The translations under genes were made by a program, and so were the position numbers. A stretch of DNA of 64,000 nucleotides from positions 43,763 through 107,762 of the IMG/VR virus record IMGVR_UViG_3300028287_000410, one strand, 5' to 3'. The notes under the pieces are model-generated. The model had not been told where the DNA came from and made no database searches. It saw nothing but the letters and a program-made list of their open reading frames with translations. This stretch comes from a virus. Below, piece after piece: positions 1 through 64,000 of this stretch (the first letter of the stretch is position 1; every line of letters begins with the position of its first letter).

Positions 1-1
1 A

Positions 2-472
2 GATCAATTAGCTAATCTCATTGAAGGGATTAAAAATGATCCTCAGGGACGTAGACATATTTTAAGTGCTTGGAATGTATCTGACTTAGATCAGATGGCT
101 CTGCCACCGTGTCATACTATGTCACAGTTTTATGTGAATAACGAAGGTGAACTAAGCTGTAGTCTATATCAACGTAGTGCAGACTTGTTCTTAGGTGTTC
201 CATTTAACATTGCAAGCTATGCTCTATTAACACATATGATTGCACACGTTTGCGGATTGAAAGTTGGGGATTACTATCACACTATTGGTGATGGTCACAT
301 CTATAATAATCACGTAGATGCAGTTAACGAACAACTAACACGTGAAGCTACGAAGTTTCCTAAACTAAAGATTATCGGTGAGCATAAATCTATTGATGAT
401 TTTACTATGGATAGTTTCGAGATTGTGGGTTACGATCCACTTCCATTCATTAAAGCGCCAATGGCAGTTTAA
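2..472 (+). CDS. thyA: thymidylate synthase, ThyA type, 5'-truncated by the window edge
   Basis: This is the C-terminal part of the enzyme that methylates dUMP to dTMP with methylene-tetrahydrofolate, in the cytoplasmic pool feeding phage DNA synthesis. The frame is open from base 2, upstream of the first internal Met at 95. It shows the [13 protein letters not shown] segment, the catalytic cysteine in LPPCHT, the dUMP-binding [13 protein letters not shown] stretch and the family C-terminus ending IKAPMAV. About 156 residues are visible of a usual 260-300. It is the only nucleotide-metabolism gene seen and converges on the leftward cargo operon with a one-base gap, and no hairpin is visible between them. 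The family call is certain. Phage rather than host origin is inferred from context. Confidence 0.95.
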
Positions 473-473
473 T

Positions 474-1529
474 TTATTCTACTAAGTTTAGACCGTCTAT
501 AACATCCCCATCAATGACCATATCAACCGGATGTTTTTCACCATAGAATTCATTCTGTTCCCAGCACTGGTCTTCTTCATTCCAATCAAACCAAGGGCTA
601 ACTGCTAATACGTAGTTAGTCCTTTTGTACCCTGGCATTGGCTTTGCTACATATGGGCGATGTGTCACATATGTATCCCAAACATACCAATTTCCGGGAG
701 TAAATGACTTTGTTCCATAATCTTCAATTTCAATACCATATGCATTCTCTGGATTATCAAGTGCTAAGTTTATACGAAGTTCGTAAAACCAGCTTTCATC
801 TCTGTGCCATAGGAATTTGTTTGCAGTCTCTTGTGTTGCTTTATCATCGATGCCTTTAATCTGAGCAATGCGACTACGCACAGGCGAAGACTTAATTCTA
901 TCCCTTAGTGTGCCTAAATATTCATGTCCAGAACATTCACTCCAATTTCTAAATCCCCATGTGTCTGGGTACGTATCTTTGTTGATACGTTCACCTACGT
1001 CTTTTCTATCTTCGTATGTATCTAAAAGTTCATTTAGTACAGTATCGTCAATTATACCATGTTGATGTAAATATCTAAACCCATGATGCATCCCAAACTC
1101 CTGGGTCTCACTCCACAAGTCTTTATCTAGACGTTTTTCCATAATCTTTTCAAATAATGAAAAGTTCTTCATAAACAGTTCATCTGGAATGTTATTTCTA
1201 GGATACCCTAATGTCTGTGCATTCTTTGGAATATTGTCATATCTATATGTAGGATTAGTCACCAAACTCAATCCACCATAGTTAGAACTTCTAGCAAATT
1301 TACCTTGATATATGTTTAGAAACCCATACCAACCATACTTTACGAATGCGTCTTCGATACTGTCTCTTAGTGTGTCCACATCTAATTTCGTATCTTCAAA
1401 TTCGAACAATACACCTTCTTTGCTTGGTTTCATTGTTTTAGCATATTTGTCAGTATCCAGAGTTTCTGCAATCCAGGCATGGACTGCTTTTCTATCTGGG
1501 CAATCTTTTATGTAAAATCTTTTCTTCAT
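474..1529 (-). CDS. putative 2OG-Fe(II)-type oxygenase (HxD...H protein)
   Basis: A 351-residue protein with the signature of non-heme iron oxygenases in its C-terminal third: H242 and D244 in WHRDESW, H290 in VTHRPY, and R303 in YKRTNY placed as the 2-oxoglutarate-binding arginine. Such enzymes hydroxylate or otherwise oxidise amino acids, peptides or small molecules. The substrate cannot be predicted. The N-terminal 200 residues match nothing I know. The gene is last in the leftward operon and its ATG overlaps the stop of the preceding radical SAM gene (ATGA). It is not closely alike the other two HxD proteins in the window (near 7 kb and 22 kb). The fold call rests on motif spacing only. 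Confidence 0.6.
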   Translation of the reverse strand: MKKRFYIKDCPDRKAVHAWIAETLDTDKYAKTMKPSKEGVLFEFEDTKLDVDTLRDSIEDAFVKYGWYGFLNIYQGKFARSSNYGGLSLVTNPTYRYDNIPKNAQTLGYPRNNIPDELFMKNFSLFEKIMEKRLDKDLWSETQEFGMHHGFRYLHQHGIIDDTVLNELLDTYEDRKDVGERINKDTYPDTWGFRNWSECSGHEYLGTLRDRIKSSPVRSRIAQIKGIDDKATQETANKFLWHRDESWFYELRINLALDNPENAYGIEIEDYGTKSFTPGNWYVWDTYVTHRPYVAKPMPGYKRTNYVLAVSPWFDWNEEDQCWEQNEFYGEKHPVDMVIDGDVIDGLNLVE

Positions 1530-2701
1530 TTTTTATAACTCACATCTCCGGGATAGATAGGAACCATTGCGCCGGGCGCACGTTTTGGAATTTTACTGTC
1601 AGCACTAGATACACAACTATCTGAAATACACACCTTAGGCGCATCGAATAGTTTAAACCCACTCTCAATATACCCTAAGGGCTCGTCAGAACAACTGTAA
1701 GAGCGTTTAATAGACCCATCAGGCTCACGTATAATAATACCCTTAAACCCGCTTGTACAATCCCAACCTTTAAACTTGTTAAAGTTAAACGCATTAAAGC
1801 GTTCTGCTTGGTCCATGTAGTACTTGTCACCTTTACTATCTTCGAACTCTACTTGCATGATAGGTGGGACATTCTTATCATCGCCATTAATCATATCCAT
1901 CTTCCACATGCTTCCTGTGCGTGGCTTTGGACGCATTGCTTTAATAGTATTCGCTTTTTCAATAGTATCAGTGTACGCACGTTGTGGCATACCATTCTGC
2001 ATCATCTTTAGTTGTTCGTCTGTGTATCCGTCTACAACACGTGATGCAGTAGGATCTGACTGTGGTTTTAGAGTAACATTGATTCCACGCTCATGAAAGT
2101 ACATTGCGTTATTCCAATCTCTATCAAACCAGTCTGGTACAAGTACCATATTGATTGTTACTTGCACATCATGTTCCATACAGAATAGAAGTTTGTCAGC
2201 AAATTCATCCATCTTTGCATATTCACTGTGATAAGATGCAGTAATACTTGCACGATGAAACTTTGCAACAATGTCACAATATTTCTGAAACCAATCCATC
2301 TTACGTGCCATATTTGTTGTCATATGAACAGAGGTATAATTAGTGTTATCGACATCATCAGCCAAATGCTGCAAAATATCCAAGTATCCTGGATGAAAAG
2401 TAGGCTCACCGCCAGACAAAGAAAAATGGAAACTATTAAAACTGTTATCACGTGCTTGCCTCTTAATTTCATCTATGGTCGCTAGACACAACTCTGTTGG
2501 TCTATGATCTTTTCTATCACTTCTGGCATAAGGCCAGCAGTACGAACACTTGTAGTTACAGAAACGTCCTAATAACCAAGACACTGAAAACAAATCCCTG
2601 TATAAAAGTGTTCGTTGACCTACCTTAACGATATCATCATACGGCGTTGCTGTAAAGTCGTATTGTGACCAGTAGTCTGCATCTTTTTCAATCTTATCCA
2701 T
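1526..2701 (-). CDS. radical SAM protein, GWxC C-terminal type
   Basis: A 391-residue radical SAM enzyme. The 4Fe-4S cysteines C48, C52 and C55 lie in CNYKCSYCW, followed by SGGEPTFH, the SAM-contacting GGEP motif. The C-terminal part holds further cysteines (KGWDCTSG, YSCSDEP, KVCISDSC) that could bind an auxiliary cluster. It resembles the protein encoded at 9967-10983, which shares a KGWxC element and a DGS/DGN turn followed by Cys, so the two look like paralogs. It lacks the N-terminal FCxxPW twitch region of the neighbouring gene. Spacing to the next gene is two bases and the ATG is preceded by AAGG. The enzyme class is firm. The reaction, on a peptide, sugar or other substrate, is unknown. 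Confidence 0.85.
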   Translation of the reverse strand: MDKIEKDADYWSQYDFTATPYDDIVKVGQRTLLYRDLFSVSWLLGRFCNYKCSYCWPYARSDRKDHRPTELCLATIDEIKRQARDNSFNSFHFSLSGGEPTFHPGYLDILQHLADDVDNTNYTSVHMTTNMARKMDWFQKYCDIVAKFHRASITASYHSEYAKMDEFADKLLFCMEHDVQVTINMVLVPDWFDRDWNNAMYFHERGINVTLKPQSDPTASRVVDGYTDEQLKMMQNGMPQRAYTDTIEKANTIKAMRPKPRTGSMWKMDMINGDDKNVPPIMQVEFEDSKGDKYYMDQAERFNAFNFNKFKGWDCTSGFKGIIIREPDGSIKRSYSCSDEPLGYIESGFKLFDAPKVCISDSCVSSADSKIPKRAPGAMVPIYPGDVSYKK

Positions 2702-2703
2702 TA

Positions 2704-4131
2704 TTATACCTTGTATTTTTTCATCGCGTTATATAGTTCTGGCAACTGACGTTCCATATCTTCGTCGCGGATGTCATCTAACTTGCTGTTATATTCCCAA
2801 AACTTTTTATTGTTTTCTTCTGTGAACCAATCTTCTCCGTACATGAAATTAATATTCGTGTCTAACAGATTATCCATTTTCTTGATAGCCCACTCTGCAT
2901 TTGCAGGTTTTATCATTCCTATTACGTTTGGATTTTTCTTAACTAGACTATGAAAATCAATAGTGTGTACTATTTCTTCTTTAAATTCAGTCCTAAATGC
3001 TTCCCAACTATCACGTACTTCATCCTTTACATCTTTCGGTAGGAAACGAGTACTTAATTCATGTGGTTTGTGAATAGGGTGTACATTTGCAAAAGGTTTT
3101 AAGTTATTCTTCAGTATAGGAGAGATAACTGCAAAATCTTGTTCAATCTTCCATTTTAAAAACTCTGGCAAATGAAATGCATTTAGGGAACCGATAGTAA
3201 ATGCAATCCAGGCTCTAAAATTCATAGTCTGTGTGCCTACTTCATCTAGTTTCTTTAGATTTTTTTCTATTAGTTTTGACTTCAATGGGTTGCGTACATA
3301 TTCTAGTGTGTCTCCGATACCGTCCATAGAGATACCAAACTGTACTTGCTTAAAGTTAGTCCATAAGTCTAACGCACGTGGTTGGATATTTGTTAGGTTA
3401 GTATTATACTCAAGTGTCATTTCTTTTGCTTTACCTTGCTCTACACAATACTTTAAGAAATCATAATGTCTTTCAATAATAAGTGGTTCGCCGCCTACTA
3501 GATATACGTGTTGCATACCAGCTACGTTCTCTTCTAAGTTCTCCCAGAAGTGATCTTTGTGTACCCAATCGTAATCATCAGCGACATACTTTCCCTTCTT
3601 ATTCTTATACATTTCAACGACACCATGTGTGTCTTTGAATTTACTTGATCCCCACATTTTAACATAGTCATCATACCAAGCACTAGAATCCATCGGTGAA
3701 CACATACGACATTTTAAGTTACAAAAGTTACCTAATCGAATATCGTAATACGTTTGCTTAATATGCTCTAAGTCTATTGTACCATCTTCTTCTGTATGAG
3801 CTACCGCCTGATCCCAAGTAATGTGTTGTGCAAAACGTTCACCATCATTGATACGTCGAGATTTCATACCTGCTTTTTCTTCACGTACACAACGAATACA
3901 TTCCTTATGCCACTTACCTTCAAGCATAGTAGAACGAATTTCTTTTGCTAATGGAGAGTTAATCGCATCAGTGATTTGGTCATGATGCAAATTATAGTTT
4001 GTTCCGTCTTCTTTCTTGTAAATACCACGTGTCGGTCCTTGATTAGCATGACAACACACACGCAAATCTCCATTTGCACGTGTCGAAATGTTTATCCATG
4101 GTAGAATACAGAATGTATCACTCTTTTGCAT
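2704..4131 (-). CDS. twitch-domain radical SAM protein
   Basis: A 475-residue protein of the group with an N-terminal cysteine-rich twitch-like region before the radical SAM barrel. C8 sits in FCILPW, then C26-C27 and C78xxC81, a set suited to an auxiliary Fe-S cluster. The radical SAM cysteines are C137, C141 and C144 in CNLKCRMC, and VGGEPLI follows. N-terminal twitch radical SAM proteins are known in marine phage genomes and in some glycan gene clusters, without an assigned product. Eight genes here share this layout. The start overlaps the preceding gene by 14 bases, which suggests translational coupling. Domain call strong; substrate unknown. Confidence 0.87.
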   Translation of the reverse strand: MQKSDTFCILPWINISTRANGDLRVCCHANQGPTRGIYKKEDGTNYNLHHDQITDAINSPLAKEIRSTMLEGKWHKECIRCVREEKAGMKSRRINDGERFAQHITWDQAVAHTEEDGTIDLEHIKQTYYDIRLGNFCNLKCRMCSPMDSSAWYDDYVKMWGSSKFKDTHGVVEMYKNKKGKYVADDYDWVHKDHFWENLEENVAGMQHVYLVGGEPLIIERHYDFLKYCVEQGKAKEMTLEYNTNLTNIQPRALDLWTNFKQVQFGISMDGIGDTLEYVRNPLKSKLIEKNLKKLDEVGTQTMNFRAWIAFTIGSLNAFHLPEFLKWKIEQDFAVISPILKNNLKPFANVHPIHKPHELSTRFLPKDVKDEVRDSWEAFRTEFKEEIVHTIDFHSLVKKNPNVIGMIKPANAEWAIKKMDNLLDTNINFMYGEDWFTEENNKKFWEYNSKLDDIRDEDMERQLPELYNAMKKYKV

Positions 4132-5353
4132 ATTCGTTCATCTCCGTATCTTCAAAGTTCTCTTCGCCGTTGCCTCTGAAGTCTAATTCTTTACCACAAG
4201 TCTTACCGCAAATCCAAAGACGTTCATCTGAATTTGTTTCCCAGCTTGCTACTAAGTCATTTGCAAAATATGGGGTTTTGAGTATATCAAATAATGAATG
4301 TTTTGATAAATCATTGAAATCTTTGCCATATCGTTTCCACATATTCTTATTGTCTTCGATACGTCTTGGCGTTGCCATATCGTGTCCTATTTTACTATAG
4401 TAATGTCCCTGCCAACAGCAAGGCCATACTTTACCCTGATAATCGATAAAAATACTCTTATCTCTTTTAGTTTGACATGCTATTTCTGTAACCTTTACAT
4501 AATTATCAAACCCTTTGTGCTTTTTAATTACATCATCTACTTTATTAGTAGTATTAGATTTTGTTTTTGTAGGTTCTGCTAAAATAGTTGCAAGTGCTTT
4601 CTCTTTTTGTTCTGTTGTCTTACTTTCAATTTTCTTTTTGTTTTTTGCTACATGTTGTTTAGCAACAAATGTTAATTCTTTTTTAGTTTCAATAGCTTCG
4701 ACTTCTTCTCCCTCGTAATGTGTAGGGATAACATATCTATTTGATTTCTTATATCTAAACTTGACAAAGCCCATGTCTTCTGCTAGTTGTCTCGCTTCAT
4801 CTATCTGATGCTCATTGTGTGCAAAGCCTATGAAGTCCCAACGTGCAATGCCACCATTAGCAATGAATGCTTTTGCATTACGCATAATAATATTCCACTT
4901 AGAATTCACACGATACAAATGATTAGTGTCTTCTAGTCCATCGATAGCAAAGATAACCTTGTCTGGCTTTCGCATAATAGATGCAAGTTCAATCCACCAC
5001 GCTTCCGTCTGTGCAGAACCGTTTGTACTCAACGTAACTTGTGCTACTCCCATATCTTTGCACATCTTTACCACTTCTAGTAAATATGGATACATGATAG
5101 GATCACCGTAGTTCCCATTAATGAATACGTGATTAGGAAGAAACGGTTTCATGTCTTCCAATGCTTGTTGTATTACTCTAGGATCAGTATCAGTTAAGTC
5201 TAAATCATCACGCTTCTTTAGCTTTATGTTATCTCCATCCATGCCAGTTGTTCTTCCGCACATCGGGCACAGTAAGTTGCACCTAGAAGTAAGTTCTAAA
5301 TGCATCACACCTACATCAAATTTGATGTACTCTAAGTTCTCTGATTTCGCCAT
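4118..5353 (-). CDS. radical SAM protein with C-terminal SPASM-like cysteines
   Basis: A 411-residue radical SAM enzyme. The cluster motif C25, C29, C32 (SRCNLLCPMC) is close to the N-terminus. Instead of GGEP it has NGNYGDP, a glycine-rich variant shared with its paralog at 10983-12071. The C-terminal region has DYQGKVWPCCWQGHYY and a final CGKTCGKE, resembling SPASM auxiliary-cluster ligands, which are usual in radical SAM enzymes that act on peptides. Between them, at residues about 225-265, lies a lysine-rich, probably flexible insert. It overlaps both neighbours, as elsewhere in this operon. Enzyme class firm; a peptide substrate is only suggested by the SPASM-like tail. Confidence 0.85.
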   Translation of the reverse strand: MAKSENLEYIKFDVGVMHLELTSRCNLLCPMCGRTTGMDGDNIKLKKRDDLDLTDTDPRVIQQALEDMKPFLPNHVFINGNYGDPIMYPYLLEVVKMCKDMGVAQVTLSTNGSAQTEAWWIELASIMRKPDKVIFAIDGLEDTNHLYRVNSKWNIIMRNAKAFIANGGIARWDFIGFAHNEHQIDEARQLAEDMGFVKFRYKKSNRYVIPTHYEGEEVEAIETKKELTFVAKQHVAKNKKKIESKTTEQKEKALATILAEPTKTKSNTTNKVDDVIKKHKGFDNYVKVTEIACQTKRDKSIFIDYQGKVWPCCWQGHYYSKIGHDMATPRRIEDNKNMWKRYGKDFNDLSKHSLFDILKTPYFANDLVASWETNSDERLWICGKTCGKELDFRGNGEENFEDTEMNEYAKE

Positions 5354-6927
5354 CTTAAAAATATTTCTTTAGGTAAGTTTCTGTATGCATGATTCAGTTC
5401 TTTAATTTGCATTCCTCTAGTAGGAGTGCCGTCCCAGTCAGCACTATGTAATCGAATTCTATTGTTTAATTTACTAACATCATTAACAAAACGTTTGTAT
5501 ACGTCCCGTCTTTCTTCATATGATTTAATCCACATTGTGTAACGTGTAGTTATATAGTTACTACTCCACATAACATCCTCAGTTGTATCATCTTGTGTAG
5601 TGTCGATCATTGGAAGTAAAGAACTCCAGTCAGTGATTAAGTTTGCTTGTGTATATGTTACTTTATTATCCCTTACTCTTTCAAAGAACTCATACCATTC
5701 TTCCATGCTGTTAAAGATACGCAAGATACTTGCTTCGTATGCTTCTTTAGCACGTTCACGTTCTGATGCCCAGTCCTCAGACATATAATCGAAATCTTCA
5801 TATATAGAGATTAACCCTATATCTTTATTATAATAGTTTTCTTTCAAAAAGTCAAGATACATATTAAAGTTTCTTGGATCCCATTCTTCATGGACCCACT
5901 TGCGTACATCTAATGCATTTTGTGAAATGTCAAAGTAATTAATATTAACTGCGTCTATGTCTGTATCAGCATGCCAGTTTCTTAGAAAAGCAAATGTTTT
6001 AAATCCTGCTGCAACTGAATACACGTTACGCAACGGCTTTTTGTTAGGTACCATTTGAATATCGTTTACACTTTCTGTATTTAATATCCACATGGCATGA
6101 GGAGAACGTTCAACTGTAAATTGCTGATAACGTAGGAATGCAGATTTAGAATCGCCCAAGTCTGACTCCCAATGTTTAAAGTCAGCACATCCTTCTTTAA
6201 AGAATTGTTTAAACTCAGTTTGTTCTTCTTTAATTTCTGGATATAAGTATGTCTTTGTAGCTCTTACATCTTCATCAAAGTTTCCTATAGCAATGCCATT
6301 CTCTAGACTAGTGTTTATAAAGTTCCACCCAAATCCAGTACGAGTAATTTTTTCATAAGCTGGTCCGGGTGCAATATACTTAGGAGTATGCTCATCGTGA
6401 AAGTTCTCTATACTACGAAGTGCTTGTCTTACTTCTGTAGGACGAACACTAAAATCACCGAATGCAGGCTCTCCTAGTTCTTTCCATAATTTATAATTGA
6501 TTATAAAACATTGCTCATGAAATCTGAACCATCTATCTTTATGACGTTCATCAAGTATATGTCCCAATATTAGGAATTCATTATTCTGTGCCTTAGGTAA
6601 GTATTCGTGATTGCAGTATTCTCTGAATAAACTATATCCGTGTTCTAGTGGCTTCCAAGCATCATAAAATATATTACCGTATGCTTGAACTACAACCATA
6701 TCAATATCAGATTCTTTATCATCTGTTTTCATTGCTTGTAAAATTTTATCTACACTGTCTTCTTCGTAAATAGTATGCTTAAAAAAACTATAATTATTTC
6801 GCAAGAAATTATAAGTGATTGCTTTCATGTAATCACTAATTTCAGTATCACCTATTGTTTTAGATGTATCTAATACAGCACATCTAATCTGTGGATAAAA
6901 GTTATATGATCTTTGTTGCTTCTTCAT
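5332..6927 (-). CDS. large cargo protein of unknown function, Rossmann-like second half
   Basis: A 531-residue protein I cannot name. Two regions are visible. Residues about 1-200 carry a LILGHILDERHKDRWF...FIINYKLW stretch with several conserved-looking aromatics. Around residues 285-350 a strand-glycine-helix pattern (NVYSVAAGFKTFAFL) is followed by an acidic strand end (NYFDISQNAL), as in SAM-dependent methyltransferase or other Rossmann folds. The same pattern appears in the proteins at 13267-14676 and 14676-15608. No signal peptide or membrane helix is evident. It sits between a SPASM-type radical SAM gene and a beta-hydroxylase-like gene and overlaps both by a few bases, so it probably belongs to the same pathway. 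Confidence 0.6.
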   Translation of the reverse strand: MKKQQRSYNFYPQIRCAVLDTSKTIGDTEISDYMKAITYNFLRNNYSFFKHTIYEEDSVDKILQAMKTDDKESDIDMVVVQAYGNIFYDAWKPLEHGYSLFREYCNHEYLPKAQNNEFLILGHILDERHKDRWFRFHEQCFIINYKLWKELGEPAFGDFSVRPTEVRQALRSIENFHDEHTPKYIAPGPAYEKITRTGFGWNFINTSLENGIAIGNFDEDVRATKTYLYPEIKEEQTEFKQFFKEGCADFKHWESDLGDSKSAFLRYQQFTVERSPHAMWILNTESVNDIQMVPNKKPLRNVYSVAAGFKTFAFLRNWHADTDIDAVNINYFDISQNALDVRKWVHEEWDPRNFNMYLDFLKENYYNKDIGLISIYEDFDYMSEDWASERERAKEAYEASILRIFNSMEEWYEFFERVRDNKVTYTQANLITDWSSLLPMIDTTQDDTTEDVMWSSNYITTRYTMWIKSYEERRDVYKRFVNDVSKLNNRIRLHSADWDGTPTRGMQIKELNHAYRNLPKEIFLRWRNQRT

Positions 6928-7724
6928 TTTGTTGTTTTAGCCCAACTCTTTAAAATTAAATCTTCAAAATCTGATCCACCATATTGTCCATGAACAATCA
7001 TATGCACACGAACTTCATCAGTATCATTCATTACTGCATGACGATGACCTACATTCATCTTAAACATATTACCTGGCTTCCACGGAACATACGCATTGTC
7101 ATCAATCATTTTAAAATGACAATTTTCTGGATTGTTCAACGATATATTTAGTGGTCCTAATTTGTTGTGTTCATAATCTGTATGTGGTGTTATATAACCT
7201 CCCGGCTCTAAGTACATGTAACGAACTCTATCGAATGCTCTGTAACCCGGAATAGATTTAATCATCTTAACAGTCTCTGGACATTTATCTGCAATTTCAG
7301 TCCAATGATATGCTGCTCTTGCTTCACGTTCATCTGCATACACAAAGCCTGCTGCGGCAACATCTTTACTATCCCAATGTTGAGATACATGCTTACCTAA
7401 CCCATGTAGTGTCAGGGAGCGCCATCCTCTGTGTCCATAGTCATCGGGGTTGTTCTCATCATAATCGTTCTTTCTATGTTGAATTGCTTCATCGTAAACT
7501 GCCATTGCTTCATTATAACATGCATTCCAATCAAACTCAGGGACATCTAATTTTAACCATGGGATACCTGACTCGTGTGTAACCCATTTTGCTTGTCTGA
7601 AACGTGCTGATGGTGGGAATCTAGGCTCATTCATCATAGCATCTACAAATGTACCTGGCATCGTATCAAAGCTATAACTATTTCTATCTTTAAAATGTTC
7701 TTCTATTGTTTTTGGGTATTCCAT
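6924..7724 (-). CDS. aspartyl/asparaginyl beta-hydroxylase-like oxygenase
   Basis: This protein resembles the aspartyl/asparaginyl beta-hydroxylase family of 2-oxoglutarate-dependent oxygenases. With the start at 7724 the motif residues are H181 and D183 (TPHTDYE), a histidine in GHRHAV (227 or 229) and R239 (EVRVHM). The PGGYITPHTDYEH block and the WKPGNMFKMNVGHRH block are typical of the family. The frame is open upstream to an ATG at 7748. I prefer 7724 because a GGGAG stretch lies before it and its ATG overlaps the stop of the preceding PP-loop gene (TAATG). Related proteins hydroxylate Asp/Asn side chains, proline or small substrates. The phage substrate is unknown, but radical SAM neighbours fit a modification pathway. 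Confidence 0.75.
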   Translation of the reverse strand: MEYPKTIEEHFKDRNSYSFDTMPGTFVDAMMNEPRFPPSARFRQAKWVTHESGIPWLKLDVPEFDWNACYNEAMAVYDEAIQHRKNDYDENNPDDYGHRGWRSLTLHGLGKHVSQHWDSKDVAAAGFVYADEREARAAYHWTEIADKCPETVKMIKSIPGYRAFDRVRYMYLEPGGYITPHTDYEHNKLGPLNISLNNPENCHFKMIDDNAYVPWKPGNMFKMNVGHRHAVMNDTDEVRVHMIVHGQYGGSDFEDLILKSWAKTTK

Positions 7725-8380
7725 TATACCAATCTCCCGAATGCCCATTTACGTTCTTCGCACCACCAACATTTACCACAATGTCCAGTGACTGGGTCTT
7801 CTATGTTTTCAAAATAATTACTAGTAGGATCATATTCACAACTTCTAGTAATCGGATAAAGTTCTTCAAGTAAATTTGCTTCTTTATACATTTCTGCAAT
7901 TTTTAGTTTATCGGAATTAAACCATGGCGTGTAAAATGTATTATTATGATGCATATATGGATTGTTGCCTGGTGTTCTGTTTGTTTCTGTAACTGGCAAT
8001 CCAAATGTATCTGTGACTTCTTTTGGAGGGTTTGATGTTATACCAGTATATATAATTCCTGTTGTGTTACTATCTAAGTATACCTGCAATTTAGGAAATA
8101 ATTCTTCACGTGTTTGTATTTCACAGTAACTAATATGATGTTCAATATTACTATTACTAGTTAACTGAATAATTTTCTCTACTACATTTACTGCCGCTTG
8201 AACATTATATCTTGATCTCTGATTATTACCAGTAGTAAAGATATGTATTGTATCTTCTTTTTCTCGCATTAAATGATAAAGCAAAATAGAACTATCTGCT
8301 CCGCCGCTACAACTCACTCCGATCGGACCAGAGTGAATATCTAAGTTTACACCAGCTGGAGAAATAGAGTAATTAATCAT
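7724..8380 (-). CDS. QueC-like PP-loop ATPase
   Basis: A 218-residue adenine-nucleotide alpha-hydrolase. The ATP-binding P-loop SGGADSS (residues 25-31) is complete. The C-terminus holds four cysteines, C181, C201, C204 and C207 (GHCGKCWWCEER), in the arrangement that binds zinc in 7-cyano-7-deazaguanine synthase QueC. In QueC the enzyme activates 7-carboxy-7-deazaguanine and converts it to preQ0. Phages use that route for deazaguanine DNA modification, but no queD, queE, folE or Dpd-like gene is visible nearby. The middle of the protein diverges from QueC. It could instead amidate or thiolate another substrate of this operon. PP-loop call firm, QueC function doubtful. Confidence 0.7.
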   Translation of the reverse strand: MINYSISPAGVNLDIHSGPIGVSCSGGADSSILLYHLMREKEDTIHIFTTGNNQRSRYNVQAAVNVVEKIIQLTSNSNIEHHISYCEIQTREELFPKLQVYLDSNTTGIIYTGITSNPPKEVTDTFGLPVTETNRTPGNNPYMHHNNTFYTPWFNSDKLKIAEMYKEANLLEELYPITRSCEYDPTSNYFENIEDPVTGHCGKCWWCEERKWAFGRLV

Positions 8381-9935
8381 CAGTATCCAACTCCTGCTGA
8401 TTAACGTGAAATCCGTTATCTTCTAGTTCTTTTAATAGTCTGTCATCAAACTCACCATCCCAGTCATCGCCTGCTTCTGGAGTCCAATCTAGTAATGGTG
8501 CCATCTCAGGGAATACATCTCTGAAGTTTGTATCTCTGATAGCATCCATCTTTTCAATATATTCGATAAATTCTGGCATACGTTCACGTGACCAGTCGCC
8601 GCTTGTCATAAATGATATCATACCGCGTAGACGCTTCACACCATAAGCAGCATGTAACCACTCATCTTTTCTTACTTGTGATTCAGTTACACCATCGCAT
8701 TTTTCCCAGTTCTCTTCTAACCATTCGATAAATGTATCGAACTTAGCCGCACACATTTGCTTGAACCAGTTAGGAAGAACTTTGACGTTTAGATGTGGTG
8801 GGTGATAAACAAAGTGATAGTTAATCATGCCTGCGCCCAAAGGCCATAAGTTAATTTTCTTAAAGTTTTGTTCAATTTTCCACTTGACAAAATCAGGAAG
8901 ATAGTATATGTTTAGTGCTTGTACAGCACAGGCTACTGTAACTTCTACGTTAGGACCTGTATTGTCTAGCACATGAAACATATCTACAGTATGTTGCCAA
9001 GTTGATGGGAAACGAATGTAATCATTCATCTCGCCGATTGAATCAACTGAATAATGAAAACGTACACGCTTGAATAGTTTCCATAAGTCGAACAAACGCT
9101 GTGGCATCTCTAAGCCATTGGAGTTATAGCGTAGTTCGATCTGTGGAGCGTATCCTCTACGAACAACTTCTTCAAGTAGAGTGTAATGCTCTTCAATAAT
9201 TGTTGCTTCACCACCAGCAAAGTATAGTTGCTTCATGTGTGGGATTTGCTCATACAATTGTTCCCAGAATGCTTCATTCTTTTTATGCCAGTTGTAACTC
9301 GCGCCATCAATCTGACCTTTGTTGCCCCACTGCATTGTTTCTTTCAGTGATTCGTTTTCAATAGTTGGATGTAATTTAAGCCAATCTTTAACCCACATTG
9401 AACTATCGTGCGGTGAACACATAATACATTTCAAGTTACATTTTGAACCAAGACGTAAATCTAAGTATCTGATCTTCGGAGGGATTTCACCTTCGTCAGA
9501 TGTCTCATCGATGATTTGTTCCATATCTACTCGGCGTGACCAGTACTCAGTTTCCCAAAAACGCTTAGACATATGACCAGCATCTTCTTCGTTGTAGCAT
9601 TTAATACACGACGGCGGTTTTTTATTATTAAGCATCTGCTTTCGAACATTTTTCATGTAATCATTATTCCATGATGACATTAAATCTGTATGGTTCAAGT
9701 TTGCAGGTTTACCATCTGCATTCTTTAGAACTCCTACTTCACCGCCATGTTCTTTATCATTCGTTGGTCCAACAGAACTCGCATTCGCTGTACAACAAAC
9801 TCGCATATGCCCATTTGGACGAGTAGACAAGTGTACCCATGGTAGTAAACAAAATGTATCGCTAGGTGCGTATGGCACTCGCTTACGAAACTCTGCTAAA
9901 TTCTTATTAAGTTCTTCTGATTTGTTGTCGGACAT
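8373..9935 (-). CDS. twitch-domain radical SAM protein
   Basis: A 520-residue member of the twitch radical SAM group. From the chosen start: C29 in FCLLPW, C47-C48, C110xxC113, then the radical SAM cysteines C166, C170, C173 (CNLKCIMC). The GGEP position reads AGGEATI, a Pro-to-Ala change. The tail is acidic (WTPEAGDDWDGEFDD). The frame is open to an ATG at 10091, but that start would overrun the preceding gene by 125 bases. The ATG at 9935 has GGAG five bases ahead of it and leaves a 31-base gap, so I chose it. A late-promoter-like octamer lies 29 bases before this start. The substrate is unknown. Confidence 0.87.
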   Translation of the reverse strand: MSDNKSEELNKNLAEFRKRVPYAPSDTFCLLPWVHLSTRPNGHMRVCCTANASSVGPTNDKEHGGEVGVLKNADGKPANLNHTDLMSSWNNDYMKNVRKQMLNNKKPPSCIKCYNEEDAGHMSKRFWETEYWSRRVDMEQIIDETSDEGEIPPKIRYLDLRLGSKCNLKCIMCSPHDSSMWVKDWLKLHPTIENESLKETMQWGNKGQIDGASYNWHKKNEAFWEQLYEQIPHMKQLYFAGGEATIIEEHYTLLEEVVRRGYAPQIELRYNSNGLEMPQRLFDLWKLFKRVRFHYSVDSIGEMNDYIRFPSTWQHTVDMFHVLDNTGPNVEVTVACAVQALNIYYLPDFVKWKIEQNFKKINLWPLGAGMINYHFVYHPPHLNVKVLPNWFKQMCAAKFDTFIEWLEENWEKCDGVTESQVRKDEWLHAAYGVKRLRGMISFMTSGDWSRERMPEFIEYIEKMDAIRDTNFRDVFPEMAPLLDWTPEAGDDWDGEFDDRLLKELEDNGFHVNQQELDTDD

Positions 9936-9963
9936 ATTAACTCCAATACTTTGATTATGTACG

Positions 9964-9971
9964 TATTTATC
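9964..9971 (-). promoter_or_regulatory. late-promoter-like octamer GATAAATA
   Basis: On the minus strand GATAAATA, one base off the T4 late consensus TATAAATA, lies 29 bases before the ATG at 9935. The same spacing recurs at three other genes here. It overlaps the 3' end of the upstream radical SAM gene, so it could be an internal late promoter in the operon. Confidence 0.45.
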
Positions 9972-10983
9972 TTTTAGTTTTAGCTGTCTCAATGTCAGCA
10001 ATACAACTGCACCAATCCCATTTACAGACTGTAGGTTCCACTGGGAATAGTATATCATGTGGGAAATCAATATGACCGTGACTACATTCATGATTACAAC
10101 TGCTTCCAGATGTTACATTTCCGTCCATTGTAATCACAATCGTTTCAAGTCCGATATTACATTTCCAACCCTTCCAAGTATTTTTACCTGTGCGCATTAG
10201 TTCGTTTGGTGTTACTTCTACGGTCTCTTTATTATTCTTAAATTTTAACCTTTTAGCAAACATGTTTTTTTGTTCATCGTCTGATAAATTGTTGATTGTC
10301 CAAACAGGTATATCATCAAATTTAAGTATATCGTCTAGATATTCGTTGTCGTATTTGAATGTCTCATGTGAACCTAAAGTCTTGCGTAAAGTTTTAATTA
10401 TCACACTATTGCATTTAGAATTGTTATAAAAATATTCTGCGGCTTCTCTACATTTATCAAGATGTAATGGATAGAGACATACTTGTATCGTATGAAATAC
10501 TCCGTGTTCTCTAAGAATACTTGACACATCACAAATATGATTTATGTCTGCACTTTCTGGGTGATAACTTATAACAATATCATCTAAGAACGGTGACGCT
10601 TTTGCCCACCAATTTAAAGTTCTTGACCCATTAGTTAATACACGAATTCTGTTATCAGGATCATATTCTTTGAGTCTTGAAATGAAAGGTATAAAATCTT
10701 TCCATACAGTTGGCTCACCGCCTAGCAAGTTCCATAACAATTGCTTGCCTAAACTTTTATAATGTATAGTTGCAACTCTGCAAAACTCTAATGCAGTATC
10801 TATGGACTTCCATTGCACACTACCATCATTAGCATAATCGTCACAATATGTACAGCTATAGTTACATACATTTCCCATATTCCAATCAATCGTAACAAAA
10901 TCAACATCGGACGAACTCACTAGTTCGTCATACTGATTAAGTAGACTGGTATCTGGTTCTGTAATAAACTTTATTTCTTGCAT
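9967..10983 (-). CDS. radical SAM protein, GWxC C-terminal type
   Basis: A 338-residue radical SAM enzyme with C40, C44, C47 (CNYSCTYC) and LGGEPTVW. The C-terminal part shows WKGWKCNIG, a DGNVTSGSSC turn and an HECSHGHIDF stretch, then VCKWDWCSC. These extra cysteines may hold a second cluster. The same elements occur in the protein at 1526-2701, so the two are probably paralogs. There is no N-terminal twitch region. Its ATG overlaps the stop of the preceding gene as TAATG, and it is followed by the twitch gene at 8373-9935. In both places a GWxC-type gene, a twitch-type gene and an NGDP-type gene lie close together, which suggests duplication of a set. Confidence 0.83.
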   Translation of the reverse strand: MQEIKFITEPDTSLLNQYDELVSSSDVDFVTIDWNMGNVCNYSCTYCDDYANDGSVQWKSIDTALEFCRVATIHYKSLGKQLLWNLLGGEPTVWKDFIPFISRLKEYDPDNRIRVLTNGSRTLNWWAKASPFLDDIVISYHPESADINHICDVSSILREHGVFHTIQVCLYPLHLDKCREAAEYFYNNSKCNSVIIKTLRKTLGSHETFKYDNEYLDDILKFDDIPVWTINNLSDDEQKNMFAKRLKFKNNKETVEVTPNELMRTGKNTWKGWKCNIGLETIVITMDGNVTSGSSCNHECSHGHIDFPHDILFPVEPTVCKWDWCSCIADIETAKTKR

Positions 10984-12071
10984 TATTTGAACTGTTCAGC
11001 AAACGCATCAAACTCTTTACCGCACTTTTGAGAACATACCATCGGCTTACCAGTATGTGTATTAGGTTTACCCCAACTGTCAACCAAGTTCTTAGAAAAA
11101 TAATCATTCTCTAGTACTGCTTTAAGGCCATGTGCCTTAGCATCGAATGCATCTTTGCCGCCACTCTGCTGAATTAGTTCCCACACTTGGTTTTGACCAG
11201 GCTTCTGCCACCACTTATACATGTTACCTGCAACCCAACAACAAGGTAGCACAAGACCTTCTGCACTCAAATACATATTCTTTTCTTTAGCAACCTTACA
11301 GCTAATCTCTACATTATCAAAATATTGTTCTAATGAACCATGCTTTTCTTTCAGTTCAGTAATCTTATCTAATGCTTTGTTCTGATACTTAACTTCTTTT
11401 GGCTTCGCAAGTAACTGTTGCTTTTCACCTTTTCGGTTCATAGCTTGATGTTCCTCTTTGCCTGCTACTTTCATAGTAGAAAAGAAACGCCCAGTCTTCT
11501 TTGGAATAAACTTACGAAAGCCTACTTTCTCAGCAAGCGCACGTGCCTCTTCTACTTGATGTTCATTGTGTTCAAAGATTAAGTAATCCCATTCTGCTTT
11601 ACCACCTGCTTCGATAAATGCAAGCGCATTTTCCCAAGCGATATCCCAGTTAACACCCTGACGATATAAGTGATTAGTATCACCTAGTCCGTCAAATGAA
11701 AACTTTAGATAACTCCAGTTACCAAGTGTCTTTGCAAGTTCGCGCCACCAATCGGGCTTCTTAGCGCCTGCATTAGTATTCATACCAAGAGTAAGCTCTT
11801 TCTTACATGAACGGAAATACTGAAATACTTCTAGTGTATCTTTAGCAACGATAGGGTCACCAAAGTTACCACACATATAAATTCTGTCAAGTTGCTTGAC
11901 AAACTCTGGTGGCATAATTCGTCGTACATCTTCAAGCGACAATTCATGCAACCCTAGATTTGGATTGTCTGCTCCGCCATTTTGATTTCTATCACACATA
12001 GGACATGTCGCTTGGCACTTCTCTGTGATTTCTAAATGAACAACTCTTACGTCTTCATATCCGTATATCAT
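10983..12071 (-). CDS. radical SAM protein with C-terminal SPASM-like cysteines
   Basis: A 362-residue enzyme paralogous to that at 4118-5353. The cluster cysteines are C19, C23, C26 (EKCQATCPMC). The GGEP motif is replaced by CGNFGDPIV. The C-terminal half has SAEGLVLPCCWVAGNMY and ends with a CSQKCGKEFD block, as in the paralog (CGKTCGKELD). A lysine-rich stretch at residues about 205-240 again separates barrel and tail. SPASM-type tails are usual in enzymes that modify peptides, which is only a hint here. It overlaps the 3' end of its own start-side neighbour by 17 bases, consistent with coupled translation. Confidence 0.85.
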   Translation of the reverse strand: MIYGYEDVRVVHLEITEKCQATCPMCDRNQNGGADNPNLGLHELSLEDVRRIMPPEFVKQLDRIYMCGNFGDPIVAKDTLEVFQYFRSCKKELTLGMNTNAGAKKPDWWRELAKTLGNWSYLKFSFDGLGDTNHLYRQGVNWDIAWENALAFIEAGGKAEWDYLIFEHNEHQVEEARALAEKVGFRKFIPKKTGRFFSTMKVAGKEEHQAMNRKGEKQQLLAKPKEVKYQNKALDKITELKEKHGSLEQYFDNVEISCKVAKEKNMYLSAEGLVLPCCWVAGNMYKWWQKPGQNQVWELIQQSGGKDAFDAKAHGLKAVLENDYFSKNLVDSWGKPNTHTGKPMVCSQKCGKEFDAFAEQFK

Positions 12072-13266
12072 TGTAATCCTCTTTTATAAAATCCCATATT
12101 TCTGGGACGTAATCCTTAATATGTTGATTTCGAACTTTATCGATAATCTTTGTATGTCTTGCTAAATGAATTGGATCTAATTCGTCTTCGTCTTCATATA
12201 TTTTTTCTAATACAGGCAACACTTTATTTTTAATTTGTGTCCTAGATAAGTCTTCGTGAATATCCATATTCTCTATTAGTTTAATCATAACAGGTATACG
12301 CTTTTTTCGTATAATCTTTGGTATAGATTTACAACTTAATGCTTCTGGATACATCAGTAATTCAGGGCGAATATACACTCCTTTATTATTACTCCATACT
12401 ATAGAATCAATAAGATTGAAAAAGTTGTATGCTTGTATAGTATAGCTTATTTCACCGTACAAAGCAAGGTTGTTATAAGTTATTATATTCTTATTTATTG
12501 ATTTAAATTTTACTGGATGCCTGATGTATTCAACCACCTTATCAATGCCATCGACACTGTAATTAAATGTTATTTGATTGAACTTAGAAATCTTTTCTAT
12601 AAATCTGTTGTTATCATTTGTTAAGTTTGTAGTAAAGTGTATCGGAACATCAAGCATATCACGTTCAATGAGAATGTCAAGAAACTTATCTACTTCTGGC
12701 ATAATAGTTGGTTCACCACCAAGAAACTTAACTCGCTTGCCCTTCTCTGCATTCTCTAATAAGAACTCTATATTCTCTTGTATATCTAATGTGTTTGTAA
12801 CATCGATATTACCAGCGCCCATAATAGATTCCATTATAGCGTTATTCTTTATCTCTTTTTGTAATTGAGAACTACACGCAGGTCCGCACATTCTACATGC
12901 TAGATTACATAAATTACCCGGACGTATATCTAAATCGATAGGAGAACCATACTGATTGCCATTACCTATATTAGGTAAGATATTTTCATCCTGATATAAA
13001 TCGGCAAATCTAGTTCTATCACTTTTTCCGCCACTATCTTCAAGTGAGAAACATTTCACACAAATATCTGGACGTTTGTTATCTAAGAATTCAGTTCTTA
13101 TATTTCTTAGATGCTCATTTGTCCATCTAGTTTTCAAATTAGTTTCAGTATCTGGTGTTGCCACTGAGTGTTCTGTTGTCATACAACATACACGTTCACC
13201 CTCATTGCTATGTACATACATATGTACAAAGGGAGCATAACAGAAATTATTAGGCAACTCAGACAA
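12055..13266 (-). CDS. twitch-domain radical SAM protein, TTG start
   Basis: A 403-residue twitch radical SAM protein. The N-terminal cysteines are C9 (FCYAPF), C27-C28 and C69xxC72. The radical SAM set is C120, C124, C127 (CNLACRMC), with LGGEPTI downstream. The initiation codon appears to be TTG at 13266: it follows directly after the stop of the preceding gene and is preceded by GGGAGA at good distance, and the FCxxPF motif sits at the family's usual distance from this point. A TTG start may lower its expression compared with its neighbours. The C-terminal end (HIKDYVPEIWDFI) matches the DxxPE/FxxVFPE-like tails of the other twitch proteins. Function beyond the enzyme class is unknown. Confidence 0.85.
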   Translation of the reverse strand: MSELPNNFCYAPFVHMYVHSNEGERVCCMTTEHSVATPDTETNLKTRWTNEHLRNIRTEFLDNKRPDICVKCFSLEDSGGKSDRTRFADLYQDENILPNIGNGNQYGSPIDLDIRPGNLCNLACRMCGPACSSQLQKEIKNNAIMESIMGAGNIDVTNTLDIQENIEFLLENAEKGKRVKFLGGEPTIMPEVDKFLDILIERDMLDVPIHFTTNLTNDNNRFIEKISKFNQITFNYSVDGIDKVVEYIRHPVKFKSINKNIITYNNLALYGEISYTIQAYNFFNLIDSIVWSNNKGVYIRPELLMYPEALSCKSIPKIIRKKRIPVMIKLIENMDIHEDLSRTQIKNKVLPVLEKIYEDEDELDPIHLARHTKIIDKVRNQHIKDYVPEIWDFIKEDYNDIRI

Positions 13267-14676
13267 TTATTTTCTCCCGATTACCATATATCTATCATAC
13301 TTTTCCAAGTTAAGTGTGCCTTTGAAGATTATTTCTGAAAGATTTAGTTTTTCTACCCAATCTTTCTCACTTGAAATTACGTTTACAACAGTTTCATCAT
13401 CATGCTCTACAAAGTTATTGTTTTGCATAATGACAAGAGTTCCTTTTGGGATACCAGAGAACCATTCATCAAAATTTTCAATGTGTTCGCAACTAGTATT
13501 TATTACACATGTAGGAGCATCAATCTCATGTAGCGTTTCAGTCCGTTCAAATGTAGTGGCATCGCTGTACTTGTAATGATTGATTGGAAGAGTTTGTGGT
13601 TCATACTTTAATCCACGTACATCATTTACAAAACTCTTAAAGCGCATACCGTCCATGATGTATTCTTTGTTTAGTGTGTCTGCTGGATTATCCGTGCTTG
13701 GGTCCATGTCGAAACTATACACATGTTTGATATTTTTAACTCTTTCAAACAATAATGCGCTCAATACACCATACCAACCTGCACAAACATATACGTTTTC
13801 GCCCAAATCAAGTTCTAGTGCATTTACCATATCAACTAACCAAGCCTTTGAACGCAATTGTCCACGTGAGAATGCATCAGTCAATGCTTGTCCTTCGAAA
13901 CGATTAATCATTTTTTTCATGTTAGTTGGGATAATGAATTTGTTCCCTGTAATGAAATCAACTGTTTCTGCTATCTTCGTTTTCATCAGCGTATTAGATT
14001 TAAGTAAAGCAATCTCTGCACAGTCTGGATTGATAGCTTGTATCACTTTAAACAGCAAGAATAAATCTGGCTCTGCTTCAACTGCAACGATATTCTTTAA
14101 CGCATCTAAGATTTCTTCTGTCGGGTCTGGCAATGAAGATACTAATCTGAATAGAAGCTCTGTCTGTAACATGACGAAACGATTAGTCCCACATGCATTC
14201 TTTAATGCACCAAGTGCCTCACTCTCTCCCAATGCACGTTCAATCACATTGAATAGAACAAAGATGTTATCACGTGAGAATTCGCCGTCGCCACATGTGA
14301 TGTTCTTTAGGTTATCAATGAAGTCTGTTTCATCTGGGTACATGCCATGTAGAACTCTGAATACAAGATATAGCTTTTGTCTGTCTGGTGTGTCAACTGC
14401 CATAAAGTTTCGTAGAGCATCTAGTGCATCATCATCCTGAGAAATAATATTGATTACTTTGAATAGAACAAATACGTTATCATCCTCTGTACGTTCATAC
14501 ACAAGGTTCATTAGCGCACGAATTGTTTCACTGTATTCTCTGCCCAAGAGTACTTGTGCAAGTGTAAAAATACTACTAAGCTCTTCTGTGTTTACTACTC
14601 GTTCTAATTCTTTTATATGAGGGTATGTTTCACCGTATAATAAACTTAGCCTGTCTGCGATTTGATATGGTTTCAT
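13267..14676 (-). CDS. helical-repeat protein with C-terminal methyltransferase-like domain
   Basis: A 469-residue two-part protein. Residues about 25-235 consist of roughly five degenerate 40-residue helical units, each with an FVLFKVI-like helix followed by an ALDALRN/ALKN-like helix, which looks like a binding solenoid. Residues about 290-469 form a Rossmann-like domain: NVYVCAGWYGVLSALLF as glycine loop, SFDMDP as acidic strand end, and a late CEHIENFDEW and GTLVIMQNN block, as in class I SAM-dependent methyltransferases. The C-terminal domain resembles the protein encoded next at 14676-15608. The start has AGGA ahead and overlaps the upstream stop as TAATG. Methyl transfer is likely but not proven. 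The acceptor is unknown. Confidence 0.6.
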   Translation of the reverse strand: MKPYQIADRLSLLYGETYPHIKELERVVNTEELSSIFTLAQVLLGREYSETIRALMNLVYERTEDDNVFVLFKVINIISQDDDALDALRNFMAVDTPDRQKLYLVFRVLHGMYPDETDFIDNLKNITCGDGEFSRDNIFVLFNVIERALGESEALGALKNACGTNRFVMLQTELLFRLVSSLPDPTEEILDALKNIVAVEAEPDLFLLFKVIQAINPDCAEIALLKSNTLMKTKIAETVDFITGNKFIIPTNMKKMINRFEGQALTDAFSRGQLRSKAWLVDMVNALELDLGENVYVCAGWYGVLSALLFERVKNIKHVYSFDMDPSTDNPADTLNKEYIMDGMRFKSFVNDVRGLKYEPQTLPINHYKYSDATTFERTETLHEIDAPTCVINTSCEHIENFDEWFSGIPKGTLVIMQNNNFVEHDDETVVNVISSEKDWVEKLNLSEIIFKGTLNLEKYDRYMVIGRK

Positions 14677-15608
14677 TATCTGTATCCTATCTTTAAGTAG
14701 TATTGTTTTTCACCGTATGTGATAACACCTGTATATAATTCAAAACTCATAGGGAATTGTTTATTGAAGTTTTGTGAACTTGCAAAAGGTTTCGGCACAT
14801 CACCTGTTTCACCAACTAACACAAGTCTACGCATGTCTGGAATCATCTTGTACCAATCTTTATAGTTCTTCAAGTAACTAATATTAGTATTGATTAATGT
14901 TCCGGGTATCTCTACGAATGGATCGCTTAAATCGCCGTTCTGCAATTGTGTGATAAATGTATGCTCATCATATCCGATATTGAATAAGTCCAGTGTTGTT
15001 GCTTTGAAGCGCCAATCTGCTAGTAATTCTTTACTCATCATCTCATCTGCCAGAAATTGACAAACGCCATTAATATCAAATGAACGAATATTTTCAAATC
15101 GTAATCTAGTATCGAATAACATCGCTGGAAGGATCCCCATACCACCACCAAGAACATATATTGCACCAAGATACATTTCACCGAACGCATGTTGCATCTG
15201 TTGTGTAATCCAACTGTACACTTTTGCATTCTCTTTATTAACGAAAGATGAAATATCAACGTTTGGGTATGAGTAAATGATTTCTTTTAGTCTGTCTGTT
15301 AGCTTATCATCAATTGGCGGAGTAATATGAGTCAAGAAGTCCATTGCTTGTCGATAGTTACCCAGTTGCTGTGCCACGTTCTCTTTTGAGTATGTTACTG
15401 CCATATCTTGATAATCATAATCAAGTTTTGCTAACGGCTTTTCACGTCTACGACTAACACGCTTGTAATTGATTGTTTCAGTAATCTCTGGTTCTTCTTC
15501 CAGTTCTTCTTGTTCAATCAAATCTGCTACGCCAACTTCATCATACAATTCATCATTCTTTTTGATGTTTGCCGCTCTGCGATTTCTACGATCACGTATA
15601 TTACTCAT
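14676..15608 (-). CDS. methyltransferase-like protein
   Basis: A 310-residue protein with a very charged N-terminus (residues 1-60, many Arg, Lys and Glu) and a C-terminal Rossmann-like domain. The glycine-rich loop is AIYVLGGGMGILPAMLFD and the acidic position is RSFDING. Both align by eye with the C-terminal domain of the neighbouring 469-residue protein, including a TLINTNISYLKNYKDWY block matching its VINTSCEHIENFDEWF. The open frame starts with TTG at 15623, but I chose the ATG at 15608: GAGGAA precedes it and it overlaps the stop of the upstream gene (ATGAGTAA). A class I methyltransferase fold is likely. The substrate is unknown. Confidence 0.57.
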   Translation of the reverse strand: MSNIRDRRNRRAANIKKNDELYDEVGVADLIEQEELEEEPEITETINYKRVSRRREKPLAKLDYDYQDMAVTYSKENVAQQLGNYRQAMDFLTHITPPIDDKLTDRLKEIIYSYPNVDISSFVNKENAKVYSWITQQMQHAFGEMYLGAIYVLGGGMGILPAMLFDTRLRFENIRSFDINGVCQFLADEMMSKELLADWRFKATTLDLFNIGYDEHTFITQLQNGDLSDPFVEIPGTLINTNISYLKNYKDWYKMIPDMRRLVLVGETGDVPKPFASSQNFNKQFPMSFELYTGVITYGEKQYYLKIGYR

Positions 15609-18600
15609 TGTTTTGTTCCTCAAATTTTTCTGCTAGCCATTCAAAATCATTAATCTTACCTAGCATTTCATCATTATCTGCATGTTTAGTCCCCCAAGCA
15701 CGTCCAGCATTAGCTCCTGCAATTGCGTATGTTCCGAACTCTCTATCAACTCCTTTAGTACACCATGCTTCTAAGCGTTCATCATCTTCATCTTGCTTAT
15801 TACGATGAATGATACTAGATGCAAGTTTAGTACACTCACGGAAAGCAGACTTCCAAGTATTGAATGGGTCTGTATTGAATGCTGTATAGTTAGCTGGTGT
15901 TGGCATTGGCTTGAACTTCTCAGAGATAGACGTTGTAAAGTCAATACGCCAATCTTTTGCATCACGCAATAACTGTGTTGGGAATAGTTTCAGACCACCA
16001 TAACCATAAATCAAATCATTCACTGGGTTCTTAGACTTCCAAGTATGCACCGTGTCTTCATCCCATACACTTGGGAAGTATTCAAAGTTAAACTCTTCTA
16101 GCAACAATGCATCAGCGTCAATTACATAAAACATGCGAGTGTCAGCTAAGTTTGCGGCTGCTTGGTGAGCATTAAAAATACCTTTAACTCCGTGTACACG
16201 CTTTGCATGTGGTACACGCTCTAATAGTTTAGCATAATGTTCGTCTGCAAGTTTCTCTTGGTAACTCAACATGATAACATCATACGGAATATCTCTTGTT
16301 GCTGCTTTGGCTTTCTTAACTGGTTTCTTATTCTTAAAGTTCATCTTGCGTAACTTATCTGCGTCTGGCTTTAATTCTTTAATAGCACTTGCTGGAATAA
16401 GTTTTAGACCACCGAACTGGTGAATGTATCCTGTATAAGGACTTTCTTTAGGCCATAGATGAAAGTGTGATTTATGGTGACGATCAACATAAAACGTTCT
16501 ATCAAAGTCATCAATCATTTCTACGTCATTGTCTAATGCCCAGAAATAACCAGTCTTTGTCATCTTTGCAGCTTTCTGATATGCTGCTGCTAAATCAGAT
16601 GCATCGATAACATCAATGTTCTTATGTTCTGTGAACTTTGCAGTGTTCTCTGAATACATACCTTCATCAAAATAGAATGCAGGATGCCCAGTAACACGTG
16701 ATGCTACTTGATCTACACGAATGATATTCTTAAATCTATCGAATGAGAAATCATCTTCACTTGGATTGAATTGCTCAAGATGCGGTCTGTGTACAAGATA
16801 TACACCTGCATCTGCTTCGCCTTCACTCTTAAACGCAAATACGTTTTCAATACTATGGATGTCTGGATAGTAGTCAAAATCAAATTCATCTACTAGTTCT
16901 ACAACTGTATCTACAACCCAATAGAATACATGCTTCTTAGCTTGCGTATACGCTTTATATGGGTCACGTGTGTAATACTTTTTGATATTGTGCTTATCTG
17001 GGATACGTGCTACAACTTCATCATGATAGATAACATTCTCTGGATGATAGTCTACGTTAGATAGAGCAAGTCCGCCATGTCCCAACTCTACTCCCTTGCG
17101 AGATGTAAACTTCCAAATATGAGTAGGGCCAGTGTCATACAAGTCTGGATAGAAATCATCAATCGTAGTATCTGTTAATTGTAAGTCCGGGTTAACCATC
17201 CAGAATATGTTAGATGTTGCAAGCGTAACTGCTTCTTCAACTGTACGTGCTTCAATGCGTTCTGGCGAAGTTAGTTTACCGACAACTTGGTCAACATCTT
17301 TTTGTTTGTCTAAGTCTGCATTATACGGCACTAGACGTACACCATTGCGCACTGTCTTACCGCTTGATAATTCTACATCAAAATTATGAATGTATGTTCT
17401 ATCATATAGTGGAGGAATATAGTCTGTTATAGCATCTGATACGTCAGTGTGTACCATCCAAACCATTTCAGTATCACAATTCTTAATGGTGTTCAAATCT
17501 AACAAATCATTTACTATAGCTACATCATAGCGTTCTGGTTTAATTGCGGTTGTCTCTTGATACAATGCTTTGCGTCTGAAGTCGAACCTTTGATATTTTC
17601 GTTCTTCAAACAAATCATAATCTTTTCTAAATAGACCTACCCCATGATATTCTAGTGCATTATCCTCCCAGTCAGTTTTTTGCCACACAACAATCTGTTG
17701 GCGACCTTCTTCTGTCATAGAGAATTCAAACTCGTAATCAAAGTTAAAATCAGTTACCGTTGTATCACTTGTAATTACATAATAGTAGCTGTATGCTGAA
17801 TTCGCTTGTGCATACTCATGTAATTCAACCATTGTATCTACTGATACTTCTTGTATGCGCGAAAATCTTGATCTTAATTCTATAAGATTTTGCTGTCCAA
17901 AGCCACGATCCCAGAAAAAGATATCGTAATCGGGGACTTTTGCTGCTACTATATCGTGGAACTTTAGATTGTATTTGTCATACTCACTAGCAACAAATAC
18001 AACACCTTTTTCAAATATATGTGCGCTTGCTAAATCATACAAGTCAGGATAGAAGTCAAAGTTCTCTACCAATTGGACTGCTAGATCAACAATAACAAAA
18101 GGGTAAGTTTTTAAATTATTCAGTCCGCTCTTCAAGGTACTTGCTTGTACAATCAGTGTTTCTTTTAGTTTGCCGATAACGTCTTGTACATCTTTTTGCT
18201 TATCTGTGTCTGCATGTTTAGGAACAAGACGAATACCATTACGTACTGTCTTGCCATTTGCTGTCTTTACTTGAAAATTATGAATGAACTCACGATCATA
18301 CGAGAACGGATAAAACTCTGTTATGAAATCTTCAACATCTTCGTGTATCAACCAATACATATCTGCATCAACTGAGTGATTTAGATTATGCATATCAGTA
18401 GTACGAATTACAGGGAACTCTAAGTCACGTGCAACGGGATCTTTTTCGTATACTGCTTTGCGCCTAAAGTTAAAGATAGCATACTCACGCTCTTTAAACA
18501 TTGGACCATCTTTAGGAAATAGCCCCACACCATGATACTCTCTGACTAATTCTGTCTTTGGATTTTCTTTCTGCCAGACTACAACTTTTTGATTTTCTTT

Positions 18601-19260
18601 ATCAAGTCCAAATGCAAATGAATAGTCAAAGTCAAATGTATCAAAAATCTCTGTATTTGGATGCACTAGATAATAAAAATCAGTACGTGCTTCTTTACGA
18701 CACAATTCATGCACATCGATATTAGTATCTCCGCGAACTAAGTTTATACCTGGAAAACGTTCTTTTAATTTTTCAAAGTTTGCTTTTCCATAATCTTTCT
18801 CCCAATAAAAGATATCATACGTTTCTGTAGTCGGCTTGTATTCTACTTTATCAGTAGTATGCTCTTTAAAGTCGCCAGTCAAGTAATATGCATCTTGGAT
18901 ATACTGAACTTCTTTATTCTTTACGTCACTTGTTTTGAATAGCTTGACACCAACAACTGAACGAAAGACATTGCGCTCATCTGCATTCCAAACATGTACT
19001 ACATCCTCGTCCCAGCTATCGGTTTGAAAATCGAAATCGAAATCTTCATCGACATATACATCTGGATCAATAATCCAGAAGTGTTTTGTGTTTGTAATAG
19101 AGGCAATTTTACTAATTGCTTTATCAATCTTTGGATCACTCCAATCCTCTAGATTGATTTTAACCATGCGAAAGTTAGGATATTTTTCACGTATCCTATC
19201 TAAACGTTCATTAGTTTCTCTATCTGATTTGTAAGTTAGATAAAAACCGTCGTATGCCAT
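15601..19260 (-). CDS. giant multi-repeat glycosyltransferase-like protein
   Basis: A 1219-residue protein made of about six to seven divergent copies of one module. A module runs YDIFYW...RFP...V...(H/D)xxD...FDFDYYPD...VW...YGGLKLF, with an acidic DxD-like site in some copies (IDPD near residue 65, IDAD and LDND later). The last module, from about residue 990, is the fullest and matches the separate 325-residue protein at 45162-46139, sharing a WCxxGxDxExGxxAxxGA block. Degenerate copies such as VHPN or ITSD have probably lost metal binding and may only bind substrate. GT-A glycosyltransferase fold is inferred from the strand-DxD pattern. It is first in the leftward operon, with its own sigma70-like promoter and AGGG before the ATG. 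Confidence 0.6.
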   Translation of the reverse strand: MAYDGFYLTYKSDRETNERLDRIREKYPNFRMVKINLEDWSDPKIDKAISKIASITNTKHFWIIDPDVYVDEDFDFDFQTDSWDEDVVHVWNADERNVFRSVVGVKLFKTSDVKNKEVQYIQDAYYLTGDFKEHTTDKVEYKPTTETYDIFYWEKDYGKANFEKLKERFPGINLVRGDTNIDVHELCRKEARTDFYYLVHPNTEIFDTFDFDYSFAFGLDKENQKVVVWQKENPKTELVREYHGVGLFPKDGPMFKEREYAIFNFRRKAVYEKDPVARDLEFPVIRTTDMHNLNHSVDADMYWLIHEDVEDFITEFYPFSYDREFIHNFQVKTANGKTVRNGIRLVPKHADTDKQKDVQDVIGKLKETLIVQASTLKSGLNNLKTYPFVIVDLAVQLVENFDFYPDLYDLASAHIFEKGVVFVASEYDKYNLKFHDIVAAKVPDYDIFFWDRGFGQQNLIELRSRFSRIQEVSVDTMVELHEYAQANSAYSYYYVITSDTTVTDFNFDYEFEFSMTEEGRQQIVVWQKTDWEDNALEYHGVGLFRKDYDLFEERKYQRFDFRRKALYQETTAIKPERYDVAIVNDLLDLNTIKNCDTEMVWMVHTDVSDAITDYIPPLYDRTYIHNFDVELSSGKTVRNGVRLVPYNADLDKQKDVDQVVGKLTSPERIEARTVEEAVTLATSNIFWMVNPDLQLTDTTIDDFYPDLYDTGPTHIWKFTSRKGVELGHGGLALSNVDYHPENVIYHDEVVARIPDKHNIKKYYTRDPYKAYTQAKKHVFYWVVDTVVELVDEFDFDYYPDIHSIENVFAFKSEGEADAGVYLVHRPHLEQFNPSEDDFSFDRFKNIIRVDQVASRVTGHPAFYFDEGMYSENTAKFTEHKNIDVIDASDLAAAYQKAAKMTKTGYFWALDNDVEMIDDFDRTFYVDRHHKSHFHLWPKESPYTGYIHQFGGLKLIPASAIKELKPDADKLRKMNFKNKKPVKKAKAATRDIPYDVIMLSYQEKLADEHYAKLLERVPHAKRVHGVKGIFNAHQAAANLADTRMFYVIDADALLLEEFNFEYFPSVWDEDTVHTWKSKNPVNDLIYGYGGLKLFPTQLLRDAKDWRIDFTTSISEKFKPMPTPANYTAFNTDPFNTWKSAFRECTKLASSIIHRNKQDEDDERLEAWCTKGVDREFGTYAIAGANAGRAWGTKHADNDEMLGKINDFEWLAEKFEEQNNE

Positions 19261-19287
19261 ACTTACCCTATAGTTGCAATTTCTTAC

Positions 19288-19316
19288 ATTATAACAGATT
19301 AATCGTCCGTTGTAAA
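19288..19316 (-). promoter_or_regulatory. sigma70-like promoter for the left cargo operon
   Basis: On the minus strand TTTACA (19311-19316) is separated by 17 bases from TATAAT (19288-19293). It overlaps the last codons of the carbamoyltransferase gene and lies 28 bases before the ATG at 19260. It would start a transcript running leftward through the glycosyltransferase-like, radical SAM and oxygenase genes. Confidence 0.6.
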
Positions 19317-20831
19317 GACTTTAATTCCATAATGCTTCGAAAAATCTTCTGCATCTTTAATGTCATTGACAATAGGTTGACCTTTAATGTTCAACGATGT
19401 ATTTACTAAGATTGGACAACCAGTCTTTTCTTTGAACTTAGTTAGCAGTTCGTATAACCCCGGATGTGTTTCTTTGTTTACTGTCTGTACACGTGACGTA
19501 CCGTCTTTGTGTATGATAGCAGGAAACTGTTCTGGATACTTGCACTTGGCAACAAACTGCATGTAAGGACTTGCAGTGATATTCTCTGGCATATCAAAGT
19601 AATCATGTACGTCTTCTTCTAGTATCATAGGAGCAAACGGTCTGAACTTCTGTCTACGTTTGATTTCATTCATTCTGTCTTTGATAGTGTCGCCACGAGG
19701 ATCAGCAGTTAAAGTACGATTGCCTAATGCTCTTGGTCCAAACTCCGCACGTCCATTAGCAATGCCAATGATATCTCCGTTTAGCAATGCTTCTAATGAT
19801 TTCTCTACTGGATACGTACCTTCAATGTTATGACCTAGATATGCAGTCTCCCAGTTAATACGTTCTTTAAAGAACATCTGTGATGCACCAATACAACTAC
19901 CAGCATCACCAGGGTTTGGCATGATCCATACATTATCATAGTTGTGAGTGATGTTGCTGTTAGCACTACAATTAAGTGCGCAACCGCCCATAATAACCAA
20001 GTTCTTACTATCTACTTTTTCTTTAGCATCCTCAATAATAGCAGCAAGCATTTGCTCATATACGTATTGTGTAGCTGCCGCTAAGTCAAACATATCTTGC
20101 TCAGTAGTTAGTTCTGACAAGAACCATTTACAACCACGGTGTAAGTTCTTTTGAAAATTCACTAAGATATAATATTCTAAATTACTATTGTTTAAAATGA
20201 TTTTAAATTCATCGTATATATGTGCGATTAATGACTTGCCATTAACACGTCTGTGTAAGTCGCCATAGGCTGCCATACCCATAAGGATATATTCGTCCTC
20301 TTGTGGCTTTAGACCTAGACGTTGTGTCATTGCACTATAGAATAATCCAACTGAGTTTGGGTAACCTTGACTATATTTTTGTGTTAAATTGTCGCCTTTA
20401 CCTTCCCATATTGTTAATGTCTCATATTCGCCCATACTGTCAATAACAACAACTGCCGCATCATCAAATCCACTAGTAAAGTATCCACTTGCGGCATGCG
20501 TGTAGTGATGCTTTTGATATTTAATTTTGATGCCATCTAATTCTGGAAACTTCTTTAGATAGTTTACTGGCAATTCATCTAAATCAAATGCAAGTGTATA
20601 CTGACCAGCAGTAAATTGTCTAAACTTCTTTAGAATAGGCTTTTCATACCAAGCAATAACATCTGGCTTACCATACGACAAAGCCTCCTGAATAATTTCT
20701 TCATTCAGTAGTGGATCATTTTTAATCTTAGAATAGCGTTCACTATGACTGGCGAAAAGAATTTCACCATCTTTAATAACGCTAACTGCCGCGTCATGAT
20801 TCAGCGCGCCAGATATACCCAGTACAATCAT
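19299..20831 (-). CDS. carbamoyltransferase, NodU/CmcH family
   Basis: A 510-residue O-carbamoyltransferase. These enzymes use carbamoyl phosphate and ATP to carbamoylate a hydroxyl, typically on a sugar (Nod factor, antibiotic or surface glycan). Visible family features are the N-terminal ILGISGALNHDAAVSVI strand, the metal-binding histidines H108, H109 and H112 in HHYTHAASGYF, the VIDSMGE segment, GGCALNCSANSNI, the EFGPRALGNRTLTADPR block and the C-terminal PILVNTSLNIKGQPIV. Length is close to the family norm. Homologs occur in marine T4-like phages. It follows the 37-residue gene at 20839-20952 by seven bases. A role in capping a glycan made by the neighbouring glycosyltransferase-like genes is inference. 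Confidence 0.93.
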   Translation of the reverse strand: MIVLGISGALNHDAAVSVIKDGEILFASHSERYSKIKNDPLLNEEIIQEALSYGKPDVIAWYEKPILKKFRQFTAGQYTLAFDLDELPVNYLKKFPELDGIKIKYQKHHYTHAASGYFTSGFDDAAVVVIDSMGEYETLTIWEGKGDNLTQKYSQGYPNSVGLFYSAMTQRLGLKPQEDEYILMGMAAYGDLHRRVNGKSLIAHIYDEFKIILNNSNLEYYILVNFQKNLHRGCKWFLSELTTEQDMFDLAAATQYVYEQMLAAIIEDAKEKVDSKNLVIMGGCALNCSANSNITHNYDNVWIMPNPGDAGSCIGASQMFFKERINWETAYLGHNIEGTYPVEKSLEALLNGDIIGIANGRAEFGPRALGNRTLTADPRGDTIKDRMNEIKRRQKFRPFAPMILEEDVHDYFDMPENITASPYMQFVAKCKYPEQFPAIIHKDGTSRVQTVNKETHPGLYELLTKFKEKTGCPILVNTSLNIKGQPIVNDIKDAEDFSKHYGIKVFTTDD

Positions 20832-20838
20832 TTAATTC

Positions 20839-20952
20839 TCACTTATATATAAACGGATCACGTTTACGTAATTCTTCTAAACGCTTTTTCAGTTCTTTGC
20901 GTCTTTTATACTCTGACCAAGGCCAAGTAATAACTTCCCAAATCTTTCTCAT
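20839..20952 (-). CDS. 37-residue basic protein coupled to the carbamoyltransferase
   Basis: A short gene encoding 37 residues: a tryptophan-rich amphipathic start (MRKIWEVITWPWSEYK), a highly charged helix and the ending RDPFIYK. Evidence that it is real: GGAGAAGG stands just before the ATG, the ATG overlaps the stop of the preceding SGNH gene (TAATG), and the carbamoyltransferase starts seven bases after it. Small proteins of this kind, I recall, accompany carbamoyltransferase genes in some phages and bacteria. The amphipathic N-terminus might dock to a membrane or to a partner enzyme. No function is known to me. Confidence 0.7.
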   Translation of the reverse strand: MRKIWEVITWPWSEYKRRKELKKRLEELRKRDPFIYK

Positions 20953-21683
20953 TATCCTTCTCCGTTTCTTGTTTTTTCAATGTCTTCAAATAGAATTGTA
21001 GACCAGTCTTCGTGTGCATCCTCATCTGGATGCATATAACGCTCATCACCTTCTTGTTTAAAATACATTTGGTTCTCATGCATATATGTAAAGAAAGTCT
21101 GTTGTTCATAGATATGTGACATATCTAACTGTGTAAGAACATTACCCATATCAGCTTGTTCACATAATTCAGTAAACTTAGTTGCCTCTAATAGATTGGG
21201 AGTCAAGTTCAATGAATTAAAAATAATATACTCTAAACCAGCATTCTTAAAGAAATTCTGTAGTGTAAGAATATGAATTAAGTACTGATGGAAATCATAT
21301 ACTGGTGACCAGAAATGTTTCATGTACAGTGTGTTAAACAAATCGATATCTCTGTTTGTTTGTTCGTCCAGCATAATATTACCGTGATACTCATGTGCAG
21401 GTACATTATGAATTAATGTATTTGTTGCTTCGATAAAGTGTTCACGTCTACTTGGTGCAGTCATACCAATTGCGCAAAACGGCTTCTTACCTTCTGTTAG
21501 TAAGTCGCTTACTGTTGTAATAGTATTACGCACAATGTATTGATTGCTAACTCCGCGTTGTGCCTCTGAGATCGTATCACTACGTTCAAAGCCTAGCTTC
21601 TCTGCTAGTTCAAAAGGCCATGCTTTATCTTTTAGTGCAAGTCCAGTCCCGTATGTAAAGCTACATCCATTTGCATATAACAT
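20952..21683 (-). CDS. SGNH-hydrolase-like protein (DUF6071-like)
   Basis: A 243-residue protein starting MLYANGCSFTYGTG, the block-I motif of the phage SGNH-like group, in which a GCS replaces the GDS of classical GDSL esterases and S8 would be the nucleophile. GVSNQYIVRNT fits block II, with Gly and Asn. The C-terminal YMHPDEDAHEDW provides a DxxH-type acid-histidine pair. SGNH enzymes often remove or add acetyl groups on glycans. The open frame is compact and the next gene overlaps its stop. It lies between an oxygenase-like gene and the carbamoyltransferase pair, in line with a tailoring role. Catalysis is unproven. Confidence 0.65.
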   Translation of the reverse strand: MLYANGCSFTYGTGLALKDKAWPFELAEKLGFERSDTISEAQRGVSNQYIVRNTITTVSDLLTEGKKPFCAIGMTAPSRREHFIEATNTLIHNVPAHEYHGNIMLDEQTNRDIDLFNTLYMKHFWSPVYDFHQYLIHILTLQNFFKNAGLEYIIFNSLNLTPNLLEATKFTELCEQADMGNVLTQLDMSHIYEQQTFFTYMHENQMYFKQEGDERYMHPDEDAHEDWSTILFEDIEKTRNGEG

Positions 21684-21703
21684 ATTATTATTCCTCTAAT
21701 TTA

Positions 21704-22309
21704 CTACTTCTCATTATACTCGAAACAACCCAACAATGCAAGTCTTTGTTTTGTACCGATGTTTTCTACTTTGTGTTCCCAATTACTATTAAGATACCAG
21801 ACTTCGCCAGGTTGCATTAATTGCTTGACCACTCCGTTCTTTGTCTTCATATGCATAATTTGTTCACCATCGATAACTACAGAAAATCTGTCTTTACCGG
21901 GTTGGTCAATATGATATGTTAAATCGTCATCCTTTTGAATTGTTGCATATCGTAATCTACATATTGCAGAATTTAACATATACGCAAGTTCTTCATATAC
22001 TGGATTAAATTCCTCCCGTAATTGAATATAATTACTTTCAGTATTCTCATCGCTTGGCAACTTGTACTGAATATCATACTGGTTATAATTAACAACATCC
22101 CTGTCATCAACAGTGTTGACTTCTATAGGAAGTTGTGTTAATCTTAGTTGTTTTGCAGTATCCAGTGACGGTGGTGTGTTTTTGAACTCTTTTCGTAATA
22201 GCTCAAGTGCTGATTCAGTTACGTTTCCATAATATCTAAATAATGGATATTTCAATCTCTTTTTCACTATCATTTTTTGACTGCTATAATTTTGTATAAT
22301 ATTATTCAT
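21704..22309 (-). CDS. small HxD...H oxygenase-like protein
   Basis: A 201-residue protein with a beta-rich C-terminal half carrying H133 and D135 (LTYHIDQPG), H179 (NWEHKVEN) and R189 (KQRLAL), the ligand pattern of 2-oxoglutarate/Fe(II) oxygenases of the aspartyl beta-hydroxylase type. The MQPGEVWYLNSNWEH stretch is the usual strand before the second histidine. It is the first gene of the leftward unit that ends with the carbamoyltransferase. GAGG precedes the ATG, and a late-promoter-like octamer lies 30 bases upstream. It is smaller than the other two HxD proteins here and not obviously derived from them. Substrate unknown. Confidence 0.68.
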   Translation of the reverse strand: MNNIIQNYSSQKMIVKKRLKYPLFRYYGNVTESALELLRKEFKNTPPSLDTAKQLRLTQLPIEVNTVDDRDVVNYNQYDIQYKLPSDENTESNYIQLREEFNPVYEELAYMLNSAICRLRYATIQKDDDLTYHIDQPGKDRFSVVIDGEQIMHMKTKNGVVKQLMQPGEVWYLNSNWEHKVENIGTKQRLALLGCFEYNEK

Positions 22310-22338
22310 ATGTTCCTCATTAACTGCTAAGATAAATA

Positions 22339-22346
22339 TATTTATG
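22339..22346 (-). promoter_or_regulatory. late-promoter-like octamer CATAAATA
   Basis: CATAAATA on the minus strand ends 30 bases before the ATG at 22309. It lies in the 166-base gap between divergent transcription units, and apart from the plus-strand octamers nothing else is visible there. Confidence 0.5.
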
Positions 22347-22420
22347 CAATAAAAAATTATTACAAACAGTTTCCCAAAGAGGAAATATGTTTATTATGGC
22401 AGATCATTGAAATATTTTAA

Positions 22421-22428
22421 GATAAATA
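22421..22428 (+). promoter_or_regulatory. late-promoter-like octamer GATAAATA
   Basis: GATAAATA on the plus strand lies 48 bases before the GTG start at 22476. A second GATAAATA occurs at 22331-22338. Either could start the transcript of the radical SAM/ACP cassette. No TTGACA-like -35 box is seen. Confidence 0.42.
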
Positions 22429-22475
22429 GAAGAGCTAAGAAATAATTAATTATTTCATGAAAGTAGGAATTACAA

Positions 22476-23396
22476 GTGAACACAAAAATATTAAACTATT
22501 ATGAAGTTCTTCCTGAGGAAAATACATTTGTTGACATTATGGCAGACATAACTCATAAATGCAACATGACATGTAAGAACTGTTATATACCTAACCGCGA
22601 TGTCCCAGACATGGATTTAGAAAAATTTAAAGATTTCATGTCACGGATTGCCGGTAGATGTATGATTAGAATTGTTGGAGCAGAACCAACAATGAATCCG
22701 CTGTGTGAAGAGTACATTAAAGCAGTTTTTGAGAATGGCCATAGATGTATTCTTCTGACAAACGGTTTAAGGTTATCACATAAAAATTACGTAAGTAAAT
22801 TACACAATGCTGGACTAAGACATATATACCTAAGTCTTAACGGAGTTGATAATGATGATTGGTACGAGTCTATAGATGAAATGCGATGTGCTGATAAAAA
22901 AATAAAAGCATTACAAAATATCCGTGAGCGTAAATTTATATTAGATACGGGAACTATCATTGTTCCGAATGTGAATGAAGATGCGCCCGGTGCGTTATTA
23001 GAATTGTTTGACAGAGAAAATATTAATAATGCTCTCATGCGAATTAAGAATGTTGGTCAATTAGGTAGATTTCAAACAGAAGCCGACGATAATGTAAAAA
23101 TGGATCAACTAGTTAAACTATGTTCAGAACAAATGAACATCAGCGAAGACTATATAAATAGTTTTAGAAATAAAAAATTATATGGTATATATGAAGAAAA
23201 GAACTCTATACTATTTCCGTTACGTGAGGGTAACAAAATATTAAACAGAGGCAGATGGGTTAAGATTACAAATTGGGATACAGACAACGAAATCGGTATA
23301 CCAGATCCTAACTCGCCAAGGCGTGGGCGCATTACAAAAGATTTTATGCTTGCACCAACATACGAACACATTAAATTAAACGAAGGTGGATACTAA
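22476..23396 (+). CDS. radical SAM protein of the ACP cassette
   Basis: A 306-residue radical SAM enzyme and the only one of fifteen on the plus strand. The cluster cysteines are C29, C33, C36 (KCNMTCKNCY). The SAM-contact motif reads VGAEPTMNP in place of GGEP. There is no N-terminal twitch region and no cysteine-rich tail, so it probably holds a single cluster. The start is GTG at 22476 with AGGA eight bases ahead. It is followed two bases later by an acyl carrier protein gene, then two hydrolase genes, so a substrate bound to the carrier is plausible. Family resemblance beyond the barrel is unclear to me. Enzyme class firm, reaction unknown. Confidence 0.85.
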   Translation: MNTKILNYYEVLPEENTFVDIMADITHKCNMTCKNCYIPNRDVPDMDLEKFKDFMSRIAGRCMIRIVGAEPTMNPLCEEYIKAVFENGHRCILLTNGLRLSHKNYVSKLHNAGLRHIYLSLNGVDNDDWYESIDEMRCADKKIKALQNIRERKFILDTGTIIVPNVNEDAPGALLELFDRENINNALMRIKNVGQLGRFQTEADDNVKMDQLVKLCSEQMNISEDYINSFRNKKLYGIYEEKNSILFPLREGNKILNRGRWVKITNWDTDNEIGIPDPNSPRRGRITKDFMLAPTYEHIKLNEGGY

Positions 23397-23398
23397 AA

Positions 23399-23635
23399 AT
23401 GAGTAAGACTAGAGAAACACTTAAAAAAATTGCTATGGACAGGGTCGATATCGAATTGACAGATGAAATTATTAATTCCGGTACTTCCTTTAAGGATCTA
23501 GGGATAGATTCTTTGGATTCTATTGAAATTATTGTTTCAATAGAGGATGAATTAGATATTGAATTATCAGATGAAACGCTAGACGCTGTAACTAATATCA
23601 AAGAATTAGCAGACTATTTGTCAGAATTTGACTGA
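23399..23635 (+). CDS. acyl carrier protein
   Basis: A 78-residue, strongly acidic four-helix carrier protein. S38 in GIDSLDSIEI is the serine that takes the 4'-phosphopantetheine arm (DSL motif), and the flanking LGIDSLDSIE sequence is typical of ACPs. The length is normal. AAGGTGG precedes the ATG, and the stop overlaps the next start as TGATG. No phosphopantetheinyl transferase is visible in the window, so it would rely on a host or distant phage enzyme. It may carry an acyl or aminoacyl group for the radical SAM enzyme upstream and the hydrolases downstream. The family call is secure. Its role in a phage is unusual. Confidence 0.92.
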   Translation: MSKTRETLKKIAMDRVDIELTDEIINSGTSFKDLGIDSLDSIEIIVSIEDELDIELSDETLDAVTNIKELADYLSEFD

Positions 23636-24636
23636 TGTTATTACCGTTAATTGACGGTATAGAAGTTGATTTAAATGATGATTTAGATTTATATTTTTTC
23701 CATGAATACGTACAATGGAAAAACTATAGCTTCAATCGTGTAGACAAAAAAGGCATACGAGAAAAAATTAATCTTTCAGCATTCCAAAAGGTATATATGC
23801 AAAGAGCAAATACCGGTGGATGGAATTTCGCAGAAGAAGACGTATATAAGTTTGATGAGGTGCGTTTTGAATTGCCGAATGAATGCAAGACAATATGTAT
23901 CAGCAAAAAAGACAATGATTACGAAACACTTATAATACAACTTGCAAGTTTAAGTGGGCATGGCAGTAGATTAACACAGCCGTTTAGCAGTACATCCGAA
24001 AGCATTTACAACACGAATGCAGATATTATTGTAGTGAACGAAGACCCTCTTCGCTTTCCAGAGTTTTTATACCCTTCGTGTTATATACTAGGGTGCAGTG
24101 AACGATTACACTCTATGAAATTAATGGCAGATGATGTTAGAAGAATTATCACCGAAAAGGGAAAGCAATATAAGAAAATTGTAGTATATAGTGACAGTAA
24201 ACATGCTGGGTCTGGATTGAGTTTTGCAATTGAACTAAGTGATATTGTTACTCATTGTTTTACAGTACACGGAACAAACACGCATGATTTTAATGAAAGC
24301 CCTATTGTCAAAGATTATCTAGAAAATTACAAGACAGGTTGGCATACAAGTCCTGCACAATGGATGCACATTGTAAAATGCTATCAATATAAAAATCGCT
24401 TCGAAATACCAGATCATATATTGAATCCATTAAAGCATATCAAAAATTATAATATAAAAGTTGATTACTACCATGGCAAGTACGATGATGAATATAGGCC
24501 ATTTTTGAAATACGCACAGGAATTAGATACAGGAATAAGTTATCATGAAGTTGACTATAGAACAAAATACGAAACTCATAATATTAGAAATCATATAGAT
24601 AGAAAAATTTTACCCGGATATATCAATGAAATTTGA
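23635..24636 (+). CDS. alpha/beta-hydrolase-like protein, copy 1
   Basis: A 333-residue protein paralogous to the next gene. It fits an alpha/beta-hydrolase: a nucleophile elbow-like VVYSDSKHAGSG with a serine between strand and helix (about residue 186), an acid loop in YYHGKYDDEYRPF, and a late histidine in THNIRNHI. A conserved VNEDPLRFPEFLYPS block lies between. Hydrolases of this fold include thioesterases and acyltransferases that act on carrier-bound acyl groups, which suits its position after the ACP. No clear Shine-Dalgarno is present and the start overlaps the ACP stop (TGATG), so it is probably translated by coupling. Fold call moderate. Thioesterase function is inference. Confidence 0.6.
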   Translation: MLLPLIDGIEVDLNDDLDLYFFHEYVQWKNYSFNRVDKKGIREKINLSAFQKVYMQRANTGGWNFAEEDVYKFDEVRFELPNECKTICISKKDNDYETLIIQLASLSGHGSRLTQPFSSTSESIYNTNADIIVVNEDPLRFPEFLYPSCYILGCSERLHSMKLMADDVRRIITEKGKQYKKIVVYSDSKHAGSGLSFAIELSDIVTHCFTVHGTNTHDFNESPIVKDYLENYKTGWHTSPAQWMHIVKCYQYKNRFEIPDHILNPLKHIKNYNIKVDYYHGKYDDEYRPFLKYAQELDTGISYHEVDYRTKYETHNIRNHIDRKILPGYINEI

Positions 24637-25648
24637 ATTTTACAATCAATTATGGGACTTTGACGATGATGTAGAGCTATACTTTCTACATGAAAAAATA
24701 CTCCAATACACATATTCCACCATCAAAAATGACAGTAATAAGAAAATTGATAGGTTCTCACGAATATATAAGACTGATTTTATTAATGTATTAGAACAAC
24801 GTGCAGAAACAGGCACTATAGAGTTTGCTAGACCATTGGTACAAAGCTACAACGATGAGTTATTTGAGAATGTATCAGATGATTATACAATGTGTTGGAA
24901 GCGAACTAACATAGAACACGACACATTGATTATTCATTTGACAAGTTTTGCAGGACACGAAGGTCGATTGTCTTCCCCTCTCACAAATGTAAGTGAAAAG
25001 ATTATTAATTTAGACACAGATTTATTGATTGTAAATGAAGATCCATTCAGAATGCCAGAAATTCTATACCCAAGTAATATGGTACTTGGTGTAAGTAATA
25101 AATGTGATAGCATAAAATCAACATGTAACCAGATTAGAAAATATATTAATAAAGAATACAAACATGTTATTCTCTACGCAGATAGTAAACATGCTGGATC
25201 TGTTGTTAGCATCGCATCAGAATTGCAAGATTTAAATATTCGTGTGTTGACAACAGGTGGACAATCTACATATAACTGGGAAACATCTCCATGGGTTAAA
25301 GGTTATCTGAAATGGTTTAATAGACCCGAATATCTAAAACATCAATATATGCCTATCACAGGAGTTGTACTTATGCATATTGTAAAGTGTTATAAATTCA
25401 AACAAATGAATATAGACAAGCGTATAACAGACCCATACAAGTTCTTAAATGATTATGATATACCGGTTGATTTCTTATATGGGAAATACGACATAGATTA
25501 TGTAGGATTTAAAAACTATGTAGAAAGATTGAAAATAAACAACTTGACCATGCACGAAATTGATTACAAGATTTCTAGTTCGCAAACACATAACATTCGA
25601 CCATATGTTGATAGGTTTGTACTAAAAGATTACATAGAAAACTTATAA
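24626..25648 (+). CDS. alpha/beta-hydrolase-like protein, copy 2
   Basis: A 340-residue paralog of the preceding protein. Shared elements in the same order are VNEDPFRMPEILYPS, the nucleophile region ILYADSKHAGSV, LMHIVKCYKFK, the acid loop FLYGKYDIDYVGF and THNIRPYVDRF. All three putative catalytic positions are kept in both copies, so neither looks like a dead duplicate. Its ATG lies 11 bases inside the preceding gene. It ends in a six-base overlap with the convergent SGNH gene, with no terminator between them. Two retained copies suggest two substrates or a heterodimer. It ends the plus-strand cassette. Confidence 0.6.
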   Translation: MKFEFYNQLWDFDDDVELYFLHEKILQYTYSTIKNDSNKKIDRFSRIYKTDFINVLEQRAETGTIEFARPLVQSYNDELFENVSDDYTMCWKRTNIEHDTLIIHLTSFAGHEGRLSSPLTNVSEKIINLDTDLLIVNEDPFRMPEILYPSNMVLGVSNKCDSIKSTCNQIRKYINKEYKHVILYADSKHAGSVVSIASELQDLNIRVLTTGGQSTYNWETSPWVKGYLKWFNRPEYLKHQYMPITGVVLMHIVKCYKFKQMNIDKRITDPYKFLNDYDIPVDFLYGKYDIDYVGFKNYVERLKINNLTMHEIDYKISSSQTHNIRPYVDRFVLKDYIENL

Positions 25649-26605
25649 GTCACTTAACTGTGGAAATATTAATCTTCTTGCTATTAACTCATTAATATCT
25701 TTACCATTATGGGCCGAGATTCCGACAAAAAATGAGAAGGGATCATCCAATTTCTGAAATTTCAGAAAATCTTTTAAATCTTTAGGTACGCTTCTAATGT
25801 CTCTGCCTTTTAAATTATTTAATATGTCAATAAGATTACGGTTGCTATTAACAAGTTCATCACGTTCAGCAAGAAATTCTTTTTCTACAACGCTTTTTAA
25901 TTTATGTCTACCAGACCATAAGTCAAACTCACACAATCTGTCTTTGAATACATTTCGTAGTGTATTTTTATATTTTACAGATTGTAACTTTTGTATGTCA
26001 CCGAATAACATTTCTGTTTTATAAAATTTACTAAACCCATGGTCGAAGTCATTTGGTGGTATAACGTATTCAATCATATTCGTTATAGGGTTAGTAAAAC
26101 TAAATCTCCCAACAGTTGGCCACAATACGATTACTTTTAAAGGTAAACGTTCTCTTGTTGCTAACCACATTGCATTGTGAAATACCGCATCGGGTCCGCA
26201 TCCGCCAACTCCCCAGTTTATTACCTGCCTACCAGTTAATTTACTCAAGTATTCGCCTATCGTATGTTCATACTCTATGCCAACTCCTTGAACGTGAGAA
26301 CACCCTAGTATCACAATCTTATCTGAAAAATCATAATCATCTGTCATATCATATTGATTGTTTTCAATGCTAGGGACCCGCATCCCTATATTATTAAAAG
26401 AATAATCGATAGGATCAGTTTTAAATCTCCAGTTTTTAAAAAGTCCTGTATATTTAGGATTATCAAGGTTCGCTTTATATCCTTCTATTGTGTCGCTTCC
26501 ATTAAATGGTTCGGATATTGGATGCCAGTCTTTTGGATCCAGGCTTCTAAAGTTACTGTAAAATACGCTGTTATCAAGTTGGGTCATATGAATATTTATG
26601 TTCAT
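25643..26605 (-). CDS. SGNH-hydrolase-like protein
   Basis: About 320 residues with the block-I motif IVILGCSHVQGVG (serine near residue 103 from the chosen start) and VINWGVGGCGPDAVFHNAMW, where Gly and Asn positions fit SGNH blocks II and III. The C-terminal third contains DPFSFFVGISAHNGKDI, a possible Asp-His region. Proteins of this phage group resemble O-acetylesterases but are uncharacterised. The start is uncertain: ATGs occur at 26632, 26605 and 26587. The first runs into the divergent promoter, so I give 26605. The N-terminal NWRF block matches the SGNH-like protein at 28968-29933, so the two are probably paralogs. Both stand alone, each divergent from a duplicated promoter. Confidence 0.62.
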   Translation of the reverse strand: MNINIHMTQLDNSVFYSNFRSLDPKDWHPISEPFNGSDTIEGYKANLDNPKYTGLFKNWRFKTDPIDYSFNNIGMRVPSIENNQYDMTDDYDFSDKIVILGCSHVQGVGIEYEHTIGEYLSKLTGRQVINWGVGGCGPDAVFHNAMWLATRERLPLKVIVLWPTVGRFSFTNPITNMIEYVIPPNDFDHGFSKFYKTEMLFGDIQKLQSVKYKNTLRNVFKDRLCEFDLWSGRHKLKSVVEKEFLAERDELVNSNRNLIDILNNLKGRDIRSVPKDLKDFLKFQKLDDPFSFFVGISAHNGKDINELIARRLIFPQLSDL

Positions 26606-26611
26606 TATTTT

Positions 26612-26653
26612 CTTGACAAATCTGCGAATCATGCTATATTAATTAAGTAATCA
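26612..26653. repeat. 42-bp direct repeat, copy 1 (promoter region)
   Basis: A 42-base segment identical to 29951-29992. It contains the -35 and -10 boxes and the first transcribed bases of a plus-strand promoter. In both places it separates a leftward SGNH-like gene from a rightward gene. Confidence 0.95.
26613..26640 (+). promoter_or_regulatory. sigma70-like promoter before small ORFs
   Basis: TTGACA (26613-26618), a 16-base spacer and TATATT (26635-26640). It lies 31 bases before the ATG at 26671, with GAGAGAAAGAG as ribosome-binding stretch. A host-type promoter suggests early expression. Confidence 0.7.
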
Positions 26654-26670
26654 GAGAGAAAGAGAATCAT

Positions 26671-26910
26671 ATGTTTAGAATCCCTAGTTTTTATAAAGAC
26701 ACTGTAGACTTCACAACTGCTTGGAACACAATCACAAACTTTGGTCGTGGCGATGCACTTGAAGGTATGAATGCTATGAACCGTGTTTGGGAAGAGCATT
26801 GCGCATCAGGTGATGAAGATGATACATTTTTTGACAACTACGAATACGAAGCGAATGCTTACAACGTAGTGTTCGAAAACATGGGTAAACTATTTGGAGA
26901 AGCAGCGTAA
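26671..26910 (+). CDS. 79-residue acidic hypothetical protein
   Basis: A small acidic protein (FRIPSFYKDTVDFTTAW at the start, a run of Glu and Asp in the middle) with no motif I recognise. It is predicted to be helical and soluble, with no signal peptide. It is the first gene after a clear TTGACA/TATATT promoter, and a purine-rich GAGAGAAAGAG stretch precedes its ATG, so it is probably real and expressed early. Small early proteins of phages often act on host machinery, but nothing in the sequence shows a target. Confidence 0.65.
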   Translation: MFRIPSFYKDTVDFTTAWNTITNFGRGDALEGMNAMNRVWEEHCASGDEDDTFFDNYEYEANAYNVVFENMGKLFGEAA

Positions 26911-26912
26911 TA

Positions 26913-27113
26913 ATGTGGGAACTTAGAACAACATTCAGTGAACCAAATCCCTTGAGGCCCGGCGATGGCCTCGAGCAAAGTGGTTTGCTGGTTGAAACTC
27001 TATGTGAAGCATTGTCTTGGTGGGAGTGTAGAACACGTATAGGTTGTCACGTTAGAAGAACTCACGTCATGCTTGATCCCAATGGAAGAGTAGCGAAAAT
27101 AAAATTTGATTAA
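26913..27113 (+). CDS. 66-residue hypothetical protein
   Basis: A small protein starting two bases after the preceding stop, with GGAGAAGC at the end of that gene as a possible ribosome-binding site. It has two tryptophans in SWWECR, two cysteines (ECRTRIGCHVRR) and a basic C-terminal half ending MLDPNGRVAKIKFD, which looks like a beta-hairpin. There are too few cysteines for a zinc site. No family is recognised. Position behind the early promoter is the main argument that it is a gene. Confidence 0.55.
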   Translation: MWELRTTFSEPNPLRPGDGLEQSGLLVETLCEALSWWECRTRIGCHVRRTHVMLDPNGRVAKIKFD

Positions 27114-27123
27114 GGAACGTCCG

Positions 27124-27204
27124 ATGAAAGAATTTATGAACAACCAGCACGGCTTGTTTCGACAAGGAAAGAAAGCTGGTATTCCAGTCTATGAGGCGAA
27201 ATGA
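27124..27204 (+). CDS. 26-residue micro-ORF
   Basis: Encodes MKEFMNNQHGLFRQGKKAG followed by IPVYEAK. AAGGA stands eight bases before the ATG, and the stop overlaps the next start as ATGA, as in a translated phage operon. No function is visible. A leader peptide that couples translation to the next gene is possible. Confidence 0.4.
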   Translation: MKEFMNNQHGLFRQGKKAGIPVYEAK

Positions 27205-27350
27205 AAACTCCCAGAAAAGTAAACGATTTTCCGCAAAAAGGAAATCACATTGGAGATTTGATTCTCCTACCATCTGGTCAAGTTTATCGGTGGTGTGAAT
27301 TTAAGCGTTGGCAACGTTGGCTCATCGCCGAACAAAAAGGAATCAAATGA
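27201..27350 (+). CDS. 49-residue hypothetical protein
   Basis: A basic 49-residue protein with IGDLILLPSGQVYRWCEF followed by KRWQRWLIAEQKG. The first part looks like a short beta-sheet, as in small phage proteins with an SH3- or OB-like barrel, and the Trp/Arg-rich end could bind nucleic acid. GAGG precedes the ATG and the start overlaps the preceding stop. It is the last gene before an internal promoter. No homolog is known to me. Confidence 0.5.
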   Translation: MKTPRKVNDFPQKGNHIGDLILLPSGQVYRWCEFKRWQRWLIAEQKGIK

Positions 27351-27405
27351 TGTATATGGCGGAGATGCAATATACGATAATTTACATGTTTACTTCAAAT
27401 AGAGG

Positions 27406-27434
27406 TTGACATTCATAACGAATCAGTATATAAA
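27406..27434 (+). promoter_or_regulatory. sigma70-like promoter before the pentapeptide-repeat gene
   Basis: TTGACA (27406-27411) and TATAAA (27429-27434) with 17 bases between, or TATATA at 15 bases. It shares CGAATCA in the spacer with the two duplicated promoters, at a similar distance from the -35 box, so the three are probably related. The ATG at 27465 follows 31 bases later. Confidence 0.62.
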
Positions 27435-27464
27435 GAATGTATAAGTTAGAGAGAAGGACTAAAA

Positions 27465-27908
27465 ATGACTAAAGATGAACTTCAAGTAATCCTAGAAAAA
27501 CATAAGCTATGGCTCCAGGGTAATAAAGAAGGAGTTCGTGCTGACTTGCGCGGTGCTGACTTGTGTGGCGCTGACTTGAGTGGTGCTAACTTGATTGCTG
27601 CTAACTTGAGTGGTGCTAACTTGAGTGGTGCTATCTTGAGGGGTGCTATCTTAGAGGTTGCTAACTTGAGTGGTGCTACCTCGAGGGGTGCTGACTTGAG
27701 GAATGCTAACTTAGGGGGTGCTAACTTAGAGTATGCTGACTTGCGTGATGCTAACTTGAGTGGTGCTGGCTTAGAGAATGCTAACTTAGAGGAGGCTGAC
27801 TTGTGGTGTGCTAACTTGAGTGGTGCTGACTTGTCTGATGCTAACTTGAGTGGTGCTGACTTGAGGAATGCTAACTTAGAGGGTGCTAACTTTGGAGAAA
27901 CAGAATGA
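27465..27908 (+). CDS. pentapeptide-repeat protein
   Basis: A 147-residue protein. A 25-residue lead ([17 protein letters not shown]) is followed by some 22 tandem five-residue units of the A(D/N)LSG/A(D/N)LRN type up to the C-terminus. Such repeats fold as a right-handed square beta-helix. Some family members mimic DNA and inhibit gyrase, many have no known role. AAGGA precedes the ATG. The underlying DNA is a 15-base repeat (gctaacttgagtggt-like), which makes copy number prone to change. It forms a coupled row with three downstream genes and lies behind a host-type promoter. Confidence 0.88.
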
Positions 27909-28072
27909 ATAAACTTGAAGAACTCCAAGCCGCTTGTGATGCTGCTGCTCAGGATGAGCTGGATGCTGCTATTGTGATGCTGCTCATGCTGCTTGCTGTA
28001 GCTGCTGTAGCTGCTGTAGCTGCTCTCCAAGCCGAGCTAAAGAGAACACAAGAGGAGAGACAGAATGACTGA
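27905..28072 (+). CDS. alanine-rich small protein with hydrophobic centre, possibly frame-altered
   Basis: A 55-residue protein: [20 protein letters not shown], a hydrophobic middle ([20 protein letters not shown]) and [14 protein letters not shown]. The two ends look like the alanine-rich coil family common in marine phages, but the centre does not. In the plus-one frame the centre reads YCDAAHAA, the family's usual pattern. Two compensating indels in the GCT-rich tract would explain it and would turn a soluble coil into a possible membrane helix. GGAG precedes the ATG, which overlaps the preceding stop (ATGA). Confidence 0.5.
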
Positions 28073-28241
28073 ACTTGAAGAACATAAGGCTGCGCGTGCT
28101 GATGCTCGTGCTGCTGTTGATGCTACTTATGATGCTGCCCGTGCTGATGCTTGGGCTGCTGCTGATGCTTATGAAGTTTATAAAATGGAGCAAGGTTATC
28201 GCTGGAAAGGTACTGAAGGCGACATATGGGTTAAATCATGA
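28065..28241 (+). CDS. alanine-rich coiled-coil small protein
   Basis: A 58-residue protein. Residues about 3-38 are an Ala/Asp/Arg-rich helix with AARADARAAVDA-like periodicity, and the tail VYKMEQGYRWKGTEGDIWVKS carries the aromatics. It starts [10 protein letters not shown], like the N-terminus of the preceding protein ([10 protein letters not shown]), so the two are probably paralogs. GGAG lies before the ATG, the start overlaps the preceding stop, and the next gene overlaps its own stop. Related small ORFs are familiar from marine myoviruses and have no known function. Confidence 0.6.
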   Translation: MTELEEHKAARADARAAVDATYDAARADAWAAADAYEVYKMEQGYRWKGTEGDIWVKS

Positions 28242-28975
28242 TTGATGCATCTACGTTCTGTAATCAGGATTTGGAACCGGTCCGCCTCTATGATGAACCG
28301 ATCACTAAGCTAGAACTGCTTGCACTTGCTATTGCTGCTCAACGCATTAATGGTGGGTATTATAAACGTGGTGGACATTCTGGCTTTGTTAACAAAGTCG
28401 AAGACGGTGAGGAAGTACAACGCTTTGAACTTGTTAAGCAATCTAATCGCTTTGTTATGGAAACTGTTCAACAAACAGACCCAAACATTATCACTAAAGA
28501 ATTACTTGCAGAAGCGTCTGAAATGATGACCGCTCTTGAAATGGACTATATGTTCAAAGTTCTAGGTGATAACATGAATGATTTTGAAAGTTCCATTCAT
28601 CAATTCTTAGCAGACGATATTGAGGTTCAGCTTTGGATGCATGTTGGTGTAGTTGCTTATATCCCCGAATATATAGAACGTGAAACAAAACAACGTGAAC
28701 TCACAGAACGTTCAATAGGTTCTGAATATATCGGTACCAAAGGTAAAGCTATCGTTACTGAAATTGAGATTATTTCTAAGCGAGCCGCAACACAGTGGGC
28801 AGGTTGGAATGTAAATGCTATTACTACTGATGGTAACCGTGTTTCATTCTTTACTACTAAAGATGATTTAGCAAATAAAAAAGGTGTCTTTAAAATCGCC
28901 GCTAAGGTAAAAGATTGTGGTAATGTTTGGCAAGACCCAGATATTAAAGAAACTCGTCTTAACTACGTTAAGTAA
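28238..28975 (+). CDS. hypothetical protein with OB-like C-terminal domain
   Basis: A 245-residue soluble protein. Residues about 20-50 (LALAIAAQRINGGYYKRGG) start a helical N-terminal part. Residues about 165-245 read as five strands (YIGTKGKAIVTEIEIISKR, GWNVNAITTDGNRVSFFTT, VFKIAAKVKDCG) in the pattern of phage OB-fold domains that bind nucleic acid. This is a pattern match by eye only. It ends the plus-strand early row and overlaps the convergent SGNH gene by eight bases. A role in phage nucleic-acid metabolism is possible. It does not look like part of the sugar/radical SAM cargo. Confidence 0.55.
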   Translation: MIDASTFCNQDLEPVRLYDEPITKLELLALAIAAQRINGGYYKRGGHSGFVNKVEDGEEVQRFELVKQSNRFVMETVQQTDPNIITKELLAEASEMMTALEMDYMFKVLGDNMNDFESSIHQFLADDIEVQLWMHVGVVAYIPEYIERETKQRELTERSIGSEYIGTKGKAIVTEIEIISKRAATQWAGWNVNAITTDGNRVSFFTTKDDLANKKGVFKIAAKVKDCGNVWQDPDIKETRLNYVK

Positions 28976-29933
28976 AATTTTCTCTGTAGATTAAATCAGC
29001 AACGTCCATGCAGATACTTCTACCCCAATGGGCAAGTCTAGGCGACTTGTCCTTTTCTTCTATATACATATCTCTAGCATAAAAATCATCAATGAATTTG
29101 ATATGGTCTGGGTTGTTATAGTCCAACTTTAATTTTCCAGTTTCTAAATCAACTCGCATTTGATAGTAAGTTATATCCTTAGGTTTCATCCATTCTGCTT
29201 CTAGCAATGGGCCTTTACCAGCTTCGCCGCTGTTTGTTACATCATACTGTATTGTCCCAAGGATATTATGTACATCTTTATACAATTGATAATCATATAA
29301 TGTATTATAACAGAAGTCAGAATTAAGATACGTAGTCGGTGTCAAATATTCTGCTCTATGCTGTTTTCTTTCTGCATTGGATAAATGAGCAGCATTAGTA
29401 ATATCCGAATGATCCCACATACCTTTCCCATTCAGCCCGTAACCATATGTCCAAGTGCTTCTGTTTGTATGTGTCCAAAGTACTATAACTTTTTTAGGTT
29501 TATATTTTTTTATAACGTGTATTGCATTATTATGAATACGGCGATTACTAGATCCAGGGACCCCAAGATTCATAGTCGGTACGTTATATTTAGAAGTCAG
29601 TATAGAAGATACAGTATTATAACTCTCAATTGATTGACCATATACATAAGAACAACCTACTATAGCACATGTATTGTCCCAGTCTACAGTATCAAATTCT
29701 ACATCATTTCTGAAGCCGTCACTGTTATGTACATAAAAATGTGGATCATCAGCTTTATTACCACTAAATCTCCAATTTGGATGGGCATACTTTTTTGCTC
29801 GGTCACAGTTTAGTCTCTCGGTGCCTTGTGGACCGCCTATGTACTCTAGCTTGCCACTATTTCGTGTCATGAACTCCGTATCAGGTATTTTATCCAGTGG
29901 TTCTATTATATCAGTAATGCTTCTCATAAACAT
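28968..29933 (-). CDS. SGNH-hydrolase-like protein
   Basis: A 321-residue protein with block I CAIVGCSYVYGQS (GCS at 93-95), block II TMNLGVPGSSNRRIHNNA and a KVIVLWTHTNRSTW strand typical of this phage SGNH group. The C-terminal APRLAHWGRSICMDVAD supplies a histidine. The N-terminal NWRF segment aligns with the protein at 25643-26605. The start is unclear: the ATG at 29933 touches a CATAAATA octamer, 29927 is an alternative, and an ATG at 29870 has GGAG close by. I keep the longest form. It is a single gene divergent from the second copy of the duplicated promoter. Activity on a glycan ester is inference. Confidence 0.62.
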   Translation of the reverse strand: MFMRSITDIIEPLDKIPDTEFMTRNSGKLEYIGGPQGTERLNCDRAKKYAHPNWRFSGNKADDPHFYVHNSDGFRNDVEFDTVDWDNTCAIVGCSYVYGQSIESYNTVSSILTSKYNVPTMNLGVPGSSNRRIHNNAIHVIKKYKPKKVIVLWTHTNRSTWTYGYGLNGKGMWDHSDITNAAHLSNAERKQHRAEYLTPTTYLNSDFCYNTLYDYQLYKDVHNILGTIQYDVTNSGEAGKGPLLEAEWMKPKDITYYQMRVDLETGKLKLDYNNPDHIKFIDDFYARDMYIEEKDKSPRLAHWGRSICMDVADLIYRENFT

Positions 29934-29950
29934 ATTTATGCTAAAAAATA

Positions 29951-29992
29951 CTTGACAAATCTGCGAATCATGCTATATTAATTAAGTAATCA
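29951..29992. repeat. 42-bp direct repeat, copy 2 (promoter region)
   Basis: Identical over 42 bases to 26612-26653. Similarity fades right after, apart from an AGAGAG stretch that serves as ribosome-binding site in both. Confidence 0.95.
29952..29979 (+). promoter_or_regulatory. sigma70-like promoter before the FG-GAP lipoprotein
   Basis: TTGACA (29952-29957), 16 bases, TATATT (29974-29979), the duplicate of the promoter at 26613. It lies 32 bases before the chosen start at 30012. Confidence 0.7.
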
Positions 29993-30011
29993 AAGAGAGG
30001 AAATGATTCTT

Positions 30012-31748
30012 ATGAAACTCAAAGCACTAACACTACTAACAATGTCAGTTGCAGTAGCAGGATGTCAAACCATTGCTGGTACAATTGATTCATCGCAACG
30101 AATGCTCAATCAACTCGGCTACAATGCTGGTCCAGTTGACGGCGCTTATGGTAAGAAAACACGTGGTGCTTTAGAAAAGTTCTATGCTGATAATGGCTCG
30201 TCATATGATGGTAAACTTGATGCAAATGAAGTTGCTGATTTGACTGAGGCAATGGATGCGGCAGGGCTAGATTCATATCAAGTAGATGCACACACATCGC
30301 AATTTTCAGGCAAACACTACGGCACAGATTTAAAAATGCGTGGTAATAAATATATCCTGCCATTGCGCTCAACAACTAATGCACCAGATAAAATTCATCA
30401 CGATGACCAACGTACTTGGGCAATCACATATGATACTGATGAAACAAATTTTTACGCGGTGGGAGATTTCAATAATGACGGTGTTCGTGATTATTTCGTA
30501 ACTTTTGCTCAATGGGATCTGCTTGGCGAACTTGGCGCCGACGGTACATTTATAGGCGAGGGCTGGCAAGTAGGCAAATCAATGTCTTATGCGATGATAG
30601 CTGGTGACCCGGAGACGGGGTATGCGACTCCAAATCTATACATGATGGGAGGTGCGAAATTTAATTTCAAAGGAGAAAACTTAACTGACCGTATTATTCA
30701 AACAGGTAATTTGGGTAAGCTAGTAACACATCAACCAGCGCCTGTTCAGCCACTTGTAGCAGATTTCAACGGTGACGGAGTAGACGATGTTTATGTTGCT
30801 TCCGCAGTTCGTAATGGAGCTAATAATCAGGCGTTTCACAACTACTTCTTGTCTCAACCCGATGGTACGTTTTTAGAGTCAAGCAAAACACATCTTCGTG
30901 GTCATAGCATTGATAGAAAAACTGGGCGTTTCACCAAATTCTCTCACCGCGCTGAGGTTTCTGATTTAGATAATGATGGAGATATGGACATTGTTTTTGC
31001 TCATGTTGAATGGATTGGCAATAATGGAGAAATCGGTTGTTTTATTAACGATGGCACGGGGAAAATGAAAAGTAAGCGTTGCGGCAATCAACACGGAACT
31101 AATGTTAAAGTAGGCGACTTTAATGGTGATGGTCACAAAGACATGTTAGCTTTTCCTTCAGGCACATACGAATGCAGTAACTATTTTGGTGAAGATAAAA
31201 GACGGAAATACCCTGCAACTAAGGCTCAGCGTACGCCGCGTGTAATGTTCGGAAATGGCACGAATAACTGGTCTATTAATCGTGGGCACACATTCAACGG
31301 TGGCTCAGTTGGTTATCAACAGCATAGAACAGACATTAAAATCCCTCTTTGTAATATACCAGAAGCAATCGTAATGGATGTCGATAATGATGGCGACTTA
31401 GACTTGGTAGGTAATGCTGTCGGATATCAGTACACAGGAGGATATTTCGTTGTTTTCAAAAATGATGGAGCGGGGAACTTTACTATTAGTAACACAATTG
31501 CTGCAAAGTACCCTCGTCCAGAAATGATTGACTATGATACGTTCCCAAAAGAAGAGGCTGGTCATGGTTTGCAAGGCTATTGCTACAGTCTTTATACAAT
31601 TGACATTAACCATGATGGAAATATGGATTTCATGTGTGATGGGAATAGGTCACAACCAGTAGATGGCACAGTTTGGGTTAATGATGGTACAGGTAATTTC
31701 AAGCGTTTAGGCAAGTCACAGCTACAAAAGTTTGCAGATATCTTTTAA
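30012..31748 (+). CDS. FG-GAP-repeat lipoprotein with peptidoglycan-binding-like domain
   Basis: A 578-residue exported protein. Residues 1-17 are a lipoprotein signal (MKLKALTLLTMSVAVAG) with C18 as lipidation site. Residues about 25-60 match the peptidoglycan-binding PF01471 pattern (MLNQLGYNAGPVDGAYGKKTRGAL). The remainder is built around at least six calcium-binding FG-GAP/VCBS-type loops such as DFNGDGVDD, DLDNDGDMD, DFNGDGHKD and DVDNDGDLD, expected to form a beta-propeller. The frame also opens with an ATG at 30003, but starting at 30012 gives the normal signal peptide and better distance to GAGAGG. An intact terminator follows. A cell-surface protein made early in infection could alter the host envelope or block other phages. 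Confidence 0.85.
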   Translation: MKLKALTLLTMSVAVAGCQTIAGTIDSSQRMLNQLGYNAGPVDGAYGKKTRGALEKFYADNGSSYDGKLDANEVADLTEAMDAAGLDSYQVDAHTSQFSGKHYGTDLKMRGNKYILPLRSTTNAPDKIHHDDQRTWAITYDTDETNFYAVGDFNNDGVRDYFVTFAQWDLLGELGADGTFIGEGWQVGKSMSYAMIAGDPETGYATPNLYMMGGAKFNFKGENLTDRIIQTGNLGKLVTHQPAPVQPLVADFNGDGVDDVYVASAVRNGANNQAFHNYFLSQPDGTFLESSKTHLRGHSIDRKTGRFTKFSHRAEVSDLDNDGDMDIVFAHVEWIGNNGEIGCFINDGTGKMKSKRCGNQHGTNVKVGDFNGDGHKDMLAFPSGTYECSNYFGEDKRRKYPATKAQRTPRVMFGNGTNNWSINRGHTFNGGSVGYQQHRTDIKIPLCNIPEAIVMDVDNDGDLDLVGNAVGYQYTGGYFVVFKNDGAGNFTISNTIAAKYPRPEMIDYDTFPKEEAGHGLQGYCYSLYTIDINHDGNMDFMCDGNRSQPVDGTVWVNDGTGNFKRLGKSQLQKFADIF

Positions 31749-31769
31749 TTTAGAAACACATCTATAAAA

Positions 31770-31922
31770 TTAAAATGGGGCACCAAGTGTCCCATTTTTT
31801 ATGTTTTCTAAAATCAATCTAGCCCACTCTGCGTGTGCATCAGCACCAAAATGTTCTGCTGGTGTTCGTTCATATCCATTATTTACAAGATATTCCCAGT
31901 AAGGTGTTGCACAATGAAATCC
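31770..31922 (-). pseudogene. out-of-frame 3' end of the SGNH-like gene
   Basis: Fifty codons open in the frame one base off the gene at 31883-32461. They read ATPYWEYLVNNGYERTPAE and then HFGADAHAEWARLI, the usual C-terminus of this SGNH group with its DAH acid-histidine region. Adding one T to the three-T run at 31917-31919 (minus-strand GATTTC) joins both parts in one frame. Either a real mutation, a sequencing error in a short homopolymer, or a frameshift site. Confidence 0.75.
31772..31800 (+). terminator. rho-independent terminator after the lipoprotein gene
   Basis: A 12-bp stem (AAAATGGGGCAC with GTGTCCCATTTT, one G-T pair) around a three-base loop, ending in a run of six T. It lies 23 bases after the stop at 31748 and overlaps the out-of-frame end of the convergent SGNH gene. 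It could also stop leftward transcription. Confidence 0.85.
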
Positions 31923-32461
31923 TCATTGTACACACTTCTGTCACTCTCTGTCATCCAATAAGTATATCCAGATTTATCAAGCATATACTTTGCACTAAGT
32001 ATATTCTTTATCTTTAAAATATCTGTATATTCCGGATCTGCGATATATTTAATATAATAATCGTAAAACTTTCTGTTATCTTTACTAACTTTCCATCTAG
32101 AACCGTCAGGATTAATACCATCATATCCCATTCCAACTGAGAAGTTCTGATACCCATCTTGTGTTTTTAATTCAATTCTATCAGGGCCTGTCCATTGGAT
32201 AAGGAACTTATCTCCCTTTTCTGCCTTGTGCGTTTCACCGAAGAATTCAAACCCATCATTTAATAAATCATATATAACACGATGTATTCTATCGTTGCTA
32301 CCTCCAGGCCAAGACAAGTTAATAGGATCAAGTCCCAACTCACGTGCTACGATTGCCCCATAGCAGTTCGTTAGGTTGGTATCAGTAAAATGACCAATAC
32401 CAGCGCCTTCTATTTCGCATCCCATGCCATGGGAACACGCAATGATGAATAACTTACTCAT
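31883..32461 (-). CDS. SGNH-hydrolase-like protein, C-terminally frameshifted
   Basis: The intact frame encodes 192 residues beginning MSKLFIIACSHGMGCEIEG (serine 10 in an ACS block I) with PINLSWPGGSNDRIHRVIYDLL as block II/III. It ends early with QHLTGNIL. The expected C-terminal acid-histidine region is encoded in the neighbouring frame at 31770-31922, so as it stands the protein lacks part of the catalytic set. I chose the ATG at 32461, which overlaps the preceding stop (ATGA), over a GTG at 32470. It is the last gene of the large leftward operon, preceded by another SGNH gene. Same broad family as the proteins near 21, 26, 29 and 38 kb. Confidence 0.65.
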   Translation of the reverse strand: MSKLFIIACSHGMGCEIEGAGIGHFTDTNLTNCYGAIVARELGLDPINLSWPGGSNDRIHRVIYDLLNDGFEFFGETHKAEKGDKFLIQWTGPDRIELKTQDGYQNFSVGMGYDGINPDGSRWKVSKDNRKFYDYYIKYIADPEYTDILKIKNILSAKYMLDKSGYTYWMTESDRSVYNEDFIVQHLTGNIL

Positions 32462-33321
32462 AGGTGCCACTCATAATCTTTTGCATATCCTGCATATATA
32501 CGTTGTCCTGTTGGATTTAAATGCCACGAATCAAAAAATATACAAGATTCTTTTCCAAATTTATTTTCGATTGGACTTAAAAAATATTTTCGTATATTAT
32601 CGCTATAATAACCTGGTGTTTTTAATTTGCGTTCTAATCTAACATTAAGATTTTTTATTGCAGTTTCAGCATCATCTCCATATGTATCTATCAGATACTT
32701 TATTTGTACGTGAAAGAAATCATTTATCAAACAATGCCCTGTTGGTAATTTCATAGCATCTGTTAAGTCATAATAATTTGTTACTTCTGGTATGAACGTT
32801 CTCAGTGAGTAATCAGGCATATACTCCGTAACATAATCACTTTTTACTTCAATTGGCTCAAAATGCCCATGTAATATTTTGAAATTTGCCCCAGTATCCC
32901 GTAAAACTAGAGAAATATAATTATTCCAAGTACTATGTTTTAGTCTATCTCCCAATGGCGAATTGAATCTATCTGCATAATCTAAAATTCTTTTGTCTTT
33001 ACTCTCTGCGTAATCTGACCAAATATCAGGATGATTAAGATCAGTGTCGATATACCTCGTAAACTGGTCTACTGATTCCTTTGGCGACATAAATCTAGGA
33101 CCAGTACTTAAACATATTAGAACAAAATCACCTGGTTGAATTTCAGCAATACAATCTCTGCACATAGTTACGATTGCTTCTGTTGAAATGCCAGCTTTCG
33201 CATAATTTTTTACCTCGTATCCCTTTTCAGAAAACACAATATCAACCCAACTTTGCTTTTGTCCTCTTGGAAAAGTGCTATCCTGAAAACTGTCGCCGAA
33301 TACCCAACACTTCTTAGACAT
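32458..33321 (-). CDS. SGNH/GDSL-type hydrolase
   Basis: A 287-residue protein with the clearest SGNH signature in the window: CWVFGDSFQDS with S11 in a true GDS block I, NYAKAGISTEAIV as block II, and FFDSWHLNPTGQRIYAGY near the end with D264 and H267 in the classical DxxH arrangement. Enzymes of this type are esterases or acyltransferases, often removing acetyl groups from polysaccharides. No signal peptide is present, so it would act inside the cell or in the virion. It overlaps the glycosyltransferase-like gene before it by eight bases, which supports a shared glycan pathway. Confidence 0.75.
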   Translation of the reverse strand: MSKKCWVFGDSFQDSTFPRGQKQSWVDIVFSEKGYEVKNYAKAGISTEAIVTMCRDCIAEIQPGDFVLICLSTGPRFMSPKESVDQFTRYIDTDLNHPDIWSDYAESKDKRILDYADRFNSPLGDRLKHSTWNNYISLVLRDTGANFKILHGHFEPIEVKSDYVTEYMPDYSLRTFIPEVTNYYDLTDAMKLPTGHCLINDFFHVQIKYLIDTYGDDAETAIKNLNVRLERKLKTPGYYSDNIRKYFLSPIENKFGKESCIFFDSWHLNPTGQRIYAGYAKDYEWHL

Positions 33322-34186
33322 TAGAAAGCTCCAACATTGTTGGAATTATTTCTTTATTAATACAGTGAACATGATACGCATTATTAATATCAAAAACGGT
33401 ATCTGTAACTAATTGATTCCACGACGGCTTTAGCTCTGCTACAAAGTCACCATTTGATTTTATTCGCATTTGCAACCATTGAAAAAACACTTCATCTGAT
33501 GGATGAAATAAAAGGTGTTCTTGGTCGCTACTACTAACCTCTTTATAAGGCAATGTCATCGCATGAGTGTTTTGCGGTTCTGTTATGAAGTACTGCTGTT
33601 TGTGCTTATGAATTTCTATACAAAAATTTACGTAATCATTTACCATAGTTTCAGTTATTGTTTTTTTATTTAATATTAATAGTCCAGAATTATAACGATA
33701 TCGCAGTGTTTTGATATCTTCGAATGTCATCCCAGTGTACATGCAATAGTAGTACAAGAATGATGTGTCATACAAGTATGGTTTTTGTCTACAACTAACA
33801 GTGAGAACATGATTTTTATAACATTGTTGATCCAATACGCAATTATCAACATCATCTAATTTTTTGTACTCCATAAATACACTATCAAAATCTGCAAATA
33901 CGAAATATGTCATTTCAGGATAATCTTCTATTGCTGATAGTATAGTATAAAGTTTTCCTATGCCAGGGAACACTCTCATAGCATTTATCGGTATATTGTA
34001 ATCAGAGAATGTTCTACCAGTTAAATTGTATCTATATGGAACTTCGTCTCCGTAAAGTCTGTACTTCATATCATTAAATTCAGCAAAGCGTTTATGGTTT
34101 TGTATAATGTCTTGCTTATAAGGCTTTATTAAGTCATAATGTACACCTTTATATAGTGTGCTGATTAGCATAGTATCAGTCGCCAT
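33314..34186 (-). CDS. glycosyltransferase-like protein (DxD)
   Basis: A 290-residue protein with the pattern of a GT-A glycosyltransferase. The metal and nucleotide-sugar-binding DxD is D99-F-D101 in YFVFADFDSVF, after a helix-rich segment containing GIGKLYTILSAIE, and RYRYNSGLLILNK follows, a stretch often seen in GT8/GT34-like enzymes where the acceptor side is formed. The C-terminal HCINKE may provide a further metal ligand. Sugar donor and acceptor cannot be told. It sits between a twitch radical SAM gene and an SGNH hydrolase gene, overlapping both. Confidence 0.68.
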   Translation of the reverse strand: MATDTMLISTLYKGVHYDLIKPYKQDIIQNHKRFAEFNDMKYRLYGDEVPYRYNLTGRTFSDYNIPINAMRVFPGIGKLYTILSAIEDYPEMTYFVFADFDSVFMEYKKLDDVDNCVLDQQCYKNHVLTVSCRQKPYLYDTSFLYYYCMYTGMTFEDIKTLRYRYNSGLLILNKKTITETMVNDYVNFCIEIHKHKQQYFITEPQNTHAMTLPYKEVSSSDQEHLLFHPSDEVFFQWLQMRIKSNGDFVAELKPSWNQLVTDTVFDINNAYHVHCINKEIIPTMLELSNV

Positions 34187-35342
34187 TTAAATATCCCTCT
34201 AGTCCTGAGAATACATCATTAAAGTTCTGTTCTCTAATCTTGTCGATTTGATTAATATCTTTGCGCACATTTAAGAAATCCATTTGAGTATTGTTCATAT
34301 AGTTTACAACACCATCGATAGTTTTTTCTTGTAGAATATCATTCCATTCTACAAGAAATTCATTTTCAATTCTATCAGTTATAATATTCTTAACTTCTTT
34401 CGGTAATGCTGCAATGCTTGTATTAGCATCATATACAATATTTAGCCAGACTGGGATTTGTTTCTCATAATAATATTCTAGGCTCTCAATAAGATTAAAG
34501 ATACTATATACACTCACTCCATAGCTGATGGTTGGAGTAATACCTGCGTTAACATATCTTTGTAACGTATCTTCATATACACTCCACTCTGCTGGATATC
34601 TAGAATATTCGAACCCTTCACGAACCCCATCTGCACTTAACATAATAGTGATATGTTTAAAGTGCGGCCAGATATTTTTAACTGCATGTTCTGGGAATAT
34701 AGTACCGTTCGTAGCGTAACTTACTGTAATATTCTTACTCAATCCACGTTCAATCAGTCTTTCTAAGAATTGAAATTGTTGCTTAATAAGCATTGGTTCA
34801 CCGCCAAAGATTTCAATTGCTTCAACATGTTCCATCATTGTATCTAGTTCTTCCCAGAACTTGTCATTATTATACCATTTGAAGTTTGCTAATTGCAAAT
34901 CAGAGAATACTTTATTTGTATTGAATAGTTTCTTCTTGTCATCAATCCATTTTGAACTACTAAATTCGTTGCATATACGGCATTTAAGATTACATGTATT
35001 TCCTGGCTTTATATCTATAATCTTTAAGTTGAATTCGCCACGCTTAATATTATCAATTTCCATAGCATAGCGTTCATTCTCTCGCATACGTCTACTAACG
35101 TTACCATTGGCTTCTTCGCTATAGCATTTCCGGCACCCGGAATTAGGTTTATCGGCAAGCATTTTATCTTGCATGTTTTTAATCCAAGTACTATTTCTAA
35201 TGTCATGTATACTATCAGTTCTAGCATTAAAATGCGAACCATCGTCTTTAAGATAGTGTCCATCGTATACACAACATGGTCTAATTTTACCATTGGTATC
35301 TACTTCAAAATGCACAAAAGGAAGAACACAGAACTTACTCAT
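34176..35342 (-). CDS. twitch-domain radical SAM protein
   Basis: A 388-residue protein, among the most compact of the twitch group. N-terminal cysteines are C5 (FCVLPF), C23-C24 and C70xxC73. The radical SAM set is C117, C121, C124 (CNLKCRIC), with FGGEPMLI. The C-terminal IREQNFNDVFSGLEGYL matches the (D/N)xRxxxFxDVFPE tail of its relatives. It is followed by a glycosyltransferase-like gene and preceded, stop to start, by the next twitch gene (TAATG overlap). It resembles most the proteins at 35342-36532 and 40924-42063, which share SSSKW after the cluster motif. Tandem copies suggest local duplication. Confidence 0.87.
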   Translation of the reverse strand: MSKFCVLPFVHFEVDTNGKIRPCCVYDGHYLKDDGSHFNARTDSIHDIRNSTWIKNMQDKMLADKPNSGCRKCYSEEANGNVSRRMRENERYAMEIDNIKRGEFNLKIIDIKPGNTCNLKCRICNEFSSSKWIDDKKKLFNTNKVFSDLQLANFKWYNNDKFWEELDTMMEHVEAIEIFGGEPMLIKQQFQFLERLIERGLSKNITVSYATNGTIFPEHAVKNIWPHFKHITIMLSADGVREGFEYSRYPAEWSVYEDTLQRYVNAGITPTISYGVSVYSIFNLIESLEYYYEKQIPVWLNIVYDANTSIAALPKEVKNIITDRIENEFLVEWNDILQEKTIDGVVNYMNNTQMDFLNVRKDINQIDKIREQNFNDVFSGLEGYLNGD

Positions 35343-36532
35343 TAGAATAGTCCTTTAAATTCGTCTAGATAATCAACGATAGTATGTTCTCTGATAGTGT
35401 CTAATTCTTTTGTGTACTCTATCGCACTTTCCCATTTTGCTTTATTGTCTGGACCACCGAACATATTCTTTAGTTCGTTCATTTTCCAGTCATCAAATAT
35501 ATTTGAAAACCTGTCGTGAATAGAATCGCGCATTGCTTTTGGCAACACCGCTGGTGACAGAATGTCTGGATCATACACATAGTTATGATGTACCCAAACA
35601 CCGTGTTCTCTGTGGAAGAAGTTGAAAAAGTCTCCCAACGTGCTGTAGTTCATCCACGATACAGTCTGTGTAACGTCTAGTTCAAAGTCCTCTTCTTTAA
35701 GACGTAAGAAGTTCTTCATTACAGTATCCCATTCTGTTGGGAATCGGATGTAGTGATTTCTATCACCTAGATCATCAATAGAACACGATACTTTTACATG
35801 ATCGAACTTGCGCCATAGAGCAATGATATCTTCATTCATGTTCGTCATGTTGATGTTATACCATAGTTTGATATCTGTTTTACCCATTTCAACTAAACGC
35901 TCTAAGAACTTAAAGTGTTGTTTGATTAATGTTGGTTCCCCACCATTGATATAGAATGTCTTTACATTATCACAATGCTGTAGTAAGTCTTCCCAGAACC
36001 CCTCACGTTCAGGCCAACGAAAGCCTTCCATCGTGTTGTAGTCTGTTAACTTAAACGTTGTTGCTTTCTGTAGCTGGTCATAATCATTACGCCATTTACT
36101 ACTAGACGCCGGGTTACATGTTCTACATTTTACATTACAAACATTGCCCAACCTTAGCTCAACAAACTCTAGTTGTACGTCTTTCATGTATCCAGTGTCG
36201 TCAGTGGCGTCCCTAGCGACTCCTACAGTGTACTCAGGATAGTTCTTTATTTCTTCTATGCGTTTACTGTGCATACCTTTAGCTTCTTCGCTATAGCAAC
36301 GCAGACACGCTTGTGGTTTCTTACCATCTAATACTTGAAGTCTCGCCTTACGAAATGTTTCACTATTCATAGTATCAAACACTGTATCACGATTTAGATT
36401 GTAATATCTATTTTCGCCATCTTTAGCACTACTACGTGCTTGACGATGATCCGCAATACAACAATGCGTCACTCCGCCATGTGGATGTGTCGCTAAGTGT
36501 TGAAATAGTAATGGGCAGAATGTATCACTCAT
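35342..36532 (-). CDS. twitch-domain radical SAM protein
   Basis: A 396-residue twitch radical SAM protein: C6 (TFCPLLF), C24-C25, C76xxC79, then C132, C136, C139 (CNVKCRTC) followed by NPASSSKW, and NGGEPTLI. A conserved SIDDLGDRNHYIRFP block corresponds to the S(I/V)DGxGDxxEYxR region of relatives, which may form part of the active site. The tail reads IREHTIVDYLDEF. The gene abuts a protein of unknown function upstream (four-base gap) and the next twitch gene downstream. Enzyme class firm, product unknown. Confidence 0.87.
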   Translation of the reverse strand: MSDTFCPLLFQHLATHPHGGVTHCCIADHRQARSSAKDGENRYYNLNRDTVFDTMNSETFRKARLQVLDGKKPQACLRCYSEEAKGMHSKRIEEIKNYPEYTVGVARDATDDTGYMKDVQLEFVELRLGNVCNVKCRTCNPASSSKWRNDYDQLQKATTFKLTDYNTMEGFRWPEREGFWEDLLQHCDNVKTFYINGGEPTLIKQHFKFLERLVEMGKTDIKLWYNINMTNMNEDIIALWRKFDHVKVSCSIDDLGDRNHYIRFPTEWDTVMKNFLRLKEEDFELDVTQTVSWMNYSTLGDFFNFFHREHGVWVHHNYVYDPDILSPAVLPKAMRDSIHDRFSNIFDDWKMNELKNMFGGPDNKAKWESAIEYTKELDTIREHTIVDYLDEFKGLF

Positions 36533-36536
36533 TTTT

Positions 36537-37547
36537 TTACTCTACTATTACATCTACAATATATGGATACAGATTTGTCATATCACGATATTCCTTGGAA
36601 CCCGTAATTTTATCGTCAATACAATTTCCCAATTTAATTCTACCAAAGTTAAACTTTGGAAGCCAATAATCGTAATAATCACCAACGTCATTTTCTTCAC
36701 ACCATTGATTTTTTGCATTTCGTAGGCTACGAATAGGATCTACCTCTGCTTTTTCTGTTGGTAGCGGCATCTCATTAAAAGTAAAATTGAATGCAGGATT
36801 TACGTATTCTTGCTGTTTTAATTCTTTAGCTTGAATAAGTTCTATATCATTAGTATAATAACATTGCTCTAAATCTTTACCTACAGTAGAATAATCAAGA
36901 AATAATACACCATTTGATGTACTATCGGTCATTGGTACAAACATATTATAATCTTCATCCGACAATCTACAATTTCCCTTTTCCAAAGACGAAGAGTTTC
37001 TAAAAACTAAAAAATCATTGTTAAAATTCGTTGCGCCGCCTTCCATACGATGAACTAGATAATTAACTTTTTCTAATAGCTCGAATAGTCTATCAAAGAA
37101 CTTTTCATCCGATTCGGGTAGTATACGTTTCGTCATAATATCATAACTACAATCTTCGAAAAAACGATGTAATGCATTTAGCTTATCGACTTGTGCATCA
37201 TTTCCATTGTATTCTAATACGAGGTTGTCTGGAATTATCCAATCATCATATCTCATAGCATTTATTTCAGAGATAACTTCATTCATTATCTTCTGTTTCT
37301 CTAAAATTTCAGGTGCAGTTAATGATGTATATGTATTAAAATTAATCGTGAATTCTTCCGAGTTATTCCATACTTTTATGAAATCTTTCACTGGTTTTAT
37401 ATCATACAACTCAAACAACAGTTCATATACATTTTCTTTTTTATAATCATTATGCTCTGCCAACTGAATTCTATTCGTACCAGAACTATCATGAAAAAAT
37501 TTCTTAGCTGGAATTTTAGAATATACGATTTTAATATTACGTGTCAT
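36537..37547 (-). CDS. operon protein of unknown function
   Basis: A 336-residue soluble protein that I do not recognise. It is rich in Asn, Asp and aromatic residues, begins MTRNIKIVYSKIPAKKFFHD, has a central helical portion (residues about 100-190) and ends with a WLPKFNFGRIKLGNCID stretch that looks like strands. No catalytic motif or cysteine cluster is visible, so it may be a substrate-binding or scaffold protein. It lies between an SGNH-like gene and paired radical SAM genes. A perfect TATAAATA octamer lies 28 bases before its ATG, so it may be transcribed late on its own or with the genes to its left. Confidence 0.55.
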   Translation of the reverse strand: MTRNIKIVYSKIPAKKFFHDSSGTNRIQLAEHNDYKKENVYELLFELYDIKPVKDFIKVWNNSEEFTINFNTYTSLTAPEILEKQKIMNEVISEINAMRYDDWIIPDNLVLEYNGNDAQVDKLNALHRFFEDCSYDIMTKRILPESDEKFFDRLFELLEKVNYLVHRMEGGATNFNNDFLVFRNSSSLEKGNCRLSDEDYNMFVPMTDSTSNGVLFLDYSTVGKDLEQCYYTNDIELIQAKELKQQEYVNPAFNFTFNEMPLPTEKAEVDPIRSLRNAKNQWCEENDVGDYYDYWLPKFNFGRIKLGNCIDDKITGSKEYRDMTNLYPYIVDVIVE

Positions 37548-37554
37548 GCATTAC

Positions 37555-38319
37555 TTACTTTTCTATTGTATACCTATTTATATCAAACGGGCTTCTTTTA
37601 TTTTGTCCGATGTTTATAAAATATTTCATTGCTTGTCTCGCTAACAACTTTTTATTAGTATCTGACATATGATTTAGTTTTTCAAAATATTTAAGGTTTT
37701 CCCTGCGTACTATTTGCATTAAGTTAAACTCATCGCCATCAAAAAGGTCACTAAATGAATGTAATACTAATACATCATTTTTCATAGTATTCAAATAAGT
37801 TTGTACAAGACTAAATTGATTTTTTACATCATCAGCATACATGCAGCGTGTTAAGTATGTTTGCCAAAATTCTTTATCTTTTTTAAAATATTTACATTGT
37901 TCTTTAGGAATAGAGGACAGTTCAAAATCAGGATCTATAAATTTCCACGCCGTAGAATGCCAACCTTGAGATTCATCATCTAATAAATTTGTAACACGTG
38001 AAGCATTGGTCACGCCGAATATTATAGTATCATTTTCGTCATACTCAGTTTCCATATAATGAAACAGCATTTGAACACTATAATTTAAACTAGTACCTGA
38101 GTTTGCATAATTTAAAAGACTCATATTCAAATTATCTGCTAATAAACCTGTCCAAGACAGACCTTGATTAGGTATATTATGAATCTTACCCGTGCTATGT
38201 TGAAAAAAACTATCCCCGAATACTACTAGCCGCCGGCCTTTTTTATTATTGTCAGTACGATGGATCTTGCGGTTTTCATAATTTATACTTAGTAATAAAT
38301 TTTTAAGTCTTCTAGTCAT
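37555..38319 (-). CDS. SGNH-hydrolase-like protein
   Basis: About 254 residues. A basic lead of some 30 residues precedes RRLVVFGDSFFQHS (GDS block I, serine near residue 37). LLNYANSGTSLNYSVQML fits block II and IIFGVTNASRVTN block III. A clear DxxH is not found, since the C-terminus (KRSPFDINRYTIEK) lacks it, so the catalytic triad may be incomplete. The frame opens at an ATG at 38337, but the ATG at 38319 has GGTGGAAA before it and fits the overlap with the preceding radical SAM gene. Related by motif to the five other SGNH-type genes of this window. Confidence 0.62.
   Translation of the reverse strand: MTRRLKNLLLSINYENRKIHRTDNNKKGRRLVVFGDSFFQHSTGKIHNIPNQGLSWTGLLADNLNMSLLNYANSGTSLNYSVQMLFHYMETEYDENDTIIFGVTNASRVTNLLDDESQGWHSTAWKFIDPDFELSSIPKEQCKYFKKDKEFWQTYLTRCMYADDVKNQFSLVQTYLNTMKNDVLVLHSFSDLFDGDEFNLMQIVRRENLKYFEKLNHMSDTNKKLLARQAMKYFINIGQNKRSPFDINRYTIEK
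37575..37582 (-). promoter_or_regulatory. late promoter octamer TATAAATA
   Basis: A perfect T4-type late consensus TATAAATA on the minus strand, 28 bases before the ATG at 37547, inside the end of the SGNH-like gene. Spacing equals that of three other octamers here. Confidence 0.55.
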
Positions 38320-39703
38320 AGCGTTTCCACCAATCATATAATTCTGTATCTAGTTTGTAAATATCTTCTAATCGATACTGCTCTTGTCTAATCTTATCAA
38401 GTCTATCCTGATAGCCTTTACCATTCTTAAACTCTTGTTCGTGTGTATCTGGGAACTGTTCAGCAAACGTTGGGCGTTTCTTCATTTCGATAAGGGTATT
38501 TATTAGTGTCTCTTGCTTGTTAGTTGCAATGGGTTTCATATAATCAAGTAGCTCATCAATCTTTCTGTCCAGAATATGACGCGGCCACGCGAACGGTGAC
38601 ATAACGATGTCAGCATGGAACGCAAACATTATCTTTGTTTCCATACGTACATCTAGCTCTAATGATAAGTCAAACAAATCTTTTAGTGAGAACATGCCCG
38701 GACCAGTGATAGTCAAATCAAACAACATCCTGTGTTTACCGCCTGGTGCCGCCAGTCCTTGCTTAAAGTTGTCTAGCCACTCCTCCCATACGATACCTTT
38801 ACGAATGAACTCTACGATATCTCCTGTGCCATCAATACTCGCACACATCAACCAGTCTTTAAACTGTGGCAGATAGTCAAACAAGTTCTTGCCTTTAAAG
38901 TCTACACGTGATAGATTAGAATTATAACGCAAATGACAGTTCTTTGCAGAACCGTTGTTTACCATTTCTTCTAATGCCCACCAATGTATATCATACATAA
39001 GAGGTTCTCCGCCTACCCAATAGATTTCTTCTACTACGCCATCAGAGATAGCTTTCTTGAATTCAGGTTCAGCAACATCTTTCTGAAACTTTTGCATCTT
39101 TTGTTTAACTGTTGGTTGCATAAAAGGCTGATGTTCAATCGACCACATATCATGCTTTTTCTTTTCAGCTTCCCATGCACTTGATAATTGCTCACCGCAC
39201 ATACGACATTTAAAGTTGCATAGATTACTGTAGCGATAATCAAATGAGATTGTAGGCATAGTTGTATACCCATCATCATCTGTTTTGTCAAATGCTTCCT
39301 GAATTTTATCTTTAAACAGAACACCAGTGAACCACTTGCGATACGAACTTAGAGATAGAGTGTCATCATTACATACATCACATTGTGGGATACGTTCACC
39401 CGCCATTAGCTTCTTGCGAATGTCACGCATGTATGGGGAGTTCCAATGCTCTTCTAATGTCATCGGATTGAAATCATCAGCATCAGTTTTAGAATCAGTT
39501 ACTTTGCCATATTTTGAATCGTTTGATGCATCAATATATTGTTTCTGAAAAGAATGCTCTTCACGTGATGCACAACACATTCTACGTTCACCCTGTGGAG
39601 AGATATAAGTATGTGACCATGGTGCCATGCAGAAAGTTTTGTTTTCACTTTCTTCTGCACAACTCGCATCGTCTTTCCAGATGGGTATAATTCTTTTAGT
39701 CAT
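38312..39703 (-). CDS. twitch-domain radical SAM protein
   Basis: A 463-residue twitch radical SAM protein with a longer, charged N-terminus (residues 1-22) before C25 in FCMAPW. Further cysteines are C43-C44, C108xxC111 and the radical SAM set C162, C166, C169 (CNFKCRMC), with VGGEPLMY after it. An additional C15 is not conserved in its relatives. The SIDGTGDIVEFIR block and the C-terminal IRQEQYRLEDIY are family features. It overlaps the preceding twitch gene by eight bases. It belongs with the neighbours at 39696-40937 and 40924-42063, a direct run of three twitch genes. Confidence 0.87.
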   Translation of the reverse strand: MTKRIIPIWKDDASCAEESENKTFCMAPWSHTYISPQGERRMCCASREEHSFQKQYIDASNDSKYGKVTDSKTDADDFNPMTLEEHWNSPYMRDIRKKLMAGERIPQCDVCNDDTLSLSSYRKWFTGVLFKDKIQEAFDKTDDDGYTTMPTISFDYRYSNLCNFKCRMCGEQLSSAWEAEKKKHDMWSIEHQPFMQPTVKQKMQKFQKDVAEPEFKKAISDGVVEEIYWVGGEPLMYDIHWWALEEMVNNGSAKNCHLRYNSNLSRVDFKGKNLFDYLPQFKDWLMCASIDGTGDIVEFIRKGIVWEEWLDNFKQGLAAPGGKHRMLFDLTITGPGMFSLKDLFDLSLELDVRMETKIMFAFHADIVMSPFAWPRHILDRKIDELLDYMKPIATNKQETLINTLIEMKKRPTFAEQFPDTHEQEFKNGKGYQDRLDKIRQEQYRLEDIYKLDTELYDWWKRYD

Positions 39704-40937
39704 GTACGTAACTCGCTAACTCTGGTAAGTAATCTTCAACTCTTTGATTTCTAATGGTATCTAACTTTCTTGTAATCTTAGAATACTGTGGCCACCATTC
39801 TTCATGCATACTTGGGTTATCAAGCATTTTTCTATAACTTATAAACTGCGGTAGTGTATATGATACATCATTATTCTGAGTTTGTAAATAGTTAATATGG
39901 TCATCTAGTTTCTTTTTTGCGTTATTCATCACTTCAGGAGGAGCAATTTCTACACGATAATATTCTGGATGAAACAATGGGTTAAGTCCAAACTTGTTAA
40001 TGTCTATAAGTTCATTCTCATACAAATACTTATGCAAGTCTACGACATGGTCAATGTTCATGATACCAACAGTACAGCTATCAAATATTTCTACGTTCGG
40101 ACATTCACGTCTTATAAGACGAATGTTCTCTTCAATCTTGTCCCACGGTTGCCCTGCTCTTACGTATTCCGCACGTGGACCATATGCATCAATAGATGCC
40201 ATAATCTTAACACGTTCTAGTTTATTCCAAATATCAATTGCACTGCGTTTCTTGTATGTAAGTTGACTTAAATTTGTCTGATAAAAGATATGAGCATTAA
40301 GATTTCCCTGTGCAATTACTTCATCGATGAAAGCCCAATGCTCTGGCATAATAAGAGGTTCACCACCTGCAAAGTAAATACGTTCTAAATTTTTAATTTG
40401 TGGTCTAGTTTCATCCATCAATGAATCAAAATTACTTCTAACTTTTTTTACTTTTTGATGGTGTATCGCAAACGTATCACCTAATAGTTTAACACTATCA
40501 TCAAACCACATTGTACTAAAATCAGGACCGCAACTTCTACACTTCATATTACAATTGTTACTGAAACGAATATCCCAATATGTAATTCGTAGCTCGTTTA
40601 AAGTGCCATCCTCTGAGGTGTTTTCTACTAAATCATAATGATGACCGTTTTCTTTATTCATACTTTGTCGTAAAGATTTGAATCCATATTCTTCTTGCTC
40701 ATAGCATCGTGTACACGCTTCACTACGTTCTCCGTTAAGCATGTTCTTACGTAGTTGTTTTGCTTTATCTGTATTAAGAATATCTCCGAGTGGAGTATCA
40801 TTTAAATTACCAAATTGATGTTCTTTTCCAACATTACTTAAACAACATGGATACACTTCACCACCTGCCCAAGCATGTACATGTACCCAAGGTGCCATAC
40901 AGAATACTTTACTATCTTTTATATCATATTTGTTCAT
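39696..40937 (-). CDS. twitch-domain radical SAM protein
   Basis: A 413-residue twitch radical SAM protein. From the ATG at 40937: C13 (FCMAPW), C31-C32, C75xxC78, then C129, C133, C136 (CNMKCRSC), with AGGEPLIM. The open frame formally begins at a TTG one codon earlier, and the ATG is preferred. The N-terminal portion HVHAWAGGEVYPCC shows the short beta-hairpin before the double cysteine that all members share. The tail reads IRNQRVEDYLPELA. No unusual feature apart from being one of three adjacent copies. Confidence 0.87.
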   Translation of the reverse strand: MNKYDIKDSKVFCMAPWVHVHAWAGGEVYPCCLSNVGKEHQFGNLNDTPLGDILNTDKAKQLRKNMLNGERSEACTRCYEQEEYGFKSLRQSMNKENGHHYDLVENTSEDGTLNELRITYWDIRFSNNCNMKCRSCGPDFSTMWFDDSVKLLGDTFAIHHQKVKKVRSNFDSLMDETRPQIKNLERIYFAGGEPLIMPEHWAFIDEVIAQGNLNAHIFYQTNLSQLTYKKRSAIDIWNKLERVKIMASIDAYGPRAEYVRAGQPWDKIEENIRLIRRECPNVEIFDSCTVGIMNIDHVVDLHKYLYENELIDINKFGLNPLFHPEYYRVEIAPPEVMNNAKKKLDDHINYLQTQNNDVSYTLPQFISYRKMLDNPSMHEEWWPQYSKITRKLDTIRNQRVEDYLPELASYVHD

Positions 40938-42063
40938 CAATATACTCTACTAATTCTGGGAATGCTACTTCAAATAGTCCCGGTCTTGTTCTTCTTGAAT
41001 AATCTAATTTACTACGAAGGTTAGATATATCTCCAGTGCCGTTCATTATTCTAATCAACCAATTATCATTACCAATAATTGGGTTAATCTGACAATCATC
41101 TAATTTGTGATTTTCAAATTTAAGTCTAATACGCTGTTTAAATTCTTCTGGTAAGTCAATAGAATTAAATGGGTGTGTGACAATATTATTGAATACTTTA
41201 ACATTATGTTCACTGCACCAAACATGAAAGTCCGGCAAGTCAAATATATTTAGTGCGGATACACTATGCGATATTTCTACTTGACATAAGCCTTCATCTC
41301 TAATAGAAATAAATTTCTTAAACACTTCATATGTTTCTTCCCATTTACCTGGATATCTCTGAAACTCAAACTTCTCATGTGTGTTATCTAGGCTAAGCAT
41401 AATACGAACAAGTTTAAACTCTTTAAAATATTTAACAAGTTCTTCTGGCCATATAGTACAGTTAGTAAACCATGTGATTTCGATATTCTTTGCTAAGTCA
41501 CGTTTAACAAGAAACTCAATCAGAATCTTTTGCTTCTTAATCATGAACGGTTCCCCACCTGCTAATTCAACTCTTTTCAAGTTATTAGCATGTAGATTAA
41601 GTTCTTCCCAGAATTCATCTGTGTCTTGCCATTTAGGTGCAGGCGTATACTTAATACCAAATTGTTTATCTATACTTCCCCATTTACTACTAGAATGCGA
41701 ACCACAAATTGCACATGCTAAGTTACATGTGTTCCCCATTTTTAAATCGATTGATTGTAGCATGTCTTGTTCAAAACCAAGATTATCTTTCCAAAGTTTT
41801 ATCTCTCTGGTACGTTTACTTTCACCGCCAGACTTTTCTACGTCATAGCACTGAGTACAATCTTTTTCAAAATGTGAATCGAAGTTATCAATCCATTCTT
41901 TTCTATCTGATGAATTGATAACTTCTGTAATAGTATTTGTATATGCGTTTGCTTTTTTGCCATCAATAGAAAAACGTTTTGAGCTAATACAACACGGAGT
42001 CATTTCTCCTTGTGTCGTAAGTTCAATATTGTTAGTTACTAATGGACAAAACTTCCTAGTCAT
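40924..42063 (-). CDS. twitch-domain radical SAM protein
   Basis: A 379-residue protein and the shortest twitch member here. Cysteines: C6 (KFCPLV, in place of FCxxPW), C24-C25, C69xxC72, and the radical SAM set C113, C117, C120 (CNLACAIC), with AGGEPFMI. The active-site block reads SLDNTHEKFEFQRYP, so the usual SxDGxGD is altered to SLDNTHE, which may reflect a different substrate. Post-cluster sequence SHSSSKW links it to the genes at 34176 and 35342. Overlaps both neighbours by eight to fourteen bases. Confidence 0.86.
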   Translation of the reverse strand: MTRKFCPLVTNNIELTTQGEMTPCCISSKRFSIDGKKANAYTNTITEVINSSDRKEWIDNFDSHFEKDCTQCYDVEKSGGESKRTREIKLWKDNLGFEQDMLQSIDLKMGNTCNLACAICGSHSSSKWGSIDKQFGIKYTPAPKWQDTDEFWEELNLHANNLKRVELAGGEPFMIKKQKILIEFLVKRDLAKNIEITWFTNCTIWPEELVKYFKEFKLVRIMLSLDNTHEKFEFQRYPGKWEETYEVFKKFISIRDEGLCQVEISHSVSALNIFDLPDFHVWCSEHNVKVFNNIVTHPFNSIDLPEEFKQRIRLKFENHKLDDCQINPIIGNDNWLIRIMNGTGDISNLRSKLDYSRRTRPGLFEVAFPELVEYIDEQI

Positions 42064-43603
42064 CTACCACAACACCACCTAGTGCGTCATTCTCTGTATC
42101 CCAACCACCAACAGCTTTCTCATGTTCATCATCGCCGCCATCATACGCTTCAGTCGTTGCAGGGTCCCCGGCACGATCCGCAACACTAAGAACAAACGTT
42201 TTAGTCTTAATTTGTTCTTCTGTAGGGACTTCCGCTTCAAGTGTTTGATACCAATCTGCTATTGGACCAGGGAATGTTTCGACAAAGTTATGACCTCTAC
42301 GCACATCAAACTGTTGAAAGAATGCTTTAAAGTCATGATATAGTTTATCTTGCTCGGCTGTATTCTTATGTGGAGTCTTAACAATATCAAGATAATCAAT
42401 TAGACGTTGAATACTTGCGCGTTCGCCATCAGTCAATGCTTGTTGATTTAAAAAGAACCATGCTTCTAGTTTGTCTTTATAGAATGTTTTGATATTCACA
42501 GGAAGAATTGCCGCACTTTGAAATGATGGGAAACGTAAAATGTTTAGCGTCATTGTTGGCGCACGTTTTCCATATTCTTTACGTAGTTCAAGCATCTCAT
42601 CCATGAACTCTGTAATAGTAGTTAAGCATAATGAATTGATTGTCATCATCATATGTAACTTCTGTACATTAGATTCTTTAAGAACACGATGGATACTATT
42701 CATCCATAGATCATAATCTAGGCCGTCACGTATATACTCAGCTTGTGTTTTTGCTGCTTCCATCGATGTGTAAATTTCAAAGTTGGGAACATGCCATGAT
42801 TTCTCGATCAATTTGTCCAACACTTTGGGTGTCTGCGGAGAGAGATTACTATTGATAGCAAATCTCATGTTACGACCGCGATGTGGATTTTGTTCAAACC
42901 AATCAAACAACTTCCATGTACCAGTATGCATAATAGGCTCGCCGCCTGTAATGCGAATTTCTTCTAAGTTGTCTGCAAGATCACTTTCCCACCATTCGTG
43001 AAACGCTTTAATGAACGGGTTGTCTTCTGCTTTTCTTGCTGCAGGTTCTGCCCATGGTGCAGTGTCAACAAAGTGACCGCGACCATCAGACTGAATGTTT
43101 TGATATGCACCATAATCGTTGATGTCTTTAACCCATGCAGTTGAAAATGCTGGGTTACAATAAGTACATTTTAGATTACATGCTCTATCGAATGAGATTT
43201 CAAGTGTGCGTAGAAGCGCATTTTGATCCCATGGCATTTCCATACTTGCATCAATATCTTCATCTTTGAAGATTTCAGTTTTGAATACACGGTCAGAGAT
43301 ATGGTCTTTACCCATGTCTTCAACTTTCCAACAGTATTCACATTCTGCTGGGCGCTTACCTTCTTGCATTTGCTTACGCATAAGTTTCTTATGCTTTGTA
43401 TTGTGAATTGCAGTTGGGTTATCTTTTAATTCTTCAAGTGGAATCCAGTGCCCGGGCGGGTGGTGACAACTTGCTGTCTGTCCGTGACCTAACCAAATAG
43501 TAGCGTTATACCATTTAGCGGCACAGTAGCTTTCACTCTTGCTGTCGATCATACGCTCTTTGTATTGATGAAGGGTTTCGCCTTCCCAGTGTTTACGCCC
43601 CAT
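42056..43603 (-). CDS. radical SAM protein, variant twitch (CHHPP) type
   Basis: A 515-residue member of a distinct twitch subfamily shared with the next gene. C27 sits in YCAAKW in place of FCxxPW. The double cysteine is replaced by C46-HHPPGH, and C88xxC91 is CEYCWKVED. The radical SAM cysteines are C142, C146, C149 (CNLKCTYC), and TGGEPIMH follows. Loss of one cysteine with gain of two histidines suggests a changed auxiliary cluster. The C-terminus has RRGHNFVETFP, matching RRGLNFLETFP in its partner, and an added acidic tail of some 60 residues. Strong paralogy of two adjacent genes suggests a heterodimer or consecutive steps. Confidence 0.86.
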   Translation of the reverse strand: MGRKHWEGETLHQYKERMIDSKSESYCAAKWYNATIWLGHGQTASCHHPPGHWIPLEELKDNPTAIHNTKHKKLMRKQMQEGKRPAECEYCWKVEDMGKDHISDRVFKTEIFKDEDIDASMEMPWDQNALLRTLEISFDRACNLKCTYCNPAFSTAWVKDINDYGAYQNIQSDGRGHFVDTAPWAEPAARKAEDNPFIKAFHEWWESDLADNLEEIRITGGEPIMHTGTWKLFDWFEQNPHRGRNMRFAINSNLSPQTPKVLDKLIEKSWHVPNFEIYTSMEAAKTQAEYIRDGLDYDLWMNSIHRVLKESNVQKLHMMMTINSLCLTTITEFMDEMLELRKEYGKRAPTMTLNILRFPSFQSAAILPVNIKTFYKDKLEAWFFLNQQALTDGERASIQRLIDYLDIVKTPHKNTAEQDKLYHDFKAFFQQFDVRRGHNFVETFPGPIADWYQTLEAEVPTEEQIKTKTFVLSVADRAGDPATTEAYDGGDDEHEKAVGGWDTENDALGGVVVDD

Positions 43604-45161
43604 ATTTTACCTCGTATTCTTCTTTAGCTTCATTCCAGAAGTCTGTCATTTCAGGGAATGTTTCTAAGAAATTTAGTCCCCTACGCTTATCGTACTGTGT
43701 AAAGTATTCGTAGAAACGAATTAACTTATCACTTAATTCTGCGTCACTCATATTTAGTCCTTCTTTTGCCCAAGCTAAATCACGCTCAAGTTTTAGGACT
43801 TCATAGTTCTTAAACCCAGTGTACTTACGACCATACAAGTCGTTCTCTAATACGTTAGCTTTCATATAATCAATGTTCTGTTGAATAGTATCTAACATGA
43901 TAGGATCTGCTAACTGAATGGTCATCCAGTCTGGATAGCGTAAGTAAGGAATATCAAACCAAATACGTTGACGTTTTTTACGAACAAATTCTGGATGCTT
44001 AAATCCATTTCGGTCGGGAGGCTGAATAACTTTGTCTTCTTGTTTCTCATAGCCAAACTCTTCACGTAGTTTTAGAATCATATCTAAGAACCCACGTAAA
44101 TTCGGTATACTTAGGAGAGTAAAAGTGTTAATAAATGAAATCTCTGTACCATCTGTTTCAGATAATACTCGACGGCAATTTTCATACATTGTATCAAAAT
44201 CAAGACCATCACGCAGATATTCAGCCTGTTTCCCAACACTGTCTACACTTACATATAAACTAAAATGTTTACATGCTGGTGCAACATACCAATGATTGCC
44301 GCTATCAGGATTGAAACGTTCTGGATCTTCCCAAACACGGACTTCTTCTAATTTCTGTATTTTCGCAATGAACTTATCCATTAACGCTGGTTGAGGAGGC
44401 GCCATGTTTGACGTAATACTCAAATCTAAGAATGCGTTTGGATTTTCATTGACGTAATCTAATACTTTGAATGTATTCTTATCCATGAGAGGTTCACCAC
44501 CTGTCATACGAAATACTTTCAAGTCTTTATATGTTTCTGGAAACCACTTCCAGAATGCTTCGATATATGGATTATCTTTACGTGCAACTTCAAGTGGCAT
44601 CATGCCAGTCTTACGTAAGTAATCAATATCATTATGTCCAGTACCATTTGAGAAGCGGAAGCCACCATGCTTCTTAATATCATCTTCCCATGCTGTACTA
44701 AGATGCGGAGAACAATAAGAACACTTTAAGTTACACGCTTGATTGAAGTTTACTTCAACATATCTCGGTGTAATCTTATGATCCCATGGATTATTTACTA
44801 CTTCATCCCATGCGTCTTTAACCCACCACTCACTTGAGCGATAATGTCTGTCACTCAATCTTCCTTCTGTGGGAGCATTGGGCGCATCTTCTACATTCCA
44901 ACAGTACTGACAACCCTCAGGGCGCTTACCCTGCAACATTTGCTTACGCTCTTGCATCTTGAATGTTGTATTGTGTAATGCACCTACATCTTTTTTCAGT
45001 TCATCTAACGGAATCGCATGTGTGGGAGGATGATAACAACTATGTGTGCGACCTTGTGGTAAATGCAAACTTACTTGCAACCACTTAGCCATACACATTG
45101 AAGGTGAAAGAGAATTTAATTTTTGACGTGTTGCTTGTGCATCGTCATCGTAATTTGACAT
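43593..45161 (-). CDS. radical SAM protein, variant twitch (CYHPP) type
   Basis: A 522-residue paralog of the preceding entry. C23 (MCMAKW), C42 in SCYHPPTH, C84xxC87 (CQYCWNVED), then C143, C147, C150 (CNLKCSYC) followed by SPHLSTAW, and TGGEPLMD. It carries a longer middle insert (about residues 385-410, KQEDKVIQPPDRNGFKHPEF) than its partner and lacks the acidic tail. The IPLDEL motif after the HPP segment and LSDR before the barrel are shared by the two and absent from the other twitch proteins. It follows a glycosyltransferase-like gene with no gap, which ties this subfamily to the sugar genes. Confidence 0.86.
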   Translation of the reverse strand: MSNYDDDAQATRQKLNSLSPSMCMAKWLQVSLHLPQGRTHSCYHPPTHAIPLDELKKDVGALHNTTFKMQERKQMLQGKRPEGCQYCWNVEDAPNAPTEGRLSDRHYRSSEWWVKDAWDEVVNNPWDHKITPRYVEVNFNQACNLKCSYCSPHLSTAWEDDIKKHGGFRFSNGTGHNDIDYLRKTGMMPLEVARKDNPYIEAFWKWFPETYKDLKVFRMTGGEPLMDKNTFKVLDYVNENPNAFLDLSITSNMAPPQPALMDKFIAKIQKLEEVRVWEDPERFNPDSGNHWYVAPACKHFSLYVSVDSVGKQAEYLRDGLDFDTMYENCRRVLSETDGTEISFINTFTLLSIPNLRGFLDMILKLREEFGYEKQEDKVIQPPDRNGFKHPEFVRKKRQRIWFDIPYLRYPDWMTIQLADPIMLDTIQQNIDYMKANVLENDLYGRKYTGFKNYEVLKLERDLAWAKEGLNMSDAELSDKLIRFYEYFTQYDKRRGLNFLETFPEMTDFWNEAKEEYEVKYGA

Positions 45162-46139
45162 TTAATGTCCGCTCCAGCCTGTTGTCTTTTCTGTTGCCAT
45201 TGGATTCTTAACACGAGGCGGATTAGTATATACCCGCTTAAAGAATGAAGCTACTTCTGGTGTTGGATCACATAGTTCCATACCAATCTTATCAACTAAG
45301 ATATCGCCAATACGCAGACATTCATCAAACAATTTATCATAGTCCCATTCTACTTTTGTATTCTCACATTTCATTTCGCCACCTGAGAACTTGGGTAATA
45401 CTTCGTTCTCGAAATACTCTTTGAACCAATCATAGCTAGAAATATTTTCTAGTACAAAATCATCATTCAAGTTCATATCATAACAGCCCAAACGTGCACC
45501 GAACAATGCCCAGATACCGTTCTCTACATCAGAACCAATGTTACACCATGTGATTAGACGCTCGTAATTCTTAGGCCAGATACGTTTCTTAAAGTCTTCT
45601 ACTGGAACTTTCTTACCTTCGTCAAGTGACATTTTAGCACCTTCACGATACCCTGCACGAAATGCTTGGAACGGTGAACCTGCATTATATACTAGTGAGT
45701 ATACATTGTTCATCTGAATGTAGTTCAAATCCCAACAGAAGTCAACCTTTTTAGTTTCATCTTCTGCGTTTTCATGTGTCTTCATATCTAACACAAGTTG
45801 TACAGGCCAACACTTAATGCCGCCATTACCGTAGACTAGACCGTTAACAACATTCTTTGCTGACCATGAAATAACTGAGTTAGCTAAATCTGTACCTTCT
45901 GGGAATGTAAGTTTAATATCAAAGAACTTTTCATCTACAATGTTATCACCGTCAATAGTAATAAATCTATCTGTATCACTTTGTCTCGCACATTCTTTAT
46001 GTGCGTTATCAAATCCTTTTACACCGTCTACACGTTTAGCAAACGGAAACTTCTGTAAGATGTCCGCCCAGTGTTTCTCTTTATTAGGTTCATCGTAACT
46101 TAGATAAAAAACATCTAGTTCGCCAATTTCTAATTCCAT
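45162..46139 (-). CDS. glycosyltransferase-like protein, single-module form
   Basis: A 325-residue protein equivalent to the last module of the 1219-residue protein at 15601-19260: DVFYLSYDEPNK, KRVDGVKGFDNAH, an acidic D63-G-D65 (FITIDGDNIVDEKFFD), VYGNGGIKCWP and a C-terminal WCNIGSDVENGIWALFGARLG block. The strand-DxD pattern fits a GT-A glycosyltransferase, though identity with a named family is unproven. GGAGAG precedes the ATG. As the single-module form it may show what the ancestor of the giant protein looked like. It stands between two other glycosyltransferase-like genes (upstream, after a 206-codon frame) and the variant twitch pair. Confidence 0.62.
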   Translation of the reverse strand: MELEIGELDVFYLSYDEPNKEKHWADILQKFPFAKRVDGVKGFDNAHKECARQSDTDRFITIDGDNIVDEKFFDIKLTFPEGTDLANSVISWSAKNVVNGLVYGNGGIKCWPVQLVLDMKTHENAEDETKKVDFCWDLNYIQMNNVYSLVYNAGSPFQAFRAGYREGAKMSLDEGKKVPVEDFKKRIWPKNYERLITWCNIGSDVENGIWALFGARLGCYDMNLNDDFVLENISSYDWFKEYFENEVLPKFSGGEMKCENTKVEWDYDKLFDECLRIGDILVDKIGMELCDPTPEVASFFKRVYTNPPRVKNPMATEKTTGWSGH

Positions 46140-46141
46140 TA

Positions 46142-46717
46142 TTATACTCTCCTTAACGAATAACTGTCGAAGTACTTACGAGTGTAAATACTTATATTGT
46201 ATTTATAGTCGTAGTTAATAGTTACTTTTTCACCACTCAACAAATCACTAAACTTAATCATTTGCATACTGATAAGAAACTCTGGCCTATCTTTGTGCGT
46301 AATGAAGAATGGATGTGAGTCTGTTCCGGCGACTATAACGGATTGGTTCTTGTCTACATTTGAACGTTCTACAAGTCCAGCACTTGCACTGATAACAATA
46401 GCATCTTCTGTCATTTCTATATTAATGTCAGCGCCGTCAAGTTCTGTAATCTTTGTTATCTGATTTTCAGAACTACGTTGCTTAATATTGACCTTACGCT
46501 TTACAATATCGTACATCAATGGATTGACGTTGCGCTTTATAGTGTAGTCCGAAAACTTATACGTGCCATCAATGAACGGAAGAATATCATCTAGTTCAAA
46601 CATTGCATACATGTTATCAGTATCGTCAGTTCTTCCACTGATACTTGTTATAGTACCAGTGTCATCAAAGTACACATATCTGTTTGTTCTGTTTTCTTCT
46701 AATGTACTTGTAATCAT
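46142..46717 (-). CDS. hypothetical phage protein, beta-rich
   Basis: A 191-residue protein predicted to be mostly beta-strand (NRYVYFDDTGTITSISGR, EDAIVISASAG, INYDYKYNISIYTRKYF). No enzyme motif is seen. Such proteins in T4-like marine phages are sometimes virion-associated, but I cannot assign it. The open frame begins at 46762. I chose the ATG at 46717 because AAAGG precedes it, the longer form would overrun the upstream gene by 49 bases, and the extra 15 residues look random. A perfect TATAAATA lies near its 3' end. Confidence 0.55.
   Translation of the reverse strand: MITSTLEENRTNRYVYFDDTGTITSISGRTDDTDNMYAMFELDDILPFIDGTYKFSDYTIKRNVNPLMYDIVKRKVNIKQRSSENQITKITELDGADINIEMTEDAIVISASAGLVERSNVDKNQSVIVAGTDSHPFFITHKDRPEFLISMQMIKFSDLLSGEKVTINYDYKYNISIYTRKYFDSYSLRRV
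46200..46207 (-). promoter_or_regulatory. late promoter octamer TATAAATA
   Basis: Perfect TATAAATA on the minus strand, 61 bases before the ATG at 46139 and inside the 3' end of the preceding gene. The distance is about twice that of the other octamers, so the call is weaker. Confidence 0.4.
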
Positions 46718-47571
46718 AGAACTGCCTTTTCGTAAGTCGCAATCTTTTCTTGTGTCATCCATTCTTTCTGTACATAATGTACTGGAAGATTTTGAACAAA
46801 GTTGCCTATGCGAACTTCAAGATTGTCTGATAATTCACTTGGAATACTCTTTGTCCAGATGTTATCAATCTTTGTTCGTTCAATGTTCTGAACGTGAGAC
46901 TTCATATGCACAAATGTAGGAACATCCTTAATATCATAATCGCACACAACTTCTTCAATGTCAAGTAGTTTAATTGCAAGAGCATATGCCATATCAGCAC
47001 TCATCCAGTTCTGACCAATACCTTTAAGGAACTTGTCATAGTAAACATTCCAATGTGTCATGATAAGCTCAACCATACGAAAAAATTCATATGCTGGTTG
47101 TGTCTTCTTAAAGTATGAGAAGTTACTGTATACATCTGGTAGTTCTAGTTCTGTAAACTTCTTGCGATAGAAATCATCTACAACATCTTCGCCACGAAAT
47201 GTTTTTACATTTGTACAACACCATACGTCTTTAGTAGCTAGATAATCCCACCAATGATCCACACTATGTGTAAACACCATATCACTATCTAAGATAATCG
47301 TTTCATCAAACGGAGACATATGAATGTATTTCCATTTGTTATGGATTTTCCAGTTGTCTGCACCAGCATCATCGTTCCAAGGAATGTCTACAATATGATC
47401 GAAAACTTTGCGATGCTTATCTTGTACTAAACCCTTAGTGTATTCATCTACGCATACACAAATTGCGTTCTCGCGCTGTGTGGCTTTTAGACTAAGTGCT
47501 AGAGCGTATGTCATTTCTAGATAGTCAAACTCATTATTGTTTTGAGCTATTACAATATAACCTCTACTCAT
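46714..47571 (-). CDS. glycosyltransferase (GT-A type, DSD motif)
   Basis: A 285-residue protein with an N-terminal nucleotide-binding half (GYIVIAQNNNEFDYLEMTYALALSLKAT) and the metal-binding D95-S-D97 in TIILDSDMVF, followed by DHWWDYL and a C-terminal THW/WMSADMAYALAIKLL region where a catalytic Asp could lie. This matches glycosyltransferases that move a sugar from a nucleotide donor. It is paralogous to the next gene: both start with an IIxxARNN/IAQNN strand and keep the PFDETIILD/PYEETLVID segment. GGAGA precedes the ATG. Donor and acceptor unknown. The close virion genes make a virion or capsule-like glycan conceivable. Confidence 0.75.
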   Translation of the reverse strand: MSRGYIVIAQNNNEFDYLEMTYALALSLKATQRENAICVCVDEYTKGLVQDKHRKVFDHIVDIPWNDDAGADNWKIHNKWKYIHMSPFDETIILDSDMVFTHSVDHWWDYLATKDVWCCTNVKTFRGEDVVDDFYRKKFTELELPDVYSNFSYFKKTQPAYEFFRMVELIMTHWNVYYDKFLKGIGQNWMSADMAYALAIKLLDIEEVVCDYDIKDVPTFVHMKSHVQNIERTKIDNIWTKSIPSELSDNLEVRIGNFVQNLPVHYVQKEWMTQEKIATYEKAVL

Positions 47572-48434
47572 AATGTTTCTCCTAGTTCTAACATCGTATC
47601 TACATTACGTTCAATCGCACGTTTATTCATAATATGCAAATCTGTATTAGTGAAGCGGGACAATAAATGTTCTTCGATTGTTTCTGCTTTAGCACAATAC
47701 ATGATAACATCATTTGCACTGTTTACTCTAAAGATATCATCTAAGTCAAATGAATTGTTAAGATAATCAATTGGAAGTGACGGAGCTTTAAATGATACGT
47801 TACCATTTAACATATGTAATGCAATAGCAAATGCAAAATCATTTCTAAACAAGTTACCAGAGCAATTGTATAGAGCATAATAGTATTTGTAATTGTACTT
47901 GATATGTATGATTAGATTGAATAGGTTTTCTGCGAACTCACTCTTTCTAAAAAAGAATACTGTTGCCCAACACATTGGAATAGTAAAATCATCAATATAG
48001 GAAACATTACCGCCATGTCTACCAGCAATGTCCCTATATTGATAATTAATCATGAAGTCATTCTCGCTTCCCCATACCTGGTCAAGAGTATCACTCATTA
48101 TAAAGTAATCACAATCAATGACTAGAGTTTCTTCATATGGTGAAAGTTCATATACTTCACTGCGTCCCATATTTTTGAAAGACGCATACTCAGGACTATT
48201 CGCAGTATCTTTAAATAGTCTAGTATTCTCTGGTTGAAAGTTATCTGAAATAATAGTTCTGTCGAAATATTGTTTGATTAGTTCTGGATGTTCATCTGCT
48301 GATGCGCTATCAGTGACTAGACAGATTTCATCAAATTCACTAAGATTTTTTCTAGCGTATCCAGCACTTGCACATGCAATTTTTACATAATCAACGTAAC
48401 CATTATTTCTTGCAAAAAGAATAATACCACGCAT
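47568..48434 (-). CDS. glycosyltransferase-like protein (DCD motif)
   Basis: A 288-residue paralog of the preceding glycosyltransferase. It starts MRGIILFARNNGYVDYVKIA, holds D107-C-D109 in ETLVIDCDYFIM as DxD and keeps NDFAFAIALHMLNG in place of SADMAYALAIKLL. The middle region (HGGNVSYIDDFTIPMCWATVFFFRK) lines up with VFTHSVD...NFSYFKK of its partner. The last residues end in a short overlap with the next start. It is the second gene after the strong sigma70-like promoter at about 48.85 kb. Confidence 0.7.
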   Translation of the reverse strand: MRGIILFARNNGYVDYVKIACASAGYARKNLSEFDEICLVTDSASADEHPELIKQYFDRTIISDNFQPENTRLFKDTANSPEYASFKNMGRSEVYELSPYEETLVIDCDYFIMSDTLDQVWGSENDFMINYQYRDIAGRHGGNVSYIDDFTIPMCWATVFFFRKSEFAENLFNLIIHIKYNYKYYYALYNCSGNLFRNDFAFAIALHMLNGNVSFKAPSLPIDYLNNSFDLDDIFRVNSANDVIMYCAKAETIEEHLLSRFTNTDLHIMNKRAIERNVDTMLELGETL

Positions 48435-48814
48435 TAGATTTCAAGTACCTTTTCAATTTTACGAGAGCTACGTAACTTTTGATAGTCATTGTAGTATTCG
48501 TTAATTACTTCAAAGTAAAGACTGCTAATGTCTTCTAAGAACTTTGTAGTATCATCGATTTGAATTGGAATATCATTCTTATCTAATAGAATTAAACTTG
48601 ATTTGCCAGATGTCACAGCCATATTTACAAAAGCAATCAACTCTTGCGATACACGAAATGTACCACCGTTTGTGCTATAAGACAATAGGTTCTGTGTCTT
48701 GACTTTAAGATTATTCTTAGCCAAGTTAAATGTTTGCATTGTATTTGAAAAGTCTAGTGCTTTAGCAAGACGTTCTTGCTCTTCGCTAGAGGAATTAATA
48801 GTTTCGTTTGACAT
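48434..48814 (-). CDS. 126-residue hypothetical protein, first in the right cargo operon
   Basis: A small acidic, largely helical protein (SSSEEQERLAKALDFSNTMQTFNLAKNNLKVK at the start, then FLEDISSLYFEVINEYYNDYQKL, so coiled-coil is possible). No motif is recognised. AGGAGA lies at good distance from the ATG. It is the promoter-proximal gene of the leftward operon, directly behind a consensus TTGACA-N17-TATAAT, and its stop overlaps the next glycosyltransferase start. Could be a phage assembly or regulatory protein. Confidence 0.6.
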   Translation of the reverse strand: MSNETINSSSEEQERLAKALDFSNTMQTFNLAKNNLKVKTQNLLSYSTNGGTFRVSQELIAFVNMAVTSGKSSLILLDKNDIPIQIDDTTKFLEDISSLYFEVINEYYNDYQKLRSSRKIEKVLEI

Positions 48815-48840
48815 GGTTATATTCTCCTAATATTACTTCT

Positions 48841-48869
48841 ATTATATAGAATTATTAGTCAAATGTCAA
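48841..48869 (-). promoter_or_regulatory. consensus sigma70 promoter for the right cargo operon
   Basis: On the minus strand TTGACA (48864-48869), a 17-base spacer and TATAAT (48841-48846), a perfect match to the bacterial housekeeping consensus. It lies in the 58-base gap between virion genes and the cargo operon, 27 bases before the ATG at 48814, with AGGAGA between. Confidence 0.8.
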
Positions 48870-48872
48870 GTA

Positions 48873-49847
48873 TTAAAGTTCAGAAATATGAGAGTATGTT
48901 GGAGTTGGTATGACAACACCGTTACCTGATGGGTCATTATCATCTGCACGTTGTTGGTCAATCGTTACAGTAAGTGTGCCTTCGGTATAATCAGTGCCTG
49001 TCCAAGAGCCGCCGCCGTCGTTTGTCCATGTACCAGTATCTGATACGTGGCCATCGTTGTATTCAATTTTGATATCAACTGCGGCGCCGTTTGTTCTTGC
49101 ATATACATTAAGTTGGTTCTGCACGTAATCACCAGTGCCACCTTTTGTGTACACAAGTGCGTATGTTGCTGTTAAACTAGTAAATCCTACACCCGGAGTA
49201 CCAACACTTGCTGAACTCTCTGTGGAATTATTTGATAGTTTAACCATTGCAATCGCTGTAAGTAAATCAGCCCATGAATCACTTTGTGCGTGTGATACAT
49301 CATAACCTGTTAATTCTGTAGACAAACGAATTTCACCGCCTGTGTTAAAGAAGTTACGCATCGCATCTGTATCTGCAAATGTAGTTTTGAATTCGTAATT
49401 TTGTGGGTTATTTGAATTATCCCAATGATTGCCTGCCGTTGCAGGATCTACGAATGTCTTTGATGACGAAATTTTGTTTGTCTCAAGCGTCATCAAAGAG
49501 ATGTCGTAGTTTAATTTGTTAGCACGAACACTTGCTATATCCGCTACAAGTGTAGGAATAAGTTCAATGATTCTATTAGGTGCCGGAAAGTCAGGGTCTG
49601 TTGTGACTGCAGGTATACTAATAGTCGTAGCTTGGTGCAAAGCGGCGAATTTTATAGATGTTAATAATTCATCCCAATTCGCCGCTCTGACTTTTGAACC
49701 AGCAGTCACAAGAGTCACTAGTAGCTGTGATTGCCCATAACCTGAATCACCTGCCCCTAATCCAACAATCTCATTAATATCATTTGCGAAACCATTGAAA
49801 TCAGATGCTCTGATTTTGCCTCCCAGATAGTAACTTTGTGGTGCCAT
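48873..49847 (-). CDS. virion fibre-like structural protein
   Basis: A 324-residue Thr/Ser/Asn/Gly-rich protein without enzyme motif, typical of phage tail fibre or appendage proteins. The N-terminal part has two SDFN/NWDEL-like repeats (KIRASDFNGFANDIN, KVRAANWDELLTSI). The C-terminal 180 residues contain MRNFFNTGGEIRLS, a SWADLLTAI helix and DTGTWTNDGGGSWTGTDY, all matched in the next gene (TMDAWFAAGGEIRIS, SWEQLTAE, AWSWTGQD). GAGGA precedes the ATG. It is the last structural gene before the cargo promoter. Likely a tail-fibre or adhesion component, by composition and position. Confidence 0.65.
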   Translation of the reverse strand: MAPQSYYLGGKIRASDFNGFANDINEIVGLGAGDSGYGQSQLLVTLVTAGSKVRAANWDELLTSIKFAALHQATTISIPAVTTDPDFPAPNRIIELIPTLVADIASVRANKLNYDISLMTLETNKISSSKTFVDPATAGNHWDNSNNPQNYEFKTTFADTDAMRNFFNTGGEIRLSTELTGYDVSHAQSDSWADLLTAIAMVKLSNNSTESSASVGTPGVGFTSLTATYALVYTKGGTGDYVQNQLNVYARTNGAAVDIKIEYNDGHVSDTGTWTNDGGGSWTGTDYTEGTLTVTIDQQRADDNDPSGNGVVIPTPTYSHISEL

Positions 49848-49877
49848 TTAATTTGTCCTCAGTATATTATTCTTTTA

Positions 49878-50795
49878 TTATAGTGTATTTGTAACTGTGA
49901 AAGATGGATTAGTTATGCTTACTGATCCGCTTGCGTTTGTGAGTTTTAATGAAGACACATTAACAGTCGATGTACCTGGAACAACATCTTGTCCAGTCCA
50001 TGACCATGCGCCGCCGTAACCTGAACCAGAACCACTACGTGCTACGTGTGCATCTACTAGACGTACTGTAACATAGATGTCTGAACCTGACTTATATGCA
50101 GAGATATCTGCATAGTTAGATGAATAATCACCATCGTTAGCATACTCGCGTTTGATGTATGCATTTGATGTTGATAAATCTGAATACTTTTTACGTGTTG
50201 ATGTATCAATGTTAGTTGAATCTGTTGCACGTGCTGAAATGCGATATGTTCCCACTTCTGCTGTTAACTGTTCCCATGACGTACCTTGTTGATTACTAGT
50301 TGTGTCACTGTGTGACATTGAAATACGAATTTCGCCGCCTGCAGCGAACCACGCATCCATAGTTGCAGTTGAACCAAAAGAAATACGTGTTACTGTATCA
50401 CGTGTGCCGTTCCAGTTAGAAACAGTCTGCGATGTTTCTGTTACTGCTGACATATCCCAACCTGAAGAATAACTCCATGGTGAATTGAAACGTGTGTTGA
50501 TTTCAGTTTCGAATGTTGCTGCTGCACCTGCATAGTGTGACCATGCAACTGTTGTACCTGCATTCACTGCTGTGAAAGGGTTCGAAATGTTATAATAGTT
50601 TGAAATTTTTGCTGCCGCCGAGAAAATTGAATCGAAGTATGCATCATCGATTACATTACCTGTAACTGGGTTGTCAGCAATTGAGTGACCTTGGTTGTAG
50701 CCGCCAAGAACACCTGTTCCATTAAGAATAGTGTTCATTTTGGTACGTAGGCTTGCAAATGGGTCATTTGCGTTAATAGTTGATCCTACAGCCAT
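49878..50795 (-). CDS. virion fibre-like structural protein, paralog
   Basis: A 305-residue protein sharing the C-terminal FxxGGEIR(I/L)S, SW(E/A)(Q/D)L and SWTGxD elements with the gene at 48873-49847, in the same order. The N-terminal part (INANDPFASLRTKMNTIL, then GYNQGH) differs but has the same role as a short repeat lead. AGGAG precedes the ATG. It is separated from the upstream structural gene by a hairpin, so it may need read-through or a promoter I cannot see. Structural role inferred from composition and from location beside baseplate genes. Confidence 0.65.
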   Translation of the reverse strand: MAVGSTINANDPFASLRTKMNTILNGTGVLGGYNQGHSIADNPVTGNVIDDAYFDSIFSAAAKISNYYNISNPFTAVNAGTTVAWSHYAGAAATFETEINTRFNSPWSYSSGWDMSAVTETSQTVSNWNGTRDTVTRISFGSTATMDAWFAAGGEIRISMSHSDTTSNQQGTSWEQLTAEVGTYRISARATDSTNIDTSTRKKYSDLSTSNAYIKREYANDGDYSSNYADISAYKSGSDIYVTVRLVDAHVARSGSGSGYGGAWSWTGQDVVPGTSTVNVSSLKLTNASGSVSITNPSFTVTNTL

Positions 50796-50848
50796 ATTTT
50801 TGCTCCTAAGTTGACTAGTCGTTTAGTTGGCTTGCGCCGTTAAAAATC

Positions 50849-50874
50849 AAGAAAGATTTTCCGGATTCTTTCTT
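50849..50874 (-). terminator. possible terminator between structural genes
   Basis: On the minus strand an eight-base stem (AAGAAAGA with TCTTTCTT) around a ten-base loop, followed by GATTTTT. It begins inside the stop codon of the gene at 50873-51535. The stem is AT-rich, so termination may be partial. Confidence 0.55.
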
Positions 50875-51535
50875 AATTAATTTGTATTGTAACCGTATAA
50901 TCGATTACGATTGTTCTATTCGCCGATAGTAACACTGGATGGAAAGTCACGTGTGTTAGCATCAATGTTTTATCTTCGTCCAAATCTGACCAATCGTTTG
51001 TATCATTGATTAAATTGCCAGATAATAGTGCAATTTCATCAAATGTGAAAGTTTCTGATACTGTTGAATCGTTCTCTGGAACTGTTTCATTATTCATATC
51101 AGCATATTGCTGATGATCCATTTCTACTCTAAAATTAATCTTTGATGTATTATCTGGGACAATCTCGCCTTCTCCCATATCTTGTCCTGGGAAATAAACT
51201 GTATTGTCTGTTCTTTGTTGATAAGTTTTAGCGTATAATGTTGAATTACTTGAAGTGATAGGCAGTTGGTCGTAAATACCAAATACTCTAGGAGAGCGAT
51301 ATGAAAGTGTTGTAGTTGAACTGCTACCACCGTTGCCGAATGCCATCCAATTTACAAAAGGTGCAGAACCGCCGGTATTTACATCAACTGCGGATCCCGC
51401 TAATGCACTTGCAAGCACATATGCCATGTTACCTGGGTGAATGGCATTCCTCTTTTGCACAAGAATGTCACCACTATCTTTATCAAAGATTTTAAGTGTG
51501 CCGATAACTTGTGATTTAATATCTTCGTTAAACAT
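50873..51535 (-). CDS. virion structural protein (tail/baseplate type)
   Basis: A 220-residue protein of a type I associate with T4-like marine phages. The N-terminus has IGTLKIFDKDSGDILVQKRNAIHPGNMAYVLASALAG, then WMAFGNGGSSS, where the FGNGG motif is characteristic. The C-terminal FDEIALLSG...MLTHVTFHPVLLSANRTIVIDYTVTIQ is a beta-sandwich-like end. No enzyme motif. A GATAAATA octamer lies 31 bases before the ATG, so it is probably transcribed late. It sits between the giant baseplate-type gene and the fibre-like genes. Confidence 0.68.
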   Translation of the reverse strand: MFNEDIKSQVIGTLKIFDKDSGDILVQKRNAIHPGNMAYVLASALAGSAVDVNTGGSAPFVNWMAFGNGGSSSTTTLSYRSPRVFGIYDQLPITSSNSTLYAKTYQQRTDNTVYFPGQDMGEGEIVPDNTSKINFRVEMDHQQYADMNNETVPENDSTVSETFTFDEIALLSGNLINDTNDWSDLDEDKTLMLTHVTFHPVLLSANRTIVIDYTVTIQIN

Positions 51536-51565
51536 TCATATCTCTCTTTTTTCAAATTCTAAGTA

Positions 51566-51573
51566 TATTTATC
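51566..51573 (-). promoter_or_regulatory. late-promoter-like octamer GATAAATA
   Basis: GATAAATA on the minus strand, 31 bases before the ATG at 51535, in the 60-base gap after the giant gene. The downstream gene is virion structural, which supports a late promoter. It lies in the loop of an imperfect inverted repeat (TCTAAG/CTTAGA). Confidence 0.55.
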
Positions 51574-51595
51574 ATTTTACCTTAGATGTCTTTTC

Positions 51596-54500
51596 TTATG
51601 TGTCCTCATGTGAGTAAATTTGATCCGGAGCACCCAATACGTAAATTGTATTGCCATTATCTACACTTGTAGCAACACCATTATAGAGGCCGCGCTCTGA
51701 AATTCTCAGATTATTTGTAGATTTGCTATCGTATACCATGAACTCTACGTTTCCATTAACATCTTCAACCGCGACTAAACGTATAGTTTTAGATTTTGCC
51801 GCTTTGAATTTAGATGCTTGATCAACAACTAGAGTTTCGCCATCGAATGATGAAATTGTACCAGTATCAGTGACAGGAATATGATATCCTCTTCCAAACT
51901 TATCATACACGTAAAACTCTTTTTTGTTAAGTGTTGTTCTTGTTCCATCTGTGAATGTATCTACTGTTACGATTGAAGCATCTCTCGCTGATGCACTAAA
52001 TTCACCAGTATCAAATCCGTCTGCACTGTATGTATATTCAATATCATTGCGTAGGAACTTTCCACCTAGATATTCACCGTCTACCAATGGCTCAAATAAA
52101 CTTGTATCTGCTACTTCTTCATCGCCGCCATCGATTGCATTCAATTCAAATCTACTATGTTCACCAAAGAACTTAGTGATGTGCATATGATGCAATGCAT
52201 CAACTGTTAGGGCTGCTGTTTCATCTGTGGGATAGATACGTTCTGTTTTTCTGATCTTTGTGTGATATGGTTTCGTTTCCATTACATAATCAATTGTGTC
52301 TTGATATGAATCACGCTGATAGATTGCATATTGACGCAACGGCTTATTGAACATTGTTAAGTCGATGTAACTAGTTTTAAATATCCACTCTGGATGTGTT
52401 CTTTCTGTATACATGTATTCAATCATATCAAAGAACACTGATTTAATTTCTGAAACTTCTGCATATTCATAAATCATATTCATTAATTCGTGCAATTGTA
52501 CACTAATCTGATTAGCTGTTAACTCTGTAATACTAAAATCTAAATCAAGAACTGAATTAGCTTTGTGTACTAGTCTAATTTCTCCGTCAACTGGGAAATA
52601 GTATTCATCGCCATCATTTGACAGTTCAACTTTGAATGATGATACTCCAGTCTTATGTAAGGCAATCATATCAATGTTGCGATTACGGGACAGATATTCA
52701 AATGTCTCAATCGTTTTATACTCTTCTGTATAATGCCAATTATTTGTTGCAAATATACCGTGATTTAATGCAATGTAATCTTTATACATTGGAAAATCAG
52801 TTGCAATCATTCTTTTAGATAGTGTAGAAAGAATACTACTTGCAAAGTTATCCCTTGCTTCTGTAATATTTGCAAACCAACTATCGTATTCAGAAACATG
52901 ATATACACGCACCACGTCATCTTCTAATATGTCTACTGATGCAAGTATCCTCACATCATTAACATTAATAACAAAGTCATCATTTGTTACAATTGTGTTA
53001 TTAACTGTAATTACGATATCATCGCTAGTAAGTGAATTATCACCAATCCAATCATACGCAAATACAACACCAGTAGGGGTGATATCTGTTGCTGATACTT
53101 CGAACTGTTCGTATTGAGAAATTTTATTGTTTGCAATAGAATTCTTAAGGTCTTGTAAGAATACATCTTCTAATGGCGCACTTGATTTGCGTGAAACTAG
53201 TTCCCAATCAGTGTGGTGTGTTTCTCTATTATTGTCTATATTGTATTCGATTGAATACGTAATTGTATCCGATGTTAGTATATTTGCATTATTAGAAACG
53301 ATAACTGTATCACCGTCAACTGGGAAGAATTTGTTTACAGTTGTCGGTGAGGCAATCATCATTGAGATTTCTTCAACTGAAAACTCTTTTGTATATCTTG
53401 CTTCATCACCAGTTGCAATCCAGTAATAATACTTTGTTACAGTTTTATTTTTTATACTGTCAAAATATATTTCTGTATTGAATTGTGAAACTCCGTCTGG
53501 CAGTTTTTCACTTGTTACCCACTGTTTCACTACTACATCTGAACCTGGGACAATCTTACCCCAGAAACGTTTTGCATAATCAATATCGATGTTGCCATTT
53601 GCATCACCATAATCATCATATCTATAATAACGTGTTAGATTAGTATCCCACCAGATTTTACCTAACGATTGTGATAACCACAAATCATTATTAAGTGTAA
53701 CGTCATATTTTGCCGGATCGTTCCAGTCTACATAGTCGATATCTTTAGCAATCGAACCTGCAATCTTAAAGTTGATTGGGTCAAACAATTGATAATCGTA
53801 GAATTCGTCACCAGATTTTGCAACTATGCGATTTACATAATCAGTGTTTATTGGTGTTGCACGTCTATTTAAAATACGAAGTGTACCATACTCATCACGA
53901 TTCAACACTGCCCAACCAGAATTTAAATACTCATCTGCCCAGATTAAACTTGTATCGTTTAGTCCAAGTTCTGCATAGAACTCATCGAAATCATCACCAT
54001 TAAATCTAGGAGTAAAGCGAACAGATTTCCAGCGCATAACTTTGAAGTCTGCGTTACTAGTGACACTTGTATATTCGTTTGATAGTCCAATCTTATCAAG
54101 TATCGCTTGCGTTGTACCAGAGAATGTCATTGTGTTGTTTTCACTTGTGAAAATCATTCTACCATCACTTGAAATATTAACTGTAACATTATCAGATGCA
54201 TCATTAATTTGCTCTTTAAATTCTGCTGCACTAGAACTTAGTGTATTCGTATTACTATAAGTTCCAACTGCTATTCCCAAATCATTCCAAGCATTGCCAG
54301 TAATATCACTTAGAACGACACTACTCTCATCACTTGTGATTAAAACACGTCTATCAAATTCTTGCGCTATTGTTCCTGGCAAGCCACTTAGTGCTGTATT
54401 CAAATCTGTAATAATGCTATCAATAGAATCTACTTCTACTGATGTTTGTGCAAAGCCAAGTCGTAACATTGATCCAGGAGTAGAAGAATTTTCTTCAATG

Positions 54501-57500
54501 AGAATACTAGCGGCATTAGAAGAAATCTTTAACTTTCCAACTACAACTGATGCCGTGATGTTAGGAATGTTAAGTGAATTTATTTGTTGTGCAATACTAG
54601 ATGCTGTTGGATTAGAATTAGTTTCATATGTATTTGATGGGAACCCTAAGTCATTGAATGCCGATCCTGACAACGTAAGTTCATCTTCATTAGTTTCAAT
54701 AATTAATACATCGCCTGATATATAAGAATCTAAGTATATTAATGAATTTAAATCATCTGCTATATTTGCAAGTTTGCTCTCAATAATAGAACTAGAGCCA
54801 AAGCCAATATCAAGTAATGCGTTACCCGTCATCGTAAGTTGTGCTGTAGAACTAGTAACTACGACAAAAGCAAAACTGTTAATTGCAGCTGTTACTGGTG
54901 CGCCACTTGAATTGATTTCATCGATAATATTTTGTGCATCAAGCACAACTGCATTATGCGCTAGTGTGATTTCTACACTTTCACTGCCCGCCATTGCAGG
55001 TGTATTAATTGTAACTACTTGTCCAACTACTGTAAAGTCTGTAGTTGTTACACTATCTACTGTTACCGATGCTACACTCCAAGTAGTAGGAGAAAGTGTT
55101 TGTTGGGTAATAGTAAAATCTGTTTGTGCTGCGATAGCAGAGAACGTTTCAGTTTCATCTGCCGGAGTTGCAGGAACGTCAAAGTTGACTGTTACACCAT
55201 TAATTCTAATTTGCTTTGTTTCTGTGATTGTAGGATTTGAAATTGAGCCAAAAACTTGTATATCTCTAACCGTAACTGTGTCATTATTTCCATTAGATGA
55301 TATATCTAATTCTTTGCCTGTATCTATATCTGTAGTAGTCGTAGCAGTACTTTCTACACGTATACTTTGTGACGCACTGTAGTCAATAGTAACTGTTTCA
55401 CCATCGATATCTATTTTGTCACCTGCTTCACTCACTGCATTCTGTGTTGCTGTTGCATTGGTTCCGCTAAATGTAACTAGTGTATTTGTATTTGCAATCA
55501 AACCGTCATCACCATATACAACAATACGAACTTGTTCACCTTCACTTACGATTGGGTCTGCGGTTGCAGTATTTCCACCTATCGATATACCTGCACTTGT
55601 ACTACCTGTACCCGGTGCATATGTAAATATCTCACCATCAATAACAAGTGTGTCGCCCGAAAGAATAGTAGGGCTAGAAACATAACCAATTGCTTCAACC
55701 CCAACTGAACCTGATGTTGGGATATAAACTGAGTTGTCTGTTGTTGTATCGATTTCAACAATAAGCGGCTCGTATGTTTGGTCAAATACTAAGTATTCAT
55801 AAACCGTGACACCATTGGACATACGTGTTCCATCATTGACAAGATAATAATTACCTTGAATTTCTGGGTCTACGTTACCGTTAATGATTTTAAGATAAAC
55901 TGTTTCGCTTGTATTAACTTCATTTGTTAGTGCAATTTTCAATTGACCGTCAGATGTTTCACTAATAAAGTTAATTTCAGCAACTTCACTTAATCTCTTA
56001 ACATCCCAATCACGTTCTGTATCAAATCTTACCCATGCAAGATCACCTTCATAATATGGAAGCGTAGAAGTTACTAGAGTATCTGAATCTTGCACAACAT
56101 AATTAACATCTGATGGGTCAACGTAACCAGAAGTTTTAATTGCTACTCGTTTACCAAACTCAACTGTTGGAATTTTGTTATCCGTATTAAAGTGAACAAC
56201 ATGCGGATCACTTACAATATCAATTGTATTGATTGTAGAAGAAACTGATAGGTTGTTATCAAGTTTACCATAATCAGCAATCTTAATAGCCCACATATCA
56301 CGATGTTTCAAGTCTTCAAAGTTAGAATTGAAATTGATAATTTTATTGATACTTGAAACCGTTGACTTACCAGCCAAGAAACCTTTATAGAATTCTAACT
56401 GAGACTCACGCTCTACGCCATGATTAGTAAGATAAGTTCTCGGAGAGTATCCGATTTGATTTGATTTCAAGTTGTTTATGTTCTTTAGACTTTGATCTAC
56501 GATTGTATCTCTATAGTAACGTGTCTCGCCTACCATTGTTTCTAAGTTAGGAACAAGTTCGTTCTCATACACAATGTAACCATCTGCTGCAAGTGTACCG
56601 TCCCAATCTGTTGTTCTGTTACAATCTACAATCATGCGCAGGTTTCTGTTGTGTGAGAATGGATCATAAATTACGTCACCGTAACTGTCTACTCTATCAA
56701 CAACAAACGCTTGCTCAATATCTGCTACATCCAGTTTTATACCATACACTGGTGTCGTACTTTCCCAAGTAATTTTTGAACCATCTGAATTAAATTTAAT
56801 ATCTGTATCTGGAAGTTGTCTGCCATTTTCATCTACAACACGATAGTAGTTTTTATTTGTTTCTCTACCTACAGTTGCAACACCGTAAGGAGCTTCAAAT
56901 GATCCACTTAGTAGTATCGGGGTTAATGTAATGAAGTCTCCTGGCTGATGTACTTCTGCACTCCAGTCTAAGAATTTCTCTAACAATCTTTCAAAGTCAA
57001 CAACACGATTGTCTTCATCTACGTCAGTGAAGTCCCAGCCGATTGCTTTAAGGTATGATTGATACCCAACCATTAACTGTGCTACTTCATCACGTGTATT
57101 AAGAATATCACCATAGTTATATGATTTGATTTGATCTAGTAAAGTTTCACTGTATCCATTAGCTTCTACTTTGTTTACTCTAGGCCATTCTGGGAGTAGC
57201 TTCCAGTTTTTAATATCGTCATCAAATAGTGAACTAGCTGTATGATTAACTAGCGAAACATATGGCTTGCTATTGTAAACTGTATAACTATCTTGTCTGT
57301 AGTATTCGCCACTTGACCAAACATTGATATTAGCTTGGTCGCCGTCTGTTGACCATACTTTTTTCTTACTTGTTTTATCCCAATCTAAAGTAAAGAACAT
57401 AGGATTGTAATCATCATAACCGTGAATACGATATCCAAACTCACGTGTCTTGGGTTGTGATATCAGTGTCCACATTGAATAATCAAATTTAATTGAGTTT

Positions 57501-60469
57501 GCTGTTTCTTTAGCACTCTCACCAGTTGTTTTACGTTTGTAATATTTGTGATCATATGGATTCAATACAATATCACCTGCATTATAAGTTGCAGTATCGT
57601 TCATATCATATGTTGGGTACGCTACATCTGTGGAAACTTTTTCGATTACGATTGCAGAAAAACTTTCTGAACGATTAGGTTCACCTGCGTGTACAAATAA
57701 GTCGTAATTGTCACTAGGAATGTCGGTATAGAGACTATTAGATAAACTTGAATTCTCAGATAATAGTTTAAAGTTATTAACGAAACCACCTAGCTTTGAA
57801 CCTAATTTAAATTCATATTGTTCACGCTGTGCTGTGATAGCAGATGTACTAAACCCTTCACGTGCATGATAATATGAAATGATATTATCTACTTGTGTCG
57901 CATAGGTATCCAATACTTCAAACGGCTTAGTCAAAATCATTAGTAAGAATTCTACAAAAGCATATTCACTACTACGTCTCCATGCCATTTCAACAGGAGA
58001 TCCGTCTCCGAATTCCCAGTCTTGATCCATAGTTGAAATTTCTGCTGTTGTAATTGCGCCACCAAAAAACAAATCGTTCATAGTAGCAATTTGTCCGTAG
58101 CTATCTACTGGTACTGGCCAGTCTTTGTCGTATGCGGCTTTTAGATTTTCCCAAAAAGAAATCTGTGTATAATTAGTGCCATGTACATCAAAGTTATCTG
58201 GTTTCTGTGATAGACCAACTGTTACCCACGGTTCAACTACTGGGTTGTCTGTGCCATATACATATTGTAAAATGCCGCGCCAATGTCCAGGTGATTGCTC
58301 GTTGATAGAACGATAGTTCCATGTCTTCCAGTTGTCTGGGTCGAATGTATCATTATATAGATTATCGATATTATTTCTAATCATCCACTTCTTAAAGAAT
58401 GGATACTGTATATATTTTTTCTCTGCAATTGAATATTCAATTGTTGCATCACGGTATATACCGTAGTCGAAATACTTAATCGCATAGTCTGATGTAGAAG
58501 ATGCAATTCTATTATATACAAGAGTTTCGAATTCTAGTAGAATATCATCTGTTCTATCGCCCCACGCTGGTGTTACAGAACCATCATGACCTATAATCAT
58601 TTCAGTTGTCGGGATGTATTCGATGTCAGTTACACGTCTTGGAACATATAATGTATTGATATCCAACTTAGTTGAACTAGGCGGAATAAATGTTTCAGAG
58701 ATTTTTTCAAAATATCTTATCTGTATCTCATCATCTGCTTGCGCAGTATATTCAACAAATACAATTTCACTGCCTTGAAGTTCATAATCTGTGATATTCT
58801 TTTGTAGAACGCCATTAAGATATACAGAAAGTTTTTCTGCATCAATAACATCTGCAATCATATTATCTGGTATCGGCTGAAAACGGGACCCAACAACAAT
58901 ATCAATATCACCTAATGTATAGTGACTTAGTGCGTCACCAAAATTAATCATTGCAGTTCCGTCAAATACACTAATACTTGAACGCTTTGCTAGTGAGATT
59001 TCTTTAATCGCTTGTTCTAAAATTTCAGTAGTTGTTTTTGTATCACTGCTAGTATCTTCTAGTATATCTCTTATAACTGTTACTAATTTATTTTTATAAC
59101 TGTTATATGCCGATGACAAGAACTCAACAGACTTAACTGGATCATAGTCATCACGTGTTACTGCAAAGTATGCTTTCTTAATATCGATAGAATTGCGAAC
59201 TAACACACTGCCCAAATTATTGAAACGTGTCTTGTCTGTGTTATCACCTAGCTGTCTAAAGTTGTTTACGCCATTAGCTTCGCCAGTTAACCCATCAGTT
59301 GTTTCAATCAGTCTAATCATATGTTCGTAAACTGTTGAATATGTCATTTCTTTAAGGTTGTGATATTCATTATCTGTGTTATACTCAATCGATGGGTCAA
59401 CACGTTGCCACACAAAGTCACCATCTACTATAACATTGTCCGCTGTAGCATAATCAATATACACATAACCTTCAACTGCATTATCAAATTCAACTACATT
59501 GTCTGAATATGTGTAGTTACCAAGTTGTTTGATACCATCTACATATACATCAATATCATTTTCGTTTAATGCTGCTTGTGTAAGTTCTACTCGCTCTACA
59601 GATCCAGTGCCAACTTCATGTCTTAGATTTCTGTAATTAAACTCACATTCTACATACATAGGCTTAGAATAGTTTACACCAACTGGCAAGTCAATTCTAA
59701 AACTAAATTCACTGTTATAATCGCCTGCTTTTAATTTTGTATTAAGACCAAGTTCAATATCAAGTGGGTGTAAGTCGCTAGTAACATATTCGAAAATGCT
59801 ATAATTGTTTCCGTCGTCTGCTACAAATTGTGGTTTAACCCATACATCATCTGTTACACTATTTGCTAATTGAATGTTAGAACCGAATTCAATGATAGGT
59901 CGTTTTGCTTGTTCGATATATTGTTTATTCTCACTTGTGATAAACTCACGAATATCATCATAATGATACCATGCATTGTTATCACTCCACCAGTTACCAG
60001 TTGCTACTTTATCAATTGTAACATAGTGTTTATGGATACTATCTTGGGTTCCATCTGTAAAGAATCCAGGACTTACCCAATAATATAAACTCCAGTTTGC
60101 AAACTTGTCTGCATCAATCGGCAAATTCACTGTAAAAGATTTTGACTTAAACAATCTTCTGTGGTCGTTTGTCAGCATACCTTTATTAAACATTGCATTC
60201 AGCAAGTCATCATAGTACACGTTGTCATTTATCTTAGTATTTGAGAATACAGGTTCTAGTCCGTAATTGTCACGCTGAAACAAATGTTCAGGGAATGACA
60301 TGTAAACATCTTTGTCACTGTAAATACCTTTCTCTTTTCTGCCAAGGAATGCTTTTTCTTTTCGCATTGATCCTTTAGAGAACGCACGTTCTAGTGTAGC
60401 ATCGAAGATACTTTCTAGTTCACTGTTGCGTAAGTGTGCTGGGAGAAAGTTATATATTTTATTCGCCAT
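51596..60469 (-). CDS. giant baseplate/tail structural protein, 2957 residues
   Basis: The largest gene of the window. It begins MANKIYNFLPAHLRNSELES and directly follows the gp6-type gene with a two-base gap, the place of T4 gene 7, so it may fill the gp7 wedge role. At 2957 residues it is nearly three times T4 gp7 (about 1030). Residues about 955-1000 and 1050-1090 hold two W...Y..GD/YN.KPY...W-type segments like small carbohydrate-binding modules (CBM5/12-like). Residues about 1600-2140 are a beta-rich insert ending in five tandem repeats of some 60 residues. The flanking parts look like virion wedge sequence. gp7 identity is inferred from position only. Confidence 0.7.
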   Translation of the reverse strand: MANKIYNFLPAHLRNSELESIFDATLERAFSKGSMRKEKAFLGRKEKGIYSDKDVYMSFPEHLFQRDNYGLEPVFSNTKINDNVYYDDLLNAMFNKGMLTNDHRRLFKSKSFTVNLPIDADKFANWSLYYWVSPGFFTDGTQDSIHKHYVTIDKVATGNWWSDNNAWYHYDDIREFITSENKQYIEQAKRPIIEFGSNIQLANSVTDDVWVKPQFVADDGNNYSIFEYVTSDLHPLDIELGLNTKLKAGDYNSEFSFRIDLPVGVNYSKPMYVECEFNYRNLRHEVGTGSVERVELTQAALNENDIDVYVDGIKQLGNYTYSDNVVEFDNAVEGYVYIDYATADNVIVDGDFVWQRVDPSIEYNTDNEYHNLKEMTYSTVYEHMIRLIETTDGLTGEANGVNNFRQLGDNTDKTRFNNLGSVLVRNSIDIKKAYFAVTRDDYDPVKSVEFLSSAYNSYKNKLVTVIRDILEDTSSDTKTTTEILEQAIKEISLAKRSSISVFDGTAMINFGDALSHYTLGDIDIVVGSRFQPIPDNMIADVIDAEKLSVYLNGVLQKNITDYELQGSEIVFVEYTAQADDEIQIRYFEKISETFIPPSSTKLDINTLYVPRRVTDIEYIPTTEMIIGHDGSVTPAWGDRTDDILLEFETLVYNRIASSTSDYAIKYFDYGIYRDATIEYSIAEKKYIQYPFFKKWMIRNNIDNLYNDTFDPDNWKTWNYRSINEQSPGHWRGILQYVYGTDNPVVEPWVTVGLSQKPDNFDVHGTNYTQISFWENLKAAYDKDWPVPVDSYGQIATMNDLFFGGAITTAEISTMDQDWEFGDGSPVEMAWRRSSEYAFVEFLLMILTKPFEVLDTYATQVDNIISYYHAREGFSTSAITAQREQYEFKLGSKLGGFVNNFKLLSENSSLSNSLYTDIPSDNYDLFVHAGEPNRSESFSAIVIEKVSTDVAYPTYDMNDTATYNAGDIVLNPYDHKYYKRKTTGESAKETANSIKFDYSMWTLISQPKTREFGYRIHGYDDYNPMFFTLDWDKTSKKKVWSTDGDQANINVWSSGEYYRQDSYTVYNSKPYVSLVNHTASSLFDDDIKNWKLLPEWPRVNKVEANGYSETLLDQIKSYNYGDILNTRDEVAQLMVGYQSYLKAIGWDFTDVDEDNRVVDFERLLEKFLDWSAEVHQPGDFITLTPILLSGSFEAPYGVATVGRETNKNYYRVVDENGRQLPDTDIKFNSDGSKITWESTTPVYGIKLDVADIEQAFVVDRVDSYGDVIYDPFSHNRNLRMIVDCNRTTDWDGTLAADGYIVYENELVPNLETMVGETRYYRDTIVDQSLKNINNLKSNQIGYSPRTYLTNHGVERESQLEFYKGFLAGKSTVSSINKIINFNSNFEDLKHRDMWAIKIADYGKLDNNLSVSSTINTIDIVSDPHVVHFNTDNKIPTVEFGKRVAIKTSGYVDPSDVNYVVQDSDTLVTSTLPYYEGDLAWVRFDTERDWDVKRLSEVAEINFISETSDGQLKIALTNEVNTSETVYLKIINGNVDPEIQGNYYLVNDGTRMSNGVTVYEYLVFDQTYEPLIVEIDTTTDNSVYIPTSGSVGVEAIGYVSSPTILSGDTLVIDGEIFTYAPGTGSTSAGISIGGNTATADPIVSEGEQVRIVVYGDDGLIANTNTLVTFSGTNATATQNAVSEAGDKIDIDGETVTIDYSASQSIRVESTATTTTDIDTGKELDISSNGNNDTVTVRDIQVFGSISNPTITETKQIRINGVTVNFDVPATPADETETFSAIAAQTDFTITQQTLSPTTWSVASVTVDSVTTTDFTVVGQVVTINTPAMAGSESVEITLAHNAVVLDAQNIIDEINSSGAPVTAAINSFAFVVVTSSTAQLTMTGNALLDIGFGSSSIIESKLANIADDLNSLIYLDSYISGDVLIIETNEDELTLSGSAFNDLGFPSNTYETNSNPTASSIAQQINSLNIPNITASVVVGKLKISSNAASILIEENSSTPGSMLRLGFAQTSVEVDSIDSIITDLNTALSGLPGTIAQEFDRRVLITSDESSVVLSDITGNAWNDLGIAVGTYSNTNTLSSSAAEFKEQINDASDNVTVNISSDGRMIFTSENNTMTFSGTTQAILDKIGLSNEYTSVTSNADFKVMRWKSVRFTPRFNGDDFDEFYAELGLNDTSLIWADEYLNSGWAVLNRDEYGTLRILNRRATPINTDYVNRIVAKSGDEFYDYQLFDPINFKIAGSIAKDIDYVDWNDPAKYDVTLNNDLWLSQSLGKIWWDTNLTRYYRYDDYGDANGNIDIDYAKRFWGKIVPGSDVVVKQWVTSEKLPDGVSQFNTEIYFDSIKNKTVTKYYYWIATGDEARYTKEFSVEEISMMIASPTTVNKFFPVDGDTVIVSNNANILTSDTITYSIEYNIDNNRETHHTDWELVSRKSSAPLEDVFLQDLKNSIANNKISQYEQFEVSATDITPTGVVFAYDWIGDNSLTSDDIVITVNNTIVTNDDFVINVNDVRILASVDILEDDVVRVYHVSEYDSWFANITEARDNFASSILSTLSKRMIATDFPMYKDYIALNHGIFATNNWHYTEEYKTIETFEYLSRNRNIDMIALHKTGVSSFKVELSNDGDEYYFPVDGEIRLVHKANSVLDLDFSITELTANQISVQLHELMNMIYEYAEVSEIKSVFFDMIEYMYTERTHPEWIFKTSYIDLTMFNKPLRQYAIYQRDSYQDTIDYVMETKPYHTKIRKTERIYPTDETAALTVDALHHMHITKFFGEHSRFELNAIDGGDEEVADTSLFEPLVDGEYLGGKFLRNDIEYTYSADGFDTGEFSASARDASIVTVDTFTDGTRTTLNKKEFYVYDKFGRGYHIPVTDTGTISSFDGETLVVDQASKFKAAKSKTIRLVAVEDVNGNVEFMVYDSKSTNNLRISERGLYNGVATSVDNGNTIYVLGAPDQIYSHEDT
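54040..54945 (-). repeat. five tandem 60-residue repeats inside the giant structural gene
   Basis: At residues about 1840-2140 units recur with a helix of the type (I/A)xxINS or DLN, a strand with VTxxI/ITAS, a short hairpin (LxITS) and an end LSGxAxxDLGF/LGI plus a YxTN linker. The pattern is close to the flagellin/FliD IN motif. Divergent at DNA level, so old rather than a recent tandem duplication. Confidence 0.6.
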
Positions 60470-60471
60470 TC

Positions 60472-63400
60472 TTATTCACCTGTTAATTCATTGTCTGCGA
60501 TTGATGAAATGATTTTTACATCTTTTGATGTTACTACGCTCAAGAAAATCTCATGCGGTTCACAATTAATACTTAGCAAGTTCTTGAAATCGTTTCCTGC
60601 ATACTTTGGAGTAATCACAACACTTGAAATATAATCTGAAAGTTCTTGGTGTAGATATGCTGCTAATTCTGAGAAGTAGAATTGATCCCCAAAATCCCAG
60701 TTATCTAAGTTAAAATATTCATTAACTTTTTTAGCAACTACACTTTTGATTTCACTATTAGTGTAAGCGGTACCGCGTTTAGCAATAACTTTGAATACTG
60801 CTTGATTTTCTGCATCTGCATACTCACCGAACAGCATCTTAAACTTAACTGGAATATAACTTACATGGTCTCCGATAGCTGCTTTATCTTCAATAGATTC
60901 CATAACCTTACGAAGTTCGAAGTTATTCGGAGATGATGGGATAACATCGCTGAACCCATTAGCAATCCATTCATTAATATTTCTAACATAATCTGCTGTA
61001 AGAACATACATATCGATAATGTTACTTGTACTTGGGTCAATGCGTTTATCTTTATCTGCATAATGATCCCAACGGAAACTCATGAACGTGTCCTCGACAT
61101 AGCTACGACCCATAACTACACGGTAATGAACACCGTTATAATCAATTTCAGTTCCATCTTCATTCACTAACCCATATTCAAAGCTAGTAGTCCATATACC
61201 TGAAATCTTACGCTTCCAAACATTTGTTTCTGGGTTGTACCAAATAATAGCTGTAGACGGAAGTGCTTCAGTGTCAGTTGCTGCAATCGCACGGCTTGAT
61301 ACTTTTTCGTAAACAACATCATCTTGTGTGTAATCTTCAAGTATAATGTAAGATGCGACTTCGCCATCGAACACATTAAGAATACCATGCGGATCCTTTT
61401 CTGAGTCCATATGTATCACTTTAACCTTCGAATAATCTGTATAGCCCGCATCGGTAATAAATTTATCATATACATAACTTTGTACATCTTTATATGATTG
61501 TACTTTTACATTAGTTCTATATGTAACATCAACTGCTGCTTCAACTTTAACTGTAAATATTGATAGGTCTGCGATGCCCACTCCTGCAATACTCACATCA
61601 AGTAGTGTGCCTTCACCAGGATCAAATGTCCAGAATGTAATTGTATATGTTGATGCATCTACTTCTAGATCCCAATGATCTCTAGAAACAAACGCGCCAT
61701 TTGGCATCTGAATTAATATGCCTTCTTCTGTTAAAACTGTAGTAGAATTAAAAACGATTTTACCATACGCTAACTGTTTCCACTTAACGTCATTATCATT
61801 TAAGTCAATGCCCCAACCATCATTTCTTGGGAATTCAAAATCATACATGTTACCGTTAACTGTAGTGAAATACTCAGTCTGTACCCCAATCATTGGATGT
61901 GATGCAGTGTCAATTGTTTCACCTTCTGGAAGCTCGTTTTGGTCTACCCAAATAAAGTTTGAACTGTCACTTGCGTCTGAGAAATATGATGAACTAGGAG
62001 TTCCTTTAAATCCAGTGTCAAGTAAATCTGCTGAACTCAATGTTACTGTAGAAGATGTTGATGCAACATTTGCGGCATCTGACGTTTCGACATTAACTGC
62101 TAGAGCAGGATAAACATACTCATCACTTTCTACAAAATCTACATCATTTTCTACTACACTAGATTCGCCCACAAACCCAGATGTATCTGCGATATCAAAT
62201 GAGATTACATATTGTGGATCTTCTCCGATGATTGGTACATCGCCATTTACATCTAATTCAGGAGTTACCTGATATTCAATACCCAGTGGAGATACCAAAT
62301 AATGCTGTGTACTTCTGTGTACAATTTGTCCTGGGTGCCCGTTGATAAATTCTAAAGTCTCATTTGCACCGGTGTATTGATATACCGCATCAAACGTTGC
62401 GCCGCTACCGTCTTGTACATAGTTAGTAATTGGTGCGTGTCCGATTGCAACTGTATCTGTTTGCACATTATCTACTGCAACTGAATCAGCTTGCACATCA
62501 TAGTAGTTAATTAGAAGCTGATCACGTTCTGCTAAATTAGTTTCATTGTCAACAACCATTTCATTATTGCCATAATAGAATTTAACTTGGTCGTTACTTT
62601 CAAAAACAATTCTTTTACCTGTGAAACTTACTGTGTATTCTGCTTCGTTATCTCTGATACCTGGATTATATGTCAGTTCTAAAAATACATCTGTGCCTGG
62701 AACAAGTGTTGTTGTTTCATCGTGAATTTCCCAACCCCACTTTACTCCATCAAATACATATTTGATAATAAATGATGACACCGAAAGGTCTTCAATCTTT
62801 TGAGATTTAATACTTGCAATTTCTGTATCTTCAAAACGTGTTCTATAACCTCTAACAATAGCTTCTATCTGACCAGATAGTTCTGGTATAATGTCTGTAA
62901 CTTCAAAGTTGTCAAAGTTTGATACTGGTGCGGTTGTACTATAATTCATACGTGTCCAATATTCTGTTCCACTATCTCCTACAAGTTTAACAAAGTCACC
63001 AGAACGTATACCATTAACCATAGTAGCACGAGGTACAATAACTTTAGGATCAGTAGGATCAATGTCAAATAATTCTGGTGCTAGAGTTAAATCAATAACC
63101 GCATCAGTGTTTGTTTTGTTTACAGAATAAAAAAGATTTACTAGACTTGGATGACGGATTGCTTTTGAAATTTCGTTTCTAATAAAATCGTTAGTGTTTC
63201 CATTTTGTCTATTAAAACGTAAGTTCATCGTAACTTCATCATCGTCCATATATACAGAACCGTCTGTGCCAGTAATACTAATATTAGAATGATGTCCTGT
63301 TACATCGTCCATTTCAAAGTAGCGTGAGTTACCTGCATATGTTGTGTTTACTGATTTTACTTTTGATACGATGTTTGAACCTAGTGATAGCGGAAGAACA

Positions 63401-64000
63401 TTATAGTCTTGCGCATTCACCATTCTGTCTTGCGCATAATAAGCACGTGGCGCAATACGTCTTACACTTGTATAAGACTCTGCCGCAAAGTTTTCTGAGA
63501 AATCACGTGTTGTTGATAACGTAAGAACTAATCTATAATTCTTTTTGTCAGCACCTGTATATGGAATAGAAATTGTTTTTTCTTTAACATCGTTTCTATC
63601 TACTCTGTAGTTTTCGTTATCTGTTGTTCGGTACCAAACACGATAGTTACCACTCGCAGCATTACCAAATACACCGTCGCCGTAATGCAATTCAATTGCA
63701 TTGTTATTAATTGTATTCACACTTACAATATCGCCATTGCCGTTACGTAGTGAATTATAAATTGCTGTTTCTCTTGTGTCGTTATCTACTTTTGTTACAC
63801 TGGATGAGTATGTATTAGTATTATCTACTTTCTGTACCCAAACATCAGAGTTTGAAATATTATTTGTTGCAACTGTCTCTATAAGATTTGAGATTTTTGT
63901 ACTGTATGAAAAGTTTTCAAACTGTAAAGTACCAGTCTTTGCATAAACAAAGAAGCCAGTTCTATCTGAAGCTGGACCTAAGTTATCGTTTCTGTTTACA
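60472..64000 (-). CDS. 6: baseplate wedge protein, T4 gp6-like, N-terminus beyond the window
   Basis: The frame is open from 60472 to the window edge, so at least 1175 residues. A GTG at 63720 is internal, because the sequence upstream of it (FFVYAKTGTLQFENF, DVWVQKVDN) is also typical gp6. Core signatures are IELHYGDGVFGNAASGNYRVWYRT and VRRIAPRAYYAQDRMVNAQDYNVLP, the conserved baseplate J/gp6 elements. The C-terminal ENQAVFKVIAKRGTAYTNSEIKSVVAKKVNEYF...YFSELAAYLHQ is likewise gp6-like. A central region (residues about 430-830 of the visible part) is an insertion relative to T4 gp6 of about 660. In T4, gp6 dimers join adjacent baseplate wedges and sheath attachment. Confidence 0.85.
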   Translation of the reverse strand, partial: VNRNDNLGPASDRTGFFVYAKTGTLQFENFSYSTKISNLIETVATNNISNSDVWVQKVDNTNTYSSSVTKVDNDTRETAIYNSLRNGNGDIVSVNTINNNAIELHYGDGVFGNAASGNYRVWYRTTDNENYRVDRNDVKEKTISIPYTGADKKNYRLVLTLSTTRDFSENFAAESYTSVRRIAPRAYYAQDRMVNAQDYNVLPLSLGSNIVSKVKSVNTTYAGNSRYFEMDDVTGHHSNISITGTDGSVYMDDDEVTMNLRFNRQNGNTNDFIRNEISKAIRHPSLVNLFYSVNKTNTDAVIDLTLAPELFDIDPTDPKVIVPRATMVNGIRSGDFVKLVGDSGTEYWTRMNYSTTAPVSNFDNFEVTDIIPELSGQIEAIVRGYRTRFEDTEIASIKSQKIEDLSVSSFIIKYVFDGVKWGWEIHDETTTLVPGTDVFLELTYNPGIRDNEAEYTVSFTGKRIVFESNDQVKFYYGNNEMVVDNETNLAERDQLLINYYDVQADSVAVDNVQTDTVAIGHAPITNYVQDGSGATFDAVYQYTGANETLEFINGHPGQIVHRSTQHYLVSPLGIEYQVTPELDVNGDVPIIGEDPQYVISFDIADTSGFVGESSVVENDVDFVESDEYVYPALAVNVETSDAANVASTSSTVTLSSADLLDTGFKGTPSSSYFSDASDSSNFIWVDQNELPEGETIDTASHPMIGVQTEYFTTVNGNMYDFEFPRNDGWGIDLNDNDVKWKQLAYGKIVFNSTTVLTEEGILIQMPNGAFVSRDHWDLEVDASTYTITFWTFDPGEGTLLDVSIAGVGIADLSIFTVKVEAAVDVTYRTNVKVQSYKDVQSYVYDKFITDAGYTDYSKVKVIHMDSEKDPHGILNVFDGEVASYIILEDYTQDDVVYEKVSSRAIAATDTEALPSTAIIWYNPETNVWKRKISGIWTTSFEYGLVNEDGTEIDYNGVHYRVVMGRSYVEDTFMSFRWDHYADKDKRIDPSTSNIIDMYVLTADYVRNINEWIANGFSDVIPSSPNNFELRKVMESIEDKAAIGDHVSYIPVKFKMLFGEYADAENQAVFKVIAKRGTAYTNSEIKSVVAKKVNEYFNLDNWDFGDQFYFSELAAYLHQELSDYISSVVITPKYAGNDFKNLLSINCEPHEIFLSVVTSKDVKIISSIADNELTGE

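Follow-up and report, generated by a model that had tools for sequence, protein, structure and literature searches.

Many rSAM (radical SAM) genes in T4-like marine phages are already known; one such genome, TARA_ERS488813_N000010, carries 12 (published in 2017; PMC5332604). In pelagimyophages, the host recognition cluster forms a variable island between the VrlC/baseplate genes and gp14 (PMC7029224). In mycobacteriophages, virion glycosylation places glycans on capsid and tail-tube proteins (Freeman et al. 2023, as cited in PMC12619734). Here we analyzed 64 kb (the window) of a 107.8-kb virus record from a large aquatic phage, in which many of the rSAM genes belong to two modules. The first-pass annotation of this DNA overlooked both modules and did not connect them with tail or glycosyltransferase genes.

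Radical SAM genes of the window

The CxxxCxxC motif was found in exactly 15 ORFs of the whole 64-kb window (cut-off of at least 80 aa), at the positions given by the first-pass annotation. Its count of fifteen rSAM genes was confirmed, since all 15 ORFs also matched Pfam Radical_SAM (E ≤ 1.2e-4); the whole record encodes 18 rSAM proteins. Pfam's own cut-off was reached by 11 of the 15 and missed by 8373, 10983, 42056, and 43593 (ORFs are named by their lower coordinate), of which 8373, 42056, and 43593 were strong matches to NF033640 and 10983 was a homologue of 4118. NF033640 is the NCBIfam model of N-terminal-twitch (N-twitch) rSAM proteins (N_Twi_rSAM). In the profile search that the annotation had suggested, its curated cut-off of 170 bits was passed by ten of the 15, and not by 1526, 4118, 9967, 10983, and 22476. 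To our knowledge, this large family has no assigned reaction. The viperin cut-off (NF038283, 180 bits) was reached by no window rSAM, the top score being 42.8 bits, and SkfB, a sactisynthase, was the top sequence relative with a solved structure. The earlier division into at least five groups by added features was correct, comprising ten N-twitch proteins (eight plus the CHHPP pair 42056/43593), a GWxC pair (1526 and 9967), a G-N-[YF]-GDP pair with C-terminal SPASM-like cysteines (4118 and 10983), and 22476, the lone rSAM followed by a 78-aa acyl-carrier-like ORF. GGEP occurred in most of the 15, as had been stated, with GGEA in 8373 and GAEP in 22476. The genes are as follows, with module and triad referring to the gene groups of the next two sections.

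1526-2701, minus: rSAM, GWxC family, triad member 2 (Pfam Radical_SAM 1.8e-12)
2704-4131, minus: N-twitch rSAM (NF033640 4.6e-107)
4118-5353, minus: rSAM, GNYGDP, C-terminal SPASM-like (Pfam 4.8e-9)
8373-10091, minus: N-twitch rSAM, triad member 1 (NF033640 1.1e-128; Bdellovibrionota orthologues 60-69% identical)
9967-10983, minus: rSAM, second GWxC-type, aligned with 1526 (Pfam 2.5e-9)
10983-12071, minus: rSAM, GNFGDP, SPASM-like, triad member 3 (Pfam 8.8e-6; Bdellovibrionota orthologues 47-49% identical)
12055-13266, minus: N-twitch rSAM (NF033640 2.9e-84)
22476-23396, plus: rSAM, followed by the acyl-carrier-like ORF 23399-23635 (Pfam 1.5e-15)
34176-35342, minus: N-twitch rSAM, module gene, order conserved (NF033640 1.9e-95)
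35342-36532, minus: N-twitch rSAM (NF033640 1.4e-104)
38312-39703, minus: N-twitch rSAM, module gene, order conserved (NF033640 1.2e-97)
39696-40940, minus: N-twitch rSAM, module gene, order conserved (NF033640 1.4e-114)
40924-42063, minus: N-twitch rSAM (NF033640 4.2e-70)
42056-43603, minus: N-twitch rSAM, CHHPP variant, second module rSAM, after 43593 in most module loci (NF033640 1.1e-92)
43593-45161, minus: N-twitch rSAM, CHHPP variant, usually first module rSAM (NF033640 1.3e-90)

The rSAM genes overlap or abut one another. Their dN/dS values, 0.02-0.11 for those with close relatives, indicate purifying selection on genes that are real and maintained. The four N-terminal twitch cysteines were present in all ten N-twitch proteins of the window and all four were kept in 377 of 419 homologues, in agreement with the earlier view that the genes are not decaying. 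Both rSAM clusters, 40-50 kb apart, were recovered on two independent longer contigs (116 kb and 343 kb), and G+C was even (34-39%); a chimaera was therefore rejected, and the earlier caution that the contig might join several genomes was not borne out. A recent tandem duplication was also rejected, since 11 of 13 paralogues were nearest to a gene in another genome, so the expansion cannot be read as a recent event. Nor was the view supported that such genes seldom number more than a few in a phage: 3-22 N-twitch genes were present in each of the 49 related viral records tested, which had been picked because each had one, and the 12-rSAM T4-like genome (PMC5332604) is a further case.

Tail protein, glycosyltransferase-like genes, and rSAM block

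The region 31883-48814 is part of a collinear module also found in dozens of other uncultured phages. A tail protein (48873) is followed by a small protein, two glycosyltransferase-like proteins, another small protein, a third glycosyltransferase-like protein, and then rSAMs in near-fixed order.

60472-64000, minus: baseplate wedge subunit, continuing past the window end (phrog_10646 6.7e-128)
49878-50795, minus: paralogue of 48873
48873-49847, minus: tail/baseplate protein that anchors the module and is the suspected acceptor; homologue of EST35_0123 of phage PA5oct
48841-48869, minus: sigma-70-type promoter (TTGACA-N17-TATAAT) preceding the glycosyltransferase/rSAM unit
48434-48814, minus: small conserved module protein, in most module loci
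47568-48434, minus: GT8/glycogenin-like protein, glycogenin profile as for 46714
46714-47571, minus: GT8/glycogenin-like protein (glycogenin profile, E 0.005)
46142-46762, minus: small module protein; module loci have a small ORF at the same place
45162-46139, minus: glycosyltransferase-like, GT-A-like fold (model pLDDT 92; weak Foldseek matches to GT-A enzymes and nucleotidyltransferases)

When loci were retrieved by the tail protein alone, 23 contigs reached far enough to be scored; all 23 had N-twitch rSAMs behind the glycosyltransferase-like gene, in a mostly constant order, and a 43593-type gene came first among the rSAMs in 22. This constancy of gene order points to a pathway of several steps, which the first-pass annotation had proposed alongside many parallel substrates. 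Among loci retrieved by the glycosyltransferase-like protein, 77 of 80 encoded 47568/46714-like proteins. The tail protein was present in 55 of the 64 that extended far enough upstream, and rSAMs in 39 of the 59 that extended far enough downstream; loci lacking rSAMs could have the core alone, or the core followed by methyltransferase-like, 2OG-like, or acetyltransferase-like genes. Gene content thus indicates that the tail/baseplate protein, its small partner, and the glycosyltransferase-like proteins are the module core and that the N-twitch rSAM block is an add-on. The glycosyltransferase assignments themselves are weak, with Foldseek TM-scores of at most 0.44, a profile E of 0.005, and no Pfam match. 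Among cultured phages, no match to 1526, 43593, 45162, or 46714 was obtained, and distant N-twitch genes were seen only in Vibrio phages K566/K567 and in an 8-kb single-cell virus record.

The PA5oct homologue of 48873 carries an ESI-MS/MS note and adjoins a gp10-like gene; its neighbours include no glycosyltransferase or rSAM genes. A fold search with 48873 gave no significant PDB match and matched only uncharacterised viral proteins. Tyr241 of 48873, a first candidate for the acceptor residue, is nearly invariant and is unaligned in the PA5oct homologue.

The promoter at 48841-48869 was the sole 12/12 match in the window, and relatives have one at the same place. The glycosyltransferase/rSAM unit has a sigma-70-type promoter to itself, as have left-arm genes of the record, and its expression may therefore be early and separate from that of the tail genes. 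The T4 late promoter TATAAATA was rejected, with only three matches, below chance.

A second module shared with Bdellovibrionota

Three rSAMs within 1526-12071, namely 8373, 1526, and 10983, form a triad that was preserved in 61 of 72 viral loci and in 15 of 20 bacterial ones, the latter including Bdellovibrionota chromosomes. Gene neighborhoods indicate that the triad and glycosyltransferase-like proteins are a second module, common to phage and Bdellovibrionota chromosomes. Orthologues of 1526 in phages and Bdellovibrionota were 51-82% identical and conserved four C-terminal Cys; the true start of 8373 is probably internal, because the ORF overlaps the next gene. The tail protein was found in one of 291 Bdellovibrionota genomes and 1526 in about 17, so the triad is at least independent of the tail protein, and the idea that every rSAM module requires that protein was rejected for the triad in Bdellovibrionota. 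The reaction could be sought in a small and manageable system, an adjacent single-copy enzyme pair that is about 56-72% identical between phages and Bdellovibrionota. The accessory genes are the following.

6924-7748, minus: Asp/Asn beta-hydroxylase-type 2OG oxygenase (Pfam 4.8e-17)
7724-8380, minus: QueC-like PP-loop protein (Pfam QueC 4.9e-7)
13267-14676, minus: class I methyltransferase-like (by eye), of a neighbor family of rSAM loci that it shares with 14676
15601-19260, minus: 1219 aa, glycosyltransferase-like domains in repeats, the C-terminal part being a homologue of 45162
19299-20831, minus: carbamoyltransferase (Pfam 7.6e-55)

The Asp/Asn beta-hydroxylase type was the commonest Pfam family among rSAM gene neighbors, the 13267/14676 family occurred in 66 of 80 viral and nine of 74 bacterial rSAM loci, and single-domain homologues of 15601 stand beside the triad. 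Related loci held one ACP-like neighbor, in Paenibacillus, and the record includes halogenase-like genes. A PHROGs search with nine accessory proteins gave no match. An A-type Fe-S carrier was present in nine of 43 relatives and absent from the record, so that a co-encoded carrier was rejected here. By hydropathy scan, the island's only transmembrane candidates were the signal of a lipoprotein and a single stretch of doubtful status, and no multi-helix membrane protein was seen in the window. The island thus has no flippase or polymerase, the membrane components that would mark an O-antigen or capsule cluster. The gaps between rSAM genes held no short precursor peptide ORF of the kind expected of a RiPP locus.

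Proposed role and comparison with known systems

We suggest that the probable product is a chemical decoration of an unusual kind, with the phage's own tail as the likeliest place for it. In the reading we prefer, which we rate close to evenly balanced, the rSAM genes would supply the tailoring enzymes of a decoration island acting on the tail protein, with glycosyltransferases doing the building. The glycosyltransferases would work in the host cytoplasm and assemble a glycan or glycoconjugate, and each rSAM would cleave SAM and abstract a hydrogen at its own site, leading to dehydrogenation, epimerisation, or cross-linking. Further changes could come from 2OG hydroxylases, methyltransferases, the carbamoyltransferase, and the QueC-like ligase. 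The product would be borne by 48873 or its neighbors and may aid receptor binding or shield the tail. The module linkage, the PA5oct ESI-MS/MS note, the lack of membrane genes, the triad linkage, and purifying selection are consistent with tail decoration; the weak glycosyltransferase assignments, the unit's own sigma-70-type promoter, the triad without a tail protein, and the PA5oct tail protein standing alone argue against it. A fuller version is possible, though more tentative: a tail glycan or glycopeptide from dedicated glycosyltransferases, diversified by at least five twitch rSAMs into an undescribed virion chemistry, with a triad toolkit exchanged with predatory Bdellovibrionota.

The main rival, which we consider rather unlikely, is that glycosyltransferases and rSAMs make or alter a host surface glycan, such as O-chain units, and so block co-infecting phages. 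Pelagimyophage host-recognition clusters with glycosyltransferases and rSAM cassettes have been interpreted in this way (PMC7029224), and the promoter suggesting early expression, the UDP-glucose/GDP-mannose dehydrogenases in some viral loci, and the triad without a tail protein in Bdellovibrionota would fit. However, such a job needs no linkage to a tail protein, and the window has no membrane, flippase, or polymerase genes.

Peptides are frequent substrates of twitch/SPASM rSAM enzymes, a point that we counted, along with the SkfB relationship and the frequency of Asp/Asn hydroxylases, in favor of direct chemistry on a tail or host protein, with cross-links or epimers made by rSAMs and hydroxylases and no glycan. 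This appears improbable, because glycosyltransferase-like genes recur across module loci more steadily than rSAM genes do and no short precursor peptide was found between the rSAM genes. The ACP-linked 22476 and the QueC-like, carbamoyltransferase, and halogenase-like genes could instead serve a diffusible small molecule, modified cofactor, or nucleotide aimed at the host or competitors, but neither an exporter nor a synthetase belonging to a known natural-product class was seen, and the coupling to a tail gene is fixed, which makes this very unlikely. An artefact, whether chimaeric contig or decaying paralogues, has negligible probability even though the record is a linear metagenome contig, being already refuted by the two contigs, the even G+C, and the dN/dS values.

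The module occurs in many aquatic phages and ties N-twitch rSAMs to one tail protein and glycosyltransferases, so that tests can start from a named class of substrate and a set gene order. If the tail-decoration reading is true, this would be the first radical-tailored virion decoration, and it would bear on host recognition by uncultured aquatic phages. A search of the literature gave no earlier description of the module, of the triad, or of the connection with Bdellovibrionota. As in the proposal made here, mycobacteriophages carry glycans on capsid and tail-tube proteins; the glycan is shown there, and rSAM tailoring is not known to us from that work, whereas here the decoration is a prediction. 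TARA_ERS488813_N000010 likewise belongs to a T4-like marine phage rich in rSAM genes, but it was described in connection with Fe-S metabolism (PMC5332604), and our record has no A-type Fe-S carrier. The pelagimyophage cluster (PMC7029224) is also a variable island near baseplate/tail genes with glycosyltransferases and rSAM cassettes, and the island described here adjoins the baseplate wedge gene, with VrlC and gp14 not identified in the incomplete record. It differs in its tail-protein/glycosyltransferase/rSAM module of conserved order, and its phage is T4-type and related to jumbo phages, the DNA polymerase being nearest to those of Phosso and Atu_ph07. With N_Twi_rSAM (NF033640), ten of the 15 window proteins share scores above the cut-off and an N-terminal four-cysteine twitch combined with CxxxCxxC. 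The family name states no reaction, whereas here many divergent members stand in one genome in conserved order.

The radical SAM gene set and its phage background

Exactly 15 open reading frames in the window (bases 43763-107762 of a linear virus record of 107,762 bases) carried the CxxxCxxC motif, the same fifteen radical SAM genes that the first-pass annotation had placed there. In a profile search, all 15 matched the Radical_SAM domain and 10 passed the cut-off of NCBIfam NF033640, the N-terminal-twitch (N-twitch) family. Three further N-twitch genes lay upstream of the window, bringing the record to 18 radical SAM genes, 13 of them N-twitch. The seven family cysteines were present in all ten N-twitch members of the window, and dN/dS was 0.02-0.11 against close relatives (for only those radical SAM genes having such relatives), which bore out the earlier reading that the genes are not decaying. 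For 11 of the 13 N-twitch paralogues, the nearest relative was in a different genome. Judged from these sequences, this is an old and divergent set that has been maintained.

The first-pass view that a phage rarely carries more than a few such genes was not supported, since every one of the 49 viral records examined, all selected for carrying one, contained 3-22 N-twitch family members. Together with a T4-like marine genome with 12 radical SAM genes described in 2017 (PMC5332604) and a pelagimyophage host-recognition island with radical SAM cassettes described in 2020 (PMC7029224), this means that the expansion as such was already known. Among cultured phages, the jumbo phages Phosso and Atu_ph07 come closest to the record in its T4-type DNA polymerase (45-50% identity), and the right edge of the window holds a baseplate wedge gene. 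At least about 600 related stretches turned up when viral contigs were scanned, and a longer relative carrying both radical SAM clusters reached 343 kb. The cultured Vibrio phage K566 (L274) has at least five N-twitch-like radical SAM genes in one region, some annotated as hypothetical, and is a possible laboratory model.

Other enzymes accompany the set. The window also encodes a carbamoyltransferase, a methyltransferase-like pair and an ACP-linked radical SAM enzyme. Asp/Asn beta-hydroxylase-type oxygenases were the commonest Pfam-recognised radical SAM neighbours (12 of 130 viral and 8 of 129 bacterial proteins), and QueC-like proteins occurred in both sets. Six ORFs looked SGNH/GDSL-like by eye (20952, 25643, 28968, 31883, 32458 and 37555, named by start; two match DUF6071), an unusual number for one phage. 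A 1219-aa protein with repeated glycosyltransferase-like domains (15601-19260) had no Pfam or PHROG match. Upstream of the window, record positions 33973-35670 (L010) encode a tryptophan-halogenase-like protein (phrog_2928).

Linkage of a tail protein, glycosyltransferase-like proteins and radical SAM enzymes

A first set of loci was collected through the tail/baseplate protein 48873, with no radical SAM protein as query; a second query used its homologues from L138, L140 and L142, loci originally fetched by radical SAM genes. N-twitch genes lay behind the glycosyltransferase-like gene in all 23 contigs found in this way with at least 1.5 kb of following sequence, usually in the order 43593, 42056, 39696, 38312, 34176. 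Ahead of them were 48873, the small gene 48434, 47568 and 46714 (weak matches to glycogenin), another small gene and 45162. The predicted fold of 45162 was of high confidence, and its best structural matches were GT-A enzymes and sugar nucleotidyltransferases, with low TM-scores. Among loci found from 45162, 47568/46714-like proteins were present in 77 of 80, the tail protein in 55 of the 64 with enough upstream sequence, and radical SAM genes in 39 of the 59 with enough downstream sequence. The core is therefore the tail protein with the glycosyltransferases, and the radical SAM enzymes are one sort of tailoring add-on. Elsewhere their place was empty or taken by genes that looked methyltransferase-like, 2OG-oxygenase-like or acetyltransferase-like by eye.

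In the cultured phage PA5oct, the record of the 48873 homologue carries an ESI-MS/MS note; the gene adjoins a gp10-like baseplate gene, and homologues of 50873 and 51596 also lie upstream of it. Almost all module-linked tail proteins share Tyr241 of the tail protein (48873-49847). The PA5oct homologue, whose gene stands without glycosyltransferase neighbours, has a gap there instead of an aligned residue.

With gene content, order, linkage and selection established at the sequence level, we favour a cytoplasmic decoration pathway acting on a tail protein. The glycosyltransferases, if active as such, would build a group, the radical SAM and other enzymes would tailor it, the former presumably by radical reactions, and a tail protein would be the acceptor that carries it, with some benefit expected.

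A promoter within the module

Most genes overlap or abut. A single perfect sigma-70 consensus was present in the window:

48841-48869, minus strand: promoter TTGACA-N17-TATAAT, between 48873 and the glycosyltransferase/radical SAM unit

It was kept exactly in close relatives, and several distant ones kept TATAAT with 10-11 of 12 matches; in some relatives a terminator-like stem was seen by eye ahead of it. Similar strong promoters preceded left-arm genes of the record and the lipoprotein gene 30003, and none was seen ahead of the tail genes of the record. Having its own promoter, the unit is probably transcribed separately from the tail genes, and perhaps early. This weakens simple co-expression with the tail, and tail modification stays compatible with it. 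The chief rival explanation, that the island modifies the host envelope, also fits this promoter. No multi-helix membrane protein was encoded within the window. Gene 30003-31748 is predicted to encode a secreted lipoprotein that combines a peptidoglycan-binding domain with FG-GAP repeats and may be an exclusion protein or a surface protein.

A triad shared with Bdellovibrionota, and known systems

Elsewhere in the window, the N-twitch enzyme 8373 represents a type found with two partners, a GWxC enzyme of the 1526 or 9967 type and a G-N-[YF]-GDP/SPASM enzyme of the 10983 or 4118 type. Of 72 viral loci, 61 had both of these no more than ten genes away, as did 15 of the 20 bacterial ones. The bacterial loci were mostly on Bdellovibrionota contigs, the longest of several hundred kilobases, on which housekeeping genes adjoin the cassette. 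Because some of the loci filed under other bacteria (among them L106, L125, L138, L140, L142 and L158) resemble phage contigs that were binned into genomes, the bacterial case rests on Bdellovibrionota chromosomes only, which are MAGs and themselves open to misbinning. In the listed loci, identity between phage and Bdellovibrionota was 60-69% for 8373, 56-63% for 1526 and 47-49% for 10983, and Bdellovibrionota genomes having an 8373-type gene had a 1526-type gene within about 4 kb of it. In contrast to the triad genes, the tail protein occurred in only 1 of 291 genomes, and modification of the host envelope fits a triad present there without it.

N-twitch sets were large in many Bdellovibrionota (55 of 192 genomes passed the cut-off, the richest with 33 matches) and often clustered, as at 745-775 kb of C1 in the record behind L123/L129. 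A B12-binding radical SAM family (L119, 7417-8934) lay near N-twitch genes in viruses and bacteria, with homologues in 20 loci. Near the end of a Bdellovibrionales contig (L109), triad members and a tail-protein/glycosyltransferase/radical SAM block lie directly beside pheS-pheT, reflecting either chromosomal capture or an assembly join. Phage-fibre-like adhesins serve Bdellovibrio in prey recognition (PMC10769870).

Our literature search, of incomplete coverage, found no description of the tail-protein/glycosyltransferase/radical SAM module, of the triad, or of its sharing with Bdellovibrionota. Radical SAM-rich T4-like phages and host-recognition islands are already known, as is glycosylation of phage virions (Freeman et al. 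2023, as cited in PMC12619734).

Follow-up and report, generated by a model that had tools for sequence, protein, structure and literature searches.

Genome context of a radical SAM–acyl carrier protein–hydrolase cassette suggests a phage-encoded acyl pathway

The genome context of a four-gene cassette suggests that an uncultivated virus makes or tailors a small acyl compound of its own. The cassette, at positions 22476-25648 of the 64-kb window (the whole stretch of viral DNA that was analysed), consists of four plus-strand ORFs encoding a radical SAM enzyme (rSAM), an acyl carrier protein (ACP) and two alpha/beta-hydrolase-fold proteins, H1 and H2. Taken with a ketosynthase (KS) operon in the same virus record, one virus appears to own a carrier protein together with chain-making and tailoring enzymes, conserved as operon and cassette across several phage lineages. 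The record also encodes a SAM synthetase. We give an even chance to the reading that the cassette supplies the carrier, tailoring and release functions within a phage-encoded acyl pathway resembling type II FAS/PKS.

The rSAM gene (22476..23396, plus strand, 306 aa) has a GTG start and an AGGA ribosome site and is separated by a 2-nt gap from the ACP gene (23399..23635, plus strand, 78 aa), which overlaps H1 (23635..24636, plus strand, 333 aa) by 1 nt; H1 in turn overlaps H2 (24626..25648, plus strand, 340 aa) by 11 nt. Minus-strand genes flank the cassette on both sides, and the 3' neighbour (26632-25643) converges on H2 and overlaps its end by 6 nt. These coordinates bear out the original prediction of four close-packed genes running against the surrounding strand with a convergent gene at their 3' side. 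The four-gene cassette is confirmed as real and under purifying selection (dN/dS = 0.05-0.16 for rSAM and the hydrolases). The 5' neighbour, divergent from rSAM (21704..22309, minus strand), encodes a putative Fe(II)/2OG oxygenase that is cupin- or Asp/Arg-hydroxylase-like with scores under the Pfam cut-offs, and a relative adjoins the rSAM gene in most loci.

Two late-promoter-like copies of AAGATAAATA lie between this neighbour and the cassette on the plus strand, one distal (22329..22338) and one 55 nt 5' of the rSAM start (22419..22428). They account for two of the three copies in the window, where 0.64 are expected. The octamer GATAAATA lies at 22331 and 22421, 145 and 55 nt ahead of the rSAM start, and an octamer of the form [G/T]ATAAATA is found 13-145 nt 5' of rSAM in all 12 of the rSAM-first loci inspected. 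The predicted late-promoter-like octamers are present, but GATAAATA by itself is not enriched across the window and we discarded the idea of a window-wide enrichment. The cassette is probably expressed late in infection.

Membership of the first gene product in the radical SAM superfamily is clear from its match to PF04055 (E=1.5e-15, 58.2 bits against a gathering score of 29.5) and from the cluster motif C29-X3-C33-X2-C36, all three cysteines of which are invariant in the family alignment. The family carries its own signatures (GVDNDDWY, IDE(M/L)RC, RRGR and a C-terminal NE..Y). Its fold is Tes/MoaA-like: Tes/GDGT-MAS (7TOL) is the top sequence-profile match (1.2e-18) and Tes the nearest solved structure (Z 21.8, rmsd 3.4, 286 of 306 residues), followed by MoaA as the next entry type (17.4), with resemblance to viperin and BlsE as well. 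Tes, which couples the tails of membrane lipids, is about 500 aa long and has additional domains as well as auxiliary Fe-S clusters. The phage enzyme shares its fold but differs in its 306-aa length and in its cysteines, since those of the auxiliary clusters are absent and C138 is the sole invariant cysteine besides C29, C33 and C36. Filing the enzyme as Tes was rejected on its NCBIfam score (NF045702, 53.3 bits against a cut-off of 450); MoaA (TIGR02666, 54.4 against 284) and TrsS likewise missed their NCBIfam cut-offs. Aside from generic rSAM similarity, neither the rSAM nor the H family was found in 50,697 phage records, and we therefore do not regard these as ordinary genes of isolated phages. 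A scan of species genomes for a cellular origin of the rSAM family returned one match, a MAG contig (L073) that is putatively viral. As judged from these searches, the rSAM family is restricted to uncultivated phages.

The ACP matches PF00550 (E=1.5e-13, 51.2 bits, cut-off 20.8) and its predicted phosphopantetheine serine, Ser38 in GIDSLDS, is invariant, whereas the AcpP equivalog cut-offs are missed (TIGR00517, 49.9 against 70.45; NF002149, 52 against 106). In one related locus (L022) the genes AcpS-rSAM-ACP-H' form a single run with gaps of 4 and 9 nt and an 8-nt overlap, the AcpS matching PF01648 with E=6e-15; a second AcpS is encoded in a 342-kb relative (G011). Because an AcpS gene lies inside a homologous gene run, the carrier reading is well supported, and its presence there argues for the predicted phosphopantetheinylation of the carrier.

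A check set beforehand was whether the gene order recurs, and the order rSAM-ACP-hydrolase was indeed found in about five divergent phage lineages (in one instance with AcpS in the same run), so the cassette is neither unique to this contig nor an artefact. The phages concerned are uncultivated, giant (jumbo-like) and probably marine. The composition of the loci varies. In L008, L009, L012 and L017 rSAM is paired with H but no ACP lies beside them, and in L061-L063, L065 and L069 H stands by itself, so H may not need the cassette ACP. At another rSAM locus (L030) ACP is found together with TauD and FA_desaturase genes.

This variability bears on a decidedly unlikely alternative, that the rSAM substrate is a peptide, nucleotide or sugar and that adjacency to ACP and H is only gene traffic at a variable site. 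The neighbours of rSAM are indeed highly variable (GNAT-like, glycosyltransferase-like and IMPDH-like proteins), ACP occurs without rSAM in L094, L127 and L129, and the fold shared with MoaA, viperin and BlsE would fit such substrates. The 108-kb record moreover encodes 18 rSAM domains, several of which adjoin SPASM matches, a feature of peptide maturases. Against this, a spacing of at most 2 nt between rSAM and ACP or H is preserved in several lineages, AcpS, rSAM, ACP and H' share one gene run, and the cassette rSAM has no auxiliary-cluster cysteines.

H1 and H2 are paralogs (40% identity) that gave nothing above noise against Pfam, PHROG and NCBIfam, and the H1 sequence had no match in the PDB. 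The AlphaFold model of H2 (pLDDT 85, pTM 0.88) is an alpha/beta hydrolase, and both the overall fold and the order nucleophile-Asp-His after the usual strands are those of this superfamily, with putative triads Ser188-Asp284-His315 in H1 and Ser187-Asp289-His322 in H2. The original prediction of a radical SAM enzyme, an ACP with intact serine and two hydrolase-fold proteins therefore agrees with the PF04055 and PF00550 matches, Ser38 and the alpha/beta-hydrolase models. A GxSxG nucleophile elbow was not found in the H family; the elbow is S/A-D-S-K-H in the cassette, C-D-S-R-H in L125 and S-D-C-K in L022 and L028, and an Asp-(Ser/Cys)-(Lys/Arg) elbow with its Asp and His partners is retained down to 16% identity. 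From the modelled fold and triad we infer that H1 and H2 may be thioesterases or acyltransferases.

In VIA-align comparisons the H2 model ties esterases, thioesterases and acyltransferases alike (Z 13-14.5), so the fold cannot decide the activity. The tie includes the capsule O-acetyltransferase CsaC (6yuo, Z 13.7), Asp2 of Gap123 (6oyc, 13.3) and Ag85C (13.3), which would suit the idea put forward originally, that an acyl or aminoacyl group made on the carrier is transferred to a glycan or protein, which in this reading would belong to the virion or to the host surface. H1 and H2 would then be O- or N-acyltransferases, and carbamoyltransferase, SGNH-type and glycosyltransferase-like neighbours would decorate the same polymer. 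A carbamoyltransferase and DUF6071/GDSL-like proteins are encoded near the cassette, and putative glycosyltransferases with DxD motifs, recognised by reading the sequences, follow rSAM in L024-L041. We nevertheless consider this unlikely, as esterases and thioesterases score equally well, the glycosyltransferase-type loci have neither ACP nor H, and no acceptor was identified. DNA hypermodification, suggested by the carbamoyltransferase and by QueE/QueC-like genes nearby, was set aside since no tie to ACP or H was seen.

The virus record that contains the cassette (G000) also carries, about 28 kb upstream of these genes and beyond the edge of the window, an operon comprising AMP-ligase (AMP-binding, 1e-41), FAD halogenase-family gene (Trp_halogenase, 6e-90), fatty-acid desaturase (FA_desaturase, 5e-10), a 199-aa protein and FabF-type KS (ketoacyl synthase, 2e-27). 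The KS (G000:37039-38190) has KS domains, is closest to FabF and retains C150, H280 and H314 in all copies. The flavin-dependent halogenase family member (G000:33973-35670) scores 302.6 bits against PF04820 (cut-off 21); its WxWxIP motif is absent, the site reading WNFII or WTFII. By eye the 199-aa protein is GNAT-like, but we leave it unnamed because it has no Pfam match. The operon is preserved in 15 other viral contigs. ACP is present in 10 of the 11 KS contigs longer than 50 kb, the eleventh of which stops inside the rSAM gene, and in L125 the KS gene overlaps an H-family gene by 4 nt. The rSAM and KS genes can occur apart, since four long KS contigs lack rSAM at 1e-30 and a KS is not seen in most phages that have the rSAM. 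Genes for a ketoreductase, a dehydratase and malonyl loading were not identified. The proposed pathway is larger than the minimal module first suggested; that the cassette is self-contained is not supported, given the upstream operon and the occurrence of H without rSAM or ACP.

The same genes could also serve to redirect host lipids, with ACP, KS and desaturases as viral FAS parts that alter membrane lipids and rSAM, H1 and H2 acting on those lipids with no dedicated product. The FabF-like KS, the desaturases in the operon and at L030, and the closeness of rSAM to Tes, an established membrane-lipid enzyme, all point this way; a halogenase-family gene and an AMP-ligase kept in the operon are unexpected for plain membrane remodelling, and we hold this explanation to be quite unlikely.

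In the acyl pathway that we prefer, the ACP would be converted to its holo form by a phosphopantetheinyl transferase, either the host's or, in relatives, the phage AcpS. An acyl group would be loaded by the phage AMP-ligase or taken from host acyl-ACP, and KS, desaturase(s) and the halogenase-family enzyme would extend or modify the chain, a chemistry proposed for an operon whose conservation is observed. Optionally, rSAM may tailor the ACP-bound chain by abstracting hydrogen at an unactivated C-H. The putative catalytic Ser of H1 or H2 would then accept the acyl group from the carrier for release (thioesterase) or for transfer to an acceptor (acyltransferase). Counting against this reading are the distance of about 28 kb between operon and cassette, the loci that have H without ACP, the separate occurrence of rSAM and KS, the missing ketoreductase and dehydratase, and the departures from WxWxIP in the halogenase-family protein and from GxSxG in the H family. 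More tentatively, and at clearly less than even chance, we combine these elements into one joint reading, in which jumbo-like marine phages use their own KS, ligase and ACP, a phage-only rSAM that attacks unactivated C-H bonds of the chain on the ACP, and a new alpha/beta-hydrolase family for release or transfer, in a late natural-product pathway whose carrier-bound product is acyl or polyketide-like and possibly halogenated and desaturated.

Metabolic genes of phages are mostly interpreted as enzymes taken over from hosts to enhance host metabolism. If true, the present reading would mean viral natural-product chemistry, a candidate for rSAM chemistry acting on acyl chains carried by an ACP, and two protein families of unassigned function. 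In the literature searched, no paper brought together a radical SAM enzyme and an ACP in marine phages, a ketosynthase and an ACP in a viral genome, or a polyketide ketosynthase and a biosynthetic gene cluster in phage genomes, and to that extent the originally claimed novelty stands; its components do not share it, because phage ACPs, an ACP with ACP synthase and cyanophage halogenases have been published. Like type II FAS/PKS (AcpP, FabF, AMP-ligase, type II thioesterase), the phage set has an ACP, AcpS in relatives, a KS with Cys/His/His, an AMP-ligase and an alpha/beta-hydrolase-fold protein; it differs in adding rSAM, halogenase-family and desaturase genes, in being split over two places and in the three unseen genes named above. 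A phage-encoded ACP is shared with jumbo phages such as GAP32 and with Prochlorococcus phages P-HM1/P-HM2, for which an ACP and an ACP synthase were reported (PMC3037559), but in P-HM2 and GAP32 the genes annotated up to 5-7 kb away from the ACP include no rSAM, KS or H-type gene. The cyanophage flavin halogenase VirX1 (PMC8407142) has a counterpart in the Trp_halogenase-family gene of the record, which is at least 63% identical to its phage orthologs and about 28-30% to the cyanophage and pelagiphage ones; unlike VirX1 and its relatives, this gene sits with an AMP-ligase, a desaturase and a KS and does not keep WxWxIP. Finally, phage-borne biosynthetic gene clusters (Dragos et al. 2021, as cited in PMC10452541) reportedly comprise natural-product-type genes for interbacterial weapons, and compared with that account the present set is based on a carrier protein and resides in uncultivated jumbo-like phages.

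On the plus strand, with minus-strand genes on both sides, lie four ORFs encoding a radical SAM enzyme (rSAM, 306 aa; window 22476–23396; PF04055, 1.5e-15), an acyl carrier protein (ACP, 78 aa; 23399–23635; PP-binding PF00550, 1.5e-13) and two proteins, H1 (333 aa; 23635–24636) and H2 (340 aa; 24626–25648), for which Pfam, PHROGs and NCBIfam gave no significant hit. The original prediction had this cassette right in coordinates, strand and neighbors. A 2-nt gap separates rSAM from ACP, while ACP and H1 overlap by 1 nt and H1 and H2 by 11 nt. Values of dN/dS are 0.07–0.16 for rSAM, H1 and H2 against the near relative G001 and 0.05–0.10 for rSAM, ACP and H between the related loci L013 and L018. 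The minus strand at window 15601–22309 carries a carbamoyltransferase (NodU/NolO type), a 1219-aa protein, an SGNH-like DUF6071 protein and a 2OG-like oxygenase, an arrangement also found beside the rSAM–ACP pair in L005–L007 and L051. Pentapeptide-repeat-like ORFs (A(D/N)LxxA repeats) are present at window 27465–27908 and at G000:17643–19051.

Scanning viral contigs with rSAM revealed 49 loci (48–98% identity) among which the surrounding gene order differs. The order rSAM-ACP-H1-H2 is found in G000, the record holding the window, and its near twin G001; rSAM-ACP-H in L013–L016, L018 and L019 (57–66% identity); rSAM-H in L008–L012 and L017; and rSAM-ACP in L005–L007. In L028/L029 an opposite-strand putative Fe(II)/2OG oxygenase gene (2OG) lies between the rSAM-ACP pair and an H relative (H′). 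Since several contigs are near-identical copies, ACP and H occur together in about five distinct lineages, not dozens. At the sequence level, the cassette and its recurrence are established, as is a predicted carrier with a phosphopantetheinyl transferase (AcpS) neighbor: L022 reads AcpS (PF01648, 6e-15), 4-nt gap, rSAM, 9-nt gap, ACP, 8-nt overlap, H′, and of all single findings this run argues most strongly for a working carrier role of the ACP.

Other rSAM loci have neither ACP nor H. In L024–L041, D201-rSAM is followed by putative glycosyltransferases; the run kept there and in L050 (2OG-like, rSAM, 136 aa, three putative glycosyltransferases, 213-aa methyltransferase-like) adjoins tail-region genes. 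L020, L021 and L073 carry B12-type rSAM-rSAM-2OG-IMPDH-like-AMP-binding, in which the IMPDH-like member is an IMPDH/GMP-reductase homolog, 2OG is of oxygenase type and the AMP-binding protein is short (236 aa, no C-terminal domain). At L030, a locus without H, ACP accompanies TauD, FA_desaturase and class II aldolase genes. An H-family gene stands alone in L061–L063, L065 and L069, and the same site in close relatives holds desaturase-like, 2OG, rSAM and ACP genes, apparently a natural presence/absence series. The rSAM family is nearly absent from cellular genomes (one MAG contig among 84,980 species, one genome each) and was not found in isolated phages beyond generic similarity.

The predicted late-promoter-like octamers agree with a T4-late-promoter-like [G/T]ATAAATA that precedes the rSAM start by 13–145 nt in each of the 12 rSAM-first loci inspected, although the window shows no enrichment of GATAAATA itself. 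In L005, L022 and L028 the octamer is just 13–14 nt before the start codon, which would yield a nearly leaderless late mRNA.

rSAM has one canonical cluster motif, and its sole other invariant cysteine is C138. Its closest PDB relative by profile is Tes/GDGT-MAS (1.2e-18), and the predicted structure (pLDDT 81.5) has a Tes-like fold (Z 21.8, 286 of 306 residues aligned, versus 17.4 for MoaA and ≤14.8 for all others). Identity as Tes proper was rejected (NCBIfam 53 bits, cut-off 450), and the phage enzyme lacks the extra clusters of Tes. By analogy, the likeness offers a lead, no more, toward a lipid-chain-like substrate. The whole 107.8-kb record (G000:C1) has 18 radical SAM (PF04055) matches, 15 above the curated cut-off (in-window examples at 1526–5353, 8373–13266, 34176–36532 and 38312–45161, minus strand); its relatives have up to 13. 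A phage-encoded S-adenosylmethionine synthetase (PF00438, G000:C1:21013–22101), found in seven of nine KS-operon records tested and none of five non-KS records tested, could supply these many enzymes.

H1 and H2 are 40% identical, and a PDB sequence search with H1 returned nothing. A model of H2 built from a 14-sequence alignment (pLDDT 85, pTM 0.88) matched alpha/beta hydrolases throughout by Foldseek, myristoyl-ACP thioesterase 1tht among them, and by VIA-align, in which esterases, curacin thioesterase 3qit, capsule O-acetyltransferase 6yuo, Ag85C and Gap123/Asp2 tied at Z 13–14.5. Across eight family sequences, down to 16% identity, D186, D289 and H322 are among the invariant residues, and position 187 is Ser except for Cys in L022 and L028 only. 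This swap falls at the nucleophile position, between a strand and a helix, and is the pattern that would be expected of a catalytic nucleophile, in an elbow that is not GxSxG. The modeled alpha/beta-hydrolase fold thus carries a conserved putative triad; hydrolase and acyltransferase cannot be told apart from it.

The record containing the window comprises 107,762 bases (window, G000:C1:43763–107762), and upstream of the window, at G000:32573–38190, is an operon encoding an AMP-binding ligase (1.1e-41), a Trp_halogenase family protein (6.3e-90), an FA_desaturase (5e-10), a 199-aa protein without a match and a ketoacyl synthase (KS, 1.8e-27). The KS is FabF-like, with C150, H280 and H314 kept in every copy. 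The halogenase-family protein is closest to Trp halogenases, VirX1 among them; where halogenases have WxWxIP it has WNFII or WTFII. Fifteen other viral contigs carry the operon, often with two desaturases and usually flanked by the same AAA and VWA-like genes. L125 has an H-family gene (332 aa, 32% to H2; CDSRHAGS, GMYD, THYIR) that shares a 4-nt overlap with KS, and in G031 another member of the family lies near the operon; some phages therefore link H with ACP, others with KS. This conserved KS/ligase/halogenase-family/desaturase operon is tied to H by synteny and, on predicted genes, to ACP by co-occurrence.

ACP is present in 10 of 11 KS contigs >50 kb (G000–G004, G011, G035, G037, G039, G043); the end of the eleventh, G031, falls within its rSAM gene. 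The co-occurrence is supportive, not decisive, because in three KS contigs, G037, G043 and G036 (<50 kb), the sole ACP is of a second type, linked to ISC, and there is no background rate to set it against. rSAM is dispensable: in G011, G035 and G039 the ACP stands by itself next to 2OG, and rSAM was not found at 1e-30 in G035, G037, G039 or G043. The second ACP type runs with genes assigned by eye as A-type Fe-S carrier (IscA-like) and HscB/J-domain-like in L095 (G011:28000–42000) and L130–L133, a run conserved in several phages. The jumbo-size G011 (342,607 bases) carries the KS operon and rSAM-ACP-H along with three ACPs and one AcpS. It may be a single genome or a two-phage chimera, as its L014 region is common to the 160-kb record G012.

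Taken together, we give about an even chance to the cassette being the carrier, tailoring and release part of a phage-encoded acyl pathway. The ACP would carry an acyl chain for the operon KS, rSAM would tailor the bound chain and H1/H2 would release or transfer it; the pathway product we likewise infer. A full virus-encoded natural product is a more tentative proposal. The phages are probably marine, judging from relatives (cyanophage and pelagiphage halogenases) rather than from sample records.

The literature searched, with most subscription journals outside its scope, contained no paper on the rSAM/ACP/H/KS combination; earlier work on phage BGCs is cited within PMC10452541, and VirX1 is already published (PMC8407142). 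An ACP and ACP synthase are known in P-HM1/P-HM2 (PMC3037559), and 62 phage records have an ACP match with E no higher than 1e-3. The setting described here differs from that of P-HM2 and GAP32, whose own ACPs lie away from genes of the cassette or operon kind.
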